Below, piece after piece: positions 1-64,000 of a DNA stretch of 64,000 bases (positions are counted from its first letter, which is position 1; the number at the start of each line of letters is the position of its first letter). Position numbers and translations under genes: made by a program. This DNA is from Sphingobium fontiphilum. Lineage in GTDB: Bacteria; Pseudomonadota; Alphaproteobacteria; Sphingomonadales; Sphingomonadaceae. The stretch covers positions 62,001 through 126,000 of the forward strand of contig NZ_JACIEB010000001.1 of NCBI RefSeq assembly GCF_014196635.1. Reading direction: 5' to 3'. The notes under the pieces are model-generated. The model had not been told where the DNA came from, searched no databases, and saw only the letters and a list, made by a program, of their open reading frames with translations.

Positions 1-50
1 AGATCGCCACCGTCAAGGACGCGATCGATTATATCGACAGCAAGCTGTAA
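1..50 (+). CDS. acpP: Acyl carrier protein, C-terminal end only
   Basis: The window opens inside a reading frame ending in ATVKDAIDYIDSKL and a TAA stop at 48-50. This is the usual C-terminal helix of the fatty-acid acyl carrier protein, which carries growing acyl chains on phosphopantetheine in the cytoplasm. The serine attachment site lies outside the window. The gene sits directly upstream of fabF, the common acpP-fabF order in proteobacteria, which supports the call. About 190 bases separate the two genes and I see no other gene there. Confidence 0.85.
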   Translation, partial: IATVKDAIDYIDSKL

Positions 51-237
51 GGCGGATTTCCGGGGCGAGCCCATGTAGGCAGCCCCGGTTTGACCTAAAT
101 AACAGGCGGCTCTCCTGCCGGTCATGCCGGATCGTGGGGAGCCGTTTCGCATCTGGCCGTCTTTCACCCCTTCGACAAGCGGTCGCCAAGCCGCTATTGG
201 AACGGCCGGGAGCAGGAATGAAGTTTGGAGCTACGCT

Positions 238-1497
238 ATGCGTCGTGTCGTCGTAACAGGCCTTGGCATGATCAGCCCGCTGGGTGCGGATGTCGAGACC
301 ACATGGAAGAATATCCTCGCCTCCAAATCGGGCGCGGCCCAGATTACCCGGTTCGACGCCACCGACTATAAATGCCGCATCGCCTGTGAAGTGAAGCCCG
401 TCGGCCATGAATATGGCTTCGACGCTTCGCTGGAGGTTGACCACAAGATCCAGCGGCAGGTCGATCCGTTCATCGTGTTTGGCATCGCCGCCGCCAGCGA
501 GGCGCTGCGCGACGCGGGTCTGACCGACATGACCGAGGAGGAGCGTCTGCGCGCGGGCTGCTCCATCGGTTCGGGCATTGGCGGCCTGCCGGGCATTGAG
601 AGCGAATCTCTGGTGCTGGCCAATAAGGGACCGGGCCGCGTGTCGCCGCACTTCGTTCACGGCCGCCTGATCAACCTGATCTCGGGCCAGGTTTCGATCA
701 AATATGGCCTGATGGGCCCCAACCATGCCGTCGTCACCGCTTGCTCGACCGGCGCCCACTCGATCGGCGACGCCGCGCGGATGATCGCGATGGACGATGC
801 CGACGTGATGCTGGCGGGCGGCGCGGAAAGCGCGATCTGCCCCATCGGCATCGCGGGTTTCGCGCAGGCGCGCGCGCTCTCCACCGGCTTCAACGATACG
901 CCGGAAAAGGCAAGCCGCCCTTATGACGTCAACCGTGACGGCTTCGTCATGGGCGAAGGCGCGGGCGTGGTCGTGCTGGAGGAATATGAGCGGGCCAAGG
1001 CGCGCGGAGCGAAAATCTATGCCGAGGTCGTGGGCTATGGCCTGTCGGGCGACGCCTATCATGTGACGGCGCCGCATCCGGAAGGGTCGGGCGCCTATCG
1101 TTCGATGGAAATGGCGCTGAAGAAGTCGGGCCTGTCGCTGGCCGACATCGACTATGTGAACGCCCATGGCACATCGACCCCGCTGGGCGACGAACTGGAA
1201 CTGGGCGCGGTCAAGCGGCTGTTCGGCGGCCATCTGGCCACCATGTCGATGTCGTCGACCAAGTCGGCCATCGGCCATCTGCTGGGCGGCGCGGGCGCGG
1301 TGGAGAGCATTTTCTGCATTCTCGCCCTGCGCGACCAGATCGTGCCGCCGACGCTGAACCTGGACGAACCGAGCGAGAGCTGCCTTGGCGTCGACCTGGT
1401 GCCCCATGTCGCCAAGCAGCGCAAGGTGCGCGCGGTGCTGAACAATAGTTTCGGTTTCGGCGGCACCAACGCCTCGCTGATCATGAAGGCGATCTGA
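238..1497 (+). CDS. fabF: Beta-ketoacyl-ACP synthase II
   Basis: FabF condenses malonyl-ACP with acyl-ACP in cytoplasmic fatty-acid elongation. The 419-residue product matches the family length. The thiolase-fold Cys-His-His triad is visible: C169 in TACSTGA, H310 in NAHGTSTPLGD and H347 in SAIGHLLGGAG. The frame is open back to 124, but the family N-terminus MRRVVVTGLGMISPLG begins at 238, with a GGAG ribosome-binding site about 7 bases upstream, so I chose that start. It follows acpP and is followed 10 bases later by mltG, suggesting cotranscription of lipid and wall functions. Confidence 0.97.
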   Translation: MRRVVVTGLGMISPLGADVETTWKNILASKSGAAQITRFDATDYKCRIACEVKPVGHEYGFDASLEVDHKIQRQVDPFIVFGIAAASEALRDAGLTDMTEEERLRAGCSIGSGIGGLPGIESESLVLANKGPGRVSPHFVHGRLINLISGQVSIKYGLMGPNHAVVTACSTGAHSIGDAARMIAMDDADVMLAGGAESAICPIGIAGFAQARALSTGFNDTPEKASRPYDVNRDGFVMGEGAGVVVLEEYERAKARGAKIYAEVVGYGLSGDAYHVTAPHPEGSGAYRSMEMALKKSGLSLADIDYVNAHGTSTPLGDELELGAVKRLFGGHLATMSMSSTKSAIGHLLGGAGAVESIFCILALRDQIVPPTLNLDEPSESCLGVDLVPHVAKQRKVRAVLNNSFGFGGTNASLIMKAI

Positions 1498-1507
1498 CGG
1501 TAACGCC

Positions 1508-2476
1508 ATGCGTCGGCTGGGCTGCATCATCTTGCTGATCGGTCTGGCCGTCGCCGCTCTGGTGACGTTCCAGTTCGTGCGCGGCTGGACCGAGGATGGT
1601 CCGGGCAAGGACGTCATCGTCGTTGTTCCTGAAGGATCGACGCTGGCCGATGCCGCCATTATGTTGAAGGGGGCAGGGGTCATCCGCTCGGCCGACGCCT
1701 TCGTCGCCCGTGCGCGCGTCTTCGGCGGCGGCGCGTCGATCAAGGCGGGCGAGTTCCGAATCCCGGCCGGCGCCAGCAATCGCGACATATTGGCGATTTT
1801 GCAGGGGGGGAAGGCCGTCACCCGGCTGGTGACGATCCCCGAAGGGATGCCGTCCGTTCTGGTCCACGAGCGGCTGATGGCCAATGACCAGTTGACCGGG
1901 GACGTCGCGGTGCCGGAGGAAGGCACCGTCCTTCCCGACAGCTATGCCTTTGACAAGGGCGAGCCGCGCGCCGCCGTGCTGACGCGGATGCAGACGGCGA
2001 TGACGAAGTTCCTGTCGGCCGAATGGCCCAAGCGGTCGCCACGCGCCGTAGTCAAGACCCCGCGCGAGGCGATCATCCTCGCCTCCATCGTCGAGAAGGA
2101 AACCAGCGTCGCGGCCGAACGGCCGATTGTCGCGGGCGTCTATGGCAACCGGCTGCGCGCCAACATGATGCTTCAGGCCGATCCGACGATCATCTACCCG
2201 ATCACCAGGGGCAAGCCGCTGGGACGCCGGATCAGGAAGTCCGAAATCGCGGCGGTCAATGATTACAACACCTATGCAATGGTGGGTATGCCCAAGGGGC
2301 CGATCGCCAATCCGGGGCGGCTGTCCATCCGGGCGGTGTTGCAACCGGCTGACACCAGAGCGCTCTACTTCGTGGCCGACGGCAAGGGCGGGCATATATT
2401 TGCCAACACCTATCAGGAACATAATGAAAATGTCCGCCGCTGGTTCGAAATCCGGCGCGCGCGCGGGGAACTCTGA
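1508..2476 (+). CDS. mltG: Endolytic murein transglycosylase MltG
   Basis: MltG (YceG family) cleaves nascent glycan strands at the inner membrane and terminates peptidoglycan polymerisation. The 322-residue protein starts with a single membrane anchor (about residues 4-24). A LysM-like segment follows (VPEGSTLADAAIMLKGAG), then the YceG domain with the conserved ASIVEKET motif, whose E196 is the expected catalytic glutamate. The C-terminal NTYAMVGMPKGPIANPG block is also typical. It lies 10 bases after fabF; the acpP-fabF-mltG order is common in proteobacteria. Confidence 0.95.
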   Translation: MRRLGCIILLIGLAVAALVTFQFVRGWTEDGPGKDVIVVVPEGSTLADAAIMLKGAGVIRSADAFVARARVFGGGASIKAGEFRIPAGASNRDILAILQGGKAVTRLVTIPEGMPSVLVHERLMANDQLTGDVAVPEEGTVLPDSYAFDKGEPRAAVLTRMQTAMTKFLSAEWPKRSPRAVVKTPREAIILASIVEKETSVAAERPIVAGVYGNRLRANMMLQADPTIIYPITRGKPLGRRIRKSEIAAVNDYNTYAMVGMPKGPIANPGRLSIRAVLQPADTRALYFVADGKGGHIFANTYQEHNENVRRWFEIRRARGEL

Positions 2477-2647
2477 CCGCGCGAAACGATCACCGGATGA
2501 TGAGGGTTACCGTTTAGTCAACCTACTAGTGGTCAGTGTTTCCGCCATGACCTAAGCCTGCATTCGCCGATCAACGGCGGAGGGATTTACCCGAAAGAAT
2601 AGCGGATTATGGCGCGGCTGTGCTGTTTGCCATGGCTGCAATCTCGA

Positions 2648-2693
2648 CCTCCGTCGCTTCGGAGGGCGGGTTTCCTCCATGTCATCGAAGGAG
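2648..2693 (+). promoter_or_regulatory. Possible alternative hairpins around the lectin gene ribosome-binding site
   Basis: CCTCCG (2648-2653) can pair with CGGAGG (2660-2665) across a 6-base loop. A second CCTCC (2674-2678) could compete for the same CGGAGG, or its CTCC could pair with GGAG (2690-2693) inside the ribosome-binding site of the gene starting at 2700. The stems are short. The first hairpin may simply be a weak terminator for mltG. The remainder of 2477-2699 shows nothing recognisable. Confidence 0.25.
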
Positions 2694-2699
2694 ATCAAG

Positions 2700-3101
2700 A
2701 TGAAACGCGCGATCCTCATTGCCCTTGGTTGCGGCGCTGCATTCTGGGCCTTGCCCGCCAGCGCCGTGCCGTCGAGCTTTCAGCAGACCTGCACCGACAT
2801 CAAGCTGACGACCACCCGCGGCTCGGCGACCATCTCGGCCAACTGCAAAAAGCGGGATGGCACCCCCATTCCGGCGTCGCTCAAGCTCAAGAACTTGACC
2901 AACATCAATGGCGTCCTGACCTTGAACCCGCAGGATCCGGGCGCGTCGTTCACGCTGACTTGCTTCACCCCGACACTGAAGCCGGAGTCGGTCACGCTGT
3001 CGGCGCGTTGCCAGGACTCAAAGGGTGTCACTTAGCCGTGGACGTCAGTTGTCTTGCAAAATATCGGCAATTTTGACGGCGTGCTGAAATACGCGGAGTA
3101 A
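2700..3101 (+). pseudogene. Secreted cyanovirin-N (CVNH) family lectin, interrupted by an in-frame TAG
   Basis: A strong ribosome-binding site (AAGGAG) precedes ATG 2700. The product has a signal peptide ending near ALPASA, then SSFQQTCTDIKL, an ANCKKRDG stretch and a second repeat around FTLTC and SARCQDSKG. This cysteine and repeat pattern resembles CVNH sugar-binding domains. Translation stops at TAG 3033-3035 after 111 codons. In the same frame, immediately downstream, the sequence reads NIGNFDGVLKYAE followed by TAA at 3099. That is the expected last CVNH strand (compare the NIDGTLKYE ending of cyanovirin-N), so the full protein would be about 133 residues. One base change would restore it. 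It may be a recent nonsense mutation, a suppressed stop or a sequence error. A good terminator follows at 3196. Confidence 0.7.
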
Positions 3102-3195
3102 GGCCCGGCGAGCGAGCCGGCTGTCGTCGATCCGCAAGCGGGTATCGGCTGCCTGGTCAATCGACAGGTGCCGAAAAGTGCCGAATGGCGAGGAA

Positions 3196-3223
3196 GGGCA
3201 TGGTCGTGACCATGCCCTTTTTT
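3196..3223 (+). terminator. Rho-independent terminator after the CVNH gene
   Basis: GGGCATGGTC (3196-3205) is perfectly complementary to GACCATGCCC (3208-3217). In practice this is a stem of 8-9 pairs with a 4-base loop, followed directly by six T residues (3218-3223). It ends the transcript of the lectin gene and separates it from trxB. The rest of 3102-3395 has no recognisable gene. Confidence 0.88.
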
Positions 3224-3395
3224 GCATGACCCAGATCCGTTCCGGCCCGCGGCGCCATGGCCTGGGCCGGTTCGCCAGGGCAACGAAAGGCGGGTTGAAG
3301 GCGCGTAAAGATATGCCATCAATGGCTGATGCTTGCGCGCCGGGCGCAGCCGCCTATCTGTTCGCCATCACGAATCATCACGGGACTTTGCCGCC

Positions 3396-4358
3396 ATGAC
3401 CGCCACTCACTCCACCCGCATGTTGATCCTGGGTTCCGGCCCGGCTGGTCTGTCCGCCGCCATTTACGGCGCGCGCGCCGGCCTGGCCCCGATCGTGGTG
3501 CAGGGGATGCAGCCCGGCGGCCAGTTGACCATCACCACCGATGTCGAAAATTATCCGGGCTTCAAGGATGTGATCCAGGGCCCCTGGCTGATGGAACAGA
3601 TGCAGGCGCAGGCCGAGCATGTCGGCGCGCAGATGATGTATGACCAGATTGTCGACGTCGACCTTTCCGAACGCCCCTTTCGCCTGCGTGGTGATGGCGG
3701 CACGCTCTATGTCGCCGACACGCTGGTCATCTGCACCGGCGCGCAGGCCAAATGGCTGGGCGCGGATGGGGAGCAGTTGTTGCAGGGCAAGGGTGTTTCG
3801 GCCTGCGCGACCTGCGACGGCTTTTTCTATCGCGGCAAGAAGGTGGTGGTCATCGGCGGGGGCAACACCGCGGTCGAAGAGGCGCTGTATCTCACCAACC
3901 ACAGCCATGACGTGACGCTGATCCACCGTCGCGATTCGTTGCGCGCGGAAAAGATCCTGCAGCAGCGGCTGTTCGCCCATCCGAACATCAAGGTGCTGTG
4001 GAACAAGGCGATCGACCGTTTCGTCGGCGGTGGTCAGCCCGAGGGGCTGGTGGGTGTCGACCTGATCGACACCGTGACGGGCGAGAAGAGCCACATCGAA
4101 ACCGACGGCGCGTTCGTCGCCATTGGCCATCAGCCCGCGACCGAGTTGTTTGTCGACAAGCTGCCGCTCGACGAAGGTTATCTGCTGGTGGAGAAGGGCA
4201 CGACCCGCACGGCGGTGCCGGGCGTGTTCGCGGCGGGCGATGTGACCGACAAAATCTATCGTCAGGCGGTGACTGCGGCCGGCATGGGCTGCATGGCGGC
4301 GCTGGACGTGGAAAAATTCCTGGCGGAAGCGGATTTCGAAATGGTGGCAGCCGAATAA
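3396..4358 (+). CDS. trxB: Thioredoxin-disulfide reductase
   Basis: This FAD enzyme passes electrons from NADPH to thioredoxin in the cytoplasm. The 320-residue length is typical. The N-terminal FAD-binding motif GSGPAGLSAAIYGARAG is followed by the redox-active C137-A-T-C140 motif in ACATCDGFFY. The NADPH-binding GGGNTAVEEALYL and the second FAD motif (VPGVFAAGDVTD) come next. The frame is open from 3333, but family members start at the residues encoded from 3396 (MTATHSTRMLILGSG). It is monocistronic and converges on the ACP gene ending at 4389. Confidence 0.96.
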   Translation: MTATHSTRMLILGSGPAGLSAAIYGARAGLAPIVVQGMQPGGQLTITTDVENYPGFKDVIQGPWLMEQMQAQAEHVGAQMMYDQIVDVDLSERPFRLRGDGGTLYVADTLVICTGAQAKWLGADGEQLLQGKGVSACATCDGFFYRGKKVVVIGGGNTAVEEALYLTNHSHDVTLIHRRDSLRAEKILQQRLFAHPNIKVLWNKAIDRFVGGGQPEGLVGVDLIDTVTGEKSHIETDGAFVAIGHQPATELFVDKLPLDEGYLLVEKGTTRTAVPGVFAAGDVTDKIYRQAVTAAGMGCMAALDVEKFLAEADFEMVAAE

Positions 4359-4388
4359 GCGGCTGCGCATGGGAAATGGGGGGCGGGA

Positions 4389-4679
4389 TCAGCCCTCCAG
4401 CTTGCTTCCCAAAAAGGCGGTCAATGTGCCGAAGGTTTCGAACGTGTCGCCGTCAATATCCTCATCATCGATCAGGATGTCGAAGCGATCCTCCATTTCG
4501 GTCAGCAATGTAGCCACCGCCATGGAATCCAGTTCAGGCAGAGCGCCGAACAGCGGCGTTTCCGGGGTGAAGCCGTCGACCCGATCCTGCGACAGCGCCA
4601 GCGCGTCGCGCAACAGCGCGCGCACCTGCTGGGCGAGTTCCGACATGTGGTCGACCTGTTGCGGGTTGGTGGCGCGCAT
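4389..4679 (-). CDS. Acyl carrier protein of the exosortase-A-associated module
   Basis: The 96-residue protein has the carrier fold with the phosphopantetheine attachment serine S52 in LPELDSMAV and a helix III segment EDRFDILIDDEDIDGDTFETFGTLTAFL. It differs from the housekeeping AcpP at the left edge and resembles the dedicated carriers found with exosortase A ligase/decarboxylase genes. An internal start at 4646 (MSELAQQ) would give an 85-residue protein and is also plausible. It lies 28 bases after the GNAT-like gene on the same strand, so the two are probably cotranscribed. I infer that it accepts an acyl or aminoacyl group from the ligase encoded at 5778. Confidence 0.82.
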   Translation of the reverse strand: MRATNPQQVDHMSELAQQVRALLRDALALSQDRVDGFTPETPLFGALPELDSMAVATLLTEMEDRFDILIDDEDIDGDTFETFGTLTAFLGSKLEG

Positions 4680-4707
4680 GGTGGCGGTCGCCTTAGCGGC
4701 TCAAGGT

Positions 4708-5727
4708 TCAGCCGACAAGCGCGGAAATGGCTGTTTTCGCGCTCGGTAGCCAACTGGATGCAAAGCGCGGGTTGAAACAGTCGACCCGCCACAACACTTC
4801 CCGCCGCTCCATCCAGTCCGCCTTGTAGCCATTGTCGCCCGTGCCGTAATCGATGCGGGTGACGCCATCGCGGTCGATGGCGTGGGCGAACATCGCATGG
4901 CCCAGCAGCGTGCCCGGCGATAAGGAATCGTGCGCCCGGTCGTGCGCCAGTTTGTGGATCAGCGCGCGGCCATGGTCGACCGTCCACAACTGCGTTGCGA
5001 TCGGTTCCCCATGGAGTTCGGCAAAGCCGAAGCGCAGCGCGCCGGCCGCGCCCTCCCGCTCCGCCAATGCGCGCAGCAAAGGCAGGCCGGGGTCGGCCTC
5101 CTTCCAGCTTCGCGCATGAATGGCGACATAGGCGTGCCAGTTCTTCGGCGAAAAATGGTCAGCGATGCGGATGCGAAGCGGAGAGCGATGCGCCTTGCGC
5201 TTGATGGTGGTGCGAAGTTGCCCGGGGCGTCCGGCCCAATATTGAGCGAAATCGCGCCCGGCGAGGTCCAGATCGTGGCGCGCGCCATAGGCCCGTCGGA
5301 ATGCCAGCCAGCCGGCGTGGCGAAACGCGCCCATGAGCAGCGGAGCCATGCCGTCGTCCAGCGTGACAGGATAGAAATCCGCCATCGCCACGTCCCGCTT
5401 CATCAGGCGGGCGATGGCTGTCAGCATCGCCTGTTGCCCGTCCCTGTCGGGATCGCCCAGAAATATGGGATTCCAGGAAAAACTATACCAGTTCGCCAGC
5501 GCCGATACGCGCCGCGATTCCCGGCCGACGAGGAACATCCATGCCTGCGCATCATCGTCGCCTTTGGCCTGAAATGCGCGGATCGGCAAGCGACCGAAAC
5601 AATGGCGATGCAGCGATTCCAGCCAATCCAGCCGATCGAACAGGCAAGAGGCATGGGCGCGCGACAACCGGTCGCCGACCAGCGAGCGCACTTCCGACAG
5701 GCTTCGATATTCCCTTGCGACCTGCAA
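4708..5727 (-). CDS. GNAT/BioF2-like acyltransferase, exosortase-A accessory
   Basis: The protein (339 residues from the chosen start) has the two-lobed GNAT architecture of FemAB/BioF2-like enzymes. Its C-terminal half contains LRFGFAELHGEPIATQLWTVDHGRALIHKLAHD and the end motif IDYGTGDNGYKADWM, typical of acyltransferases that modify polysaccharide or cell-wall precursors. The frame stays open to 5931, but that would run through the divergent ligase gene. TTG 5727 has GGGAGA 7 bases upstream, so I chose it; no in-frame ATG fits. It is followed by the ACP gene, suggesting transfer of an ACP-bound group. The exact substrate is unknown. Confidence 0.72.
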   Translation of the reverse strand: MQVAREYRSLSEVRSLVGDRLSRAHASCLFDRLDWLESLHRHCFGRLPIRAFQAKGDDDAQAWMFLVGRESRRVSALANWYSFSWNPIFLGDPDRDGQQAMLTAIARLMKRDVAMADFYPVTLDDGMAPLLMGAFRHAGWLAFRRAYGARHDLDLAGRDFAQYWAGRPGQLRTTIKRKAHRSPLRIRIADHFSPKNWHAYVAIHARSWKEADPGLPLLRALAEREGAAGALRFGFAELHGEPIATQLWTVDHGRALIHKLAHDRAHDSLSPGTLLGHAMFAHAIDRDGVTRIDYGTGDNGYKADWMERREVLWRVDCFNPRFASSWLPSAKTAISALVG

Positions 5728-5777
5728 CCGACTATCTCCCGGTTCATGCGGGCGGGGTTTAATGGGAAAAACTGGAG

Positions 5778-7319
5778 ATGATGTTAACCACAGTCCCCGA
5801 AAATCCGCCGATTGCAAGGCCGATCGACCATATTTTGCTGGATGGCGCGCCAGACGCGCCGGCGCTGGACGGCCGATCGGGGCTGCACAGCTATGCCGAA
5901 CTGGAGCTGTGCGTCGGTCGACTGGCGGCATGGCTCGCGGGTTTCGGCCTGCCGCCGGGCGCGCGGGTGGCGAGCTGGATCGCCAAGGGCCCGGTCGCCG
6001 CGCTGATGCCGCTGGCCGCGCCGCGAGCGGGACTGGTGCATGTGCCGGTCAATCCGCTGCTCAAACATGCGCAGGTCGCGCATATCCTTTTTGACAGTGG
6101 CGCGCGGCTGCTGATCGGCACGGAAAGCCGGATCGCCACGCTTGGGGCCGAGGACATTCCGCCCGATTGCGCGACCCATCGCGAGGATGATGCGGCCTGC
6201 GCCATGACGGGGGGCGAGGCGATACCGCCCTCCGATGCCGCTCCGGACGATCTGGCCGCCATCCTCTACACCAGCGGATCGACCGGGCGGCCCAAGGGGG
6301 TGATGCTGTCCCACGCCAATTTATGGCTGGGAGCGGCGGCGGTGGCCGATTATCTCCGCATGGGGCCGGATGACAGGACGCTGTGCGTGCTGCCGTTCAG
6401 TTTCGATTATGGCCAGAATCAGCTGTTTTCGACCTGGAAGGCGGGGGGATGCGTCTATCCGCTCGATTATCTGACGCCGCGCGATGTGATGAAGCTGGTC
6501 GACCGGCGCGATATCACCACGCTGGCGGGGGTGCCGCCGCTGTGGGTGCAACTGGTCGAGCTGGACTGGCCGGTGGAGGTGGCGGCCAAGCTCCGGCGGC
6601 TGACCAATAGCGGCGGCGCGCTGACCCGGCCGCTGGTGGCGCGGATGCGGGCGTTGTTCCCGCAGGCGGATCTTTATCCCATGTATGGGCTGACCGAGGC
6701 TTTCCGGTCCACTTACCTGCCGCCTGCTCTGGTCGACAGTCATCCCGATTCCATGGGATCGGCCATCCCCTTTGCCGAGATATTGGTGGTGCGGCCCGAC
6801 GGCAGCGTCGCGGGGGATGATGAGCCGGGCGAACTGGTTCATTGCGGTCCGCTGGTGGCGCAGGGCTATTGGCGCGACCCTGAACGCACGGCTGAGCGTT
6901 TCCGGCCAGCCCCGCCCGCGTCAACCTATGGCGGCATGGCGGTATGGTCGGGCGACACGGTGCGGCGTGATGGGCAAGGCCTGCTCTATTTCGTCGGGCG
7001 CGACGACGCGATGATCAAGTCGGCTGGCAACCGGATCAGCCCGACCGAGATCGAGGAGGCGGCGGTCGCGGTCGAGGGCGTCTCCGAAGCGGTGGCGCTG
7101 GGCGTGCCCGACGACCGGTTGGGGCAGGCGGTGCTGCTGATGATCCGCGCGGCGCAGGATGTCGTGCCGCTGGTCGAGGCGCGGTTGAAGGCGGAGTTGC
7201 CCAATTTCATGCATCCGCGCGCCATCCGCGCCTTGCCATCCTTTCCGCGCAACCCCAATGGCAAGATTGATCGCGTGGCGCTGGCCCACGCGCAGTTGCA
7301 CCCGGAGCAAGACGCATGA
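5778..7319 (+). CDS. AMP-forming acyl-CoA ligase, exosortase A system-associated
   Basis: This ANL-superfamily adenylating enzyme (513 residues) activates a carboxylic acid with ATP. The P-loop-like motif AILYTSGSTGRPKGVMLSH lies near residues 159-177, YGLTEAFRSTY follows in the middle, the hinge/A8 region is SAGNRISPTEIEE near 415, and the catalytic lysine sits in NPNGKIDR near 496. Its sequence and partners match the exosortase-A ligase family (TIGR03098). It overlaps the next gene by four bases (ATGA) and is divergent from the GNAT-like gene with only about 50 bases between starts. ATG 5781 is an alternative start. I infer that it loads the ACP encoded at 4389. Confidence 0.88.
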   Translation: MMLTTVPENPPIARPIDHILLDGAPDAPALDGRSGLHSYAELELCVGRLAAWLAGFGLPPGARVASWIAKGPVAALMPLAAPRAGLVHVPVNPLLKHAQVAHILFDSGARLLIGTESRIATLGAEDIPPDCATHREDDAACAMTGGEAIPPSDAAPDDLAAILYTSGSTGRPKGVMLSHANLWLGAAAVADYLRMGPDDRTLCVLPFSFDYGQNQLFSTWKAGGCVYPLDYLTPRDVMKLVDRRDITTLAGVPPLWVQLVELDWPVEVAAKLRRLTNSGGALTRPLVARMRALFPQADLYPMYGLTEAFRSTYLPPALVDSHPDSMGSAIPFAEILVVRPDGSVAGDDEPGELVHCGPLVAQGYWRDPERTAERFRPAPPASTYGGMAVWSGDTVRRDGQGLLYFVGRDDAMIKSAGNRISPTEIEEAAVAVEGVSEAVALGVPDDRLGQAVLLMIRAAQDVVPLVEARLKAELPNFMHPRAIRALPSFPRNPNGKIDRVALAHAQLHPEQDA

Positions 7320-8548
7320 AGCCCATGGGGCCAATCCCCGCCTGGTTTGCCGGTGAAGAGGGCATGTTGCTGATCGGCGGATGCGGTGCGGCATCGCTGG
7401 TCGACGACGCGGGCGACACGCCGTTGTTCGTCTATGACATGGCGATTATGGAGGCGCAGGTGCGCCGGTTGCGCGACGCTATGCCAGAGGCGTTGGACAT
7501 TCATTATGCGATCAAGGCCAATCCCTATCCGCCGCTGCTGGAACGGATGGCGACACTGGTGGACGGGTTCGACATTGCGTCCGGCGGCGAACTGGACCGG
7601 GCGCTGACGGCGGGCATGGCGGCCGACCACATCAGCTTTGCCGGGCCCGGCAAGCGCGACGACGAACTGGCCGCCGCCATTTTCGCGGGCGCGACCATCA
7701 ACCTGGAATCGGAAGGCGAAGCTCAGAGGGCTCTGCGCTTCGCGGCGGAGCAGGGGCGGACGGCGCGGCTGGCGGTGCGGGTGAACCCGGATTTCGACCT
7801 CAAAGGCTCGGGCATGCGGATGGGCGGCGGGGCCAAGCCCTTTGGCGTTGATGCTGACCGGGCGGCGGCGTTGGCCCGTCATGTCATCGACGCCGGGGCC
7901 GACTGGCGGGGCTGGCATATCTTTGCCGGTAGTCAGAATCTGGACGCCATGGCGATCATTGAAGCGCAGGCGGCGACCATCGCGCTGGCGGCCCGTTTGT
8001 CCGAACAGGTGGGCGTTACGCCCCCGCTGGTCAATCTGGGCGGCGGCTTTGGCGTCGCCTATTTCCCTGGCGACGTGCCGCTCGACATCCGGCCGATCGG
8101 CGTGGCGCTGGGCGCGGTGCTGGACGAACGCCCGGCCATTTTGCGCGACAGCCGTTTCGCCATGGAACTGGGCCGCTGGCTGGTGGCGGAGGCGGGGGTT
8201 TACCTGACCCGTGTCGTGGATGTGAAGCAGAGCCAGGGCGAGACGTTCGTCGTCGTCGACGGCGGCCTGCACCATCAACTGGCCGCGAGCGGCAATTTCG
8301 GCACGGTCGTGCGCCGCAACTATCCGATCGCTATCGCCAATCATTTCGGCGCGCCGCCGGCCGGAGACGCGGTGAACGTGGTCGGGTGCCTGTGCACGCC
8401 GATCGACCGTCTTGGGGACAAGGTTGCGCTGCCGCTGGTCGCGGTCGGTGACCTTATCGCCATTTTTCTTGCCGGAGCCTATGGCGCTTCGGCAAGCCCC
8501 ATGGCGTTTCTGGGGCATCCCGCGCCGCGCGAGATGCTGCTGGACTGA
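7316..8548 (+). CDS. PLP-dependent decarboxylase, exosortase A system-associated
   Basis: This is a fold-type III decarboxylase related to diaminopimelate and ornithine decarboxylases (410 residues; family TIGR03099). K67 in HYAIKANPYP is the expected PLP Schiff-base lysine. HIFAGSQNLDA and the phosphate-binding GGGFGVAYF follow, and VGCLCTPIDRLGDKVALP near the C-terminus carries the active-site cysteine region of the family. It is translationally coupled to the ligase (ATGA overlap). The pair probably makes an amine or amino-acyl building block for the exopolysaccharide system. The substrate cannot be told from sequence. Confidence 0.88.
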   Translation: MKPMGPIPAWFAGEEGMLLIGGCGAASLVDDAGDTPLFVYDMAIMEAQVRRLRDAMPEALDIHYAIKANPYPPLLERMATLVDGFDIASGGELDRALTAGMAADHISFAGPGKRDDELAAAIFAGATINLESEGEAQRALRFAAEQGRTARLAVRVNPDFDLKGSGMRMGGGAKPFGVDADRAAALARHVIDAGADWRGWHIFAGSQNLDAMAIIEAQAATIALAARLSEQVGVTPPLVNLGGGFGVAYFPGDVPLDIRPIGVALGAVLDERPAILRDSRFAMELGRWLVAEAGVYLTRVVDVKQSQGETFVVVDGGLHHQLAASGNFGTVVRRNYPIAIANHFGAPPAGDAVNVVGCLCTPIDRLGDKVALPLVAVGDLIAIFLAGAYGASASPMAFLGHPAPREMLLD

Positions 8549-8552
8549 CGGG

Positions 8553-9134
8553 TCAGGACGAAGGCTGGATGGCGCAGGTTCCCCGGTGAATCCAGCTGAC
8601 GTCAACCGTCACGGCATCGGCGGCGCGTGATACGAATGCGCTCATCGTGCCGGGCGTGCCCGGCAATTCGTCGAGCAGGATGAAGGAAAAGGCCTTGCCC
8701 ATGATCGTCTTGCCGACCTCGACATGGCGGGGCCAGTAGTCGGCGACGCGGTCGAATGTCGGGCCGGCCATGGCGAATAATTTCTGCGGGTCGCTGGCGA
8801 TCTTGTAGGAAGGATCGGGCGCTGTGCCGGGCTCCGCCGTGCCGACGCCCACAGCCTTGGGAACATGGCCTGCGCCAAGGACCAGCGTGAACTGAGACGT
8901 TTGGCCGTAAATGATGTCGCTTTCGGCCTGCGCTTTTGCCGGGTCGATGTTGGTGGCGTGATGGACAGTGCAAAGCAGGGTGCGTTCGGGCGCGTCCTGA
9001 TCGGGCACCTGTGGCGCGCCTTCGTTAAAGGGCACATCTTCCTTGTTCAGTTCCTGCGCTGCGACGGCGGGGGCGATTCCGCCCAGAAGGAGTAGCGTCG
9101 GCAGAGCGATGCGGAAGGAAGCGAACATGGTCAT
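8553..9134 (-). CDS. Secreted protein of unknown function
   Basis: I do not recognise a family. The 193-residue product begins with a clear signal peptide (hydrophobic core ALPTLLLLGGIAPAVA, cleavage likely after AVAA). The mature part has two cysteines (LLCTVHH and GTCAIQ near the end) that could form a disulfide. A start at 9128 is equally possible. It lies just downstream of the PstS-like gene on the same strand, behind a strong terminator hairpin, and converges on the decarboxylase gene with a 4-base gap. A periplasmic or secreted role is inferred only from the signal peptide. Confidence 0.6.
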   Translation of the reverse strand: MTMFASFRIALPTLLLLGGIAPAVAAQELNKEDVPFNEGAPQVPDQDAPERTLLCTVHHATNIDPAKAQAESDIIYGQTSQFTLVLGAGHVPKAVGVGTAEPGTAPDPSYKIASDPQKLFAMAGPTFDRVADYWPRHVEVGKTIMGKAFSFILLDELPGTPGTMSAFVSRAADAVTVDVSWIHRGTCAIQPSS

Positions 9135-9157
9135 CCGATCAATGGGGCAAGAGGCAG

Positions 9158-9186
9158 AAAAAGGCCCGGCGCAATTGCGCCGGGCC
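9158..9186 (-). terminator. Terminator after the PstS-like gene
   Basis: A perfect 24-base palindrome at 9163-9186 (GGCCCGGCGCAA and its complement) folds to a very stable stem. Read leftward it is followed by five T residues (the A run at 9158-9162). It should stop transcription of the PstS-like gene before the small secreted-protein gene, or attenuate readthrough. Confidence 0.85.
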
Positions 9187-9210
9187 AGTTTGTCGCATGT
9201 ATTGCAGTGA

Positions 9211-10986
9211 TTAGCCGCCGATCGGGCGACCGAATTCGCCGGTGTTCGGGCACCAGCTGCGCTGACCACGGGTGTGGATCGTCAGCTGCGTGCCATCGGG
9301 ATCGGTCGGATCGTTGAAGGTGCGCTGGATGGCGACGCGCCAGGCCGGCGGCAGCGGCATGAAGCCGGACGAAACCAGCAAGCCAAGCGCGTTGTCCGAA
9401 ATGGTGCGGTTCTTCATATAGTAGGTGATGAAGCCGTTCAGCACGGTGCGCGAAGAGTTCACTGCGTAGCAGCTATAACCCAGATAGTTGGACGTGCCGA
9501 CGATGGCATAGGCGCGAACGTCGGTCGGGTTGGCCAGCGGGCTGGTCTTCGACGCGGGTTCGACCCAGTCCTGCGGCTGGTTGCGGCAACGGGCGCTGAG
9601 GTCGTTCGACGCACAGGCGCCGACCGGCGTGTAGACGCCGCTGCTGTTGGTTTCGGGCGGCAGGACCGAACCGAAGGCGGCGTTGATGGCGACCGGGGTC
9701 GGCGCACGGAACGCGCCGGCGGCGTTCTGGACGTCCGAGGTGTGCAGGTTGAAGGTGTTCTGTTCGGTGAACAGCACGCCGGGCAGCACATAGTCGGGGC
9801 CGACATAGCCCATACGGCCCTGGATCACCGTGTCACCGGGGGTCGAGGTCGGATCCTGGGTGAAGTCCAGATATTTGGCGACGCCGTCATTGCCATCGGC
9901 GACGGTGTACTTGCCCGCCACTTCGGCGTCGTTGCCGGTGTAGAAGACGCGGCCAGCGCCGAAATTGTCGGAGGTCTTGTCCCAGACCGCGCCGACCAGA
10001 TCGTCGCCATTGGCGGCGGTGGTGGTGCGGGTCGAACCGCCGGCATCCTTGTAGGTGCCCGGCAGGCGGCTGGTCGAGTCGCCATAGTTGTTGCCCGGCA
10101 CGGCGGCGCAGGCATTGGCCAGGAAGCGGGTCCACAGCGAGGTCGTGCCCGAGCTGTCCTGACGGCCGACGATCTGCAGCGGCACGCTGAACGTGTCGGA
10201 GTCGCTCGGATCCTTCAGCGAGACGTTGCCGTTCAGCTGAGTCAGGCGCGCAAAGTTCCAGTTCTTGATCTGGCCGTTGAAGATCTGGCAGACGGCGAGC
10301 TGGCTGAGGCGCAGACCGCCCGTGCCGTCGGCGCGGGGGAAGTTCAGGTTGTAGCTATATTCGGTGATCGAACCGTCGCCCTGGCGCACCTTCTTGTAGA
10401 CCGGATCATAAGCGATGGTCACCGGCGCGATCAGCAGCGGGAACTGGACCATGGCGCCATAGTTGTAGCGCGGGTTGGGATACTGGCCCGACGGGGGCGT
10501 GACGCCCGGCGCGACAACGGTGACGCCCTGGACGGTGCCGCCATTGTTATAGGCGTTGACGTCGCTGGTGCCCAGCGAGGTTTCCGACAGCGCATAGTGG
10601 ATCGCCGGGAACAGCTGCGTGCCTTCGGCGGGATCGATGTCGCCAGCGACGGCGGGCGAGTGGCTGTAGAAGGCGGCGATGCCGGTGCCCGAACCGGTCG
10701 ACTTGTAGGTCACGCGGTGGTTGGGGTTGAAGTCGGTGGTGGCGCAATCCTGCGGCGGCGTGCCGGCAAAGTTGAAGTCGGGCAGCGTCTGCGTCGTCGG
10801 CGGGGTGCCGGCGAAGATCAGGTCGGTCTTGACGCCGTAGCAGTCAGCGGCCTGGCGCCAGTAGGGGGCAGGCAGCGACGCGCCGTTGCCATAGGCATTG
10901 AGAACGGTCTGGGCGCCGGAAACGGCCGGCAGGCCCGCCGCGACGACAACGGCCGCCGAAGCAAGAAACTGAACTGTACGAAGCAT
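9211..10986 (-). CDS. Long PstS-like phosphate-binding protein, T2SS-linked
   Basis: The 591-residue protein has a signal peptide (residues 1 to about 25, ending SGAQT) and a type II periplasmic-binding fold. YKSTGSGTG (residues about 94-102) is the phosphate-binding loop, and VGRQDSSGTTSLW matches the second PstS phosphate contact. PstS proteins are usually near 340 residues, so this is a long variant. No pstCAB genes are nearby. Instead it is divergent from a complete T2SS operon, an arrangement that suggests a secreted phosphate scavenger and possible T2SS cargo. The chosen ATG has a perfect AGGAGG site; an upstream in-frame start at 11016 lacks one. Confidence 0.85.
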   Translation of the reverse strand: MLRTVQFLASAAVVVAAGLPAVSGAQTVLNAYGNGASLPAPYWRQAADCYGVKTDLIFAGTPPTTQTLPDFNFAGTPPQDCATTDFNPNHRVTYKSTGSGTGIAAFYSHSPAVAGDIDPAEGTQLFPAIHYALSETSLGTSDVNAYNNGGTVQGVTVVAPGVTPPSGQYPNPRYNYGAMVQFPLLIAPVTIAYDPVYKKVRQGDGSITEYSYNLNFPRADGTGGLRLSQLAVCQIFNGQIKNWNFARLTQLNGNVSLKDPSDSDTFSVPLQIVGRQDSSGTTSLWTRFLANACAAVPGNNYGDSTSRLPGTYKDAGGSTRTTTAANGDDLVGAVWDKTSDNFGAGRVFYTGNDAEVAGKYTVADGNDGVAKYLDFTQDPTSTPGDTVIQGRMGYVGPDYVLPGVLFTEQNTFNLHTSDVQNAAGAFRAPTPVAINAAFGSVLPPETNSSGVYTPVGACASNDLSARCRNQPQDWVEPASKTSPLANPTDVRAYAIVGTSNYLGYSCYAVNSSRTVLNGFITYYMKNRTISDNALGLLVSSGFMPLPPAWRVAIQRTFNDPTDPDGTQLTIHTRGQRSWCPNTGEFGRPIGG

Positions 10987-11072
10987 GAAATCCTCCTGTT
11001 CGAAACACAAGCGCATGCGCTTTCCGAATATTCAGGGCATGAATATTCGAAATTTTGCCGATACCGGCAAAA

Positions 11073-11090
11073 CTGTCATAAAAATGAAAC
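11073..11090 (+). promoter_or_regulatory. Pho-box-like element
   Basis: CTGTCAT, then AAAA, then ATGAAAC resembles the PhoB direct repeat (two 7-mers CTGTCAT/C spaced by 4 A/T bases). The first half is a perfect match and the second matches 4 of 7. It sits 87 bases upstream of the PstS-like start. Its best half points rightward, so orientation for that gene is not ideal. Low-to-moderate confidence. Confidence 0.4.
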
Positions 11091-11234
11091 TTTAAATGGA
11101 GCGCCGGCCATGGCGCTGTTTCAGATGGCCTAGAATATACCCCACCAAATAACGACCTTTTTTGAGTCGCTATGACCAAAAGCCTTATTCTCGTAGGAGA
11201 TTCGACTCTTCAATGCGGTATAGACACTAGGACA

Positions 11235-11252
11235 GTAACAATTTTATGACAT
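11235..11252 (-). promoter_or_regulatory. Candidate Pho box between the PstS-like gene and the T2SS operon
   Basis: On the minus strand this reads ATGTCAT, AAAA, TTGTTAC, matching the PhoB consensus at 6 of 7 and 5 of 7 positions with the exact 4-base A spacer. It lies about 250 bases upstream of the PstS-like start and about 76 bases upstream of the gspE start. The 10987-11327 spacer is clearly more AT-rich than its surroundings and contains no gene that I can see. PhoB control of both divergent units is an inference. Confidence 0.5.
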
Positions 11253-11327
11253 GATTCGGTAAGGGGACTTTAGGGGCTGTCCTCTTGTCGCGTCGGGGGC
11301 GGGTCTGCGCCGGGTTCGGAGGGTTGC

Positions 11328-13073
11328 GTGGTGGGGGGAATGATTGTGTCGGCGCCGGCGCCCGATGATGGGCGGCCGGTCGCAGCGGTCGTCCACGAAG
11401 AATTTCACGATGTCATGATCGCGCGTCTGGTTGCCGCGGGCCTGCTCTCGCGGGAGGCCGGGCAGCGGGCGGGTCATGTACAGCAGGAAACGGGGGACAG
11501 GATCGAAACCGTGCTGACGCGCCTGGGCATGATATCCGAACGTCGCCTGGCCCAGTTTCTGTCTGAAACGGCAAGGGCGCCATTGATCCTTGCGCAGCAA
11601 TTTCCCGATGATCCGGTCGGCGCCGGCGTCATCTCTCACCGTTTTCTGCGCGATCAGCGGGTGCTGCCGATTTCCGATGCCGGTGGCGTCATGGTGATCG
11701 CGGTCGCCAATCCGCTGGACCACTATGCCCGCGACGCCATCGCGTTCAGCACCGGGACGCCAGTGCGGGTGATGGTGGGCATGGCGACCGATATAGATGC
11801 GGCGCTGGAGCGCCTGTACGGAGAGGAGCGCGGTGGAGAGGCAGACCTGACCGAAATGGGCGAAGAGGATCTGGAGAGGCTGAAGGACCAGACCAGCGAC
11901 GCTCCGGCGATCCGGGCAGTCAATCGTCTGATCGCGCGGGCGGGCGAGATGCAGGCGTCCGACATTCATCTGGAACCGACCGAAGACGGTTTGGCGGTGC
12001 GTTTCCGCATTGATGGCGTCATGCGCGAAATGGTGCCGCTGCCCGCATCGATGAAACAGTCGCTGGTCAGCCGGATCAAGGTGATGGCGTCGCTGAACAT
12101 CGCCGAGCGGCGATTGCCGCAGGATGGGCGCCTGCGTCTGGCCGTGCGCGGGCACGAAATCGACCTGCGCGTCGCCACCTCGCCAACGATCCATGGCGAA
12201 AGCGTCGTGATGCGCCTGCTCGACCGGTCGAATGTCGCGCTCGACTTCAAGGCGCTGGGCTATGGTGAGGAACAGGCGGAGGCGCTTTTGCGCAATGTGC
12301 GCCGCCCGCACGGCATCGTTTTGGTCACCGGCCCCACGGGCAGCGGCAAGACGACCACGCTCTACGCTGCGCTCGACCAGATCAACACGCCCGAGCGCAA
12401 GATATTGACCATTGAGGATCCGATCGAATATCGACTGGCGGGCGTCAACCAGACCCAGGTGCAACCCGGCATCGGCCTGACCTTCGCTTCGGCGCTGCGA
12501 TCCTTCCTGCGGCAGGATCCCGACGTTGTCATGGTCGGCGAAATTCGCGATCTGGAAACGGCGCAGATCGCCGTGCAGGCGGCCCTGACCGGCCACAGCA
12601 TCCTGTCGACCCTGCATACAAACAGCGCCGCCGCCGCCGTGGCCCGGTTGATGGATATGGGAATCGAACCTTTCCTGCTGACCAGCACGCTCAACGCAGT
12701 GCTCGCCCAGCGACTGGTGCGGCGCCTGTGCCCCCATTGCAGCCAGCCGGCTCCTCATGCGGCGGCGCGTCTGGAAGCGGCCGGAATTGAACCGGCGCTG
12801 CTGGCGAATATCCCCCAGCATAGCGATTTTCGACAACCGGTCGGGTGCGATAGCTGTGGCGGATCCGGCTATCAGGGGCGTCTGGCGCTGGTCGAGCTGC
12901 TGGAGGTCGACGATCGGCTGGCGGAACTGATATTGCAGCGCGCCGAGGGTCGCGAGTTGCAGCGCGCGGCGCAGGCAGGCGGAATGCGGGTGATGCTGGC
13001 CGATGGTCTGGTCAAGGCGGCGGCGGGCGTGACCACGATCGAGGAAGTGTTGCGGGTGACGCGCGAGATCTGA
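11328..13073 (+). CDS. gspE: Type II secretion ATPase GspE
   Basis: GspE is the cytoplasmic hexameric ATPase that powers pseudopilus assembly. The 581-residue protein has an N1/N2 domain (residues about 20-170) and a RecA-like domain. Walker A is GPTGSGKTTT (K341), the Walker B and Asp-box region is DPDVVMVGEIRD, and the His box is STLHTN. The four-cysteine metal site is C468/C471 (CPHC) and C507/C510 (CDSC), typical of GspE. GTG 11328 has GGAGGG four bases upstream; ATG 11340 is an alternative. It is the first gene of the T2SS operon and its stop overlaps gspF (TGATG). Confidence 0.96.
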   Translation: MVGGMIVSAPAPDDGRPVAAVVHEEFHDVMIARLVAAGLLSREAGQRAGHVQQETGDRIETVLTRLGMISERRLAQFLSETARAPLILAQQFPDDPVGAGVISHRFLRDQRVLPISDAGGVMVIAVANPLDHYARDAIAFSTGTPVRVMVGMATDIDAALERLYGEERGGEADLTEMGEEDLERLKDQTSDAPAIRAVNRLIARAGEMQASDIHLEPTEDGLAVRFRIDGVMREMVPLPASMKQSLVSRIKVMASLNIAERRLPQDGRLRLAVRGHEIDLRVATSPTIHGESVVMRLLDRSNVALDFKALGYGEEQAEALLRNVRRPHGIVLVTGPTGSGKTTTLYAALDQINTPERKILTIEDPIEYRLAGVNQTQVQPGIGLTFASALRSFLRQDPDVVMVGEIRDLETAQIAVQAALTGHSILSTLHTNSAAAAVARLMDMGIEPFLLTSTLNAVLAQRLVRRLCPHCSQPAPHAAARLEAAGIEPALLANIPQHSDFRQPVGCDSCGGSGYQGRLALVELLEVDDRLAELILQRAEGRELQRAAQAGGMRVMLADGLVKAAAGVTTIEEVLRVTREI

Positions 13074-14281
13074 TGAGCATGGCCACGTTTCACTATCGTG
13101 CGGCATCCATGACCGGCGCCATTCGTGAAGGCGCGATAGAGGCCGCGTCGCTGGCGCAGGCGGTCGCCCAGTTGCAGGGGCAGGGGCTGCGCCCGATCCG
13201 CACGACGGAGGTCGTGGCGGGCGGCAAGACCGGGCGCAAGCGCAGGGTCGATCCCGATCAGATGGTCAAGGCGATCAACGAGATGGGCGTGCTGGTTGCA
13301 GCCGGCCTGTCGCTGGACCGCAGCCTCGTCATCGTTACCGACAATATAGAAGGTGCAGCGCTGAAGGCGACCTTTGGCGATGTTCATCGGCTGGTGAAGG
13401 AGGGCAAGCCGTTGTCGGAGGCTGTTCAATCCTTCGGCGATGTTTTCCCCGCGATGGCCGCCCCGATGATTGCGGCCGGCGAAGCCAATGGCGATCCCGG
13501 CGCGGCGCTGGCCAAGCTGGCGGCGACGCTGGAGCGGATGCAGAAATTGCGGCGTGAGGTGACATCCGCGCTTATCTACCCGGCGATATTGGTCGCGCTG
13601 GCCAGCAGCGTCATCATGTTGATGCTGTTGTTCGTGGTGCCCCAGTTCGAAGGGCTTTTCGCGGGCGCCGAAGACCGGCTGCCGGCGATGACCCGCATGG
13701 TTGTCGGCGCCAGCCGGGGTTTTCGCGCTTATGGGCTGGTGATGCTGCTGATTGCGGTGGGGGCCGTCGCCCTGCTTCGGCTGTGGCTGGCGCAGCCCGC
13801 CATGCGAGAGAGCATCGACCGCGCTTTGCTGGCGCTGCCGTTGCTTGGCGATCTGGTGCGCCGCATGGAGATTGGCCGTTTCGCGCGTGTGCTGGGCAAT
13901 CTGCTGGGCGGCGGCGTGCCGTTGCCGACGGCGTTGGCGCTGGCCCAGCGCACGGTGGCCAACCGGGTCATCGGCGCGGCCATCGTCCAGATTGCCGAGC
14001 GCGTGCGCGAGGGCGGCCTGTTGTCGCAAATGGTCGCGCAATCGGGGCAATTTCCCCGCATGGCTTTGAGCTTTGTCCGCACCGGCGAGGAGACCGCTCG
14101 ACTTGATACCATGCTGGATCGGCTGGCCGATGTACTGGATGATGAGGTGGCGTTGCGACTGAAGCGCCTCACCGCTATGCTGACGCCGATCATCACGATT
14201 GTCATGGGCGTGACCGTTGCCGTCATTATCGGCTCCATCATGACTGCGATTCTGGGTTTCAACGAGCTTGCACTGGAGTGA
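13073..14281 (+). CDS. gspF: Type II secretion inner-membrane platform protein GspF
   Basis: GspF is the polytopic platform protein contacting GspE and the pseudopilins. The 402-residue product has the two repeated T2SSF domains: the first around residues 70-190, ending in the membrane segment LIYPAILVALASSVIMLMLL, and the second ending in TPIITIVMGVTVAVIIGSIM. The motifs GEANGDPGAALAKLA and TGEETARLDTML are the paired signatures of each repeat. It overlaps gspE by one base and its stop overlaps the gspG ATG, so all three are translationally coupled. Confidence 0.95.
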   Translation: MSMATFHYRAASMTGAIREGAIEAASLAQAVAQLQGQGLRPIRTTEVVAGGKTGRKRRVDPDQMVKAINEMGVLVAAGLSLDRSLVIVTDNIEGAALKATFGDVHRLVKEGKPLSEAVQSFGDVFPAMAAPMIAAGEANGDPGAALAKLAATLERMQKLRREVTSALIYPAILVALASSVIMLMLLFVVPQFEGLFAGAEDRLPAMTRMVVGASRGFRAYGLVMLLIAVGAVALLRLWLAQPAMRESIDRALLALPLLGDLVRRMEIGRFARVLGNLLGGGVPLPTALALAQRTVANRVIGAAIVQIAERVREGGLLSQMVAQSGQFPRMALSFVRTGEETARLDTMLDRLADVLDDEVALRLKRLTAMLTPIITIVMGVTVAVIIGSIMTAILGFNELALE

Positions 14282-14730
14282 TGATGATTGCGCGCGAACA
14301 TGGGGCCGATGGTCGACCCGTCACGGGGGAAGGCGGCTTCACCCTGCTGGAACTGTTGGTGGTGATCGCCATTCTGGGACTGCTCGCGGCCATCGTCGCG
14401 CCGCAGGCGCTGCGTTATCTGGGCAGTTCGAAAAGCCAGACAGCCAAGGTGCAGATCAGGAATATCGCGTCGGCCATGGAATTATATCGTTTCGACAATG
14501 GCGGCCCGCCGCCGCAGGCGGCCGGGTTGGAAGCGCTGGTGAAGGCGCCTGCCAGTGCGGCGGCCTGGAACGGGCCCTATTTGCCGCAGGCGAGCGCGTT
14601 GATCGACCCATGGGGCAAGCCCTATCAGTTCAAGGCGCCGGGCGAACATGGCGAATTCGATATCTTCACCCTGGGGTCGGACGGCGCACCCGGCGGCACC
14701 GGCGAGGCCAAGGATGTCGGCAATTGGTGA
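14281..14730 (+). CDS. gspG: Major pseudopilin GspG
   Basis: GspG builds the periplasmic pseudopilus. The prepilin site is GG|FTLLELLVVIAILGLLAA, with glutamate at +5, after a leader of about 20 residues. The body ends with NGPYLPQ, DPWGKPYQFKAPG and FTLGSDGAPGGTGEAKDVGNW, the conserved calcium-binding C-terminus of major pseudopilins. Total length is 149 residues. ATG 14281 overlaps the gspF stop as TGATG; GTG 14278 and ATG 14284 are alternatives. Its stop is two codons ahead of gspH in the same frame. Confidence 0.96.
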   Translation: MMIAREHGADGRPVTGEGGFTLLELLVVIAILGLLAAIVAPQALRYLGSSKSQTAKVQIRNIASAMELYRFDNGGPPPQAAGLEALVKAPASAAAWNGPYLPQASALIDPWGKPYQFKAPGEHGEFDIFTLGSDGAPGGTGEAKDVGNW

Positions 14731-14736
14731 TTCGCC

Positions 14737-15135
14737 TTGACGCTGCTTGAAAGTCTGGTGACCGTCGCCATCACGCTGCTGCTGGCGACCATCGCCTTTC
14801 CCGCTATGGATCGCGCCGCCCAAAGTCTGGCGCAGGCGCAGGCGCGGGTGGCGTTGGTGGCCGATGTGCGGACCGCGCGCGCCAGCGCCTTGCGCGAAGG
14901 GCGGGCGGTGGCTCTGGTGATCGGCGAGAATGGCGACCGTTACATGGTCGACGGCCGGATTGTCGTTCTGCCCGACGGGTTGCGCCTCTCGTCGCGTCCG
15001 GGAAGGGCCATCGCCTTCTACCCGGACGGAACCGCCAATGGTTCGACACTGGCCCTGACCGGTCCAAAGAGCATCGGCCTTTGGCGGGTCGCACCCGCGA
15101 CCGGCCTGATCGCGTCACTGGAGGCTGCACAGTGA
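14737..15135 (+). CDS. gspH: Minor pseudopilin GspH, with a missing leader (possible frameshift)
   Basis: The protein has the pseudopilin helix (LTLLESLVTVAITLLLATIAFPAM) and a GspH-like body with DVRTARASALREGRAVALVIGENG. The only start in frame after the gspG stop is TTG 14737, which begins the product right at TLLES with no leader and no -1 glycine. That cannot be processed normally. An ATG at 14714 in another frame, inside the gspG end, reads MSAIGDS before going out of frame; one extra base between 14731 and 14737 would join it to LTLLESLV and give a normal short leader. This suggests a real single-base deletion or a sequence error. Confidence 0.8.
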   Translation: MTLLESLVTVAITLLLATIAFPAMDRAAQSLAQAQARVALVADVRTARASALREGRAVALVIGENGDRYMVDGRIVVLPDGLRLSSRPGRAIAFYPDGTANGSTLALTGPKSIGLWRVAPATGLIASLEAAQ

Positions 15136-15491
15136 ACGAGCGGGGCTCCATCTTCATCGAGACGCTGATCGCATCGGCGATATTGGCGCTGATCCTGGGG
15201 GCCATGTTCCAGATATTGCAGGATAGCGCCCATCGGGCTGCGCGCGTCGCGGGACAGCGCGAGGCGCTGGCCATCGCCCAGTCGCGCCTGGCCGAATATC
15301 CTCTGAACCAACCGGCCGCGACGATGACGCGAAACGGTGTCGAAGGGCAATATCGCTGGCATGTGGAGGTGCGCGACGGCGTTCCGGGCGTTCCGGCGGG
15401 ATTGGCCCGCGTTGTGGTGACGGTGGCGCGGGCTGGCGACCGGATGCCGCTGACCCGGATCGCGACGCTTCGTCCGGGCGGGCGGCCATGA
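15132..15491 (+). CDS. gspI: Minor pseudopilin GspI
   Basis: The start is GTG 15132, overlapping the gspH stop by four bases. The leader MNERG is followed by SIFIETLIASAILALILGAM, a prepilin site with glutamate at +5. The body (QREALAIAQSRLAEYP, then GQYRWHVEVRD) matches the GspI family. Length is 119 residues. GspI nucleates the pseudopilus tip with GspJ and GspK. The upstream open frame back to 15081 is not used, since it would put a charged stretch before the leader. Confidence 0.93.
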   Translation: MNERGSIFIETLIASAILALILGAMFQILQDSAHRAARVAGQREALAIAQSRLAEYPLNQPAATMTRNGVEGQYRWHVEVRDGVPGVPAGLARVVVTVARAGDRMPLTRIATLRPGGRP

Positions 15492-16144
15492 ACGCCGCTA
15501 TGCGCGCGCAGGCTGGTTTCACGCTGGTGGAACTGCTGGTCAGCCTGGCGATCATGGGCATGATGGCGGCCATGCTGATGTCGGGGCTGGTGACCGGGCG
15601 GCGCGTGTGGGAGCGGGTGGAGCATCGCACACAGGCGGGCGAGGATGTCATGGCGGCGCAGGATGCGGTGCGGTCGCTGGTGCGGCGGTCGATCGCCCTG
15701 GGCAGCCTGGATGGCAGCCGGACGCGCGTGCTGTTCACGGGTGACGAACGGCAGATGCAGTTTCTTTCCGCCGCGCCCGACGCGCTGGCGCCCATGCCGC
15801 CCATGTCCTACCGGCTGGGGTTGTCGGCGGGTGGCGCGCTGACCCTCGACCGGCTGCCCGATCTTGCGACGGACGATAGTGGTGCATTGACCCGGCTGGT
15901 GCTGGCGCGCGGGATAACGGGTCTGGAATTCAGCTATTTTGGACCGACCCCGCCGGACAACAGCCTGCGCTGGCGAACAAGATGGGTCCGCCAGCCCACG
16001 ATGCCGCGCCTCGTCCGCATTCGCGCCACCTATCGGCCGGGAGACAGGCGGGTGTGGCCCGACCTCATCATGCAACCCAGCGCGACGATCGATACCTTGT
16101 GCGTCTACGCGCCTGCGACCGGGCGTTGCCGGGGGCGGACATGA
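15488..16144 (+). CDS. gspJ: Minor pseudopilin GspJ
   Basis: The 218-residue protein has a leader ending in G followed by FTLVELLVSLAIMGMMAAML, with glutamate at +5. The tip-complex partner body contains ALTRLVLARGITGLEFSYFGP and ends with RIRATYRPGDRRVWPDLIM, typical of GspJ. It overlaps both neighbours by four bases (ATGA), so it is coupled to gspI and gspL. Confidence 0.93.
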   Translation: MNAAMRAQAGFTLVELLVSLAIMGMMAAMLMSGLVTGRRVWERVEHRTQAGEDVMAAQDAVRSLVRRSIALGSLDGSRTRVLFTGDERQMQFLSAAPDALAPMPPMSYRLGLSAGGALTLDRLPDLATDDSGALTRLVLARGITGLEFSYFGPTPPDNSLRWRTRWVRQPTMPRLVRIRATYRPGDRRVWPDLIMQPSATIDTLCVYAPATGRCRGRT

Positions 16145-17163
16145 CGATCAACGAGATATTGTCGGCTGACATGCCGACCATGCGCCGATGGATCGGGCAG
16201 GGCTGGCGTTGGTGGGTCGACCAGATGGCGTCAATGATCCCTATGGGCGCTCGCCTGTCCGGCCATCGCGGGCCGATCATCGAACGCTCTGCTGCCCATG
16301 AGGGCGGCTGGCGCGTGGCGGGTTCGGATCAGCCCGCGCTAATGCTGTCGGGCCGCCGCCGGGCGCGAGTGCTGATGGCGTTGACGCCTGACGATCTGCT
16401 GTGCCGGACCATAGAGGCTCCAGCATTGGGCCGCGGCGAGTTGCGCGCCATGCTGGAGATGGACATTGACAGGATCGGGCCGTTGACCGCCGATCAGGTC
16501 TGTTTCGACCATGAGATTGTCGCTCGGCCGGATCAGCGCCTGACCCTTCGCATCGCCATGACGCATCGCGCGCGACTGACAGGCTGGATCGGGGAACTGG
16601 CCGCGCTTGACATCGCCCCGACGCGCGTTGCCCTGCGCGAAGCGGATGGCGGACTGCATTTCGACTTTCTGCCGCAACTCGACAGGGGCGCTGGAGCGGC
16701 AAGCGGAGCGTGGCGTTGGTGGCTGGCCGTCGCCATGCTGTTCGCGCTCAATCTGGGCGCGATGGTGTGGCGCGACCGGGCGGCGGTGGATGCGATGCGC
16801 GCGACCATGGAGGAACAGGCGCCGGCGGGGCGGACCGCGCTTCTGATCCGCCAGCGCCTGCTGACCGAACAGCAGCGGCGCGCGCAACTGATAGCGGCCC
16901 GCGCCAACACCGATCCGTTACGGGTGATGGCGGCGGTCAGCGCCGCGCTGCCGCGCGGGGCGTGGGTGCAGCGGTTTGAACTGAAAGGGCGCAGCCTGCG
17001 CCTTGTCGGCTTTGCGCCCGCCGATGTGGATATTCTCGAAGCTCTCGGCCAATCGCCGGTTTTGCGGCAGGTGGCGGACAATGGCGGCGATTCCGCGCCG
17101 CCCGCCGATGCGGGCCAACTGGCGGCGTTCGACGTGGTGGCGAGCGTGGGAGCGAGCCGATGA
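16141..17163 (+). CDS. gspL: Type II secretion assembly protein GspL
   Basis: The 340-residue product has a cytoplasmic N-terminal domain, one membrane segment near residues 190-208 (WWLAVAMLFALNLGAMVW) and a PilN-like periplasmic part ending LGQSPVLRQVADNG. GspL bridges the GspE ATPase to GspM and the pseudopilus. The start at 16141 overlaps the gspJ stop (ATGA); the frame is open to 15982, but that extension only mirrors gspJ. The position before gspM supports the call, although the sequence is diverged from enterobacterial GspL. Confidence 0.87.
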   Translation: MTINEILSADMPTMRRWIGQGWRWWVDQMASMIPMGARLSGHRGPIIERSAAHEGGWRVAGSDQPALMLSGRRRARVLMALTPDDLLCRTIEAPALGRGELRAMLEMDIDRIGPLTADQVCFDHEIVARPDQRLTLRIAMTHRARLTGWIGELAALDIAPTRVALREADGGLHFDFLPQLDRGAGAASGAWRWWLAVAMLFALNLGAMVWRDRAAVDAMRATMEEQAPAGRTALLIRQRLLTEQQRRAQLIAARANTDPLRVMAAVSAALPRGAWVQRFELKGRSLRLVGFAPADVDILEALGQSPVLRQVADNGGDSAPPADAGQLAAFDVVASVGASR

Positions 17164-17711
17164 AAACGCCCAGCCTGCGGGAGCAGCGCCTGATCGCCAT
17201 CCTGATCTTGATCGGCGTCGTCGCGATTGTGTGGTTGGGCATGGCCCAACCCATGATCGACGGCTTTGCCGAGCGGCGGGCGGCGCGCGCGCAATTGCTG
17301 GCCCAGCATCAGCGAAACCAGCAAATGGCCGCTTCGCTGCCATTGCTGCGCGCGGCCGCACGACGGCAGCGCGAGGATGCCGCCCGTTTCGCTCTGCCAG
17401 CAGCATCCGCCGACGCGGCGCAAGGCCGCCTGCGCGATCTGGTCAGCAGGATCGCCGTTCGTAACAATATCGTCATCAAAAAGTCGCAGAGCGAAACCAG
17501 CCGACCGGGGTGGGCAAGCTTGCGGATCAATGGCGTTCTCATGCTGGATCAATTGGCGCGTTTCATGGCCGATATTCAGAATGAGCAACCCGTGATCCTG
17601 ATTGAGTCGACCAGCATCGCGGCCAACGCGGCGCTCCAGAGCGGAGTGGCTGCGCCGATGGAGGTTCAACTTGAAATTTCCGCGCCTTTCGACGCTTCGG
17701 CGATCCGCTGA
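17160..17711 (+). CDS. gspM: Type II secretion protein GspM
   Basis: The short bitopic protein (183 residues) has a membrane segment near residues 10-28 (LIAILILIGVVAIVWLGMA), a coiled-coil stretch and a ferredoxin-like periplasmic domain, as in GspM. It partners GspL at the inner membrane. It overlaps gspL by four bases. Its last 41 bases overlap the following gene, whose start I place inside it. Confidence 0.88.
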   Translation: MKTPSLREQRLIAILILIGVVAIVWLGMAQPMIDGFAERRAARAQLLAQHQRNQQMAASLPLLRAAARRQREDAARFALPAASADAAQGRLRDLVSRIAVRNNIVIKKSQSETSRPGWASLRINGVLMLDQLARFMADIQNEQPVILIESTSIAANAALQSGVAAPMEVQLEISAPFDASAIR

Positions 17712-18144
17712 AGCCGCGCCGCTTCCGGCGGCGATGTCGGTGCTGCTGGCCATCGCGCTGCTGTTCCAGCTGCTGATGCCGGTGGACCCGGACTTGCCCG
17801 CGGTGCCGGTGGGTGCGGGCAAGGCGCTGACGCTGCCGCGCCAGGCCATTGCGACGGTGGAGATTCCCTCCGCCATTGGCGCGCGCGCCATGTTCGCCCC
17901 CGGCGGCGGCGGCGCGAAGAGCGATAGCGGCGTGCCCATGCTGATCGGGCTGGCGCGATCAAGGGGGGCGGGCGTCGCGGTGCTGCGCGGATCGGACGGG
18001 GTCGCCCATATGTTGACGATCGGCCAGTCCATCGGTCGCTGGCGACTGGTCGGTTTGGATAGCGCCTCTGTCAGGCTGAACGACGGCGAACGCAGCCTGT
18101 TGTTGCGGGTCGGGGAAGCCGCATCGACGGGAGCGCCGCAATGA
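17671..18144 (+). CDS. Type II secretion GspC/GspN-like inner-membrane protein
   Basis: The 157-residue protein has a membrane anchor (MSVLLAIALLFQLLM) and a periplasmic homology-region-like domain (PMLIGLARSRGAGVAVLRGSDG to SVRLNDGERSLLLRV). This is the layout of GspC, which links the inner-membrane platform to the secretin; databases often name this short sphingomonad form GspN. TTG 17671 has GGAGG six bases upstream, a better start than the ATG at 17734 inside the membrane segment or at 17602. It overlaps gspM by 41 bases and gspD by four. No PDZ domain is present. Confidence 0.75.
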   Translation: MKFPRLSTLRRSAEAAPLPAAMSVLLAIALLFQLLMPVDPDLPAVPVGAGKALTLPRQAIATVEIPSAIGARAMFAPGGGGAKSDSGVPMLIGLARSRGAGVAVLRGSDGVAHMLTIGQSIGRWRLVGLDSASVRLNDGERSLLLRVGEAASTGAPQ

Positions 18145-20180
18145 TGCGCGATCAGCTCAAGCGCATCGGGCTTGGCCTGTTGCTGGTCGCGCTTGTCGCG
18201 CCGGCCGCCGCGCAGGAGGACGATAGCGCACGCGATGTTCGGACGACCATCGTCCCGGGCAATGGCAATATCCCTGCGCCTCGCCTGAGCGGGGGAGACA
18301 AGCCACTGGCGCGCGGCGACATATCGCTGAATTTCCCGGGCGTCAGCGTGCAGCAGGTCGCGCGCGCCGTGCTGGGCGACATTTTGCACGTTCCCTTCAG
18401 CATTGATCCGACGCTCGATACGCCGGTCACGGTCGTGTCCGATCGGCCGATCGCACGGTCGGCGGTCATGCCGTTTCTGGAAGGGGCGTTTCGCGCCTCG
18501 GGCCTCGCCATTATCAACAGCAATGGCACCTACATCGTCACCACGGTCGAACAGGCGCGCCAGCAGGCGGGACTGGTGGGTGAAGGCAATAGCGGCTTTG
18601 GCAATGAAAGCTTCACCCTGCAGTTCGTCAGTGCGACGCTGTTGCAGCGGGTGCTGGAAACGGTCCTTCCGGGGCTGGTCGTCAACATCGATGCGGGTCA
18701 GAATGTGCTGACTATCGCTGGGACCACCGGCCAGCGCAGCGCGGTGCGCGATCTGGTGCAGCGGTTCGACGTCAACTGGCTGCGCAACATGTCCTTCGCG
18801 CTTTATGTGCCGCGCCGGACGGACGCGCGGCTGATCGTGCCCGAACTGGAAAAACTGGTCGACGGGCCGGGCGCGCCGACGGCGGGTCTGGTGAAGCTGA
18901 TCGCGATGGACCGCCTCAACGGCATATTGGCGGTGTCGTCGCAACCCCAATATTTGCAGGATGTGCAGCGTTGGGTCGACATACTCGACCGCGAGGGCGA
19001 AAACAGCCAGCCGCGCATATTCGTCTATCGGGTGCAGAATGGCCGTTCGGCTGATCTGGCCAAAACGATACTGGCCGCGTTCGGCATGGCGCGCGGAGGC
19101 GCATCGGGGCAGGCGCGTGGCAACGCGACGGAAGACGGGCTTGCGACTGGCGCAGCCGGCAATGGTCGCGGCCTCTATGGCCAAAATCAGGCTGCCGACG
19201 CCGATGGGTCGGGCGGCGGGGGCGAAGCCATGCCGACCGTTGGCAATGGCCAGCAGGAGGGGGCCAGGGGAAGCGGCGGCCTGCCCACCGGCATGACCAT
19301 CACCAGCGACGAAGCGAACAACGCGGTCGTCGTCTATGCCACGCCCCAGACCTACGCGATCATCGAGGATGCACTGCGCAAGTTGGACATTCCGCCGTTG
19401 CAGGTGTTGATCGAGGTGGCGATCACCGAAGTGTCGCTGAACGACGAACTGCGCTACGGCGTCCAGTGGCTGTTCCGCGACGGCAATGACGAGGCGGCGT
19501 TGACGCGCGGCACGAGCGCGGTGCCGACACGCATCTTTCCGGGACTTTCGCTCGGCTATTCCAATGGCGGCAGCGTGCAGGCGACGCTCAACGCGCTGGA
19601 GGGGCTGACCAAGGTCAATGTCGTGTCCGCACCCAAATTACTAGTCATCAACAATCAGACCGCCTCGCTTCAGGTCGGCGATCAGGTGCCCATATCCTCA
19701 TCGTCGGCGGTCAGCGTGCAAAACCCGGACGCGCCGATCGTCAACGCGATCGAGTATAAGGATACGGGCGTCATCCTGAAGATCACGCCGCGCGTCAACA
19801 GCGGCGGCCTGGTCCTGCTCGACATCAGTCAGGAGGTGAGCGACGTGTCGTCGACCAGCACGTCCAATATCGATTCGCCCACCATTTCGACGCGCCGACT
19901 GGCCACATCCATCGCCGTGCAGGACAGCCAGACCATCGCGCTGGGCGGCCTGATCCGGGCGATCAAGACGCAGGGAAATGATGGCATTCCGCTGCTGTCG
20001 CGCATTCCGGTTCTGGGCGCGCTGTTCGGCACGAAGACGCAGAATGATCGACGCACCGAACTGCTCATCATGTTGCGGCCGCGCGTGGTGCGCACCGTGG
20101 ACGACGGACGCGCCATCACCGACGAACTGCGGGACAAGATCCAGACGCTCAAGCCCGGCACCCGGGGTGCGGACCTTTAA
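18141..20180 (+). CDS. gspD: Type II secretion secretin GspD
   Basis: GspD forms the outer-membrane channel. The 679-residue protein has a signal peptide (to about residue 25) and N0-N3 domains, starting with ISLNFPGVSVQQVARAVLGDI. A glycine-rich insertion near residues 315-375 is typical of the N3 domain. The secretin core contains VEVAITEVSLNDELRYGVQW, the VNVVSAPKLLVINNQTASLQVGD region, and a C-terminal GIPLLSRIPVLGALFG then RRTELLIMLRPRVV. It has no extra C-terminal S-domain. It overlaps the preceding gene by four bases, and its end overlaps the gspK start. Confidence 0.96.
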   Translation: MMRDQLKRIGLGLLLVALVAPAAAQEDDSARDVRTTIVPGNGNIPAPRLSGGDKPLARGDISLNFPGVSVQQVARAVLGDILHVPFSIDPTLDTPVTVVSDRPIARSAVMPFLEGAFRASGLAIINSNGTYIVTTVEQARQQAGLVGEGNSGFGNESFTLQFVSATLLQRVLETVLPGLVVNIDAGQNVLTIAGTTGQRSAVRDLVQRFDVNWLRNMSFALYVPRRTDARLIVPELEKLVDGPGAPTAGLVKLIAMDRLNGILAVSSQPQYLQDVQRWVDILDREGENSQPRIFVYRVQNGRSADLAKTILAAFGMARGGASGQARGNATEDGLATGAAGNGRGLYGQNQAADADGSGGGGEAMPTVGNGQQEGARGSGGLPTGMTITSDEANNAVVVYATPQTYAIIEDALRKLDIPPLQVLIEVAITEVSLNDELRYGVQWLFRDGNDEAALTRGTSAVPTRIFPGLSLGYSNGGSVQATLNALEGLTKVNVVSAPKLLVINNQTASLQVGDQVPISSSSAVSVQNPDAPIVNAIEYKDTGVILKITPRVNSGGLVLLDISQEVSDVSSTSTSNIDSPTISTRRLATSIAVQDSQTIALGGLIRAIKTQGNDGIPLLSRIPVLGALFGTKTQNDRRTELLIMLRPRVVRTVDDGRAITDELRDKIQTLKPGTRGADL

Positions 20181-21033
20181 AGCCCCGCCGCCCGGAGAGG
20201 CGGGCTATGCTTTACTAGCGGCCGTCGCCGGGCTGGCGGTGTTTGGCTATATCGCCTTTGCGATGCTCGCGGCCGAGCGCGGCGGCCTTTCGGGGACGAT
20301 CGCGCAGGGGCAGCGCGCACGATTGTCCGCGGCGGCCGATGCCGGGCTGGTGCTTGCCGCGTCGAACCTTGCTGCTGGCGAATTCGGCCGGGAACCCTGG
20401 CGGATCGACGGGCGGCCCTATCATATCCGCTTTGAAGGTTTTGCGCTCACGATTCGGGTTGAGGACGAGAGGGGCAAAATCCGGATCAATCAGTTGAGCG
20501 AGGATCAGGTGCGACTGATGTTCCAGAGCGCCGGGATTGACGGGCGCCGACTGGACGAGGTCACCGATGCGTTTCTCGACTGGATCGACGTTGACAATGA
20601 CCGGCGCCCCTATGGCGCGGAGGCAGAGGATTATGCCGGGCTGGGATATCGGCCGCGCAATGGTCCATTGCGATCGCTTGCGGAACTGGCGCTCATCAGG
20701 GGCGTTGACAAGCCGCTCCATGACCGGATCGCGCCAGCCGCGACGCTGTTCTTCGGTGGAGCGGGGGCATTCAGCCCGTCGACCGGCCACCCGCTCGCCA
20801 TCGCCGTGATGACGGGAACCGGCATGGGTTCGCCCCAAGTGATTGAGCGTCAGCGCGCGATTGCGGGCCAGCGTGTCGCTATCGACCTGTCGGAAGGGGA
20901 GAGCCTCACCGCGCGACCGCTGACGGTGCGCGTCCTGGCTGAGGATGGCCAGCGCGGCAGGCTTGAGCGGGCAACCATCATCGAATTTCCTCGTGGCCCC
21001 GGTGGAGGCTGGGAAATACGCCAGGAGGAATAG
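20167..21033 (+). CDS. gspK: Minor pseudopilin GspK
   Basis: GTG 20167, overlapping the end of gspD, gives MRTFKAPPPGEAG then YALLAAVAGLAVFGYIAFAML, a prepilin leader and helix. GspK normally lacks the +5 glutamate, as here. The body carries GKIRINQLSEDQVRLMF, AFLDWIDVDNDRRPYGAE (the calcium-binding loop) and the SLAELALIRGV helix-hairpin region, all typical of GspK, the pseudopilus tip cap. Length is 288 residues. It is the last gene of the operon, ahead of a strong hairpin. No prepilin peptidase (GspO) lies in the window. Confidence 0.92.
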   Translation: MRTFKAPPPGEAGYALLAAVAGLAVFGYIAFAMLAAERGGLSGTIAQGQRARLSAAADAGLVLAASNLAAGEFGREPWRIDGRPYHIRFEGFALTIRVEDERGKIRINQLSEDQVRLMFQSAGIDGRRLDEVTDAFLDWIDVDNDRRPYGAEAEDYAGLGYRPRNGPLRSLAELALIRGVDKPLHDRIAPAATLFFGGAGAFSPSTGHPLAIAVMTGTGMGSPQVIERQRAIAGQRVAIDLSEGESLTARPLTVRVLAEDGQRGRLERATIIEFPRGPGGGWEIRQEE

Positions 21034-21038
21034 CCTGG

Positions 21039-21064
21039 TTGCGGCGCCCGGACCGGCGCCGCAA
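21039..21064. terminator. Hairpin between convergent gspK and tpsA
   Basis: TTGCGGCGCC (21039-21048) is perfectly complementary to GGCGCCGCAA (21055-21064) with a 6-base loop. It sits in the 47-base gap between two convergent operons, so it probably ends transcription in both directions, though neither side has a T run. Confidence 0.55.
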
Positions 21065-21080
21065 TCATGCGCCCGCACCC

Positions 21081-24000
21081 TTATTGCGCGGGGCAGTCGG
21101 CCGGGCGCGGGGTCTGGTCGCAACGGTCCTTGTCCCCCGCATAACCCTGAACATCGACGAAGATCTGCGTTCGTTGCTCGTCGCCCTTGCCAGCGGTGGC
21201 CGCCTTGGCGGCTTCGCTCGCCGCGGCCGAGGCCGCATTGGACGCCGCTACTGCGCCTGCATCGACCACGGGGGAGGATACGACGCCGATGCTGGCGCCG
21301 CCGACCTGGAAATTGTCGGCATTGGCGACCGCTGCTGCGGCGACGAACAGATTGCCCGCAACGCGCACGCCTGCATCGCCTGCGTCGACGGTGCCGCGCG
21401 GCGCGATCAGGAACACGTCGGGCGGGGTCACGCCCACGGCCGGAGCAAAGGCGGCGATGCCCGCGCCCGAAACGCCGCCCACGGCGTCGACCTGGCTAAA
21501 GCCATTTTCGTCGATCCGCACGACGACCGGCGGGAAGCTGGCGGCGCTCTTTGGCCCCTGCCCGGCGTTGAGGTCGCCGTTCGAGGACCAGAGCGTGATG
21601 TCGCCGCCGCCGCGCGTGAACAGGCGGCTCTGGTTGAGCAGCAGGCTGCCGTCGGTAAAGCTCATCAGGCGGCCGCCGCGCAGGGTGATGATGCCTTCAT
21701 AACCCGCCGGGATCGACGAGATGGTAGCCGGGCTGATCTGGCTGAAGCCGAGCGCGGGGTTGCCGTTGGCCGAGAGCGAGACGGCGCGGTCGCCGGCGAA
21801 CAGGCGGGTGCCGTCATAAGTGCGGCGGGCGGCCTGTTCCGACGTGCGTACGGTCGAGCCGGCGAGGATGCGTCCGCCCGGCCCCAACAGCGCGATGTCG
21901 CCGCCGCGCGCGGTCTGGATCGTCGCGATGCGGAGGTCAAGATTACCGGTTTCCACCGTGTCCGACGCCCCAGCCTCGCCCCCTTCCAGATTGTTGGCGG
22001 TATAGCCAAGATCGGGCGAAAACAGCGTGTTCACCGCACGATAGCCACGGCTATATTGGAGATAGGAGGGGCCGTCGGGCCGCGATGTCATTTCCAGCTC
22101 GTTGAAATAGATTTCCTTGATGAGGAAGCTGCGCTGGTTAAGTTCCGGCAGTGTCAGGAAGGCGTCATAAGCCTGCTGCGCCGTCACGGATGTGGAGCCA
22201 TAGCGTTGCGACAGCAGATCGGCGGCGTGAGCCTTCATCCAGGCGATCAGGATCGGGCCATAGATGGGCTGGGTGCGATCAGCGATCAGGTTGCCGTTGG
22301 CGTCCTCCACCTGCACGAACAGGTCGTCGTCGAGGTCGGCGATGTTGGCCGGGTCGACATAGATGTCGCGCAAGCTGGCGTAATCAGCGCCCTTGCCTAC
22401 GCCGAACAGCACGTTGATGTCTGCGCCGGTTTCGCCCAGCGCAGGGTTCCATTCATTGCCGATGGAGAGGATTCCGCCACCCATGGACAACTGGCCATAA
22501 AAGTCGATTTCGCCGTCACGAACCCGGCGCGGGTCGACTACCGCCGAATTGAGGAACGGTCCTGCATCGCGCCCTGCCTCCAGAACGAAAGCGCCGGGGC
22601 CGCCGATGACGAAGCTGTTGCCCTGAAGCGCGGGCAGCGGATCGCCAAAGACGCCATTGCCTAACTGCGCGCGCGTCAGTGTCGCGGTGGCGATGATGTC
22701 GCGCCCGGCGACAACGCGGGTGATGTCGTTGGCGGTGATATTCTGGTTGAACAACATCATGTTGACGATGTCGCGCCCGGCGCTGATCCGCGCCTGCTTG
22801 GGCAGGGACAGAATCAGGTCCAGGGCATCGCCACCGGCATGGACGCGCACCGGCTCATCGTCGCCCAGATGGGTGATGGCGCTGTTGTGCAGCGCGGCGC
22901 GCTCGGCCGTCGATGTATCGGGCAGGATGACCGGGAAACTGAAATCCTGACCGGCGACCAGCGTTGCCGGTTCGGTGACGCTGAACGCCGAGAAATAGCC
23001 GGGCAACTGGCCGGGATCGCGATCCTCCATGGTGATCGTTGTGGCGTTGATGTCGCCGCCCGCCAGCAGGCGCAACTGGCCCGTCGGGCTGGGGAAGAGG
23101 TTGATGGTGCGTGCGCCGCCCGGCTCGGCCCGCGCCGCCGTCAGCGTGAGGTCGCCGGTTAAAGAGGCGAGGTTGACTGTGGCGGGATAGACGGCCGTTG
23201 CCGCTTGCCCCGTGCGCCCGGTCACCACGGTCGCGCCCTGATCCAATATCGAAATGCCGCCATTGGCGATCAGGTCGATGGCCGAATTGGCCGAGTAGAA
23301 GCCAAAGGCATTGAGAGCCATGGTCGGGTCGCTGCCGTCGCCGCGCGCGCCCAGAGCGGCGATGCCTTGCAATTGGGCGGATCCGCCGACGTTGAAACGG
23401 ATATGGGCGTCGTTGATGCGCACCCGCAGCAGATTTTGCGCCAGTTCGCCGCTGACGAAGCTGGCCAGCGTGCCTGCGCTTCGGATGGACCCGGCGATGG
23501 CCAGCGCGCCGTCGCCATGGGCCAGATCGATCCTGCCGCCCAGCAGGTCGCCGCCAGCATTGACCAGAATGTTGCCGCTGCCCCAGTTCATCAGCGTGCG
23601 GGTAACGGTCAGCCCGTCGCTGCTCACCGCGTCGGCGGTTGTCGTGCTGGACAGGGAAGCCAAGGTCAGGTCGGAAATGTCGCCGCCAGCACGGAGCGTG
23701 AGCGATCCGCCACCCAGTGCGCCGATGCCGGACGTAAAGAGCTGGGTGTTGATGCGCTGGTTGACGCTGTCGCCAATCGCGCCGATCCGCCAGGGCTGAT
23801 CCGATGAACCAATGAATGAGAAGCCTGCGTTGGCGACGCGGGCTTCGCCATAGACGTCACGACGGCCCAGCACATCGCCCAGCGCACCGACGCCGATGTC
23901 GCCGCCGCCGGTCAGATAGGCAGGATCGTTGGCGAACAGGCCGGCAAGCGCCGATTGCGATCCACGGCCATAACGGAAGCTGCCGATTTCCTCATCGCTT

Positions 24001-27000
24001 GGCGCAGCGGCCAGATAGGATGAGGGGTCGACCGTCAAAACTTCGCCGGTCTGCATGTTGGTGGCCATGACCAGCCCCGTCGCGGCCAAATGGCCGACCG
24101 TGTAGACCGATGTCCCGCCCACCTGGTATCGAGTGCTGCCCACGGCGCGGGTTGTGACCGTGTCGCCGTTGCGCAGGTCGACGTCGCCCGCGGCGGCGAT
24201 GCTGATGTCGCCGGTGCCCGTGCGGACCAGCGTGCGAACAAAGGCAGTCGTGGATGTTTGCGACGAGCCGCCCGACACGATGCCCGTTGCAGGATCAAGC
24301 ACCAGCGCCGTCAGGTCCGCCTCAATCTCCGTCAGGAACGCTTCGGCCAGGGCGGCCGTGGTGCTGACCGCGGTGGGATTGGTCGATCCCCCTTCATAGC
24401 GATAGGCGCCAGTGGTCTGGGCGCCGAAATAGGCCAGGGCCCGCGCCCGCAGGAAGGAGGAAATGGCACCATAACGGCCGCCCGACAGGTTGATGGTGGT
24501 GTAGCCGTTTTCGCGCGGGCGCAGCGCGTCGCCATTTTCGCTGACCAGCTCGTCAAAGCCATAATAGAAGCGGCCGTTGCCCAGGACGATATCGCCACCG
24601 AAGGTCGCGCCGCCACCCGCGCCATAGCCATAGCTGCGTTCGCCTTCCACCGACACCTTGCCCAGCGATGCGGCGTCGACACGCAGCGGATCGATGGAGG
24701 GGAGGCCGCTGGTGCCCAAGCCCAGATCGGCGCCGCCGACAAGCGTGTAGCTCCACGAACCCGCGACGCTGCCATCAGACAGGATCGGGAACAGGCTGGC
24801 CGAACCGATTGGATCGCCCGCGCCATCCGTTCCAGCGCCCAGTGCGGCCGCACTGTTGGCAAGCGCATTATAAGGCATGTCGTTGGGCAGTGGCTGCGGC
24901 GGCACCGATACTTCGGTGCTGGTCGAGGACAGGGCGCTGAAATTGATCAGCGCGCGCAGCAGTTGGCCCGAGTTGGTGTAGGAGACGATGCCCGGGCAAC
25001 TGCGTGGACCAAAGCAACTGAGCGGCACGACAATCTGACGCGAACCGCCCGTGCCGCCGATCACCTTGACCAGATAATCGGGATCGGACTGGTCGCCGAA
25101 GGTGAACATGCCGTCCGTGATCGAACCGGCGATGGTGAGGTCGCCACCGGCCCGCAGCGTCAGTGCTCCGGCCGCGCCATAGATGCTGCCGCCGACGCGA
25201 TAGAGGAAATCGGCATGATTTTCGAGCAGTTCGGCCTCACGCCCGGCGTTCACGACGACCTTTCCGGGCAGCAATGTCGACTGGCGCATCACGCCAGCGG
25301 CCATTGCGCCGTCCACATCGATGTTCGCGGCGGCGAAATTCCAGTTCGACGCCAGCTTGATGTCGCCGCCATAGGTCAGTTCGATGCCGGGACGGGCGAG
25401 GAAGACCGGATTGTCCGACAGGGCGCCCAGATTGGCATAGGCCGCCGAAATATCGAAATTCTCGATGAACTGCGGAATCGTGCCGTCGCCGCGCGCCGCC
25501 AGGAAATTGACGAGGCCGGTTGCCGTCTGCGCGGTGTCGAGCACGGCCGTGCCGTTGACAATCGTGACGCCCGTATAGCGCCCGTCAGCGGCGATAGCGC
25601 CCAGATCATAGCGTTTGAACGCTTCCGCCGTAATCGCGCGTGCGCCGTTGATCGTGCCTGCGAAGCTGGCGTTGATGCTGTCCGCGCCATCCTGTTCGAT
25701 GATCGGCGCGCGCAGCGTCAACGTGCCGCCCTGATCGGAATCGACATAGCTGAACAATGTTTCGCCGTTGCGGATGACCGGCACCAGCCGGTTGCCCGAA
25801 CGCAGCGCCCGCAGGTCGATGGTCGCGCCGCTGTCGATCGTCAGCGCGCCTGTTCCATCGGTGCCGAGCAGCACATCCCCCGCGCTGGCCTGACGGGAAT
25901 CGTCATTGGCATAGCCATCGGCGCTGGCGTCGATCAGCGATCCGGCACGCAAACGCACCCCGGTGCGACCATAGAGCGAAACGTCGCCGCCATTGATGCC
26001 CGAAGTGTCAATGGCGCCGCCAATGTCGACGCCGCCATTTTCCGACGCCAGCAACAGATTTTCAGCGATCAGCGTGCGTCCGGCGGAGAGGGTAAGATCG
26101 CCCGAGCCCGCATGGATATTGATCGTCCCGGTAAAGCCCTGGGGCGCGGCGCTGAAACCGTCCAGGTCGAATGCGCCCCCCGTATCGAGCGTCAGCGAGC
26201 CGCCGCCATCGGGGGCAGCGCCGTCGATGACACCGCCCAGCGTCACCAGACCCTTCGCCGCGCGAAGCGCCAGCGCGCCAGCCTTGCCCTGCGTTCCGCC
26301 CACGCTCATGCGGGTGCCGGTGCCGGCGATGATGCTGCCATCGACGCTGGTGAGGCTGAGCGTTCCACCCGGCGCCGACACCAGATACGGATCGGCTGAA
26401 TCGCCAAATTGGCGAGCGTAGGACGGTGCTTCCAATATGGCGCCGTCGGTCAGGCTGATATCGCCCGTCGCCCTGGCGCTGAGCAAACCTGCGGTGGCGC
26501 GCAGATGCGTGCCCGAAATGAGAATGTCCTGCGCTGTCAAAGCCAGCTTTGCGCCGGGTGTGCCATCGGGCAGCACGACGCCCGCCGTGCCGGTGATCGA
26601 CAGGCTGGCGTCGGTGCCCAGCGACAGTGACGGCAGCGTGGCTTCGACCCCCGGCAGCAGCGTGATCGCGGCGTCGGCGATGAACGGGGTGGCGAGAGAC
26701 AGGTCCGCGCCACCCACCGACAGGCCGCCCACGCCGTCATAACGGATACCGTTCGTCGCGCTGATCGACACCGACTTGCCAAAGCCATCGACACCCAGAA
26801 TGCCCGAGCCGAAGCTCAGCGCGCCGGTTTCGACAAACAGGGATCCTTCCGCGCAGGGCGCCGCACAATTGATCGTCGCGCCGCTGCTGTTGGCGAGGCG
26901 CAGCGAGTCCGAACGGATGGTGACCGATGCGGCGCTGTCACCGATCAGGCCAAAGCCGCTGCTGTCGAAGGTGACGGCGCCAAATTCATACAGGCTGCCG

Positions 27001-30000
27001 CCGTCCGCCGCTTCAAAGCGGATTGCGCCTGGCGAGCGGACGGTGAGGTGATCGGCGCCGGCAAAGGCGGCGCGCAGGCCAGGGGTGATGACCAGCCCGG
27101 AAAGGCCATCGCTACTGGCCGCGAAGCTGACTTCGCGGGCGTCGAGCGCGACATTGCTGGCGGTTAGCACAGCCGATGCGTCGATGGACAGATCGCCGCT
27201 GGAACTGGCCAGCACGGATGTGCCTGACAGGGTGGCGGAGCCCACCGCAAGAGCGGGCAGGGCGCTTATCGTATCGCTGTTGACGCGCGAAACCATCCGC
27301 TCCACGCCATTGGCGACGCGCAGCACCGCGCCTTGCCCGGTCATGCCGCTGGTCGCACCGTCGATCAGAAAATCGGCGTTGTTGGGATCGGCCAGCGCGC
27401 CACTGGCTTTGATCGCTACCCCATCCGCGACGGTCAGCGTCGAACCTGCGCCATCGGTCGCGAACAGCAGTTCGGGCGCGGACAGGATGTGATCGGCGTC
27501 GTTTTCGATGCTGATGCTGGAGGCGCGAATGGAGAGGGAGGTTTTGCCGCTGGCCGTTTCGGTCCGGATGCCGCCGATGAACAGGCTCTGCACGCCAAGG
27601 GCGGTCAGATTGTCGGCGTCAAGCCGGATCACGCCATCGCTGCCCGCGTCGGCGCTGAGGTCTGAAACGATGCGGAACGCCTGGCCGCTGATGTCGGCCT
27701 GCGCGCCGCGACCGTCCTTGCCGGGGGTGGTCAGCAGGCTGGCTTCCAGCAGCAGGTTCGCAATCGGTTCCAGGATGATCCGACCGGCGTCGATCGGCAA
27801 GCGCGGAATGGCGAGACCATCGCGCTTTGCGGCGGCGGCGAATACGCTGTTCGCCGAGGTCGTCACGATCTTCGAATATTGGCGGAACGTGTCGGATGTC
27901 TGGAGCGAGAATGTCCGCAGCGTCGATTCACGCTGGCCAGTGGCTTCCGATCCATAATAGCCGGTGACGATCTGCGACCCGTCGCGCAGTTTCGCCGAGG
28001 AACCGACGATCGCCTCCGTGCCGGTCTGTTCGACGATGCGTATGCCGCCGGGCAGAACGGCGTATTTGGCGGGCAGCAGCACATACCAGCCACTGGCGAG
28101 ACCGGCGACATTTTCCAGATAGACGCTCTTGCCGACCGCAGACGCGCCATAAAGGTCGCCATAATCGGCGCCGAATATAGGATCGAACGCCGCCGCCGCG
28201 TCGCTGCTCAGGCCCGGGACGATGGCGTAGACCTGACGGCCGTCGGGGTAGCTCAGGCCATTGGTGCTGCTGTATGGGTCGGCGTTGAAGCGGTCGAGCA
28301 CATCGCGCGAGCCGCCCGTGCCCGGCACGAATTCATAAGCGAAGACATCGCCCCCGCCGCTGAGGTCGATGGTCGCGCCCGATTGCGTCTCAACGCTGGT
28401 TCCCGCCAGCCGCAGCACGCCGGTGGGCGGCGCGGTGAGCGGATCGTTGCTGGTCGGGTTGAAATAATATTCGATCTCGTCCGTGGTGGTGCCATAGGGG
28501 ATGGACAGTCCGCCTGCGGACACGGAGGTGATGCTGCCCGTTCCGATGACCACCGACGCGGTGACCGGGGCGAAGCGGCCGCTGCCGCCCGGCGTGAAGC
28601 TGGTTTCGTTCTCCAGCGCGGTGGTCGAACCCAGGGTGAGTTGGCCAAGCGGCGCATATAGGCTGCCATCCTGGACAATATTGGCGGCCTGCACCAGCAG
28701 GTTCGATCCCGCCGAATAGGGCGTTGTGGCGCTGCCGCCCTGGGGCCGGGCGAAGCGGATCGTCCCTTCATCGGCGGCGGAGGCGACCAGAAAGGACGAG
28801 CCGGTGGTGCTGTATGTGCGCGCTGCGCTCAATGTCAGGTCGCCGTTGACGACAAGCTGGCCGAGAAGCGAATTGCTGACCGCCGTGTCGAGTCCGAGCC
28901 GCTGTTCCACCGGCACGGCGCCGATCAGGCGCAGGTCGCCGGAACTCGCCAGGATGACATCCGAAATGCTGCGGTCGAACAGCACCGCGCCGCGCACGTC
29001 GACCGACTTTCCGGTGAAGCGAACCGTGCCTTCGCCGGTTGTGCCGACCAAGGGCGATGTCATGGCTTGAAGGAGGCTGTCGAAACGAATGAAGGGCGCG
29101 TCGATCGCCAGATCGCCCTCCGCCGAAACCGTGGGAAGATAGGCGCTGAAATCCGTCGCGTCCCCGTCAAACGGGCGCGACGAGAGGATGAAGGCGCGGC
29201 CGAGCGACAGCGACACATCGCCGCCGCCGGTCAGCGAACCATAGGCGATCAGGGTGTCAAAGCCCGATTGCATCACCTGATCGGCGGCGATCTGGCCCAT
29301 ACCATCGGCGTCTGCAATGCCCTGAACCAGTTGCGGGTCGACGAAGCTGAGCGTCCCCCCCTGCGCCAGCGCTGAACCGCCATGAGCGTCGATCAATGCG
29401 CCGCTGATCGATCCGCCGCCGCCGATCGACAGGGAACCGCCCGCGCTCCACGCAGCCTGGCTGACATAACGGTTATTGCTGTCGATCAGGTCATAAGTGT
29501 CGCTGGCGCCTGAAAGGTCGATGGTCGCGCCGGTCTCGGCCATGATCGTGCGTTCGGGGCGCACCGCGGCCGTGGCGATGGCGGTGCTGGCGAACACGCC
29601 TTCGCCCAGCAGGGGGCGATCAAAGAAGCTGCCTGCGCTGATCAGGCGGGACGCGGTGGACAGCGATCCGCCATCATAGAGATTGCCGGTGGCGCGCAGG
29701 GCGTTGGACCCGGCGATGGTGGGCGCGCGGGGATTGCGGATGCTGGCGCCCGACAGGTTGATGCTGCTGCCGCTCGACAGTCGAATGCCTTCGTCCGCGC
29801 CCAGTTCGCCGAGCAGATAGAGCGGCCGCAGGGCGAGTTGGGCGTTGGTGAGAAGTTGGCCCTCGTCGCTGATGCCCAGGGCGTTGACGCCATTTTCGGC
29901 GATCAGGCCGTCGCTTCTGACCGAGAAGAAATCGTTGAAGGCGCGGGCGCCGATGGCGTTGGCGTAAAGGGCGGGCAGCGTTTCCGCCTGGGTGACGCTG

Positions 30001-33000
30001 CCCCCGATCAGGCGAATCGACCCTTCGTTCCACAATTTGGGCGTTGTAAGCGCCGCGCGGGCGTCGCCGGTAATGCTGCCGCCCTGTTCGACATGCAGTT
30101 CCAGCAGCCCGCCCAGCGTCAGCGTCGCGCCCAGACGGTCATAAGCGTCGGGCATGACGAGCGGCGTCAGTATCGAATAGAGGCTGCCGCCGGTTTCCAG
30201 GTTCATCAGCGACAATTGCTGGGCTGCGGACAGGACCGGGGTGAAGCGGCTTTGCGTCAGGTTGAGCGTTTCGCCCGCGCCGATGGCCAGCGTCTGCGTC
30301 TTCAGCAGCGCATTATAGCCGTCCAGCCGGTTGATGAAGTTGTTTTCCGTCAGCGATGTGCCGAAGGAGGTGAGCGCGTAGTTGGCGAAACCGGTTTTTT
30401 CGAAAAAGTCGAGCGAGAGCGCGGTGCCGCTTTCGGCAGGCTCTTCGCCAAAGCTGAGCGCCGGGGTTTCGAGCGAGAATGTGCCGCCACCGGCGAAACC
30501 ATGGGCCAGAATGGAGCCGTCGGCGATGCTGACGCGGGCGTTGATCGCATCGGGGTTGATGGCGTTTTCGGGCGCGGGATTATTGGTGACCCGGATTCCC
30601 GGAACATTGCCCTCCGCTTCCAGCCCCAGCAGCGGGATGGGCGAAAGCTGGAAATAATTGGTCTGGTTGATGAGGCTGACATCGCCGCCACGTGCGCGCA
30701 TGTCGACGCGGCCGTTCACGTCGACATAGCCGCCGCCCGACACGTCCAGCGTCGCGCCGTCGTTGATCAGGATGCTGCCCGAAACATCCTCTCGCACCTT
30801 GTTGGTGCCCGCCACCGCTATGGCGACGCGCGGCGCCACGCGCAGGCTGATCGAACCGCCGTCGAGATAGGCCGCGCCGTCGATCAGACCGCTATTGCCG
30901 AAATCATTGGCCCAGCGGCCGCGCGTCGACAGCGTGCCGTTGACGACGATATCGAAGCTGCCCGCGGCAATGGGGTCGTCGGTGAAAACCGATCCTTGCG
31001 TGATCTGCACGGTGCGCAGGTCGATGGCGCCGCCATGCGTCGTGACCGAACCATCAATGCCGATCCCACGCCCAGCGATGCCGATGAAGGCGCCGCCATC
31101 GGCAAGGGAAATGGCGGCGTCGGCGTCGAGGCCGATCCGGCCGGAGGTTTGCAGCGTGAGTTGCGACAGGCCCGCTTCGTTGAGCATGTCGGCCGACAGC
31201 CAGATGCTGTCGCGCCGTCCCGCGTCGAGATAAGAGCCGGCGTCGCGTTCGGTGCGGACCAGCTTGCCATTTTCATCGAAGGAGAAGGATTGGCCGAAGG
31301 TCAGCGAAGAAGACAGGGGGGCGATGTCCGAAGCGCGGATGATGCGAATGTCGCCCGCGCCGCCCAGCACGTCCGTCGTGATCTGGCTCAGGCCCTGGAC
31401 ATTGAGATAGCCTGAAGCGGGAAGTTCGGAAGCGGAGCCCTGAAGCGCGCGGGTATCGCCATAAATGGTCGAGGCGGCAGTGCCCACTTTGGCTTCGGCG
31501 CGCTGGCGCGCGCCAGCGAACGCCTGTGCGCTCAGCGTGCCGTCAAAGGCGATGGCGGACCCTTTGAGGGTCAGCGAGCCTGCATCGCGCCCCTCTGTAT
31601 AGGCGGCCTCCACGCGCGCGCCGGTAAGAACCGGATTGGCATAGGTGGTGGACAGGCCAAAGCGCGGCTGAACCTCGGTATAGCCTTCGACCAGGCCGAC
31701 ATAGTCGCCGTTGGGATCGGCCAGGCCGATGTCGACCAATTGCCCCGAACGGGTGAGCAGGCGGCTCGTCTGCACGGGGCCGCCTTCATACCGCACCCAG
31801 CCGCCCGATATGTCGATGCGCGCGCCGGACTTGACGATGATGTCGGGCGCCAGCGCGGAATCGGCGGCGCCATGGCCTGATACGCCCAGCGTCACATTGC
31901 CGCCGCTGGTCATCAATTCCGAAGCCGCGACGCCGACCTGCTCATAATAGCTCGCGGCTTCGATCAGCGGAGAGCCGATCCAGCGTACGCCGTCTTCGCG
32001 CACGCCCGACAGGCGCGGATCGATCAGAACGGTCGTTCCGTTCAGAAACTCCGCCCGGTAGAGGGGCGTGTCGCGCAGTTCATTGCCCTTGACCGGCGAA
32101 ATGCGGATCAGGTTGCGGCTGGAGGGGACGACATAGTCCTTGACCCCGCCGACATCGATGGTCGCGCCGCTGTCGATGAAGATGCGCGATTGCCCGGCGG
32201 TGGCGTCCTCGGCCAATATGCCCGCCAGTCCGGCGTTCGCGCCAATCGTGACGTCGGCGCTGGGCGCCAGCAACAGGCTGTCCGAACCGATTTCGATCCG
32301 GGAGGTGGCGCTGCCGATCTGGATCTGCGACGTCTTGAAGCTGGCGATGGAGGCGGCCGATTGCGGAATGGTTTCCGCGCCGGTGTCGGGATTGAGCAGC
32401 AGCAGGCTGCCCGCATCCAGCCGGATGTCGCCGCCCGTCACCGAAATCATGCCGTTGCGCGCGACGCTGGTCGTCGAACGCAATATGCCGCTCTGAAGAA
32501 CCGCGCCATTTTGCGATGCGCCCAGCGACACATAGCCGCGATCGGCGCTGATGATCGCGCCCGCGCCGTTGATGACGCTGTCGGGGGCGTCATTGGCCAG
32601 CGCCTGCGTGGTGATGACCAGCCCGCGAATAAAGGGGCTGATGCTGGTGGCCGTGCCTTCCGAACGGTCGAGGAAGAAGCGGCGTCCCGATTGCAGACTG
32701 ACCTGACCGTTGGAGGAGGTCAGCGTGCCCATGTTGACGATGTCGGGGGCCAGGCCGATGATGAAACCGGAATCGCCGCTGGTGATGCGCGCGCCGCGCG
32801 CGATGGTGATGCCGCCCTCGCTGCCGTCCGATCCGGCCATGGGCGAGAAGGCGAAGGCGGATGGCCGCTCCGCGCTCGACGCCTGATCCCGGAAACCCAG
32901 CAGGCCATAGGCCAAATATTCGCGGTTGCGTTCGGCCAGCGTCAACGCCTGGCTGATCGACCCGTTCAGCGCGGTGGCGCGGCCGATTTCCATGCTGGAA

Positions 33001-33737
33001 ACCAGCAGCGAATGGGTGTTGACCTGGGCGTTGGCGCCGAACATGACGCCCGCCTGATTGAGGATCAGGACGGTGCCGTCGGCCTTGATCGATCCCAGTA
33101 TCTGGGTCGGGGACAGCGTGGACCCGGCCGTTCGCAGCCCCGTTGCGGGATCAATTTCGCCAACGATCCGGTTCAGCGCCACCCAGTCCTTCTGAGCGAC
33201 GCCATTCTCCTTCTGGCTGAAGGTCAGCGTCGTGTTCGCGCCGACATTCATGCTTTCCCAGGACAGGATCGCGCGCTTTTCCGTCTGGGTGACGACAACG
33301 TCGCTCTTGCCGTTCGTTATCGTTTCAACCGGCGCCAGCGCGCCCTGCCATGTGCGCAGTCCGGTCAGGTCGCTGGCCATCGGCGTCGGATTGGCGACGG
33401 GCATCAATCCGCCCCTCACCAGGCCGTTGGGCACGGCGCCAGCGGCGGCGGCGGCCGCGCGCGCCGCCGCCTGCGCCTGCTGCGCCAGGTTCATCTGCTG
33501 CGCGGCCTTCGCCTGATTGGCGAGGGCGGACGCCGCCGCGCGCTGCTGTGCCGCGGTCAGCGGATTGGCGGACGCCGGACGCACGGTGACAGGCGAGGGC
33601 ACGGGCGCGGTGTAGACGCCAGCAGCGCCGCGCAGAACCGATGCATTCTGGGCAAAGGCCGGGGCAGCCATGCTGACCAGGCTGACACCGATCAGCAGGC
33701 CGGCGCGAGGACGGTTGCGATTAGCCGGTTTCATCAC
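21081..33737 (-). CDS. Giant two-partner-secretion exoprotein (filamentous haemagglutinin-like TpsA)
   Basis: The 4218-residue protein has a signal peptide (to about residue 29, APAFAQ), then an Ala/Gln-rich linker (about 57-103), then the TPS secretion domain (about 120-330). The TPS domain contains WESMNVGANTTLTFSQ, VALNRIVGEIDP, PTQILGSIKADGTVLILNQ and VMFGANAQVNTHSLLVSSM. The long middle is repetitive beta-helix rich in Gly, Ser, Ala and Asp. The C-terminal part with SFTDGSLLLNQSRLFTRGG and ITLWSSNGDLNAG resembles the DUF3739 region of haemagglutinin-family proteins. The last 13 residues hold a cysteine pair (C4206, C4215). It is probably exported by the TpsB encoded at 38702 and displayed as a surface adhesin. 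GTG 33737 or ATG 33734 may be the start. Confidence 0.92.
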   Translation of the reverse strand: MMKPANRNRPRAGLLIGVSLVSMAAPAFAQNASVLRGAAGVYTAPVPSPVTVRPASANPLTAAQQRAAASALANQAKAAQQMNLAQQAQAAARAAAAAAGAVPNGLVRGGLMPVANPTPMASDLTGLRTWQGALAPVETITNGKSDVVVTQTEKRAILSWESMNVGANTTLTFSQKENGVAQKDWVALNRIVGEIDPATGLRTAGSTLSPTQILGSIKADGTVLILNQAGVMFGANAQVNTHSLLVSSMEIGRATALNGSISQALTLAERNREYLAYGLLGFRDQASSAERPSAFAFSPMAGSDGSEGGITIARGARITSGDSGFIIGLAPDIVNMGTLTSSNGQVSLQSGRRFFLDRSEGTATSISPFIRGLVITTQALANDAPDSVINGAGAIISADRGYVSLGASQNGAVLQSGILRSTTSVARNGMISVTGGDIRLDAGSLLLLNPDTGAETIPQSAASIASFKTSQIQIGSATSRIEIGSDSLLLAPSADVTIGANAGLAGILAEDATAGQSRIFIDSGATIDVGGVKDYVVPSSRNLIRISPVKGNELRDTPLYRAEFLNGTTVLIDPRLSGVREDGVRWIGSPLIEAASYYEQVGVAASELMTSGGNVTLGVSGHGAADSALAPDIIVKSGARIDISGGWVRYEGGPVQTSRLLTRSGQLVDIGLADPNGDYVGLVEGYTEVQPRFGLSTTYANPVLTGARVEAAYTEGRDAGSLTLKGSAIAFDGTLSAQAFAGARQRAEAKVGTAASTIYGDTRALQGSASELPASGYLNVQGLSQITTDVLGGAGDIRIIRASDIAPLSSSLTFGQSFSFDENGKLVRTERDAGSYLDAGRRDSIWLSADMLNEAGLSQLTLQTSGRIGLDADAAISLADGGAFIGIAGRGIGIDGSVTTHGGAIDLRTVQITQGSVFTDDPIAAGSFDIVVNGTLSTRGRWANDFGNSGLIDGAAYLDGGSISLRVAPRVAIAVAGTNKVREDVSGSILINDGATLDVSGGGYVDVNGRVDMRARGGDVSLINQTNYFQLSPIPLLGLEAEGNVPGIRVTNNPAPENAINPDAINARVSIADGSILAHGFAGGGTFSLETPALSFGEEPAESGTALSLDFFEKTGFANYALTSFGTSLTENNFINRLDGYNALLKTQTLAIGAGETLNLTQSRFTPVLSAAQQLSLMNLETGGSLYSILTPLVMPDAYDRLGATLTLGGLLELHVEQGGSITGDARAALTTPKLWNEGSIRLIGGSVTQAETLPALYANAIGARAFNDFFSVRSDGLIAENGVNALGISDEGQLLTNAQLALRPLYLLGELGADEGIRLSSGSSINLSGASIRNPRAPTIAGSNALRATGNLYDGGSLSTASRLISAGSFFDRPLLGEGVFASTAIATAAVRPERTIMAETGATIDLSGASDTYDLIDSNNRYVSQAAWSAGGSLSIGGGGSISGALIDAHGGSALAQGGTLSFVDPQLVQGIADADGMGQIAADQVMQSGFDTLIAYGSLTGGGDVSLSLGRAFILSSRPFDGDATDFSAYLPTVSAEGDLAIDAPFIRFDSLLQAMTSPLVGTTGEGTVRFTGKSVDVRGAVLFDRSISDVILASSGDLRLIGAVPVEQRLGLDTAVSNSLLGQLVVNGDLTLSAARTYSTTGSSFLVASAADEGTIRFARPQGGSATTPYSAGSNLLVQAANIVQDGSLYAPLGQLTLGSTTALENETSFTPGGSGRFAPVTASVVIGTGSITSVSAGGLSIPYGTTTDEIEYYFNPTSNDPLTAPPTGVLRLAGTSVETQSGATIDLSGGGDVFAYEFVPGTGGSRDVLDRFNADPYSSTNGLSYPDGRQVYAIVPGLSSDAAAAFDPIFGADYGDLYGASAVGKSVYLENVAGLASGWYVLLPAKYAVLPGGIRIVEQTGTEAIVGSSAKLRDGSQIVTGYYGSEATGQRESTLRTFSLQTSDTFRQYSKIVTTSANSVFAAAAKRDGLAIPRLPIDAGRIILEPIANLLLEASLLTTPGKDGRGAQADISGQAFRIVSDLSADAGSDGVIRLDADNLTALGVQSLFIGGIRTETASGKTSLSIRASSISIENDADHILSAPELLFATDGAGSTLTVADGVAIKASGALADPNNADFLIDGATSGMTGQGAVLRVANGVERMVSRVNSDTISALPALAVGSATLSGTSVLASSSGDLSIDASAVLTASNVALDAREVSFAASSDGLSGLVITPGLRAAFAGADHLTVRSPGAIRFEAADGGSLYEFGAVTFDSSGFGLIGDSAASVTIRSDSLRLANSSGATINCAAPCAEGSLFVETGALSFGSGILGVDGFGKSVSISATNGIRYDGVGGLSVGGADLSLATPFIADAAITLLPGVEATLPSLSLGTDASLSITGTAGVVLPDGTPGAKLALTAQDILISGTHLRATAGLLSARATGDISLTDGAILEAPSYARQFGDSADPYLVSAPGGTLSLTSVDGSIIAGTGTRMSVGGTQGKAGALALRAAKGLVTLGGVIDGAAPDGGGSLTLDTGGAFDLDGFSAAPQGFTGTINIHAGSGDLTLSAGRTLIAENLLLASENGGVDIGGAIDTSGINGGDVSLYGRTGVRLRAGSLIDASADGYANDDSRQASAGDVLLGTDGTGALTIDSGATIDLRALRSGNRLVPVIRNGETLFSYVDSDQGGTLTLRAPIIEQDGADSINASFAGTINGARAITAEAFKRYDLGAIAADGRYTGVTIVNGTAVLDTAQTATGLVNFLAARGDGTIPQFIENFDISAAYANLGALSDNPVFLARPGIELTYGGDIKLASNWNFAAANIDVDGAMAAGVMRQSTLLPGKVVVNAGREAELLENHADFLYRVGGSIYGAAGALTLRAGGDLTIAGSITDGMFTFGDQSDPDYLVKVIGGTGGSRQIVVPLSCFGPRSCPGIVSYTNSGQLLRALINFSALSSTSTEVSVPPQPLPNDMPYNALANSAAALGAGTDGAGDPIGSASLFPILSDGSVAGSWSYTLVGGADLGLGTSGLPSIDPLRVDAASLGKVSVEGERSYGYGAGGGATFGGDIVLGNGRFYYGFDELVSENGDALRPRENGYTTINLSGGRYGAISSFLRARALAYFGAQTTGAYRYEGGSTNPTAVSTTAALAEAFLTEIEADLTALVLDPATGIVSGGSSQTSTTAFVRTLVRTGTGDISIAAAGDVDLRNGDTVTTRAVGSTRYQVGGTSVYTVGHLAATGLVMATNMQTGEVLTVDPSSYLAAAPSDEEIGSFRYGRGSQSALAGLFANDPAYLTGGGDIGVGALGDVLGRRDVYGEARVANAGFSFIGSSDQPWRIGAIGDSVNQRINTQLFTSGIGALGGGSLTLRAGGDISDLTLASLSSTTTADAVSSDGLTVTRTLMNWGSGNILVNAGGDLLGGRIDLAHGDGALAIAGSIRSAGTLASFVSGELAQNLLRVRINDAHIRFNVGGSAQLQGIAALGARGDGSDPTMALNAFGFYSANSAIDLIANGGISILDQGATVVTGRTGQAATAVYPATVNLASLTGDLTLTAARAEPGGARTINLFPSPTGQLRLLAGGDINATTITMEDRDPGQLPGYFSAFSVTEPATLVAGQDFSFPVILPDTSTAERAALHNSAITHLGDDEPVRVHAGGDALDLILSLPKQARISAGRDIVNMMLFNQNITANDITRVVAGRDIIATATLTRAQLGNGVFGDPLPALQGNSFVIGGPGAFVLEAGRDAGPFLNSAVVDPRRVRDGEIDFYGQLSMGGGILSIGNEWNPALGETGADINVLFGVGKGADYASLRDIYVDPANIADLDDDLFVQVEDANGNLIADRTQPIYGPILIAWMKAHAADLLSQRYGSTSVTAQQAYDAFLTLPELNQRSFLIKEIYFNELEMTSRPDGPSYLQYSRGYRAVNTLFSPDLGYTANNLEGGEAGASDTVETGNLDLRIATIQTARGGDIALLGPGGRILAGSTVRTSEQAARRTYDGTRLFAGDRAVSLSANGNPALGFSQISPATISSIPAGYEGIITLRGGRLMSFTDGSLLLNQSRLFTRGGGDITLWSSNGDLNAGQGPKSAASFPPVVVRIDENGFSQVDAVGGVSGAGIAAFAPAVGVTPPDVFLIAPRGTVDAGDAGVRVAGNLFVAAAAVANADNFQVGGASIGVVSSPVVDAGAVAASNAASAAASEAAKAATAGKGDEQRTQIFVDVQGYAGDKDRCDQTPRPADCPAQ

Positions 33738-33787
33738 TGGTCGTTTCCTTGGGTTAATTGCGCGCGCAAATATAATTCTTCGGCTCC

Positions 33788-33815
33788 CGCCCCGGATGCG
33801 ATGATGCGCGGGGCG
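33788..33815. promoter_or_regulatory. Intercistronic hairpin between porin and tpsA
   Basis: CGCCCCG (33788-33794) and CGGGGCG (33809-33815) form a 7-pair stem with a 14-base loop in the 97-base gap upstream of tpsA. No T run follows on the minus strand. It may protect or process the transcript, or lower tpsA expression relative to upstream genes. A 12-base palindrome TTGCGCGCGCAA lies at 33758-33769. Confidence 0.35.
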
Positions 33816-33834
33816 AGGGGCCGGTTCATGGCGA

Positions 33835-35670
33835 TCAGAAGCCGGCCACCAGGTCGATCTGAAGCACGTCGATCGACAGCGGGTTGCCGTAAATTTCGTT
33901 GGAGCTGAGATAGCGGCCGGTCAGGCGCAGATTCTTCGCGATCATATAGTCGCCCGACACGATATAGCCTTGCGCATTGGTGCCGCCGAGGTGGAAATCG
34001 CTGTCGGCCAGGCTGTCGAGCACGGCGTCGGGCTCGATCCGGCGATAGGCGGCGCCCACGCGCCACTGGCCCGCCTTTTCCAGCGCCTTGCTGCCGAGCA
34101 GGGCCTGGACCATCCAGGCTGTGTCGCCGCTTTCATAGCGGGCGACGAGCGGGCCGCCGTCGACCGCCGTGCTGTTGGCGAGCGCCGCACAAGGATTGGT
34201 GTTGACGACATTGGTGCGCGATCCGGCGGGGTTGGACGGATCGACCGGGACCGACACGGTCACGCCGGTGATGTTGGTCACGGGCAGGCCGTCGGGCAGG
34301 TTGGCGCAGGCGTCGCTGCGGCGGTATGCCAGATTTTTGAGGAAGGTGCCGCTCAGCGAGAAGCGCAGATCCTCGCCTATGTCGGCATGAACCTCGGCGC
34401 TGGCTTCCAGGATGTTATAATCCTGCAACAGGCCGACGAACTGCGGCTGGGGCGAATTGAGCGGATCGGCCGGGTCGACCGCCAACCGGCGCAGCAGCAT
34501 CAGCGTGTTGCCCTTGGCCAGGAAGGCGGGGCGGGTGTGATCGGTCGAACATTCGACCTCGCCCAGATAAGGCGAGCAAATGTCCGAAAGTTCGCCGCGG
34601 ACATTGGAGAAATCGAAATATTTGGCCGACAGCCGCGCGCCGATGTCGCCGCCATCCCAAGCCAGCGCCGCTTCGCCGCCATAGATCCATTTGCCGTTGC
34701 GGCGAGTCTTGCCGACTGACGTCGACGGGTTGTCCTCACCCACATATTCGAAGGGGAAGGCGCCGCCCGTCAGCGCCAGGTTCAGGCCCGAACCCAGCCA
34801 GTCGCCGCTGTCCGCCCGCGCGGCGACGCCGTCGAAGTTCAGATCCTCGTCGAACAGGATTTCGTCGGTGATGAACGGGTTTTCAAACCGGCCGAAGCTC
34901 AGGCGCAACTGGTTGAAGGGCTGAAGCCGGACAAAGGCGCGATCGAGCCATATATCCTTCTTGGAAAAGCCGCCACCCAGCAGGGTGGTGACCGAAACCG
35001 GCCCGTTATTGTTGCCGCTGGCGAGCAGCAGGCCCGCCTCGACACCCTTGGTGATCTGCGCTTCGACACCCAGACGCGCGCGGATCGACAGCCGGTTCAG
35101 GCGATCCTGCCGGGTGTTGAGCAGGGGCAGGGTATTGAAGTTCGCGCTGCCCAGCAGGTCGGTCGGCCCGTTCTGGTTATAGGCGGCGAAATCGATGAAG
35201 TCGTTGGCGTTGCCATCGGCATAGATGTTCGACTGGCTGCGGAACCGCACGTCGCCGGTAATCTTGATGCGATCCACCCATTCGGGCACGGCGCCGGGGG
35301 TCGCCCAGCCTTCGCTTTGCGCCTGGGCCAGCACTTCCTTGCGGACCTCGTCGCGGATCTCGTCCTTCACCGCCTGCGGGACATAGGGGACGCGGACAGC
35401 GCCCGGCGCGGGCGGCGGCGGCACGGCGGCGGCCAGCTTGGCCTGGGCGGCGTCGGCCTCTGACTGCGCCTGCGCCAGCAGCGCCTCGCCAGCCTCCGCC
35501 GTGATGACCTTCTGTCCCACCAGCAGGCGGATCAGGTTAACCATGGCGTTGGGCGAAGGTTCGGCGGTCGCCGTCTGCGCCCATGCGGGCGTCGTCGCCG
35601 TCAGCAACGCCGCCAAACTTGCCGTCGCCGCCAGCGTGCGCGCGGCCTTGCCGTGAACGAGCCTGTTCAT
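33835..35670 (-). CDS. Putative outer-membrane porin
   Basis: The 611-residue protein has a signal peptide (to about AWAQ), then a helical, likely coiled-coil segment (NLIRLLVGQKVITAEAGEALLAQAQSEADAAQAKL is the region; Pro/Ala-rich linker after it). A beta-barrel follows, ending in the outer-membrane signature phenylalanine (IDLVAGF). This matches the putative-porin (Porin_5-like) family. ATG 35670 has AAAGGGA 5 bases upstream; in-frame ATGs at 35694 and 35697 are alternatives. It lies 38 bases after the tonB gene and 97 bases before tpsA, in one leftward run. Its link with a private TonB motor suggests that it may be an energised or accessory channel, which is an inference. Confidence 0.85.
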   Translation of the reverse strand: MNRLVHGKAARTLAATASLAALLTATTPAWAQTATAEPSPNAMVNLIRLLVGQKVITAEAGEALLAQAQSEADAAQAKLAAAVPPPPAPGAVRVPYVPQAVKDEIRDEVRKEVLAQAQSEGWATPGAVPEWVDRIKITGDVRFRSQSNIYADGNANDFIDFAAYNQNGPTDLLGSANFNTLPLLNTRQDRLNRLSIRARLGVEAQITKGVEAGLLLASGNNNGPVSVTTLLGGGFSKKDIWLDRAFVRLQPFNQLRLSFGRFENPFITDEILFDEDLNFDGVAARADSGDWLGSGLNLALTGGAFPFEYVGEDNPSTSVGKTRRNGKWIYGGEAALAWDGGDIGARLSAKYFDFSNVRGELSDICSPYLGEVECSTDHTRPAFLAKGNTLMLLRRLAVDPADPLNSPQPQFVGLLQDYNILEASAEVHADIGEDLRFSLSGTFLKNLAYRRSDACANLPDGLPVTNITGVTVSVPVDPSNPAGSRTNVVNTNPCAALANSTAVDGGPLVARYESGDTAWMVQALLGSKALEKAGQWRVGAAYRRIEPDAVLDSLADSDFHLGGTNAQGYIVSGDYMIAKNLRLTGRYLSSNEIYGNPLSIDVLQIDLVAGF

Positions 35671-35708
35671 TTCGGTCCCTTTTCTTGCGGTCATCATGCT
35701 TGCCGCTC

Positions 35709-36425
35709 TCAACTTCTGGTGCCGCGCACCACGGTGCGCTGTGGAAACTGGATGCCCGGCTGGGGCGCGCGCAGCGAAGAAACGCCGCGCAGAGAGGCGA
35801 TCACGCGATCGTCCAGATCGGCATTGCCGGTGCCGCTGACCTTCTCCGCGCGCGTCACACGGCCATTGCCGTCGACCCAGATCAGCACGGTCATGCTGAA
35901 GCGTTCGCGCTGGATGGCTTTGTCCCGCCGCAGGGCGTTTTGCAGGGCGGAACTGAGATACTGGCGATAGAAACTGTCGCTGACCCCGCCGCCACCGCCG
36001 CCGCGCCCGCAATTGGTGCCGATGCAGGTGCCAAGGCTGCCGGGGCTGCCCATGCCGCCGCCGGAACCGGCGCGCATTCCAAAGGCGTCGCTGCCCGCCG
36101 TAGCCGGCGCGTCGATGCTCATCGGCGCGGGTGCTTCGGGCGTGGGATCGGGCGTCGGTGTCGGGGTCGGATCGGGAGAGGGCGTGTCGAGCTTTTCCGG
36201 CGGCGTCTCTTCCTGTGGCGGGGGAGGCGGCGGCGGAGGCGGCGGCGGGAGCAGGTCGACGGTCGTCGATGGCGTTCGCGGCCGTTCCACGCCCGTCCGG
36301 CTGTCCATCGCCGACCACAGCCACAGGCCCGCAACCGTCATCAGCGTAAGGATGACGGCCGGGATCAGCAACCGTTGCCAACGGAAGCCAACTCTATCTT
36401 GCTCGGGTGCCGTTATGCTGGCCAT
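35709..36425 (-). CDS. tonB: TonB-family energy transducer
   Basis: The 238-residue protein has an N-terminal membrane anchor (residues about 19-38, LLIPAVILTLMTVAGLWLW). A periplasmic linker follows, with eleven consecutive prolines (60-70) and then PT/PD repeats. A Gly-rich stretch with C134 and C139 (TCIGTNCG) precedes a TonB C-terminal domain (about 150-238) containing VLIWVDGNGRVTRAEKVSGTG. TonB couples the proton-driven ExbB-ExbD motor to outer-membrane proteins. ATG 36425 follows the exbD stop by 34 bases; the frame is open upstream, but that extension overlaps exbD. The cysteine pair in the linker is unusual. Confidence 0.9.
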   Translation of the reverse strand: MASITAPEQDRVGFRWQRLLIPAVILTLMTVAGLWLWSAMDSRTGVERPRTPSTTVDLLPPPPPPPPPPPQEETPPEKLDTPSPDPTPTPTPDPTPEAPAPMSIDAPATAGSDAFGMRAGSGGGMGSPGSLGTCIGTNCGRGGGGGGVSDSFYRQYLSSALQNALRRDKAIQRERFSMTVLIWVDGNGRVTRAEKVSGTGNADLDDRVIASLRGVSSLRAPQPGIQFPQRTVVRGTRS

Positions 36426-36459
36426 GGGGGTTCCGATGTGTGGAAGGCGCCGCGCCGGT

Positions 36460-36861
36460 TCAGTTGCTCTTGCCCGTGGCAAGGCCGACCTTGTTCAGTT
36501 CCAGCTTGCGCAGCAGGTCCAGAACTTCGGTCACCTTGCCATATTGCACCACCTGGTCGCCTTTCAGCACGATGGGCACTTCCGGATTGGTCGCCTTTTC
36601 GGTGCGCAGCCGCGCCTCCAGTTCGGCAAGCGTCACCGGATAGGCGTCCATGAACACCTGCCCCTGATCGTTCACGGTGATCGCGATGGTCTTGGGCTTG
36701 GCCAGGTTTACGGCAGAACTGGCCTTGGGCAGATCGACCTTGATCCCCTGCACGCTGGCCGTGGTCATGATGATGAAGATGACCAGCAGCACGAAGGTCA
36801 GGTCGACCATCGGAGTGATGTTGATTTCGTTATATGCCTTGCGGCCGCCACCAACGTCCAT
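36460..36861 (-). CDS. exbD: ExbD/TolR family biopolymer transporter
   Basis: The 133-residue protein has the N-terminal membrane helix with the conserved proton-relay aspartate (NITPMVDLTFVLLVIFII) and a periplasmic domain ending LLRKLELNKVGLATG. ExbD works with ExbB to energise TonB. It sits between the exbB fusion (23-base gap) and tonB (34-base gap) on the same strand. The motif EINITPMVD is fully conserved, so the protein should be functional. Confidence 0.95.
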   Translation of the reverse strand: MDVGGGRKAYNEINITPMVDLTFVLLVIFIIMTTASVQGIKVDLPKASSAVNLAKPKTIAITVNDQGQVFMDAYPVTLAELEARLRTEKATNPEVPIVLKGDQVVQYGKVTEVLDLLRKLELNKVGLATGKSN

Positions 36862-36884
36862 GAATAATCTCCCTGATCTGTCGC

Positions 36885-38663
36885 TTATTCGGCGGCTTGC
36901 GCGATGGCGGCGTCGCCGGCCTGCGCGGGCGGCGGCGTCATGCTGTGGTGATGGGTTTCAGCCAGGCGGGTGATGAGACGGTCTACGAAGACGCGCATTT
37001 CGTTGGCGATGGTGACGACCCGCGAGTTCAGATAATTATATCCGAACAGCGCCGGGATCGCGACGCCGAGGCCCGCGACCGTCGCCAGCAGCGCGGCGGC
37101 GATGCCCGGTGCGATGGCGTTGATATTGACGTCGCCGGCGGCCGCAACTTCGCCGAACACCAGCATGACGCCCAGAACGGTGCCCAGCAGGCCGATGAAG
37201 GGGCCGCCGGAAATCGCGATGGTCAGCAGCACCATCCACTTGTCGAGCTTTTCGTTCTGTTGGACCTGTTCAGCATCGACCGAGGCGCGCATCGCTTCGA
37301 TGGTTTCGGCGGTGAGGCCCTTTTTCTTGAGCTGCATGCCTTTGCGCAGGTCGAGCTCTTCCATGCCGACGTCGTAAAGCGCCTTGAGCGGCGCCTTGTC
37401 GATCAGGGCGCGCTCTTTCGCCTCGATCCCCTGAACCTGGGCGAAGGGGACGAGGTCATCGAGACGGCGGAAATGCTTCATGAAGGCGCGGTTGGCCTTG
37501 TCGGCTTCGCCCAGATAGGTCGCCTTGGCGAACATGACCCAGGCGGCGATGCCGAACATGATCATCAGGATGAAGATGACGACCCATGCGTCGAACGGCG
37601 TGTTCTGGACGATGGTCAGCAGCGGGCTGTGGCCGCCGCCCTGCTTTTCGTCCGCGCCGAACGCCACAAGCTTGTCGCCCGCGCCCTCGTTCTTCGCCTC
37701 GACCAGGATCGCGGCGGCGGAGCGCGCGACCTTCGACAACCGGACTTCGTCCATTTCGCCGACAAAGCCGCCGCCCAGCGCAATCGGTCCGGCCATGGCG
37801 GGCAGGGCGGTCGAGGCCGCCGCCGTTTCGACGCCGTCGACATAGATGCGCAGAGTCTTGCCGTCAGCGGCGACGGCGAGGTGCGACCAGTCGCCAGCTT
37901 TGAGCGGCTGGCTCGATTCGAGGCGCGCGCCGCCAGCAGTGACGAACGGGGCGGCGTTGTTGAGGCCAATGGCGAAATCGCCGCGGCCAAACAGGGTGGA
38001 TTGGCCCGGCTGGCCAAGCTTGACCCAGGCGGAGAAAGTGAAGGCGCCGCCTGCGGGGATGGCAAGCGAAGGGCTGTCGGCGATGTTGAGCGGCGCGTTG
38101 CCCGGGAAGCGGGCGCCGCGCGCGATGATCGCGCCGTCATTTACGCCGGCGGGCGCGTTCTGGCTGTTGTTCTTATTGGCGGTCGCGTCGCTCGTCGGCT
38201 GGCCGGGACCGTCGGTGAAATGGAAGACGGCGGCGTAATCGGGGTCGAAACTGCCCGCGACATCCTGTCCCACGGGCGCATTCTTGTTGCCGTAATAGAG
38301 ATGAATGTCCTGCTTTTCCCCGCCATTGAGGTTGGGGACGCTGACCCAGATCGTGGCGATCTGGTTCGCCGCGTCATATTTTTCGATGTGGAACGGCAAG
38401 GGCGTCTTGTCGTCGGCGGCGGTGAAGCGGAGGTCCGCGCCGGTGTCGAGGCTGTCGGAGAAGCCGAAATTGCCGCTGTGCAGCCGAACGAGGACCAGGG
38501 TGCGGCCCACCGCGCCCGGCACGTTCAGCCCTGACGCCGTCGTGTCCAGCGTAATGATCTTGCGATATGGCCAGTCATTTTCCCACCAGCCTTCGGCGGC
38601 GAGGGCGGGCGTGGTCAGCGAAATGCTGAGCAGCAAGGCTGCCAGCCAGGAACCCATACGCAT
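36885..38663 (-). CDS. exbB: DUF2341 / LamG-like / ExbB proton-channel fusion
   Basis: The 592-residue protein fuses three parts. After a signal peptide (to about residue 23) comes a DUF2341 domain (about 24-115; WWENDWPYRKIITLD to DIHLYYGNKNAP). A LamG/concanavalin-like lectin fold follows (about 165-315; FTFSAWVKLGQPG, WSHLAVAADGKTLRIYVDG, GFVGEMDEVRLS). A C-terminal MotA/TolQ/ExbB channel starts at DAWVVIFILMIMFGIAAWVMF and includes GPFIGLLGTVLGVMLVF and ALLATVAGLGVAIPALFGYN. A normal ExbB lacks the two periplasmic domains. ATG 38663 has GGGGAG 8 bases upstream. It belongs with exbD, tonB and the TPS genes. The periplasmic lectin part may sense or bind glycans or the exoprotein. Confidence 0.9.
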   Translation of the reverse strand: MRMGSWLAALLLSISLTTPALAAEGWWENDWPYRKIITLDTTASGLNVPGAVGRTLVLVRLHSGNFGFSDSLDTGADLRFTAADDKTPLPFHIEKYDAANQIATIWVSVPNLNGGEKQDIHLYYGNKNAPVGQDVAGSFDPDYAAVFHFTDGPGQPTSDATANKNNSQNAPAGVNDGAIIARGARFPGNAPLNIADSPSLAIPAGGAFTFSAWVKLGQPGQSTLFGRGDFAIGLNNAAPFVTAGGARLESSQPLKAGDWSHLAVAADGKTLRIYVDGVETAAASTALPAMAGPIALGGGFVGEMDEVRLSKVARSAAAILVEAKNEGAGDKLVAFGADEKQGGGHSPLLTIVQNTPFDAWVVIFILMIMFGIAAWVMFAKATYLGEADKANRAFMKHFRRLDDLVPFAQVQGIEAKERALIDKAPLKALYDVGMEELDLRKGMQLKKKGLTAETIEAMRASVDAEQVQQNEKLDKWMVLLTIAISGGPFIGLLGTVLGVMLVFGEVAAAGDVNINAIAPGIAAALLATVAGLGVAIPALFGYNYLNSRVVTIANEMRVFVDRLITRLAETHHHSMTPPPAQAGDAAIAQAAE

Positions 38664-38701
38664 AGTCTTTGCTCCCCAGACGCAAGCCCCATGGCGCGCC
38701 A

Positions 38702-40327
38702 TCAATATTCTGCCTTGATGCTGAAAGTGGCGAAGGGCCCCTTGCCCCGCGCCGAGTCCTCGATCGGCCAGGCGACGACCGCCTCACCGCTCAAAATCCT
38801 GAAAAACTGGAACCTTGTGCCCAGGCCCGCACTCCAGAGGGTGAAGGAACCCGGCGCACCGGACGCCGCATCGCGCAGGCGGACGCGGGCGCCATCGGAA
38901 AAGCCGAAAAGCCGCCATTCATCGACGAAATCGCCCAAAAGGCGAGCGAAGGACGGGCTGCGCAGTTCGACCGTCCCGGTGACGCCATCGTCGCCGACTG
39001 CTTCGGACTGGTAATAGCCGCGCACCGACGAAAGGCCGCCTGCTGCAAATTGCTCGTTCGAGATGAGCGGGCTGTCGGCCAGTTGGGCCGACGACCGGAG
39101 GAACAGCGCAATGTCGTTGCCGAAAATATGGGTGTAATCGACGTCCAGGTTGAAGTGGACGAAATTGGGACGGGCGTCGAGGCTGCCGCGCTTGTTCCCG
39201 AATATCGGATAGGAAATGCCGTCGATCACCACCGATTCGCGGCCGATGCCGCGTATGCCCGCCGTCGCTGACAGGGTGGCGTTGGCGATGTCGTGATCGC
39301 GCGCCAGACCGATGGTGTAGGCGGCGCTGGCGGCGACATAGTCGATCGGCGTGCGGATCGCCTCCTCGACGTCGGGAAGGGTGATGGTTTCCTTGAAATT
39401 TTTATAGTCGAAGCCGAAATTGAGCGAACCGAACAGGCCCTTCGCCTTGAACGGGGTCGACAATATACCCCGAACGCCGATGGCATAACCGTCGCCCAGC
39501 ACATTGGTGCCGCCCAGCGAGGCGATATTGCTGTTCGACTTGTAACCATAGAGCAGCGCGGACCATCGGCTGTTAGCCAGCGGCGCCAGATAGGAGCCGG
39601 AGACGACTTCCAAATTGTCGCGGTTCTGCGGCGCGGTCAGGTACGTCAGGCTCAGTTGATGGCCCACGCCCCAAAGGTCGGCATGGCGCAATGTGCCGAG
39701 AACACGGAGCGGGCGCGTGCCCTGGCTATAATCATTGCTTAGCTGCACCGTGCCATGGACGGGAAACTTGTCCTCGACGGTCAGTTCGACATTGATCGTT
39801 CCCGGTTCGGCTCCCGGCTCGATGAGCGGCGTGATCTGCCTGTCGGGGAAACGATTGGCCTCTTTCAGTTCCGCTTCCGTGCGGACCAGATTGGGCGCCG
39901 ATCCGGGCTGAAGCGACGGAAAGCGTTCGGCAATGTCGGCCGTGCTGGCATGGCGGGCGCCGCTGATCCTGATTTCGCCGAGCCGCGCTTCCGTCACCTG
40001 CAGCGTCAGCAGGCCCGCTTCAGCGGTTTGTTCGGGTATCTGGACGATGACGGATTGATAGCCCTTGTCATGATAAGCCTTTTCCAGGGCTGCGCGCGCC
40101 GATTCCACGTCGGCGGCGGACTTGCCCGGCCCCATGTGGCGATAGATCGCCCGCTCAATCTCATCGGTGGTGAGCAGGCTGTTGCCGAGCACATCATAGG
40201 CCATGATGTCGAGGGCGGCAGTAGCCGATTGCTGCTGAGCGGGCTGTACCGGCGCATTAGATGTCTCTGGAGCGGATTGTGCAGCAATCGCAAACACAAT
40301 GGCGCTCGCCCCCGCCAGGAACGGCAT
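38702..40327 (-). CDS. ShlB/FhaC/HecB-type TPS transporter (TpsB)
   Basis: TpsB is a 16-strand Omp85-type outer-membrane barrel that threads its TpsA partner across the membrane. The 541-residue protein has a signal peptide (AIAAQSA). POTRA domains follow (about 38-115, YDVLGNSLLTTDEIERAIYRHMGP, and 117-200, LGEIRISGARHASTADIAERFPSLQPG). The barrel carries the conserved FAAGGLSSVRGY motif (VRGY of loop 6) and FSIKAEY at the end. It is the first gene of the leftward six-gene run whose last gene is the TpsA. That separation by about 5 kb of motor and porin genes is unusual for TPS pairs. Confidence 0.93.
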   Translation of the reverse strand: MPFLAGASAIVFAIAAQSAPETSNAPVQPAQQQSATAALDIMAYDVLGNSLLTTDEIERAIYRHMGPGKSAADVESARAALEKAYHDKGYQSVIVQIPEQTAEAGLLTLQVTEARLGEIRISGARHASTADIAERFPSLQPGSAPNLVRTEAELKEANRFPDRQITPLIEPGAEPGTINVELTVEDKFPVHGTVQLSNDYSQGTRPLRVLGTLRHADLWGVGHQLSLTYLTAPQNRDNLEVVSGSYLAPLANSRWSALLYGYKSNSNIASLGGTNVLGDGYAIGVRGILSTPFKAKGLFGSLNFGFDYKNFKETITLPDVEEAIRTPIDYVAASAAYTIGLARDHDIANATLSATAGIRGIGRESVVIDGISYPIFGNKRGSLDARPNFVHFNLDVDYTHIFGNDIALFLRSSAQLADSPLISNEQFAAGGLSSVRGYYQSEAVGDDGVTGTVELRSPSFARLLGDFVDEWRLFGFSDGARVRLRDAASGAPGSFTLWSAGLGTRFQFFRILSGEAVVAWPIEDSARGKGPFATFSIKAEY

Positions 40328-40560
40328 AAACCCTCATTTTCGTGAACCGGATTACGCCGGTGTTTCCCCCTGATGCACCCGAAGGCACGAGGATCGTCTA
40401 TAAGGATATTTATTACTGTTATGAGACTATCTCGATCATTCCGATTTTGTAACAAAAATTGCATCAATATTAATTTAAAATGTCACAAATAATTCATCAT
40501 AGATTGTTTTTGGCGGGGCAGATGTTGCCTTCCTCGCATGTTGGACGCGGAACAGTCGTG
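40328..40560. promoter_or_regulatory. AT-rich divergent regulatory region
   Basis: This spacer between the divergent tpsB and SleB-type genes holds an AT-rich stretch at about 40444-40500, in strong contrast to the surrounding GC-rich sequence. It probably carries the promoter of the TPS/TonB operon and may bind an AT-preferring regulator. I could not assign -35/-10 boxes with confidence. An open frame starting at 40480 crosses it but lacks a ribosome-binding site. Confidence 0.4.
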
Positions 40561-41283
40561 ATGTTTTTTGCCTGGCGGAAAGGCCGCACCCGGCTATCAT
40601 CAGGGGTGATCCCGGTTTCGATCATTTCCATTCTGTCCCACGCATCCGCCCTTGCTGCGCCGCCTTCCACTCCACCGGGTCGGATCGCCGCACCAGCGGA
40701 CATGAATGCGAATGACCCTGATCAGCAGGGGCTTTGTCTGGCGTCGGCCATCTATTTCGAGGCCGCGCACGAGCCTCGGGCGGGGCAGGAGGCCGTCGCC
40801 CGCGTCGTTTTGAACCGGACGCATGACCCTGCCTATCCGGCAACCATCTGTGGGGTCGTTTGGCAGGGGCATGAGCGTGCGACGGGGTGCCAGTTCAGTT
40901 TCACCTGCGATGGATCGCTGGCCAGGGCGCCGGAGCCCCGATCATGGGCGCGCGTCGTGGCCCTTGCCCGGAACGTCCTCGACAACGCCGTATCGGCCAC
41001 GGCGCCCCTATCGACCGGTCCGCTTGCGCGCGCGCTCCATTATCATGCCGATTATGTGCGGCCACGCTGGCGGGTCTCGATGACGGAAGTGGCGCGGATC
41101 GGACGGCACATATTCTATGCACCGCCTGGCACTGCGCCGGATCATCCGCAGCCGCAACGGACCGTCGCGCTCGTTTCGGAAGCCCGCGATGGAGGCCCGC
41201 CTCTGGTCTGGGGATTGCGCGTGGAGAAGATTGCGGCCGATGCAGAGGAAGGTCGTCGGTCGATTGCCGGGATGACGCGCTGA
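40561..41283 (+). CDS. SleB-type cell-wall hydrolase
   Basis: The 240-residue protein has a signal-like N-terminus (VIPVSIISILSHASALA) and a Hydrolase_2/SleB domain. Key blocks are LCLASAIYFEAAHEPRAGQEAVARVVLNR, with the catalytic glutamate in YFEA, then FSFTCDG and the ALHYHADYVRPRW end. These enzymes cut peptidoglycan glycan strands. I chose ATG 40561 (GTG 40558 is in frame beside it). The longer open frame to 40480 begins in AT-rich DNA without a ribosome-binding site. It lies between the TPS operon and the XrtA locus and could open the wall for envelope assembly, which is an inference. Confidence 0.85.
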   Translation: MFFAWRKGRTRLSSGVIPVSIISILSHASALAAPPSTPPGRIAAPADMNANDPDQQGLCLASAIYFEAAHEPRAGQEAVARVVLNRTHDPAYPATICGVVWQGHERATGCQFSFTCDGSLARAPEPRSWARVVALARNVLDNAVSATAPLSTGPLARALHYHADYVRPRWRVSMTEVARIGRHIFYAPPGTAPDHPQPQRTVALVSEARDGGPPLVWGLRVEKIAADAEEGRRSIAGMTR

Positions 41284-41444
41284 GCCAGTGGCCTCATCCA
41301 TGCGATCGCGCTTCACTATTGCCTTGTCGATCTTTGGGAAGGGCAGGCGCTGACAAAGCATTGGCAGGGAAGGCCATCTTTACTTGAATGAGCGCCCGAT
41401 GACTTAACTCCTAACGGTATCTTTACCCTTTCCGGGCAAGACAG

Positions 41445-41517
41445 GGGTCGAAGCCATGCGCCTCGACCCGTCGGTTCCTCTTTCGGCGGTGTTGTGTCGC
41501 ACGGCGCGCGAAAGAGG
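41445..41517 (+). promoter_or_regulatory. Structured 5' leader that can mask the ribosome-binding site of the EPS operon
   Basis: GGGTCGA (41445-41451) pairs with TCGACCC (41463-41469). Downstream, CCTCTTTCG (41477-41485) is perfectly complementary over nine bases to CGAAAGAGG (41509-41517), which contains the ribosome-binding site of the export gene starting at 41526. Folding would occlude translation initiation of the first EPS gene. This could act as a translational switch (thermosensor, protein or small-RNA target). I know of no named riboswitch family that matches. Confidence 0.45.
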
Positions 41518-41525
41518 TGAGTGGC

Positions 41526-42173
41526 ATGCGTTTTCAACGGATTTCCAAGGTTTTCATCGGGGCGTCGCTGCCTGCGATCATCCTGTCCGGATGTGCGTCC
41601 ACCAGCGCCACGGGGCCGCAATTGCCCCCGGCCTCGTTCGTCACCACCGATGAAGGACCGGGCGACGAATATATCATCGGTCCGCTCGACGATCTGACCA
41701 TCTTTGTCTGGCGCAACCCGGAACTGGGCGCGAAGGTGCAGGTGCGGCCCGACGGGCGCATCACCACCCCGCTGATCAGCGACATGCCCGCCGTGGGCAA
41801 GACGCCCAAGCAATTGTCCGAAGACATCAAGGGCGCGCTGACCAAATATATCCAGAATCCGATGGTGTCGGTGATCGTCAACAATTTCTCCGGCACGTTC
41901 AGCCAGCAGGTGCGGATCGTCGGCGCGACCGAAAAGCCCGCTTCGCTGCCCTATCGCGCCAGCATGACGCTGCTCGACGCGATGATCGCGGTCGGCGGCC
42001 TGTCCGAATATGCGGCGGGCAACCGCGCGCGACTGGTCCGCTTCGACAAGGCGACGGGGCGCCAGAAGGAATATCATGTTCGCATCGGCGACCTGCTGAA
42101 GCGCGGCGACACCAAGGCCAACGTCCTGCTCGCGCCGGGCGATGTCATCATCATTCCCGAAAGCATGTTCTGA
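41526..42173 (+). CDS. XrtA-associated polysaccharide export lipoprotein (Wza/EpsE-like)
   Basis: The 215-residue protein begins with a lipoprotein signal whose lipobox LSGC places the lipidated cysteine at C23. The polysaccharide export (Poly_export) domain starts at DEYIIGPLDDLTIFVWRNPEL and is followed by a SLBB-like domain (QVRIVGATEKPASLPYRASMTLLDAMIAVGG). It should form the outer-membrane/periplasmic export channel for the exopolysaccharide. It is the first gene of the rightward XrtA operon and is separated by one base from the chain-length gene. Confidence 0.92.
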   Translation: MRFQRISKVFIGASLPAIILSGCASTSATGPQLPPASFVTTDEGPGDEYIIGPLDDLTIFVWRNPELGAKVQVRPDGRITTPLISDMPAVGKTPKQLSEDIKGALTKYIQNPMVSVIVNNFSGTFSQQVRIVGATEKPASLPYRASMTLLDAMIAVGGLSEYAAGNRARLVRFDKATGRQKEYHVRIGDLLKRGDTKANVLLAPGDVIIIPESMF

Positions 42174-42174
42174 T

Positions 42175-43695
42175 ATGGCCGGTCTTTACGATGAAGTGCT
42201 GATCGCCTTTCACGGCGTATGGAACCGGCGCTGGATCGCGCTGGCGGTTGCGTGGGGCGTGGCGATGCTGGGCTGGCTGGTGGTGGCGCTGATCCCCAAC
42301 AGCTATGAATCCAAGGCGAAGGTCTATGTCCAGACCCAGTCGCTGCTGGAGAGCAAGATCGGCATTACGCCGGTCGACGCGCAGCAGGATCTGGACCGGG
42401 TGCGGCAGACGCTGGCCAGCGCCGATAATCTGGAAAAGGTGGTGCGTGGCACTGACCTCGCCCAGACGGTGTCCGGCCCGCGCGACATTGCCGCGCGCAT
42501 CACGACCCTGCGCGAAAATATCAAGGTCGCGGCACAGGCCGACCCCAGCATGATCGAAATCAGCGCCGTGTCGGCCGACAGCAGCCTGTCGGACGGCGCC
42601 AACGCCAAGATCGCGCCGCAGATCGTGCAGAAGCTGATCGACATTTTCCAGGAGGAAAATCTGTCGGGCGACCGTCGTGAAACGCGCCAGAGCCTGGCGT
42701 TCCTCGACCAGCAGATCGCCGGTCGCGCCAAGCAGCTTGAAGCTGCAGACCAGCGCCGTATCGAATTTGCCCAGCGTTATGCGGGGCTGCTGCCCGGCGC
42801 CGGCTCGATCGGTCAGCGCATGGATGCGGCGCGCAACGAACTGAACACCATCGATTCGCAACTCATCCAGGCGCAAAGCGCGCTGACCGCGATGAACGGC
42901 CAGTTGGCGGGCACGCCGCAGAGCCTGCCGGGCGTCGGGCCGGGCGGCGGCGCATCGGCGCTGTCGCAGGCGCAGGCCGACCTTGCCGCCATGCGCGCGC
43001 GCGGCTGGACATCCGAGCATCCCGACGTGATCGCGCAGCAGCGCCAGGTCGATTCGCTGCGCCGCCAGGGTGGCGGCGGTGGCGGCGCGGTCGCGGGCAC
43101 GCCCAACCCGGCCTATCTGTCGATCAAGTCGATGCAGGCCGAACGCGCAGCGACGGTGCAGGCGTTGCAGGCGCGCAGGAGCCAGATTCAGGCGGACCTG
43201 AGCGCCATGACCGCCAAGCAGACCGACGAGCCGGGTCTGGCGTCCGAGCAGGAAAAGCTGGACCGCGATTACGAGGTTTTGAAAACCCAATATGACAAGC
43301 TGCTTTCCGACCGTGAGGAAATCCGCCTGCGCGGCGACGTGAAGTCGGAAACCAGCGCCGTCCAGTTCCGCGTCATCAATCCGCCGAGCGTGCCGACCGC
43401 GCCGACCGCCCCCAACCGGCCGCTGCTGCTGTTGGGCGTGCTGTTCGTCGCCATCGCTGCCGGTATCGGCGTGGCGTTCGCCATGGCGCATCTGCGCGGC
43501 ACATTCGCCACCGTGTCGCGGCTGGAGCGCGCCGTGGGGATGTCGGTGATCGGTGCGATCACCCAGACGATCACTGCGGCGCAGGCCGCGCGCGAGAAAC
43601 AGCGGCTCAAATGGTTCGCCGGGGCCAGCGGCGCGCTGGCGGGCATGTGCGTGCTGTTGATCGCGGTTGAATTTGTCCAGCGCAGCATGGCGTGA
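42175..43695 (+). CDS. XrtA-associated chain length determinant (Wzz-like)
   Basis: The 506-residue protein is an inner-membrane co-polymerase of the Wzz/GNVR type. It has a membrane segment near residues 20-40 (IALAVAWGVAMLGWLVVALIP). A long periplasmic coiled coil follows (about 100-400, with a Gly-rich break GGASALSQ and GGGGGGAV). A second membrane segment (LLLLGVLFVAIAAGIGVAF) sits near 415-435 with a further hydrophobic segment at the C-terminus. It controls polymer length together with the kinase encoded next. ATG 42175 follows the export gene stop by one base. Confidence 0.92.
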   Translation: MAGLYDEVLIAFHGVWNRRWIALAVAWGVAMLGWLVVALIPNSYESKAKVYVQTQSLLESKIGITPVDAQQDLDRVRQTLASADNLEKVVRGTDLAQTVSGPRDIAARITTLRENIKVAAQADPSMIEISAVSADSSLSDGANAKIAPQIVQKLIDIFQEENLSGDRRETRQSLAFLDQQIAGRAKQLEAADQRRIEFAQRYAGLLPGAGSIGQRMDAARNELNTIDSQLIQAQSALTAMNGQLAGTPQSLPGVGPGGGASALSQAQADLAAMRARGWTSEHPDVIAQQRQVDSLRRQGGGGGGAVAGTPNPAYLSIKSMQAERAATVQALQARRSQIQADLSAMTAKQTDEPGLASEQEKLDRDYEVLKTQYDKLLSDREEIRLRGDVKSETSAVQFRVINPPSVPTAPTAPNRPLLLLGVLFVAIAAGIGVAFAMAHLRGTFATVSRLERAVGMSVIGAITQTITAAQAAREKQRLKWFAGASGALAGMCVLLIAVEFVQRSMA

Positions 43696-43703
43696 AGGGG
43701 AAG

Positions 43704-44630
43704 ATGGACATGAACGAACATAGCCCCATCAAGGCCGCAGGATCGCTGATCGAACGGGCGGGCAACCTTTATGATTTCAGCGCCGCGTTGAAAGGGCGCG
43801 CTGCCCCCGCTCTGGACGTGTCGGCGGACCTGCCGCCCGCGCCGCCGGTCATTCCCGAAGCGGTTGCGCCGATATCGTTCGCGCCGGCAGCGCCGGTCGC
43901 GCCCGCTTGGACGGGGCCGGCCCAGATGGTCGATCGCGCGAAGCTGGTCGAGGCGGGCTATATCCTGCCCGATGGCCCGGTAACGGCGCTGGGCGAGGAG
44001 TTCCGCCTGCTCAAGCGCGAGTTGATGGCGCGGCTGGCCGAACAGGACCGGGGTAACCGAATTCTCGTCTGTTCCGCCCATAGCGGCGAGGGCAAGACAT
44101 TCTGCGCGGTCAATCTGGCGCTCAGCCTGGCGGCAGAAAAGGAACGCGACGTGCTGCTGGTGGATGCCGATTTCGGCAAGCCCGGCATTCCCGCCGCCCT
44201 TGGCCTGCCCGACGGACCGGGCCTCATGGATGCGCTGGCTGATCGTCAAGTCGCGATCGAGGATTGCGTCATCCGAACCGACATTCCTTCATTAGCGATC
44301 CTGCCCGCCGGGCAGCGCAGCAACAACGATACCGAATATCTCTCCTCGGCGCGGACCGTCGCGCTGCTCGACCGGCTGACCATGGGCCGGCCGGAACGGA
44401 TCGTCATTTTCGATTCTCCCCCGCTGCTGGCGGCTTCACCGGCGTCGTTCCTGGCGGGCCATGTCGCCATCGCCCTGCTGGTGGTGCGGGCCGATGTGAC
44501 CGGGGAAAGCGCGCTGCGCGACGCGGCGGGAATGTTGAAGGGCGAGGCGCAGATCCAGTTGCTGCTGAACGGTGTCCAGTTTTCGTCCAGCGGCCGCCGC
44601 TTTGGCACCTATTATCAGAAGGGAAAATGA
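43704..44630 (+). CDS. XrtA-associated tyrosine autokinase
   Basis: The 308-residue BY-kinase-like ATPase has a proline-rich N-terminus. Walker A is SAHSGEGKT (K131), Walker A' is VLLVDADFGKPG and Walker B is IVIFDSPPLL. The C-terminus has a small tyrosine pair (GTYYQKGK), the usual autophosphorylation cluster in short form. It partners the chain-length protein to regulate polymer assembly. GTG 43692 and ATG 43710 are alternative starts. Confidence 0.9.
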   Translation: MDMNEHSPIKAAGSLIERAGNLYDFSAALKGRAAPALDVSADLPPAPPVIPEAVAPISFAPAAPVAPAWTGPAQMVDRAKLVEAGYILPDGPVTALGEEFRLLKRELMARLAEQDRGNRILVCSAHSGEGKTFCAVNLALSLAAEKERDVLLVDADFGKPGIPAALGLPDGPGLMDALADRQVAIEDCVIRTDIPSLAILPAGQRSNNDTEYLSSARTVALLDRLTMGRPERIVIFDSPPLLAASPASFLAGHVAIALLVVRADVTGESALRDAAGMLKGEAQIQLLLNGVQFSSSGRRFGTYYQKGK

Positions 44631-44633
44631 AGG

Positions 44634-46235
44634 ATGCGCTACAAGCCCTTCATAACTGGCGTTTCATTGAGCTTCGTTGCGTTGGCCGCGACCGCCGCAC
44701 AGGCGCAGGAAACGCGTGCCGACCGACGGCTCGACGTCACGCCCTATCTGGGTATCGACCAGGTGGTCATGGGGCCGATCAAAGGCGGCGGCGATGTGCT
44801 GACCTATACCAACCTGTCGGCTGGCCTGACGGCGGAGGTCAACAACCGCCGGGTCGAGGCGATGATCGACGTCCAGTATAATCACAGCTTCGGCTGGGGC
44901 AGCCAGGCGACGGATCAGGATGTCATCAGCGGCATTGGCCATGCGGACTTTCATGTTGCCAAGGGGCTGACCCTGTCGACCGGCGCGATGGCGACCCGGG
45001 TCCGCACCGATGGCCTGTCGGGTGCGCGGGTCGACAACAACAGCTTCAGCAGCCAGGTTTATTCGGCCTACATCGGCCCGACCTATACGACGCGGGTCGA
45101 TCAACTGGATGTCACCGGCTCCTATCGCTTCGGTTACACGCGGGTGGACGACGATGTGAGCGTATCGTTGCCGGGTGCGCCTTCGGGCGGTTCCTACGCC
45201 GATTCCTATTCCCATCTTCTGACCGGGTCGGTCGGCTTCGGGCCCGGCACCTATCTCCCTGTGGGTCTGGTCGCCAGCGGCGCTTATGCCCGCGAGGATG
45301 CGAGCCAGCTCGACCAGCGGTTCGAGGATGTCTGGGGCCGGGTGGACGCAACCCTACCGCTCACCCCGACGGTCGCGGCCGTCGGCGGCGTGGGTTATGA
45401 GGATATCCAGATCAGCCAGCGTTCGCCGTTGCTGGACGAAGACGGCGCGCCACTGATCCGCAGGGGTCGCTACGTCACTGACAAAAGTTCGCCGCGCGCT
45501 CTGGTGTACGATCAGGATGGCCTGATCTGGGACGCGGGCGTGTTGTGGCGGCCCAGCCGCCGCACCTCGCTGGAGGCGCGCGTGGGGCAGCGTTATGGCG
45601 GCATGACCTATCAGGGCAGCTTTGTCTGGCAGGGTCGTGACAAATCCTTCGCGCTGGTCGTGTTCGACGGCATCGACAGCTTCGGTCGCGTGGTGAACGC
45701 CAATGTCGCCGCGCTTTCGGGTTCGTCGCTCAATGTCGTGCGCAACCCCTTCACCGGCGACCTTACCGGCTGCGCCTTCTCCACCACCGGCGGCGGGCAG
45801 TGCTTCAACGATGCGCTCGCCGGGATCAGCGACGCCAATTTCCGCTATCGCGGCGTTGCGATGCAATATTCGGCGCGGCGCGGGCCGTGGGGCTGGGGCC
45901 TGGGCGCTGGCTATTCGCAGCGCAAGTTCATCACGCCCAGCGGCGATGTCGTCTACATCACCGGATCGCGCGACGAAAACTGGTATGGCAACGGATCGGT
46001 CACCTATACGATCAACGACAGCTCCAGCATCGAAAGCGTGGGCTATATCAACTATTTCGATGCGAGCGGCGGTCGGCCGGACGTGTTGAACTGGGGCGGC
46101 TTCACCAGCTATTTCCGGGGCATCACACGACGGCTGTCGGCATCGGCGTCGCTGGGCGTGGACAGCGCCAAGGCCGACGATATCGACACCATCATCAGCG
46201 CCATGGGCCAGGTCGGCCTGCGTTACAGCTTCTGA
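44634..46235 (+). CDS. XrtA-associated outer-membrane beta-barrel protein
   Basis: The 533-residue protein has a signal peptide (ALAATAAQA, cleavage near residue 24). The mature part is made of alternating amphipathic strands ending in VGLRYSF, the aromatic C-terminal signature of barrel proteins. Position and pattern match the PEP-CTERM/XrtA-associated outer-membrane family (TIGR03016). It may serve as the exopolysaccharide outer-membrane channel partner, which is an inference. Its start follows the kinase stop by three bases. Confidence 0.82.
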   Translation: MRYKPFITGVSLSFVALAATAAQAQETRADRRLDVTPYLGIDQVVMGPIKGGGDVLTYTNLSAGLTAEVNNRRVEAMIDVQYNHSFGWGSQATDQDVISGIGHADFHVAKGLTLSTGAMATRVRTDGLSGARVDNNSFSSQVYSAYIGPTYTTRVDQLDVTGSYRFGYTRVDDDVSVSLPGAPSGGSYADSYSHLLTGSVGFGPGTYLPVGLVASGAYAREDASQLDQRFEDVWGRVDATLPLTPTVAAVGGVGYEDIQISQRSPLLDEDGAPLIRRGRYVTDKSSPRALVYDQDGLIWDAGVLWRPSRRTSLEARVGQRYGGMTYQGSFVWQGRDKSFALVVFDGIDSFGRVVNANVAALSGSSLNVVRNPFTGDLTGCAFSTTGGGQCFNDALAGISDANFRYRGVAMQYSARRGPWGWGLGAGYSQRKFITPSGDVVYITGSRDENWYGNGSVTYTINDSSSIESVGYINYFDASGGRPDVLNWGGFTSYFRGITRRLSASASLGVDSAKADDIDTIISAMGQVGLRYSF

Positions 46236-46255
46236 CCGGGGCGGAGGGAACAGCG

Positions 46256-47734
46256 ATGTACGATCAGTTCTACGGATTACAGGGACGGCCTTTTCAGCTG
46301 ACCCCCGACCCGCATTTCTATTTTGAAAGCGCGACGCACCGCAAGGCGCTGTCCTATCTCGGCTACGGGCTGGCGCAGGGTGAAGGCTTCATCGTCATCA
46401 CCGGCGACATTGGCGCGGGCAAGACGACGCTGGTCGCCCATCTGATGGCGACGGTCGATCCTTCGCGGCTGACGGCGGTCAAGATCGTGTCGACGCAGGT
46501 CGGCGGCGACGACATGCTGCGCCTTGCCGCGCAGAGTTTTGGCCTGGCCAGCGATGGTGTTGAAAAGGCGCAGTTGCTCCAGCGCATCGAAGCCTTCCTT
46601 CATGGACAGGCGCGGGCCGGGCGGCGCACGCTGCTGATCGTCGACGAGGCGCAGAACCTGCCCGTGTCCGCGATCGAGGAATTGCGGATGCTGAGCAATT
46701 TCCAGCTGGGCGGCCAATCGCTGCTCCAGATCTTTCTGCTGGGCCAGCCGGAGTTTCGCGATCTGCTGAAATCGCCGCAGCTTGAGCAGCTCCGTCAGCG
46801 CGTCATTGCTACCCATCATCTGGAACCGATGATGGCGGGCGAGGTCGAACCCTATATCATCCATCGCCTGTCGGTGGCCGGATGGCAGGGCGATCCCGCC
46901 ATCACGCAACAGGCCTTTGCCGCCATCTATGCGGCGACCGCAGGCGTGCCGCGCCGCGTCAACGCGCTGGCCAGCCGCGTGCTGTTGATGGGCGCCATCG
47001 AACAATTGCACAGTATCGACGTCGATGTCGTGAACGCCGTCGTCGCCGACATGGTCGTCGACACCGATGTATTGCCTGAGCCGGTCGCGCCTTCATCGCT
47101 CGACGAAGCGGTCGAGCCGGTGTTCGCGCCCTTGCAGGAAGAGGCCGGGATTCAACAGGCCGATGAGCTCGAAGCGAGCCAGGAATGGCCTATGCCGCCC
47201 ATCGCGCAGGACCACGCGGAAGCCGTCGAGCCCGCGTCAGCGGTCAAACCCGAAATCGCCGTTGCGCCGGTTGCACCCTTCGCCGGTCCCGTCCCCAGCT
47301 TTGCCGCGCCATCCCCAGTGGCCGTTCATCAGCCGGATGCCGTCGCCCATGATGAGGACAAGGAGCCGGCCGAGGATGAGGTGCTGATCCTCGACGGCGA
47401 CGAGGACGCCTGGCAGATTGACGAGGGTCCGGTTGCAGAGGTTGCGCCCTTTACCCACGCCCCGGTCGAGGACCGCGAAGCGCGCGACGAAATCGCCGAA
47501 CTGCGCGCCGAGGTTGTCGGCTTGCGCGCCGCGATCGCGCAACTGAGCGTGCAACCCGCGCGCGAGGTGGTCGATCCGCAGGCGCTGCGCGATTGCCTGA
47601 CGATTATCGACCAGCGCCTGAACACGCTGGAGCAGAGCGCGCAGGAACAGGAAAACGCCTTGCGCAAGGTGCTGGGCATGTTGATCGACTGGGTGGAGCG
47701 CGAAGACCGCATGACGGGCAGCGCCGCCGCCTGA
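46256..47734 (+). CDS. XrtA-associated ATPase with a long C-terminal tail
   Basis: The 492-residue protein has an ExeA-like AAA domain beginning MYDQFYGLQGRPFQLTPDPHFYF. Walker A is GDIGAGKTTL (K56) and Walker B is TLLIVDEAQNL. Family members (TIGR03015) are usually near 350 residues. Here an acidic, proline-rich tail (about 280-400) and a predicted coiled coil (about 410-480, RDEIAELRAEVVGLRAAIAQL) add over 150 residues. It probably energises assembly of the export machinery. Start 46256 has GGAGGG upstream. Confidence 0.9.
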   Translation: MYDQFYGLQGRPFQLTPDPHFYFESATHRKALSYLGYGLAQGEGFIVITGDIGAGKTTLVAHLMATVDPSRLTAVKIVSTQVGGDDMLRLAAQSFGLASDGVEKAQLLQRIEAFLHGQARAGRRTLLIVDEAQNLPVSAIEELRMLSNFQLGGQSLLQIFLLGQPEFRDLLKSPQLEQLRQRVIATHHLEPMMAGEVEPYIIHRLSVAGWQGDPAITQQAFAAIYAATAGVPRRVNALASRVLLMGAIEQLHSIDVDVVNAVVADMVVDTDVLPEPVAPSSLDEAVEPVFAPLQEEAGIQQADELEASQEWPMPPIAQDHAEAVEPASAVKPEIAVAPVAPFAGPVPSFAAPSPVAVHQPDAVAHDEDKEPAEDEVLILDGDEDAWQIDEGPVAEVAPFTHAPVEDREARDEIAELRAEVVGLRAAIAQLSVQPAREVVDPQALRDCLTIIDQRLNTLEQSAQEQENALRKVLGMLIDWVEREDRMTGSAAA

Positions 47735-47792
47735 GCAGCGCATTCGCGCACCGCTTGTCCAGCCGACCCCAAAGGGTCAGAAATGGGAAGAG

Positions 47793-48638
47793 ATGCTGAA
47801 CGCCCTGTCCGTCGACGTTGAAGACTGGTTCCAGGTCGGCGCCTTTGAGCGCACGATCACCCGAGGGGAGTGGGATGGTCTGGAGCACCGCGTCGAGCGC
47901 AACACCGATGCGGTGCTGGCGCTGTTCGATGATGCCGGGGTCAAGGGCACGTTCTTCACCCTGGGCTGGGTGGCCGAACGCTATCCCGCATTGATGCGGC
48001 GCATTGTCGCGGCGGGCCATGAACTGGCCAGCCATGGATATGACCATGCCCGCGTTTTCACCTTCACGCCCGAGGAATTTCGCGCCGACCTGCGCCGGTC
48101 GCGCGGCTTGCTGGAGGATGCAGGCGGCGTCGCCGTCACCGGCTATCGCGCCCCCAGCTTTTCGATCGACCCGCGCGCGCCCTGGGCGCACCGGGTGCTG
48201 GCGGAGGAGGGTTATCGCTATTCCAGCAGCGTCGCGCCGGTGCGGCACGACCATTATGGCTGGCCGGATTCGCCGCGCTTCGCCTGGCGGCCCTTGCCCG
48301 ATTCGCCATTGCTCGAACTGCCGGTGACGACGGCGCTCTGGCATGGGCGCACGCTGGCGGCTGGGGGCGGGGGCTTTTTCCGCCTGTTGCCATACGGCTT
48401 TTCCCGCTGGGCGATCAGGCAGGTGAATGGCGAGGCGGGGCGACCCGCCATCATTTATTTCCATCCCTGGGAAATCGACCCGGATCAGCCGCGCGTCGCG
48501 GGCGCGCCGTTGCGTTCGCGCGTGCGCCATTACACCAACCTGAAAGCCATGGCGCCCAAGCTGCGGCGGCTGGCCAGTGACTTTCGTTGGACGCGGGTCG
48601 ATGCGCTGGTCGATGGTGAAGCGGGGCGGGTCACATGA
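47793..48638 (+). CDS. XrtA-associated polysaccharide deacetylase
   Basis: This is a NodB-like carbohydrate esterase (281 residues; TIGR03006). The metal-binding and catalytic motifs are visible: SVDVEDWFQ (catalytic/metal aspartates), GTFFTLGWVAERYP, and ELASHGYDHARV (metal histidines). The C-terminal part carries IIYFHPWEIDPDQP. It removes acetyl groups from sugars of the exopolysaccharide. It lacks an obvious signal peptide, as in related locus proteins. It overlaps the next gene by four bases. Confidence 0.93.
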   Translation: MLNALSVDVEDWFQVGAFERTITRGEWDGLEHRVERNTDAVLALFDDAGVKGTFFTLGWVAERYPALMRRIVAAGHELASHGYDHARVFTFTPEEFRADLRRSRGLLEDAGGVAVTGYRAPSFSIDPRAPWAHRVLAEEGYRYSSSVAPVRHDHYGWPDSPRFAWRPLPDSPLLELPVTTALWHGRTLAAGGGGFFRLLPYGFSRWAIRQVNGEAGRPAIIYFHPWEIDPDQPRVAGAPLRSRVRHYTNLKAMAPKLRRLASDFRWTRVDALVDGEAGRVT

Positions 48639-49699
48639 TGGCGGGCAATCGCGCCGATCTGGCCATCGTCGCGATGGATCTGTCGGAGGAGGCGCAGGCG
48701 CGCGGTTGGGATGCTTTCGTGATGGCGCATCCGCGCGGCACGCCCTTTCATCGCACTGCCTGGCTGACCGGCGTGGCGGTCGCCACCGCCAATCCTTGCC
48801 ATGCGCTGGCGGCGGTCGGGCCTTCGGGCCGCATCGTCGGCCTGCTGCCGTTGCATCATGTGCAAAGCCGGATTTTCGGGCAGGCGCTGGTGTCGTCGGC
48901 TTTCGCCGTGGATGGCGGCATATTGGCCGATGATCCGGCTGTCATCGCCATGCTGGCCCATGCGGCGCAGGATCTGGCCCGCGACAAAGGCGACTTGCCT
49001 GTGGAACTCCATGGCGGACCCGGTCCCGAAGGGTGGGAGGGTTATAGCGAGCATGTGACTTTCGCGCGGCCTCTGGCGGCTGACGACGAGGCGGAACTCA
49101 AGGCCGTGCCGCGCAAGCATCGAGCGGAACTGCGCAAGGCTCTGGCGAACGACGCGCTGCATATCCGCATCGGTCGGGACGAAAGGCTGATCCGCGACCA
49201 TTATCGCGTCTATTCGGAAAGCGTCCGCAATCTGGGCACGCCGGTTTTCCCCGTGCGCCTGCTGCGCGAGATTTTGGACCGGTTCGGCGAGGATGCCGAT
49301 ATCATCGTCGTCTACGAGCGTGAGCGGCCGGTTTCGGCGGTGCTCAGCCTTTATCATGGCGGCGCGGTCATGCCCTATTGGGGCGGCGGCATCCATGATG
49401 CGCGTCGCTTGCGGTCGAACGAACTGGTCTATTATCGCCTGATGGGCCATGCGCGCGCGCGCGGCATGACGATGTTCGATTTCGGCCGGTCGAAGCTGGG
49501 CAGTGGCCAGGCGTCTTGGAAGAAGAGTTTCGGCTTCGAACCGCAGCCATTGCTGTATCATACATGGAACGCGGCCGGACGGGCGCGGGATATCGACCCG
49601 CGCAGCGCCAAATATCAGCGCCGGATCGACTTGTGGAAAAAACTGCCTCTGCCGGTCGCCAATCTGATCGGACCCTGGATTTCGCGGGGGCTGGGATGA
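48635..49699 (+). CDS. FemAB family XrtA-associated protein, copy 1
   Basis: The 354-residue protein has paired GNAT-like lobes of the FemAB family, which transfer amino-acyl groups to envelope polymers. Matching blocks include FAVDGGILADDP, LKAVPRKHRAELRKAL, TPVFPVRLLREILDRFG, MTMFDFGRSKLGSG and LPLPVANLIGPWISRGLG. It is clearly homologous to the next gene, so the pair arose by tandem duplication. It is translationally coupled to the deacetylase (ATGA). Confidence 0.92.
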   Translation: MMAGNRADLAIVAMDLSEEAQARGWDAFVMAHPRGTPFHRTAWLTGVAVATANPCHALAAVGPSGRIVGLLPLHHVQSRIFGQALVSSAFAVDGGILADDPAVIAMLAHAAQDLARDKGDLPVELHGGPGPEGWEGYSEHVTFARPLAADDEAELKAVPRKHRAELRKALANDALHIRIGRDERLIRDHYRVYSESVRNLGTPVFPVRLLREILDRFGEDADIIVVYERERPVSAVLSLYHGGAVMPYWGGGIHDARRLRSNELVYYRLMGHARARGMTMFDFGRSKLGSGQASWKKSFGFEPQPLLYHTWNAAGRARDIDPRSAKYQRRIDLWKKLPLPVANLIGPWISRGLG

Positions 49700-49751
49700 A
49701 CCGGATATTCAGCATCGCGGGCTATGATGGCGGCGCTAACAAGGAAATGAT

Positions 49752-50825
49752 GTGGCGATGAGCGCTATGGTCGATTTGAGCCTGATTGTGGAGGAAGCGC
49801 CACTGCGCGACGCCGCCATGGCCGCGCGGCTGGACGCTTGGGTGTGCGAGCATCCCGATTCCACGCCCTTCCACCGGCCCGCCTGGATACAGGCGGTCCA
49901 GTCCGGGACCGGGCAGCGCGCGATCATGCTGGTGGCGACCCGCCCGTCTGGCGAGATCGAGGGCCTGTTGCCATTGACCTTCATCAAGTCGCCGCTGTTC
50001 GGCAAGGCGCTGGTGTCGTCGGGCTTCGCCGTCGATGGCGGTATTTTGGCGACCCATCGCAAGGCGCCCGCCTTGCTGGCCGATGCGGCATGGACTCTGG
50101 CGGAAAAACTGGGCGCATCGACCGTCGAGCTGCGCGGGGGCGGAGCGCCCGCCGACTGGACGGTGAAGGCCGACACCTATCTGGGCTTTGCCCGCGCGCT
50201 GGCCGCCGATGACGAGGCGGAATTGAAGGCCGTGCCCAAGCGGCACCGGGCCGAAATTCGCAAGGGGCTGGAAAAAGGGCTGGATTTCGAAGTCGGCCGC
50301 GACAAGCGCCTGCGCGACATTCATTACCGGCTTTATGCGATGAGCGTCCATCATCTGGGCACGCCGGTCTTCCCGCGCGCTCTGTTCGAGGCGGTCCTGG
50401 ACCGGTTCGGCCCGGATGCCGACATCGGCATGGTGTCGAAGGATGGCGTGCCGTTGTCGGCTGTCATCAGCCTTTATCATCGCGGAGCCTGCATGCCCTA
50501 TTGGCACGGGGCGGGGGAAGCCGCGCGGGCCATGCGGTCGAACGAGGTGCTCTATTTCCGAATGATGCGCGAAGCACGCGAGCGGGGCTGCACGATGTTC
50601 GATTTCGGCCGGTCGAAGGCGGGCACTGGACCCGCCGCCTGGAAGAAAAGCTGGGGTTTTGAGGGCGAGCCGCTGAATTACGCCGTGCGCACCGCGCCCG
50701 GCCAGGCGACCCGTGATGTCAATCCGCTGTCGCCGCAATATCGGCGCAAGGTGGAGCTGTGGAAGAAACTGCCGCTGTCGATCGCCAACATCATTGGCCC
50801 TCATATTGCGCGGGGGCTGGGGTGA
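49752..50825 (+). CDS. FemAB family XrtA-associated protein, copy 2
   Basis: The 357-residue paralogue of the preceding gene shares FAVDGGILAT, DDEAELKAVPKRHRAEIRKGL, TPVFPRALFEAVLDRFG, TMFDFGRSKAGTGPAAWKKSWGFE and the end LPLSIANIIGPHIARGLG. The 52-base gap and divergence suggest an old duplication kept for a distinct acceptor or donor. GTG 49752 follows AAGGAAA; ATG 49758 is also possible. Its stop overlaps the glycosyltransferase GTG. Confidence 0.92.
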   Translation: MAMSAMVDLSLIVEEAPLRDAAMAARLDAWVCEHPDSTPFHRPAWIQAVQSGTGQRAIMLVATRPSGEIEGLLPLTFIKSPLFGKALVSSGFAVDGGILATHRKAPALLADAAWTLAEKLGASTVELRGGGAPADWTVKADTYLGFARALAADDEAELKAVPKRHRAEIRKGLEKGLDFEVGRDKRLRDIHYRLYAMSVHHLGTPVFPRALFEAVLDRFGPDADIGMVSKDGVPLSAVISLYHRGACMPYWHGAGEAARAMRSNEVLYFRMMREARERGCTMFDFGRSKAGTGPAAWKKSWGFEGEPLNYAVRTAPGQATRDVNPLSPQYRRKVELWKKLPLSIANIIGPHIARGLG

Positions 50826-52045
50826 GCGGGGAAATCCTCTTCCTCTGCCATCGCATCCCCTTTCCGCCCGATCGCGGGGACAAGATCCGCTCCTGTCATC
50901 TGCTGAAGGCGCTGGCGCAAATCGCGCCGGTCCATGTCGGTTGTTTCGCCGACGATGATCGCGACATGGGCTTTGCGCCCGATATGGCGGCGCTTACCGC
51001 CAGCCATTGCGTGTTGCGGCGTGATCGGTCGCGGGCTGTGGCGGGGTTGAAGGGGCTGGCGACCGGGCAATCGCTGCTCGTCACGCTGTTTGACCATCCC
51101 GGCCTGCACCGCTGGGTCGCGCGGATATTGCGAGAGCGCCCGATCCGCGCTGTGGTCGCCTATTCGGCGCAGATGGCGCATTTCGTGCCCCTGTTGCAGC
51201 CCGGCACCCGCTTTCTGATGGATTTCGTCGATTTCGATTCGGCCAAATATGCCGCCTATGGCGCGCAGGGCAGCGGTCCCATGGCTTGGATCAACCGGCG
51301 CGAAGGGCGGATGTTATTCGATTTCGAACGGGCCGTGGCGGCGCGCGCGGACCTGTGCACCTTTGTCAGCGAAGCCGAAGCCGCGCTGTTTCGCGACGCC
51401 ATCGGGCCGGGCGTGGGGCGTATTGGCGCCATGGAAAATGGCGTCGACCTGGATTATTTCGATCCTGCCGCCGCCTTTCCCTCGGTCGAACGCGGGCAAG
51501 GGCCGCTGATCGCCTTCACCGGCCAGATGGACTATCGCCCTAATGTCGAGGCGGTGGAGAGTTTCGCGCGGGTCGCCATGCCCGCCATCCGCGCGGTGCA
51601 TCCCGACGCCCGTTTCGCTATTGTCGGGCGCAATCCGACGCCCGCCGTAAAGGGGTTGGCGCAGCAGCCGGGAATAGTCGTGACTGGCGGCGTGCCCGAC
51701 GTGCGCGGCTGGCTGGCGGCGGCGGATGTGGTCGTCGCGCCGCTGCGGATTGCGCGCGGCATCCAGAACAAGGTGCTGGAGGCGATGGCGATGGCGCGAC
51801 CGGTGGTCGCTTCGCCGCATGCGGCAGAGGGCATTGATGCGGCGAACGGCCGCGAGTTCATCATCGCGCCCGATCCGGCGGCGGAGTCTGACGCGGTGCT
51901 GGCGCTGCTCGCTGATCCCGCGCGGGCGGCATCCATCGGCGCGGCGGCGCGGGCGCGGATGATAGCGCGCTATCGCTGGGACGCGACGCTGGCCGGGTTG
52001 CCCGCCATGATCGGTTGGGACGACGCGGCGCAGGCGGCGGCGTGA
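50822..52045 (+). CDS. XrtA-associated glycosyltransferase (TIGR03087 type)
   Basis: The 407-residue GT-B enzyme starts ILFLCHRIPFPPDRGDKIRS, the family signature. The C-terminal lobe contains IAFTGQMDYRPNVEAV, FAIVGRNPTPAV, VAPLRIARGIQNKVLEAMAMARPVVAS, where a nucleotide-sugar-binding glutamate is expected. It adds a sugar during exopolysaccharide assembly in the cytoplasm. GTG 50822 overlaps the femAB stop by four bases and its stop overlaps the xrtA start, so the genes are coupled. Confidence 0.92.
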   Translation: MSGEILFLCHRIPFPPDRGDKIRSCHLLKALAQIAPVHVGCFADDDRDMGFAPDMAALTASHCVLRRDRSRAVAGLKGLATGQSLLVTLFDHPGLHRWVARILRERPIRAVVAYSAQMAHFVPLLQPGTRFLMDFVDFDSAKYAAYGAQGSGPMAWINRREGRMLFDFERAVAARADLCTFVSEAEAALFRDAIGPGVGRIGAMENGVDLDYFDPAAAFPSVERGQGPLIAFTGQMDYRPNVEAVESFARVAMPAIRAVHPDARFAIVGRNPTPAVKGLAQQPGIVVTGGVPDVRGWLAAADVVVAPLRIARGIQNKVLEAMAMARPVVASPHAAEGIDAANGREFIIAPDPAAESDAVLALLADPARAASIGAAARARMIARYRWDATLAGLPAMIGWDDAAQAAA

Positions 52046-53574
52046 AGGCGGGCCTTTCCCTGCGCGCGCCCATCGGCATTGACCTGTCGGGATGGCGCGG
52101 TCACCTGATCGCGCTCGGCATCGTTTGGGCGGCGATTCTATTCACCTTTGCGGGCGATGTTGTCGACATGGTGGCGATCTGGTGGAACGCCTCCACCTTC
52201 GCCCATTGCCTGTTCATTCCCCCGATCATTGGCTGGCTGGTGCATCAGCGGCAGGATGGCCTGCGCCAGTTGACGCCGGTCGCCTGGGCGCCGGGGCTGG
52301 TCTGGCTGGGGCTGGGCGCTTTTGCCTGGATGCTGGGCGAGGCCGCCGGGGTCGCTATGGTGCGGCAGGGTGCGGTGGTGGTGATGATGCAGGGCGCTGC
52401 GATCGCGCTGCTTGGCCCCGCCGTCGCGCGGGCGCTGGCCTTCCCGCTATTCTATGCCTTCTTCATGGTGCCCTTTGGCGAGGAAGTGGTGCCCGCGCTC
52501 CAGCTTCTGACCGCAAAGCTCGCCATGGTGTTTCTTGGCTTGGCCGATGTGCCCGCTCATCTGGAGGGCATCTTTATCACCACGCCGACCGGCTATTTCG
52601 AGGTGGCCGAGGCCTGTTCGGGGGCGAAGTTTCTGATCGCCATGACCGCCTATGGCGTCCTTGTCTGCCACGTCTGCTTCCGCAGCTGGGGGCGGCGCCT
52701 CGCGTTCATGGGCGGGGCGCTGGCGCTGTCGGTGCTGGCCAATGGCGTGCGCGCCTTCGCCACCATATTGGTCGCCCACTGGACGACCGTCGACGCGGCC
52801 GTCGGTTTTGACCATGTCGTCTATGGCTGGGTATTCTTCGCCATCGTGATGACCGTGACCATGGCCGTCGCCTGGCCCTTCTTTGATCGCGGGCCGGGCG
52901 ATCCGGTGTTTGATCCGCGCGCCCTGCAAGGGGTGGTGCGCGGCGACGGGCCGGTGTCGATGGTGCTGGGTGGCGGGCTGGCGCTGGCCTTTGTCGCGCC
53001 GTTGTGGCTGGGGTTGTCGGCAGCGTCGGGTGAGCCTTTGCCTGCAAGGCTGCCGACGCCGCGCGTCGCCGGGTGGGAGGCGACGACCGCGCCGATGGCC
53101 TATCCCTGGCGGCCGCGCTTTGATGGCGCGGATCATTTGATGACCATGCGTTATCGCAATGGCGCGGGGCAGGTAGTGGACCTGGCCATCGCCACCTATC
53201 GAACGCAGTCCGAAGGGCGCGAACTGGTGGGTTTTGCGCAGGGCGCGGCTGATCCGACGAGCGAATGGGTCTGGTCCTCGCCCGCGCCCGCGCCCGCCGA
53301 TGCGCGCGGGGAACAGATCACCGCCCCCGGCCCGGTGGTGCGCCATGTCGTCAGCTATTACCGCGTCGGCCACGCGGCGCTGACCGGCGGACGGACGCGG
53401 GTGAAGATCGACACGCTGATCGCCCGGCTGCTGGGCCGTGACCAGCGCGCCGTCGCCATCCTGATTTCCGCCGAACAGCGCGACGGACAAGCGGCCGACG
53501 CCGCCATCGCCGCCTTCCTGCGCGATCTGGGACCGGTGCAGGATTTGGCTGACGCCAGCCTGGGCATGCGGTAA
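52042..53574 (+). CDS. xrtA: Exosortase A fused to an EpsI domain
   Basis: The 510-residue protein has an eight-helix exosortase domain (about 10-295) with the expected catalytic triad: C192 in EACSGAKFL, R237 in NGVRAF and H258 in FDHVVYGW. A soluble EpsI-like domain follows (about 310-505, starting near LPTPRVAGWEA and including VDLAIATYRTQSEGRELVGF). Exosortases cleave PEP-CTERM sorting signals at the inner membrane. The EpsI fusion is known for this subtype. GTG 52042 overlaps the glycosyltransferase stop. No PEP-CTERM substrate is visible in the window. Confidence 0.94.
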   Translation: MKAGLSLRAPIGIDLSGWRGHLIALGIVWAAILFTFAGDVVDMVAIWWNASTFAHCLFIPPIIGWLVHQRQDGLRQLTPVAWAPGLVWLGLGAFAWMLGEAAGVAMVRQGAVVVMMQGAAIALLGPAVARALAFPLFYAFFMVPFGEEVVPALQLLTAKLAMVFLGLADVPAHLEGIFITTPTGYFEVAEACSGAKFLIAMTAYGVLVCHVCFRSWGRRLAFMGGALALSVLANGVRAFATILVAHWTTVDAAVGFDHVVYGWVFFAIVMTVTMAVAWPFFDRGPGDPVFDPRALQGVVRGDGPVSMVLGGGLALAFVAPLWLGLSAASGEPLPARLPTPRVAGWEATTAPMAYPWRPRFDGADHLMTMRYRNGAGQVVDLAIATYRTQSEGRELVGFAQGAADPTSEWVWSSPAPAPADARGEQITAPGPVVRHVVSYYRVGHAALTGGRTRVKIDTLIARLLGRDQRAVAILISAEQRDGQAADAAIAAFLRDLGPVQDLADASLGMR

Positions 53575-53584
53575 GGCCGCGATC

Positions 53585-55480
53585 ATGTGTGGCATAGCAG
53601 GCATATTTCATCTGGAAATCGCCAAGCCCGTCGACCCCGCGCGGGTCGGCCGGATGCTGGAGGCGATGCCGCATCGCGGCCCGGACGGCGATGGCATATG
53701 GACAGCGCCGGGCGTTGGGCTGGGCCATTTGCGCCTGTCGATCATCGACCTGGCGGGCGGCGCGCAGCCGATGGTCACCGATGACGAGGCGCTGGCCGTC
53801 GTCTTCAACGGCGAAATCTATAATTTCGTGGACATCCGCGCGGAACTGGAGGCCAAGGGTCATGTGTTCCGCACTCACAGCGACACCGAAGTCATCCTGC
53901 ACGGCTACCGCCAATGGGGCGAGGCTTGCGTCCAGAAGTTCATCGGCATGTTCGCCTTTGCCCTGTTCGATGCGCGGGCGGGGGCGCTGTGGCTGGTGCG
54001 CGACCGGCTGGGGGTGAAGCCGCTCCATTATGCGCCGCTGTCGGATGGCAGCGTGATTTTCGGGTCGGAACTCAAAAGCCTGCTGGCCCATCCGTTGCTG
54101 CGCCGCGCGCCCGACCTGACGGCGGTCGAGGATTATATGGCCTATGGCTATGTGCCCGACGACGCCTGTCTGGTCGCGGGCGTGAAAAAGCTGGGCGCGG
54201 GGGAGTCGCTGCGGCTGGTGCGCGGGCGGCCGCTGGGCGCGCCGCAACGCTATTGGGACGTCAGCTTCGCCGATCGCAGCCGGGCGAAGCCCGAGGCGCT
54301 GGAGGAGGAACTGGTCGCGCTGATGCGCGATGCCGTGCGGTCGCGCATGGTGTCGGATGTGCCGCTGGGCGCATTCCTGTCGGGCGGGGTGGACAGCTCG
54401 TCCGTCGTCGCGCTGATGGCGGAGGCATCGGCGCAGGCGGTCAAGACCTGCACCATCGGCTTTGACGTCGCCAGCCTGGACGAAACCGCCTATGCCGACC
54501 GCGTCGCCCGGCGTTTCGCCACGGATCATCGCACGCGGATCGTCTCTCCCGACGACTATGGCCTGATCGACAGGCTGGCCTTTCATTTCGACGAGCCCTT
54601 TGCCGACGCGTCCGCCTTGCCCACCTATCGGGTGTGCGAACTGGCGCGCGAACAGGTGACGGTGGCGCTGTCGGGCGATGGCGCGGACGAGGCCTTTGCG
54701 GGATACCGTCGTCACCGTTTCCAGATGCACGGCGAACGGCTGCGCGGCATGATCCCCGACGCCATCCGCAAGCCGGTGTTCGGTGCGCTGGGCCGTTATT
54801 ATCCCAAGGCCGACTGGGCCCCGCGTTTCCTGCGGGCAAAATCAACCTTCCTGGAACTGGCGGGCGACGGCGGCGAAGCCTATGCCGCGTCGGTCGGCGT
54901 GACGCCGGGCGCGCTGCGCCAGCGCATCTACACTGACGCCATGCGCGCCAGCCTGCACGGGCACCGGGCCGAAGACCGCTATATCAAGGCGATGGCGGAT
55001 GCGCCCGCGCGCGATCCGCTCGACCGCGCCCAATATGCCGACATCCGCCTCTGGCTGCCCGGCGACATATTGACCAAGACCGACCGGATGAGCATGGCCG
55101 TCAGCCTGGAGGCGCGCGAACCGTTGCTCGACCACCGGCTGGTCGAATTTGCCGCGCGCCTGCCCGTCAGCCAGCGCATTCGCGGCGCCAGCGGCAAATA
55201 TCTGATGAAGAAGGCGATGGAAGCCTATCTGCCGCAGGACATTCTCTATCGCCCCAAAATGGGCTTTGTGACGCCGATCAGCCAGTGGTTTCGCGGCGCG
55301 CTGGCCGGGGAAGCGGCGGCGGTGGCGGGCGGATCGGCGCTGGCGCGGACCGGATGGTTCGATCCTGTCGCGCTCGGTCGCATTGCCGCCGATCACAAGG
55401 CGGGGCTGGCCGACCATGGCCGCTTGCTGTGGCAACTGGTGATGCTGGACAAGGCGCTGGGGCGACTGTTCGGGGCCTGA
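53585..55480 (+). CDS. XrtA-associated amidotransferase (asparagine synthase-like)
   Basis: The 631-residue protein has a class II glutaminase domain, with nucleophile C2 in MCGIAGIF, and an asparagine-synthase ATP-pyrophosphatase domain (GAFLSGGVDSSSVVALMAE, then VALSGDGADEAFAGY). It matches the XrtA-associated amidotransferase family (TIGR03108). It probably amidates a sugar acid or another unit of the polysaccharide. It is the last gene of the XrtA run, 10 bases after xrtA. Confidence 0.93.
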   Translation: MCGIAGIFHLEIAKPVDPARVGRMLEAMPHRGPDGDGIWTAPGVGLGHLRLSIIDLAGGAQPMVTDDEALAVVFNGEIYNFVDIRAELEAKGHVFRTHSDTEVILHGYRQWGEACVQKFIGMFAFALFDARAGALWLVRDRLGVKPLHYAPLSDGSVIFGSELKSLLAHPLLRRAPDLTAVEDYMAYGYVPDDACLVAGVKKLGAGESLRLVRGRPLGAPQRYWDVSFADRSRAKPEALEEELVALMRDAVRSRMVSDVPLGAFLSGGVDSSSVVALMAEASAQAVKTCTIGFDVASLDETAYADRVARRFATDHRTRIVSPDDYGLIDRLAFHFDEPFADASALPTYRVCELAREQVTVALSGDGADEAFAGYRRHRFQMHGERLRGMIPDAIRKPVFGALGRYYPKADWAPRFLRAKSTFLELAGDGGEAYAASVGVTPGALRQRIYTDAMRASLHGHRAEDRYIKAMADAPARDPLDRAQYADIRLWLPGDILTKTDRMSMAVSLEAREPLLDHRLVEFAARLPVSQRIRGASGKYLMKKAMEAYLPQDILYRPKMGFVTPISQWFRGALAGEAAAVAGGSALARTGWFDPVALGRIAADHKAGLADHGRLLWQLVMLDKALGRLFGA

Positions 55481-55562
55481 TTTGTCCAATATGGCGGCGG
55501 CCGGCGTCATCCCCATTGCCCGGCGCGCCTGTCACGCTATGGTCGCGCCGCAACTCTAATCC

Positions 55563-56186
55563 ATGGCAGGCATGAACACACCCTGGCTTCTTCCCGCGAC
55601 CCTGCTGGTGCTCGGCTATCTGCTCGGCTCCATCCCTTTTGGCCTGCTGCTGACACGCATCGGCGGCGCGGGCGATTTGCGCCAGATCGGTTCGGGCAAT
55701 ATCGGCGCGACCAATGTGCTGCGGACGGGGCGCAAGGGCCTGGCGGCGGCGACATTGCTGCTGGATCTGGCCAAGGGCGCGGCGGCGGTCGGCGTCGGCG
55801 CATGGATGCTGGACGGTGGCGGGCCGATGGCGGGCGTGATGGCCTTTATCGGCCATTGCTACCCCGTCTGGCTGCGCTTTGCCGGGGGCAAGGGCGTGGC
55901 GACAATGATGGGCGTGGTGACGGCGCTTTACTGGCCTGCCGGGATCGTTTTTGCGGTCGTGTGGCTGGGCATGTTGTTCGGCACCAAATGGTCGTCGGTC
56001 GGCGGTATGTCGGCGGCGATCAGCGCGCCCGTCGCCCTGTGGTTCATGGGGCGCATTGATCTGGTTCCCGTGGCGCTGGCCATGGCGCTGATCCTGCTGT
56101 GGCGGCATCGCGCCAATATCGCCCGGCTGGTAAAGGGCACGGAGCCGAAAATCGGCCGGTCCAAGACGGAAACGCCTGCCGCATGA
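55563..56186 (+). CDS. plsY: Glycerol-3-phosphate acyltransferase PlsY
   Basis: PlsY transfers acyl groups from acyl-phosphate to glycerol-3-phosphate at the inner membrane to begin phospholipid synthesis. The 207-residue protein has about five membrane segments. The three family motifs are GYLLGSIPFGLLL, GSGNIGATNVLRTGRKG and GHCYPVWLRFAGGKGVATMMG. ATG 55572 is an alternative start. Its stop overlaps the dprA ATG (ATGA). Confidence 0.96.
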   Translation: MAGMNTPWLLPATLLVLGYLLGSIPFGLLLTRIGGAGDLRQIGSGNIGATNVLRTGRKGLAAATLLLDLAKGAAAVGVGAWMLDGGGPMAGVMAFIGHCYPVWLRFAGGKGVATMMGVVTALYWPAGIVFAVVWLGMLFGTKWSSVGGMSAAISAPVALWFMGRIDLVPVALAMALILLWRHRANIARLVKGTEPKIGRSKTETPAA

Positions 56187-57265
56187 GCGAGCAGGAGCGG
56201 TTCGACCGGCTCCGCCTGATCCGATCCCCCCGGATCGGCCCCGTCACCTTCCGCCAGTTGCTCGCCCGCTTCGGTTCGGCGGGGGAGGCGTTGCGCGCCG
56301 TTCCCGATCTCGCCGCGCGCGGCGGCGGACGGGCGGTGCTGGCCGAAGCGGCCGTGGTCGAGCGGGAAATCGCCGCCAGCCGGGCGCTGGGCGCGCGCTA
56401 CCTGTTGATGGGCGACACCGATTACCCCTTCCTCCTCGACCAGTTGGAGGGCGCGCCGCCCGCGCTGATCGTGCGGGGCGACGTGGCGCTGCCTGCGCGG
56501 CCCTGCGTCGCCATGGTGGGCGCACGCAATGCGTCGGCCGCCGCCATCCGTTTCGCGCGCGGGCTGGCGCAGGACTTGGGGCAGCGGGGCGCGGTGGTTG
56601 TTTCGGGCCTGGCGCGCGGCATCGACACCGCCGCGCATCAGGGGTCGCTCGACACCGGAACCATAGCGGTCATCGCCAGCGGCTTCGACATCGCCTTTCC
56701 GCCGGAAAACGCGACCTTGCAGGCGGAGGTGGCCGAGCGCGGCCTGCTGGTGACGGAGCATCCGCCGGGCGTCCAGCCGCTCGCCCGCCATTTCCCGGCG
56801 CGCAACCGCATCATCGCCGGGCTGGCCGCCGGGACTGTGGTGGTGGAGGCGGCGCCCAAGTCCGGGTCGCTCATCACCGCACGGATCGCGGCGGAGGCGG
56901 GACGGGAGGTGATGGCCGTGCCCGGATCCCCCATCGACCCGCGCGCGCAGGGCTGCAACCTGCTGATTCGCGAAGGCGCGACACTGGTGCAGAACGCCGC
57001 CGACGTGATGGAGGCGCTGGGCGCGATCGACGACCGCATGGTGCGGCAGGGGCGGCAGGACTTCAACGCGCCGCCCATGGGCAGCGACGTCGCGGAGCAG
57101 GAGCGCGCGGCGGTGATCGCCCTGTTGGGGCCGGTGGCCGTGCCGGTGGACGAAATCATCCGCCTGTCCGCCCTGTCCCCCGCCGTGGTGCAGACGGTGC
57201 TGCTGGAACTGGAACTGGCCGGACGGCTGGAACGGCAGGCGGGGGGAAGGGTGAGTTTGGGGTGA
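56183..57265 (+). CDS. dprA: DNA-processing protein DprA
   Basis: DprA protects incoming single-stranded DNA and loads RecA during transformation. The 360-residue protein has a short N-terminal helical region and the Rossmann-like core: VAMVGARNAS, AVVVSGLARGIDTAAHQG, GTIAVIASGFD and SGSLITARIAAEAGREVMAVPGSP. A C-terminal winged-helix domain follows (PVDEIIRLSALSPAVVQTVLLELELAGRLERQAGG). The start at 56183 is coupled to plsY. Confidence 0.95.
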   Translation: MSEQERFDRLRLIRSPRIGPVTFRQLLARFGSAGEALRAVPDLAARGGGRAVLAEAAVVEREIAASRALGARYLLMGDTDYPFLLDQLEGAPPALIVRGDVALPARPCVAMVGARNASAAAIRFARGLAQDLGQRGAVVVSGLARGIDTAAHQGSLDTGTIAVIASGFDIAFPPENATLQAEVAERGLLVTEHPPGVQPLARHFPARNRIIAGLAAGTVVVEAAPKSGSLITARIAAEAGREVMAVPGSPIDPRAQGCNLLIREGATLVQNAADVMEALGAIDDRMVRQGRQDFNAPPMGSDVAEQERAAVIALLGPVAVPVDEIIRLSALSPAVVQTVLLELELAGRLERQAGGRVSLG

Positions 57266-57275
57266 CTTGCTGGCG

Positions 57276-57755
57276 CTACATTTGCCAACTGGAAAGATAG
57301 ATGCGGGATATTGCGCCTCGATCTATAATGGCGATGCGCGCCAACTGACCGCCTCCTATATTGCCCGAAGCGCCAACAAGGTTTTTGGTTGCTGGCGGCA
57401 ACCACCATGAGACGCCGCTATCACCATCAAGTAGAAAATTACTTAGGTCGTTCTGGTCGAGCGGTCTCATCGTTTGTCCGCTCAACGTTTCGGCGACTTC
57501 GCCAGCCTTCTCCGACGGAACATCGAAGCGCATTATCGCTTTACAGTCTATGCCGCAGCGTTCTTTGTAAAAAATGTTTCGGGCGAGTGACGGCAGTTTT
57601 GCACGATTATGGTAGATATAAACTTGGCTCGCTTCCCTTTGGCTGAGCGGACGGCTTGCATCGTTCTCCAAACAGATTTGGCAAACTTGCACTTCATTGC
57701 AACTCGCTAGAGCCATGGTTGCAAGCGGCAGAATGAAGGTCCGAAAGAAGATCAT
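57276..57755 (-). CDS. Orphan lipoprotein of unknown function
   Basis: I do not recognise this 159-residue protein. It starts MIFFRTFILPLATMALASC, a lipoprotein signal with lipobox LASC (C19), and has cysteines in QVCQICLEN and ERCGIDCKAI. Its base composition is visibly more AT-rich, with codons unlike the neighbours. It sits on the opposite strand between dprA and topA, which are often adjacent in alphaproteobacteria, so it may be a later insertion. About 180 bases between it and topA show nothing else. Confidence 0.6.
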   Translation of the reverse strand: MIFFRTFILPLATMALASCNEVQVCQICLENDASRPLSQREASQVYIYHNRAKLPSLARNIFYKERCGIDCKAIMRFDVPSEKAGEVAETLSGQTMRPLDQNDLSNFLLDGDSGVSWWLPPATKNLVGASGNIGGGQLARIAIIDRGAISRIYLSSWQM

Positions 57756-57932
57756 ATCGTCTTTTCCCCATCAGAGCACAACGCCCAACGTCGCCCGCAC
57801 GGTCGAAATCGATAGTCGCGAACGAACGGATTGGCTACGGTCGCGCGATGCAATATCCCACCGCTTGACGCCCGCCGTCATCGCCTTCCACACTCGCGCG
57901 CATACGTGAGAGACTTTTCTACTGGGGTTTGA

Positions 57933-60497
57933 ATGCAGCTTGTCATCGTCGAATCGCCGGCCAAGGCGAAGACCATCGAGAAATATCTGGGCGGGGATTT
58001 TCATGTCCTTGCAAGCTACGGCCATATTCGCGACCTGCCGGCCAAGGACGGGTCTGTGGACCCGGACAATGGCTTTGCCATGTCGTGGGAAAATTATGGC
58101 GACAAGGGCAAGCAGCTCAAGGCCATCGCCGATGAGGCGAAGAAGGCGACGCGCCTCATCCTGGCGACCGACCCTGATCGCGAAGGGGAGGCGATAAGCT
58201 GGCATGTGCAGGAGGTGCTGCGCGCCAAGAAGGCGTTGCCGCAGACGGTTGACCGGGTGACCTTCAACGCGATCACCAAGGCGGCGGTGCTGGACGCCAT
58301 GGCCCATCCGCGCGCGCTGGACGAGGATCTGATCGACGCCTATCGCGCGCGCCGGGCGCTCGACTATCTGGTGGGCTTCACCCTGTCGCCGGTGCTGTGG
58401 CGCAAGCTGCCCGGCGCCAAGTCGGCGGGGCGGGTGCAGTCGGTCGCGCTGCGGCTGGTGGTGGAGCGCGAGCGCGAAATCGAGAGCTTCAGCCCCCAGG
58501 AATATTGGTCGGTCGCGGCTGAAATGGAGCAGGACGGGCAGAGCTTCACCGCGCGCCTTGTCCGCTGGAAGGGCGAGAAGATCGAGCGGCTGACCATCGG
58601 CCGCGAAGGCGACGCCATGGCGGCGAAGGCGGATGTGGAGGCCGGGCGCTTCACCGTCGAGAAGGTCGAGACGAAGCCGCTCACCCGCAACCCGCCGCCG
58701 CCCTTCACCACATCGACCCTGCAACAGGAAGCCGCGCGCAAGCTGGGCTTTTCGGCCAGCCACACGATGCGGATCGCGCAGCAACTCTATGAGGATGGCG
58801 CGATCACCTATATGCGGACCGATGGCGTGCAGATGGACGGCAGCGCCATCTCCGCCGCGCGCAAGGCGATCGCGGAACGCTATGACGGCGGTTACCTGCC
58901 CGAAAAGCCGCGCCAATATCAGACCAAGGCGAAGAACGCGCAGGAAGCGCATGAGGCCATTCGCCCGACCGAATTCGGCCGCGACAAGGTGGGTTCGGGC
59001 GACCATGCGCGCCTTTACGACCTGATCTTCAAGCGCGCGCTGGCGAGCCAGATGGCGTCCGCCCGGCTTGAGCGCACCACGGTCGATCTGGTGGACGGCA
59101 CGGGCAGCCACGCGCTGCGCGCTACAGGACAGGTGGTGATCTTCCCCGGCTTCCTCGCGCTTTATGAGGAAGGCCGCGACGATTCGGATGACGATGATTC
59201 CAGGCTGCTGCCGCGCATGGGCGCTGGCGATGCGCCCGCCAAGAAGAAGGTGATGGCCGACCAGCATTTCACCCAGCCGCCGCCGCGCTATTCCGAAGCG
59301 TCGCTGGTCAAGAAGCTGGAGGAACTGGGCATCGGCCGCCCGTCCACCTACGCCTCGACGCTTCAGGTGCTCAAGGACCGCGACTATGTGCGGATTGAGA
59401 AGAACCGTTTCTTCGCGGAAGAGAGCGGGCGGCTGGTCACGGCTTTCCTGGAGCGCTTCTTTGAGCGTTATGTCTCCTATGACTTCACCGCTGGGCTTGA
59501 GGACGAGCTTGACGACATCAGCGGCGGCCGCGCCCAATGGCAGCAGGTGCTCGAAGCCTTCTGGAAGGATTTCAAGCCCAAGACCGCCGAGGTGATGGAG
59601 CAGAAGCCGTCCGACATCACGGCGGAACTGGACAAGTTTCTGGAGCCGATGCTGTTCCCGCCCAGGGCGGACGGCAGCAACCCGCGCGCCTGCCCGCTCT
59701 GCGCGGACGGGCAGCTCTCGCTGCGCGGCGGGCGCTTTGGCGCGTTCATCGCCTGCTCCAACTATCCCGAATGCAAATATACCCGCAAATTCGGCCAACC
59801 GGGCGGCAGCGATGGCGCCGACACGGGGCCGGAGATTTTGGGCCAGCATCCCGAAACTGGCCAGGACATCGTCAAAAAGTCCGGCCGCTTTGGCCCCTAT
59901 ATCGAAATGGGTGAGGGGAAGGAAGCCAAGCGCGGCTCGATCCCGAAGGATCTGCCCGATGGCGAAATGACGCTGGACTGGGCGGTGAAGCTCTTGAGCC
60001 TGCCGCGCGAAGTGGGCCTGCATCCCGAAACGGGCAAGCCGATCGTCGCCAATATCGGCCGTTTCGGCCCCTATCTGCTGCATGACGGCAAATATGGGAA
60101 ATTGTCGGGCACGGCCGAGATTTTCGAAATCGGCATGAACAGCGCGGTGGTGCGGCTGGCCGAAGCGGCCAACCGGGGCGGCCGTGGCGCGGCGCGTGAG
60201 CCGCTGAAGATGCTGGGCAAGCATCCGCGCACCGAGGCGGAGATCAAGCTGATGGAGGGGCGCTTTGGTCCCTATGTCACCGATGGCGCGACCAACGCGA
60301 CGCTGCCCAAGACGATCGCGCCCGAGGCGCTGACACTGGAGGAAGCCGCGCAGTTGATCGACGCGCGCGCGGCGGCGGCGCCGGCCAAGAAGGGCAAGAA
60401 AAAGGCCTCGCCCAAGAAAGCAGCGCCGAAAAAGGATGCGGCGAAGAAGCCCGCCGCCAAAAAGGCTCCGGCCAGGAAAAAGGCCGCGGCGGAATAG
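57933..60497 (+). CDS. topA: DNA topoisomerase I
   Basis: TopA relaxes negative supercoils using a 5'-phosphotyrosine intermediate. The 854-residue protein has the Toprim domain (LVIVESPAKAKTIEKYLG; ATDPDREGEAISWH) and active-site Y293 in ITYMRTDGVQMD. Next come a four-cysteine zinc motif (CPLCADG and ACSNYPECKY) and two topoisomerase C-terminal repeats (GRFGPYIEMGEG; GRFGPYVTDG). A Lys/Ala-rich tail closes the protein, as in many alphaproteobacteria. It is followed by a good terminator. Confidence 0.97.
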   Translation: MQLVIVESPAKAKTIEKYLGGDFHVLASYGHIRDLPAKDGSVDPDNGFAMSWENYGDKGKQLKAIADEAKKATRLILATDPDREGEAISWHVQEVLRAKKALPQTVDRVTFNAITKAAVLDAMAHPRALDEDLIDAYRARRALDYLVGFTLSPVLWRKLPGAKSAGRVQSVALRLVVEREREIESFSPQEYWSVAAEMEQDGQSFTARLVRWKGEKIERLTIGREGDAMAAKADVEAGRFTVEKVETKPLTRNPPPPFTTSTLQQEAARKLGFSASHTMRIAQQLYEDGAITYMRTDGVQMDGSAISAARKAIAERYDGGYLPEKPRQYQTKAKNAQEAHEAIRPTEFGRDKVGSGDHARLYDLIFKRALASQMASARLERTTVDLVDGTGSHALRATGQVVIFPGFLALYEEGRDDSDDDDSRLLPRMGAGDAPAKKKVMADQHFTQPPPRYSEASLVKKLEELGIGRPSTYASTLQVLKDRDYVRIEKNRFFAEESGRLVTAFLERFFERYVSYDFTAGLEDELDDISGGRAQWQQVLEAFWKDFKPKTAEVMEQKPSDITAELDKFLEPMLFPPRADGSNPRACPLCADGQLSLRGGRFGAFIACSNYPECKYTRKFGQPGGSDGADTGPEILGQHPETGQDIVKKSGRFGPYIEMGEGKEAKRGSIPKDLPDGEMTLDWAVKLLSLPREVGLHPETGKPIVANIGRFGPYLLHDGKYGKLSGTAEIFEIGMNSAVVRLAEAANRGGRGAAREPLKMLGKHPRTEAEIKLMEGRFGPYVTDGATNATLPKTIAPEALTLEEAAQLIDARAAAAPAKKGKKKASPKKAAPKKDAAKKPAAKKAPARKKAAAE

Positions 60498-60523
60498 ACT
60501 ACTGCCGCCAAGGCGCATGAAAA

Positions 60524-60555
60524 GGGCGACGACCGGGAGGCCGCCGCCCTTTTTT
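60524..60555 (+). terminator. Rho-independent terminator after topA
   Basis: GGGCG (60524-60528) pairs with CGCCC (60545-60549) as the base of a GC-rich hairpin, followed by six T residues (60550-60555). It lies 27 bases after the topA stop and ahead of the convergent dehydrogenase gene. Confidence 0.8.
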
Positions 60556-60571
60556 ATGGGCTGATGGAAGA

Positions 60572-61900
60572 TCAGTTCTTTGCGCTGACCCGCCAGATCA
60601 CGCCACCGACATCGTCGCTGACCAGCAGCGCGCCGGTGGCGTCCGCGCTGACGTCGACCGGGCGGCCATGGGCTTTCCCATCGGCGCTGAGGAAACCGGT
60701 CAGCACGTCGACAGGCTTGCCCTTGCCCGCTTCGCCATTGTCGGCGAAGGGCACGAAGACGACCTTGTATCCCGCTGCGGGCTTGCGGTTCCAACTGCCA
60801 TGGAGGCCGATAAAGGCGCCGTTCGTAAATCCCGCGCCCAGCTTCAAATCCTGGGCGAAAGTCAGGCCCAGCGGCGCGACATGATTGCCCAGCGCATAGT
60901 CGGGTCGCTTGGTATATTCGCGGACTTCAGGCCGCTGCGGCTGGACCCGGCGATCCTCATAACCGCCCCAGTAATTCCAAGGCCAGCCATAAAAGGCGCC
61001 GAATTCGACCCGGGTCAGATAATCGGGAACGAGATCGCTGCCGAGCATGTCGCGTTCGTTGACCACGCCCCACAGAGCGCCGCTATTGGGTTCGAACGCC
61101 AGCCCGACGGGATTGCGCAGACCGGCCGCGAAAATGCGGTAATAGCCGGTTTTCGGGTTCACTTCGAGCACGGCGGCGCGGTTCTGTTCGCTTTCCAGCC
61201 CGTTTTCGGCGATATTGCTGTTCGACCCGACGCCTACGTAGAGCAATCCTTCGGGGCTGGCCGCCAGACTGCGGGTCCAGTGCATGTTGGGCGCCTGCGC
61301 GGGCAGGTTCAATATCTTGCGGCCAGCGGCGGTGATCCGGGTGTCGCCCTCCTTGTAGGGAAAGGCCATCAGCGCGTCGGTGTTGGCGACGTAGAGCGTG
61401 TCGCCGACCAGGGCCATGCCATAGGGGGAGTTGAGGCCGCTCAGCAACACGCTGCGCAATTCAGGGCGTCCGTCGCCATCCTTGTCGCGCAACAATGTAA
61501 TTCGGTTGGCGGAAGGGGCGCCAGCGCCGGCCTTGTCCATCAGATAGGCCATGACGCGCCCGGTGATGCCGGTGGCTGGCCGGGGGGGGCTGTTGGTTTC
61601 GGCCACCAATATGTCGCCATTGGGCAGGCGCAAGATGGAACGGGGATGGTCCAGACCATCGGCAAAGCGCGCGATTGACAGGCCGTTTGCGGGCGTGGGG
61701 GATTGGCCCGCTTTCCAACGGTCGACCTCCGCAATGTTGATCGTCGGGATCGCCTCGCTGCGCGGAGTCGTGAAGCGGGGTTCCTTGCCCACATCCTCCC
61801 CAGGGGAGAGTCGGGCGGTATCGCCGCGTCCGAAATAGAAAATGGCCGCCGCCAGCAGGACGACAAGGATAAGGCTGATCGCGAGAATATGCTTCTTCAT
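60572..61900 (-). CDS. Membrane-anchored sorbosone/glucose dehydrogenase-like protein
   Basis: The 442-residue protein has an N-terminal membrane anchor (ILAISLILVVLLAAAIFYF) and a beta-propeller of the glucose/sorbosone dehydrogenase type. Recognisable blocks are GLDHPRSILRLPNGDILVAE, GLNSPYGMALVGDTLYVANTD, HWTRSLAASPEGLLYVGVGSNSNIAENG and GAFIGLHGSWNRKPAAGYKVVFVPF. Such enzymes oxidise sugars in the periplasm with PQQ. I chose ATG 61900 because the longer frame adds a non-signal extension. The substrate is unknown. Confidence 0.88.
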   Translation of the reverse strand: MKKHILAISLILVVLLAAAIFYFGRGDTARLSPGEDVGKEPRFTTPRSEAIPTINIAEVDRWKAGQSPTPANGLSIARFADGLDHPRSILRLPNGDILVAETNSPPRPATGITGRVMAYLMDKAGAGAPSANRITLLRDKDGDGRPELRSVLLSGLNSPYGMALVGDTLYVANTDALMAFPYKEGDTRITAAGRKILNLPAQAPNMHWTRSLAASPEGLLYVGVGSNSNIAENGLESEQNRAAVLEVNPKTGYYRIFAAGLRNPVGLAFEPNSGALWGVVNERDMLGSDLVPDYLTRVEFGAFYGWPWNYWGGYEDRRVQPQRPEVREYTKRPDYALGNHVAPLGLTFAQDLKLGAGFTNGAFIGLHGSWNRKPAAGYKVVFVPFADNGEAGKGKPVDVLTGFLSADGKAHGRPVDVSADATGALLVSDDVGGVIWRVSAKN

Positions 61901-61939
61901 GGCGATGTTCCTATGCGGCGTTCGGGCGGGCCGCAAGTT

Positions 61940-62119
61940 TTAGCGGCGCGTGTCGCGCCACCACAGTCCTATCGCGATCGCGGCGCCCACGGCCGCACCT
62001 GCGAGCAGCCCGGCGCTGGGCTGTCCCTTCAGGCCGCCGCCGATTGCGCCGGCCATGATGGCAAAGGCGATGATAGCGCCCGCACCGGTTGCGGGCCGTT
62101 TGTCCTTGGGCTTGGTCAT
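61940..62119 (-). CDS. Small two-helix membrane protein
   Basis: The 59-residue product (from ATG 62119) is MTKPKDKRPATGAGAIIAF followed by two short hydrophobic, Gly/Ala-rich segments and a basic end WWRDTRR. It is likely an inner-membrane protein of unknown function. It is 39 bases upstream of the dehydrogenase gene on the same strand and may be cotranscribed. The four-residue longer start at 62131 is possible. The 62120-62361 spacer beyond it contains nothing that I can identify. Confidence 0.55.
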   Translation of the reverse strand: MTKPKDKRPATGAGAIIAFAIMAGAIGGGLKGQPSAGLLAGAAVGAAIAIGLWWRDTRR

Positions 62120-62361
62120 GATGCTGCCCATGCCATGATGCGCGCGACCGCGCTAGCGCCAAGGCGGCACAAAATATGCGCCGCCAATATGTGCCGTTGC
62201 GGAACGATCCTGTCCCGAATTGCGCCAGTCGCGCCGGAACGGGACTTGGCTAACGCCGTCTTCACCCTTGTATCCCGCCGCCGTTCGTCGTGCGCCGATT
62301 CTGGCATGGCCCGTGCTTGCTTGCGCCATAACGAGCAATAAAGGCCGGGTCGGGGGTAAGA

Positions 62362-62571
62362 ATGGATATGCCATATCTGGCAAGCCGCAAAAGCTATGAT
62401 GATGCGGCGGAATTGATGACGATGTTCGGCGACGACGCCGGATATGAAGCCGCCGCGCGCGCGGATCGCAGCCGCGATCTGGGCAATTATATCCATTTCT
62501 GCCACTGGCGACAGATTGAACGGCTGATCGTGCTGTTGTCGGTCGAACGGTCGCTGGGCACTGTCCACTGA
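62362..62571 (+). CDS. Small conserved soluble protein, unknown function
   Basis: The 69-residue product contains SRDLGNYIHFCHWRQIERLIVLLS and ends GTVH. The pattern resembles a short conserved protein that I recall in sphingomonads, but I cannot name it. A GGGGGTAAGA site precedes ATG 62362; ATG 62368 is also in frame. It is convergent with argC. Function unknown. Confidence 0.6.
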   Translation: MDMPYLASRKSYDDAAELMTMFGDDAGYEAAARADRSRDLGNYIHFCHWRQIERLIVLLSVERSLGTVH

Positions 62572-62590
62572 ACAGCGCCCGGTTGACGGA

Positions 62591-63535
62591 TCAGAGGCGC
62601 AGGCCGGTCGTTTCCGGCAGGCCCGCCAGAATGTTGAGATTCTGCACGGCCGCGCCCGCCGCGCCCTTGCCCAGATTGTCGAGGGCCGCAACCAGCCTAA
62701 CCTGACCGCTATCGGCATTGCCAAATGCGAACAGCGCCAGTCGATCGGTCGCGCCGACATGTTCGATGGCGACGCCGCTCATGGCGGCGCTTTCCTCAGC
62801 CGTGGCGACTGAAACGATCGGCGATCCTTCATAAGCGGCGGCCAGCACGTCCTGCACCGCCGCCACGCTGGGCGAACCGGGCAGGGCGCTAAGGTGCAGC
62901 GGCACTTCCACAAGCATTCCGCGATACACATTGGCGACGGCGGGCGCGAATAGCGGCGCCATGGCGAGGCCGGCATAACGGTGCATTTCGGGGATATGCT
63001 TGTGCGCCAGCGTCAGGCCATAGGGGCGGAAGGCGCTGGGCGCGCTGTCCGCGCCTTCATAATCGGCGATCATGCCCTTGCCGCCGCCCGAATAGCCCGA
63101 TGCGCCCGACAGGGTGACGGGCCATTCTGCGGGCAGCAGCCCGGCCAGCACCAGCGGCCGCACCAGCGCCAGAAAACCCGTCGGCCAACAGCCCGGATTG
63201 GCGACGAAGCGCGTCGCCGCCAACTTTTCCCGCTGACCCGGTTCCAGTTCGGGGAAGCCATAGGTCCAGCCATTGGCAACGCGGTGGGCGGTTGAGGCGT
63301 CGATCACCCTGGTCCGGTCGTTGGCGATCAGCGACACCGCTTCGCGCGCGGCCTCGTCCGGCAGGCACAGGATGACGACATCGGCGTCGTTGAGCGCGGT
63401 GCGACGCGCTTGGGCATCTTTACGCTGGTCGTCCGCCAGCGTGATGAACGACAGTTCGGGCCTGCCGGCCAGCCGCTCGGCGATCTCTATGCCGGTCGTC
63501 CCGGCGCCGCCGTCGATGAAAACATGGGTGGTCAT
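62591..63535 (-). CDS. argC: N-acetyl-gamma-glutamyl-phosphate reductase
   Basis: ArgC reduces N-acetylglutamyl phosphate with NADPH in arginine synthesis. The 314-residue length fits the shorter type 2 subfamily. The dinucleotide motif is DGGAGTTGIEIAERL, and the nucleophile is C116 in NPGCWPTGF. SGYSGGGKGMIADYEG and HIPEMHRYAGL are further conserved blocks. Its start overlaps the stop of the NlpC/P60 gene by four bases, so the two are coupled. Confidence 0.95.
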   Translation of the reverse strand: MTTHVFIDGGAGTTGIEIAERLAGRPELSFITLADDQRKDAQARRTALNDADVVILCLPDEAAREAVSLIANDRTRVIDASTAHRVANGWTYGFPELEPGQREKLAATRFVANPGCWPTGFLALVRPLVLAGLLPAEWPVTLSGASGYSGGGKGMIADYEGADSAPSAFRPYGLTLAHKHIPEMHRYAGLAMAPLFAPAVANVYRGMLVEVPLHLSALPGSPSVAAVQDVLAAAYEGSPIVSVATAEESAAMSGVAIEHVGATDRLALFAFGNADSGQVRLVAALDNLGKGAAGAAVQNLNILAGLPETTGLRL

Positions 63536-64000
63536 GGCGCAATTCTCCGCCGGGCAAGCACCGGCTGTTCATGGTCGGGCGCCAGCCGGGCGATGACATC
63601 GGCCAGCGGTTCGATCATGGTTGTCATACAATGGGCGTTGGCGTGCAGCAGATGGGTGTCATCCGCCATGATGCCGACATGGCCTGGAAAGAAGATGAAG
63701 TCGCCCCGTCGCAGCGGCGCATCTTCCGCAATGGGATTGCCAATGGACTCGCGCTGCATGTCGCTGTCGCGCGGCGTGGCGATGCCGCACGCATCGAGCG
63801 CCACTTGCACCAGCCCGGAACAATCGACGCCATGGTGGCCCCGTCCTCCCCAGACATAGGGCTGACCAATATAAAGCTGTGCCACCGACACCCAGTCGCT
63901 TTCCACATCGGCGATCGGACGGACGTGGCGGGCATGGATGAAGCCTTCGGCGCAGGCGATGAAGTCGCCCTGCAATTCGCCGTTGAACAGCGCGCCCATC
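63532..64000 (-). CDS. NlpC/P60 family cell-wall peptidase, 5' end outside window
   Basis: The frame enters from the right edge, so the start is not seen. It contains the catalytic cysteine in GVDCSGLVQVALDA, the upstream YIGQPYVWGG block, and GDFIFFPGHVGIM with the catalytic histidine. This is a C40 peptidase that cuts peptide stems of peptidoglycan. The visible N-terminal part is probably an SH3-like region. It overlaps argC by four bases; that coupling is common in sphingomonad genomes as far as I recall. Confidence 0.88.
   Translation of the reverse strand, partial: MGALFNGELQGDFIACAEGFIHARHVRPIADVESDWVSVAQLYIGQPYVWGGRGHHGVDCSGLVQVALDACGIATPRDSDMQRESIGNPIAEDAPLRRGDFIFFPGHVGIMADDTHLLHANAHCMTTMIEPLADVIARLAPDHEQPVLARRRIAP

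Follow-up and report, generated by a model that had tools for sequence, protein, structure and literature searches.

The six leftward genes described here belong, on the evidence of their sequences, to a distinct lineage of two-partner secretion (TPS) loci, in which a TpsA exoprotein with a DUF3739 domain and a TpsB transporter without the plug-helix segment are nearly always accompanied by their own Tol/Ton-type motor and a porin. Regarding the role of this motor, the best explanation, to which we give a probability of about 0.42, is that it would act on a periplasmic step in the display or release of TpsA. According to the available text of PMC5422565, no energy has to be supplied at the outer membrane for type V export, which works in vitro without energy, whereas here a widespread TPS lineage nearly always comes with a proton-driven motor. 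Action on TpsA would make this an exception to the textbook rule and add a further type of work to those known for Exb/Tol motors; action on the porin would mean that a TonB-type motor can drive a barrel that has no plug.

The six genes and their surroundings

We call the window the whole stretch of 64,000 nucleotides that was analysed. All six genes named in the preliminary description were present on its minus strand, and the intergenic gaps of 38, 23, 34, 38 and 97 bases agree with the range of 23-97 bases given there. The gene tpsB (38702..40327) encodes a ShlB/FhaC-type transporter with POTRA_2 and barrel domains; both PF08479 and PF03865 scored above cut-off, the VRGY/F motif was invariant as VRGY in 13 of 13 sequences, and the PDB sequence matches were CdiB and FhaC. 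At the other end of the block, tpsA (21081..33737) encodes an exoprotein with TPS and DUF3739 domains (Pfam), and its reported length of 4218 amino acids was borne out by a frame without internal stops. The TPS secretion domain (PF05860; residues 140-250, 32988..33320, minus strand) reached 44.3 bits against a cut-off of 33.5, the N-terminus looked signal-like when read by eye, and DUF3739 lies near the C-terminus (21282..21608, minus strand). By the domains of TpsA and TpsB, the locus is thus of the two-partner secretion (type Vb) kind.

The TpsBs linked to a motor form a group of their own. In the TpsB tree a single branch with support of 100/100 split 52 motor-linked sequences from 14 others, 5 of the 19 control TpsBs having been kept out because their best open reading frame had no match to the TpsB profile. 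The spacer before POTRA1 had a median of 22 residues in the motor-linked group versus 55 in 13 controls (p = 1e-7; one of the 14 was dropped because it had no POTRA match), with overlapping ranges of 8-51 and 37-86. Such a short N-terminus would leave little room for the plug helix H1, and by spacer length this helix was not recognised in the motor-linked TpsBs. Since H1 is an accessory trait, the assignment to type Vb stands.

Three genes encode the putative motor. The exbB fusion (36885..38663, minus strand, in an open frame extending to 38705) combines DUF2341 (38247-38441), a LamG-like domain (Laminin_G_3 in Pfam, 37707-38069) and an ExbB/TolQ channel (MotA_ExbB, about 36993-37349); its N-terminus appears to be a signal or transmembrane segment, both by eye and in a structure model of middling confidence (mean pLDDT 78.9). 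The equivalent of Thr148 of ExbB was conserved in all 90 sequences and that of Thr181 in 89, the remaining one having a gap; this Thr pair and the membrane Asp of ExbD (see below) are residues of the proton path. Nevertheless, the position of Glu176 of the E. coli protein, a mark of the Ton complex, was Glu in none of the 90 (Ala in 79, Gly in 9, Ser in 2), which suggests that coupling may differ from that of the standard Ton motor. The exbD/tolR gene (36460..36861, minus strand; ExbD in Pfam) keeps the membrane Asp (D20), invariant in 10 aligned sequences. The tonB/tolA-like gene (35709..36425, minus strand) encodes a transmembrane segment, a long Pro-rich linker and a weak TonB_2 C-terminus, whose 20.7 bits fall slightly short of the required 22; in the ten-member TonB alignment (A3), TonB_2 was matched at E <= 0.01 by nine sequences, that of the window among them. 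Neither TolB nor Pal had a Pfam match among the six genes. A clade of these ExbBs was also considered and dropped, as the tree held five reference rows only and an extreme branch (own_L157, length 10) among the motor rows.

The porin gene (33835..35670, minus strand) matched Porin_5 alone in Pfam, with no plug domain, and is the sole porin-like gene of the six, so that no TonB-dependent transporter with a plug was found among them. A 16-stranded barrel is predicted, and the structure model, again of middling confidence (mean pLDDT 77.6), is an ordinary barrel preceded by an N-terminal helical segment (35269..35553, minus strand). This arm carries a conserved motif of the VRVPYVP type (35377-35397), in which Tyr is invariant and Pro nearly so. 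A sequence search of the PDB with the porin gave no match at E <= 1.

In a crude scan of positions 20900-40600, promoter-like sites numbered two and lay on the plus strand; of 11 terminator-like sites, the minus strand had 5, a count not above that of shuffled sequence. The block sits within an exosortase A/EPS locus, and a gene for a cell-wall hydrolase is transcribed divergently from tpsB both in the window and in another genome (G146, C4). The range first delimited leaves out the type II secretion (T2SS) genes at 11.3-21.0 kb, which are convergent with tpsA and belong to a wider unit (11328..21033, plus strand), namely gspE (11328-13073), gspF (13073-14281), a pseudopilin-like gene (15488-16144), a PilN/GspL-like gene (15982-17163), gspM (17160-17711), gspD (18141-20180) and gspK (19978-21033).

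Inheritance of motor, porin and secretion pair

The motor, the porin and the TPS pair are one inherited unit that recurs across genomes. In the window's genus, DUF3739, DUF2341 and Porin_5 mark the same 13 of 61 genomes with 14 copies each, one genome (G358) having two full sets; the copies are always on one contig, with about 17-19 kb between DUF2341 and DUF3739. Among 299 genomes of Pseudomonadota, DUF3739 was found in 11, and the N-terminal part of Porin_5 occurred in these same 11 and nowhere else; DUF2341 was present in 10 of them, and 134 of the 299 carried TpsB. The eleventh (G230) was considered as an exception to the co-occurrence and rejected, its 3.8-kb contig C52 carrying exbB-exbD-tonB-porin and ending inside exbB. 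None of 20 control stretches (20 kb, centred on other ShlB matches) contained ExbB, ExbD, TonB, Porin_5 or GspD/GspF profiles.

We further used 80 named loci, the best 80 of 338 relatives, and from these a set of 40 genomes chosen for long contigs. DUF3739 was present in all 48 of the named motor genomes tested (40 + 8). The T2SS adjoins the unit in at least 27 of the 40, and the p-values for this linkage (8e-18 and 1.5e-13) overstate independence because the genomes of the genus are related. The samples also overlap: identical match coordinates show that three genomes of the genus (G369, G358, G383) are those of loci L055, L098 and L083, and that the phylum sample shares one genome, G094, with locus L089. 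Both Verrucomicrobiota and three proteobacterial classes (alpha, beta and gamma) contain the gene set, which is therefore more than a chance assembly.

Motor and TPS genes lying apart in other genomes had been named as evidence against such a unit. Some separation does exist, while co-occurrence within genomes is kept. In G219 one contig carries the motor genes and a different one tpsA, tpsB and the porin, and in G127 tpsA and the remaining genes are near the ends of two contigs. Moreover, no TPS gene was found in 4 of the 80 named loci (best 80 of 338) with at least 6.8 kb before exbB. These four (L063, L075, L122 and L128) were examined as counterexamples and discarded, DUF3739 being present in all four genomes; L125 and L131, the remaining two of the 80 that lack a nearby TPS gene, are on short contigs and their sequence starts at exbB or close to it.

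What the motor may act on

In the reading we prefer, the export of TpsA would start by the usual folding-driven route and its C-terminus, with DUF3739 and a tail motif, would remain periplasmic, as the C-terminus of FhaB reportedly does. The motor, through its TonB-like arm, would then pull on the TpsA tail, on the porin arm or TpsB, or on both the tail and one of these, and this pull would either finish export or decide whether the giant protein is retained or released. The co-inheritance, the single TpsB group with its short N-terminus, the conserved Thr pair and the tail motif speak for this reading; type V export without energy in vitro, the missing Glu176 and the separate contig of the motor genes in G219 speak against it. 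The tail motif, [LI][ST]V[EDQ]VLG[FY]G, was present in 38 of 54 TpsAs, near-copies being among the 54; the pattern was written after the tails had been viewed, and it misses the other 16, including the window, where the tail element IFVDVQGYA (21138..21164, minus strand) is a divergent form. It did not occur in 146,667 amino acids outside the tails of the same proteins, nor in any of the 31 large open reading frames of the control stretches, among which 7 can be recognised as TpsAs. A comparable job has been proposed for the proton-conducting SiiAB with the giant adhesin SiiE; nevertheless, the same source states that SiiE reaches the supernatant even without SiiAB, which counts against our reading (PMC12607715, as far as its available text goes). 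A bolder reading, possible though unlikely, would make this the first TPS class run on the proton-motive force: a plug-less TpsB would pass a giant cargo with a TonB-box-like C-terminal tail, and by this tail a dedicated motor of mixed Tol/Ton type would drive the surface protein, hold it or let it go, the periplasmic arm of the porin being a second docking point.

As a target of the motor the porin is no less suitable than TpsA, and the main alternative starts from there. The N-terminal arm of the porin would be where the motor acts, TpsA would be a surface scaffold that captures a substrate or holds hydrolases released by the neighbouring T2SS, and the porin would import the products. The porin follows tonB on the same strand in 66 of the 68 loci with enough sequence (among the best 80 of 338), which favours this energised uptake, as do the restriction of the N-terminal part of Porin_5 to DUF3739 genomes and the conserved Tyr and Pro of the arm. 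Phosphate would be the common theme in P. aeruginosa, where, in the accessible literature, the phosphatase LapA leaves the cell through the Hxc T2SS, vreAIR depends on PhoB and the TPS genes are regulated together with it; HxuABC is a described precedent in which a TPS protein supplies an importer that depends on TonB. However, the window porin is an ordinary barrel without a plug, and no binding protein or inner-membrane importer was recognised among those recurrent genes that had been annotated. Control of the window by phosphate was considered and rejected, with one Pho-box-like match against 2.99 expected by chance. We regard this alternative as possible, though unlikely.

Less probable still is that the motor and the porin arm do Tol-like work, holding or moving the outer membrane where the giant protein and the T2SS secretin cross, and leave the cargo untouched. 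The channel scores closer to TolQ than to ExbB, TolA entries are the only TonB/TolA-type PDB matches of the TonB alignment, the closest fold match of the porin model is OmpM1, an outer-membrane attachment porin, and the divergent cell-wall hydrolase gene would fit as well. Nevertheless, the TolA matches are weak (E about 0.007), the ExbB tree gives no placement relative to TolQ versus ExbB, and the strict pairing with DUF3739 and the TpsA tail motif are left unexplained. Shared regulation without physical coupling, the genes travelling together for one condition, is the least probable explanation, because in spite of the described co-regulation of the P. aeruginosa region by VreI and PhoB, and of a tonB-homologue insertion without effect in zebrafish, the copy number is one-to-one even in the genome with the double set, the spread reaches Verrucomicrobiota as well as three proteobacterial classes, and co-occurrence is kept in G219 despite separated genes. 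In that zebrafish assay, as reported (Llamas 2009), insertion mutants in tpsA, tpsB and the tonB homologue (PA0695) that overexpressed vreI all had wild-type virulence, so it is not decisive.

Comparison with known systems

A DUF2341 addition on the channel subunit has also been noted in the generic Exb/Tol "GIT" channels, for which the available part of PMC12505986 gives neither a function nor a TPS link. SiiA/SiiB of Salmonella SPI-4 resemble the motor of the window in being described as a dedicated proton channel of the Mot/Exb/Tol family that serves one giant surface protein, SiiE (PMC12607715). Unlike the window, SiiE depends on type I secretion, without TpsB or a porin. HxuABC of H. influenzae is, in the descriptions available, like the window in joining a TPS pair and a TonB-linked partner in one operon; however, HxuC is a TonB-dependent transporter, unlike the window porin, and HxuABC presumably has no motor of its own.

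The closest relative is in Pseudomonas aeruginosa. The initial view that no system of this make-up had been described does not hold, as the published pdt locus, PA0690-PA0696, has this gene set in the same order, with pdtA, phdA, pdtB, exbB2, exbD2, tonB4 and the putative porin PA0696 (PMC2729926, PMC7035377, PMC4971064, in their accessible text). Its Ton genes are called "still uncharacterized" in the available part of a 2020 paper, and our search of the open-licence PubMed Central literature, within the text accessible there, found no study on the role of a pdt-type Ton set and no paper on DUF3739. The wider pdt/PUMA3 region (PA0690-PA0699) shares with the window the six functions and a neighbouring T2SS (Hxc), and further includes PA0697, PA0698 (YbjN) and PA0699 (PpiC). 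Our comparison uses the published gene order and the locus of Pseudomonas sp. PSB18, rather than P. aeruginosa DNA; in PSB18 ten genes follow the published order, PA0697 being matched by position alone, and this agreement connects the present family with the locus known from the literature.

The window has the pdt-type order tpsB-exbB-exbD-tonB-porin and a giant tpsA, which, unlike in P. aeruginosa, is placed after the porin. Coiled-coil (PA0697 position), PpiC and ECF sigma profiles had no match in the window and the 10 kb upstream, and control by an ECF/anti-sigma pair (PUMA3) and PhoB was not recognised in the window; being a regulatory trait outside the gene set, this does not affect the assignment. 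In P. aeruginosa itself, pdtA is reported to have its own promoter, yet the region is co-regulated. Judged by gene content, the window locus is therefore an alphaproteobacterial relative of the pdt locus, and what is new here is not the gene set, which was known, but the near-constant co-inheritance of the DUF3739 TpsA, the DUF2341 ExbB fusion and Porin_5.

The six genes and their surroundings

The six minus-strand genes (window 21081-40327) lie where the preliminary description placed them. Their translations are intact and Pfam families could be assigned to each: ShlB and POTRA_2 to tpsB, DUF2341, Laminin_G_3 and MotA_ExbB to the exbB fusion, ExbD to exbD, TonB_2 to tonB (20.7 bits against a cut-off of 22), Porin_5 to the porin, and TPS and DUF3739 to tpsA (4218 aa). 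With the starts as we located them, the intergenic gaps are 38, 23, 34, 38 and 97 bases. The exbB fusion is one of five MotA/ExbB-family matches in the window genome.

Downstream, the unit converges with a type II secretion cluster (gspE to gspK, 11.3-21.0 kb), which is preceded by a 619-aa ORF (window 9274-11133, + strand) that matches nothing in Pfam or NCBIfam at E <= 0.001. On the other side tpsB adjoins a divergent cell-wall hydrolase gene (PF07486, window 40480-41283, + strand); one sampled genome (G146 C4, L046) has a hydrolase gene in the equivalent place, with 47% identity over the matched part. Beyond the type II cluster and the hydrolase the whole block is flanked by exosortase A/EPS-type genes (window 5778-8548 and 42142-49699), encoding a TIGR03098 ligase, a decarboxylase, Wzz, a ParA-like ATPase, an AAA ATPase, a DUF3473 deacetylase and a GNAT/FemAB-like protein.

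Conservation of the unit and relation to the pdt locus

Among 299 Pseudomonadota genomes, the window genome included, ShlB-type TpsBs occur in 134 and DUF3739, the TpsA C-terminus, in 11. Full-length Porin_5 with its N-terminal part marks exactly these 11, five further genomes having partial barrel matches only, and DUF2341 occurs in ten; in the remaining one, G230, a contig end cuts exbB, and exbD, tonB and the porin follow. Within the window's genus DUF2341, DUF3739 and Porin_5 mark the same 13 of 61 genomes, with 14 copies apiece (G358 has two sets), DUF2341 and DUF3739 always being on a single contig about 17-19 kb apart. Since these 13 genomes are related, they cannot be counted as so many independent events; still, that only 13 of the 61 have the three families within a single genus suggests that these were gained or lost together. 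DUF3739 was also present in all 48 named genomes tested; Rhodoblastus sphagnicola (G315, L076) has nine matches, against 1-6 in the other 39 of a set of 40 named genomes. Profile matches to ExbB, ExbD, TonB, Porin_5, GspD and GspF were absent from all 20 control stretches, each 20 kb long with another ShlB match at its centre.

Regarding gene order, tpsB-exbB-exbD-tonB-porin is contiguous in 9 of the 12 sets of the 299-genome sample, tonB not being recognised in one of the nine (G146 C5). G019 has the order tpsB-tpsA-exbB-exbD-tonB-porin, G219 has tpsA, tpsB and the porin on one contig and the motor genes on another, the G230 set is broken by contig ends, and G127 has tpsA and the remaining genes on separate contigs, both near contig ends. 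Among the best 80 of 338 relatives, 74 loci include a TPS gene. In the 68 with at least 4.5 kb after exbB we found exbD in 67, tonB in 68 and a same-strand porin in 66; in the 72 where 2 kb or more precede exbB, the gene directly upstream was tpsB (36), tpsA (25) or neither (11), and tpsB preceded tpsA in 6/6 extended loci having tpsA before exbB. Tandem exbD pairs were seen in 14 of the 80, all Betaproteobacteria by record title (L075, L088, L091, L095, L099, L104, L106, L108, L113, L115, L121, L129, L130, L134).

Of 40 named genomes chosen because their contigs are long, at least 27 have a secretin no more than 30 kb from DUF3739, where uniform placement would give 2.2. The P. aeruginosa pdt locus has a type II neighbour too: PMC2729926 gives PA0690 (tpsA), PA0692 (tpsB), PA0693 (exbB2), PA0694 (exbD2) and PA0696 as regulated genes adjoining the Hxc system, PA0695 as a tonB homologue, and homologues of TPS, ExbBD and PA0696 adjoining PUMA3 in other bacteria. 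According to PMC4971064, phdA, pdtB, exbB2D2, tonB4 and PA0696-PA0701 share a single promoter and pdtA is transcribed alone from a separate one. Pseudomonas sp. PSB18 (L066) has the order tpsA, a gene with a transposase (DUF772) match and a weak Phd match, tpsB, exbB, exbD, tonB, Porin_5, coiled-coil, YbjN and PpiC, which agrees with the published one, PA0697 being equated by position only. Through L066 and the published gene order, the window locus is identified as a homologue of the pdt locus. The preliminary description was correct in what it observed and right in part in how it read it: motor, porin and TPS genes form one nearly obligate unit, which the present evidence makes well defined, whereas the gene set is already known, its motor being listed in the literature as uncharacterised. 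In the main text of a 2017 TPS review (PMC5422565) the word 'TonB' appears once, concerning HxuC, and 'proton' not at all.

The coiled-coil family at the PA0697 position has profile matches in 65 of these best 80 of 338 loci, usually immediately after the porin; the L066 copy (L066:14629-15285) is without Pfam match, and the window plus 10 kb upstream gave no profile match to the family.

Features of the proteins

The ExbB equivalents of Thr148 and Thr181 are conserved in 90/90 and 89/90 sequences, the Glu176 equivalent is Ala, Gly or Ser in 90/90, and channel scoring places the protein closer to TolQ than to ExbB. PMC8599685 judged ExbB3 of Sphingobium SYK-6, which has no Glu176, unlikely to function as ExbB; because all 90 motor ExbBs also lack this residue, that dismissal may be unsafe. 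In a fold comparison, part of the periplasmic region of the modelled fusion matched the arabinanase AbnA (5hon, domain 4; TM 0.70 normalised to the target). TonB has a Pro-rich linker and a weakly TonB/TolA-like C-terminus. The porin is modelled as a 16-stranded barrel, its best fold match being the attachment porin OmpM1 (TM 0.38 by query, 0.71 by target length), and the Tyr of a VRVPYVP-type motif in its N-terminal helical arm is invariant (34/34).

In the TpsB tree a single branch (support 100/100) separates 52 motor-linked proteins from 14 others, the control TpsBs being on long branches. Eight Verrucomicrobiota loci (L081, L084, L102, L110, L111, L117, L124, L126) nest within the proteobacterial group, which suggests transfer between phyla. 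In motor-linked TpsBs the spacer from the signal hydrophobic core to POTRA1 has a median of 22 residues (8-51); for the 13 controls the median is 55 (37-86; Mann-Whitney p = 1e-7). FhaC has an H1 plug helix and a linker; judging by length, the motor-linked spacer would in most cases be insufficient for both.

In TpsA, DUF3739 and an Ala-rich linker are followed by a brief motif in the tail, for instance LSVEVLGFG. The tail pattern, devised after the tails were inspected, matches 38/54 tails (29/54 in a stricter form), nowhere in the 146,667 residues of the remainder of the same proteins, and none of 31 large ORFs of control stretches, seven of them recognisable TpsAs. The window tail, IFVDVQGYA, is a divergent form that misses the pattern.

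What the motor may serve

The sequence evidence establishes the unit, its lineage, the conserved proton-path residues and two conserved short motifs: that of the porin arm may face the periplasm, as modelled, and that of the TpsA tail may do so by analogy. We propose that the motor would act on a periplasmic TPS step, our best guess being the TpsA tail, so as to complete or regulate display; to the reading that it serves display or release of TpsA we give a tentative probability of about 0.4. Energised uptake through the porin, the strongest rival, appears somewhat unlikely. It would fit the P. aeruginosa phosphate regulon; a Pho-box search of the window gave no signal. Tol-like envelope work by the motor is improbable, and mere co-regulation of the genes we consider the least credible explanation.

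The nearest working analogue of the motor and TpsA is SiiAB with SiiE. According to the review PMC12607715, which leaves a link to retention and release unresolved, SiiE reaches the supernatant without need for SiiAB; SiiAB conducts protons and is required for invasion.
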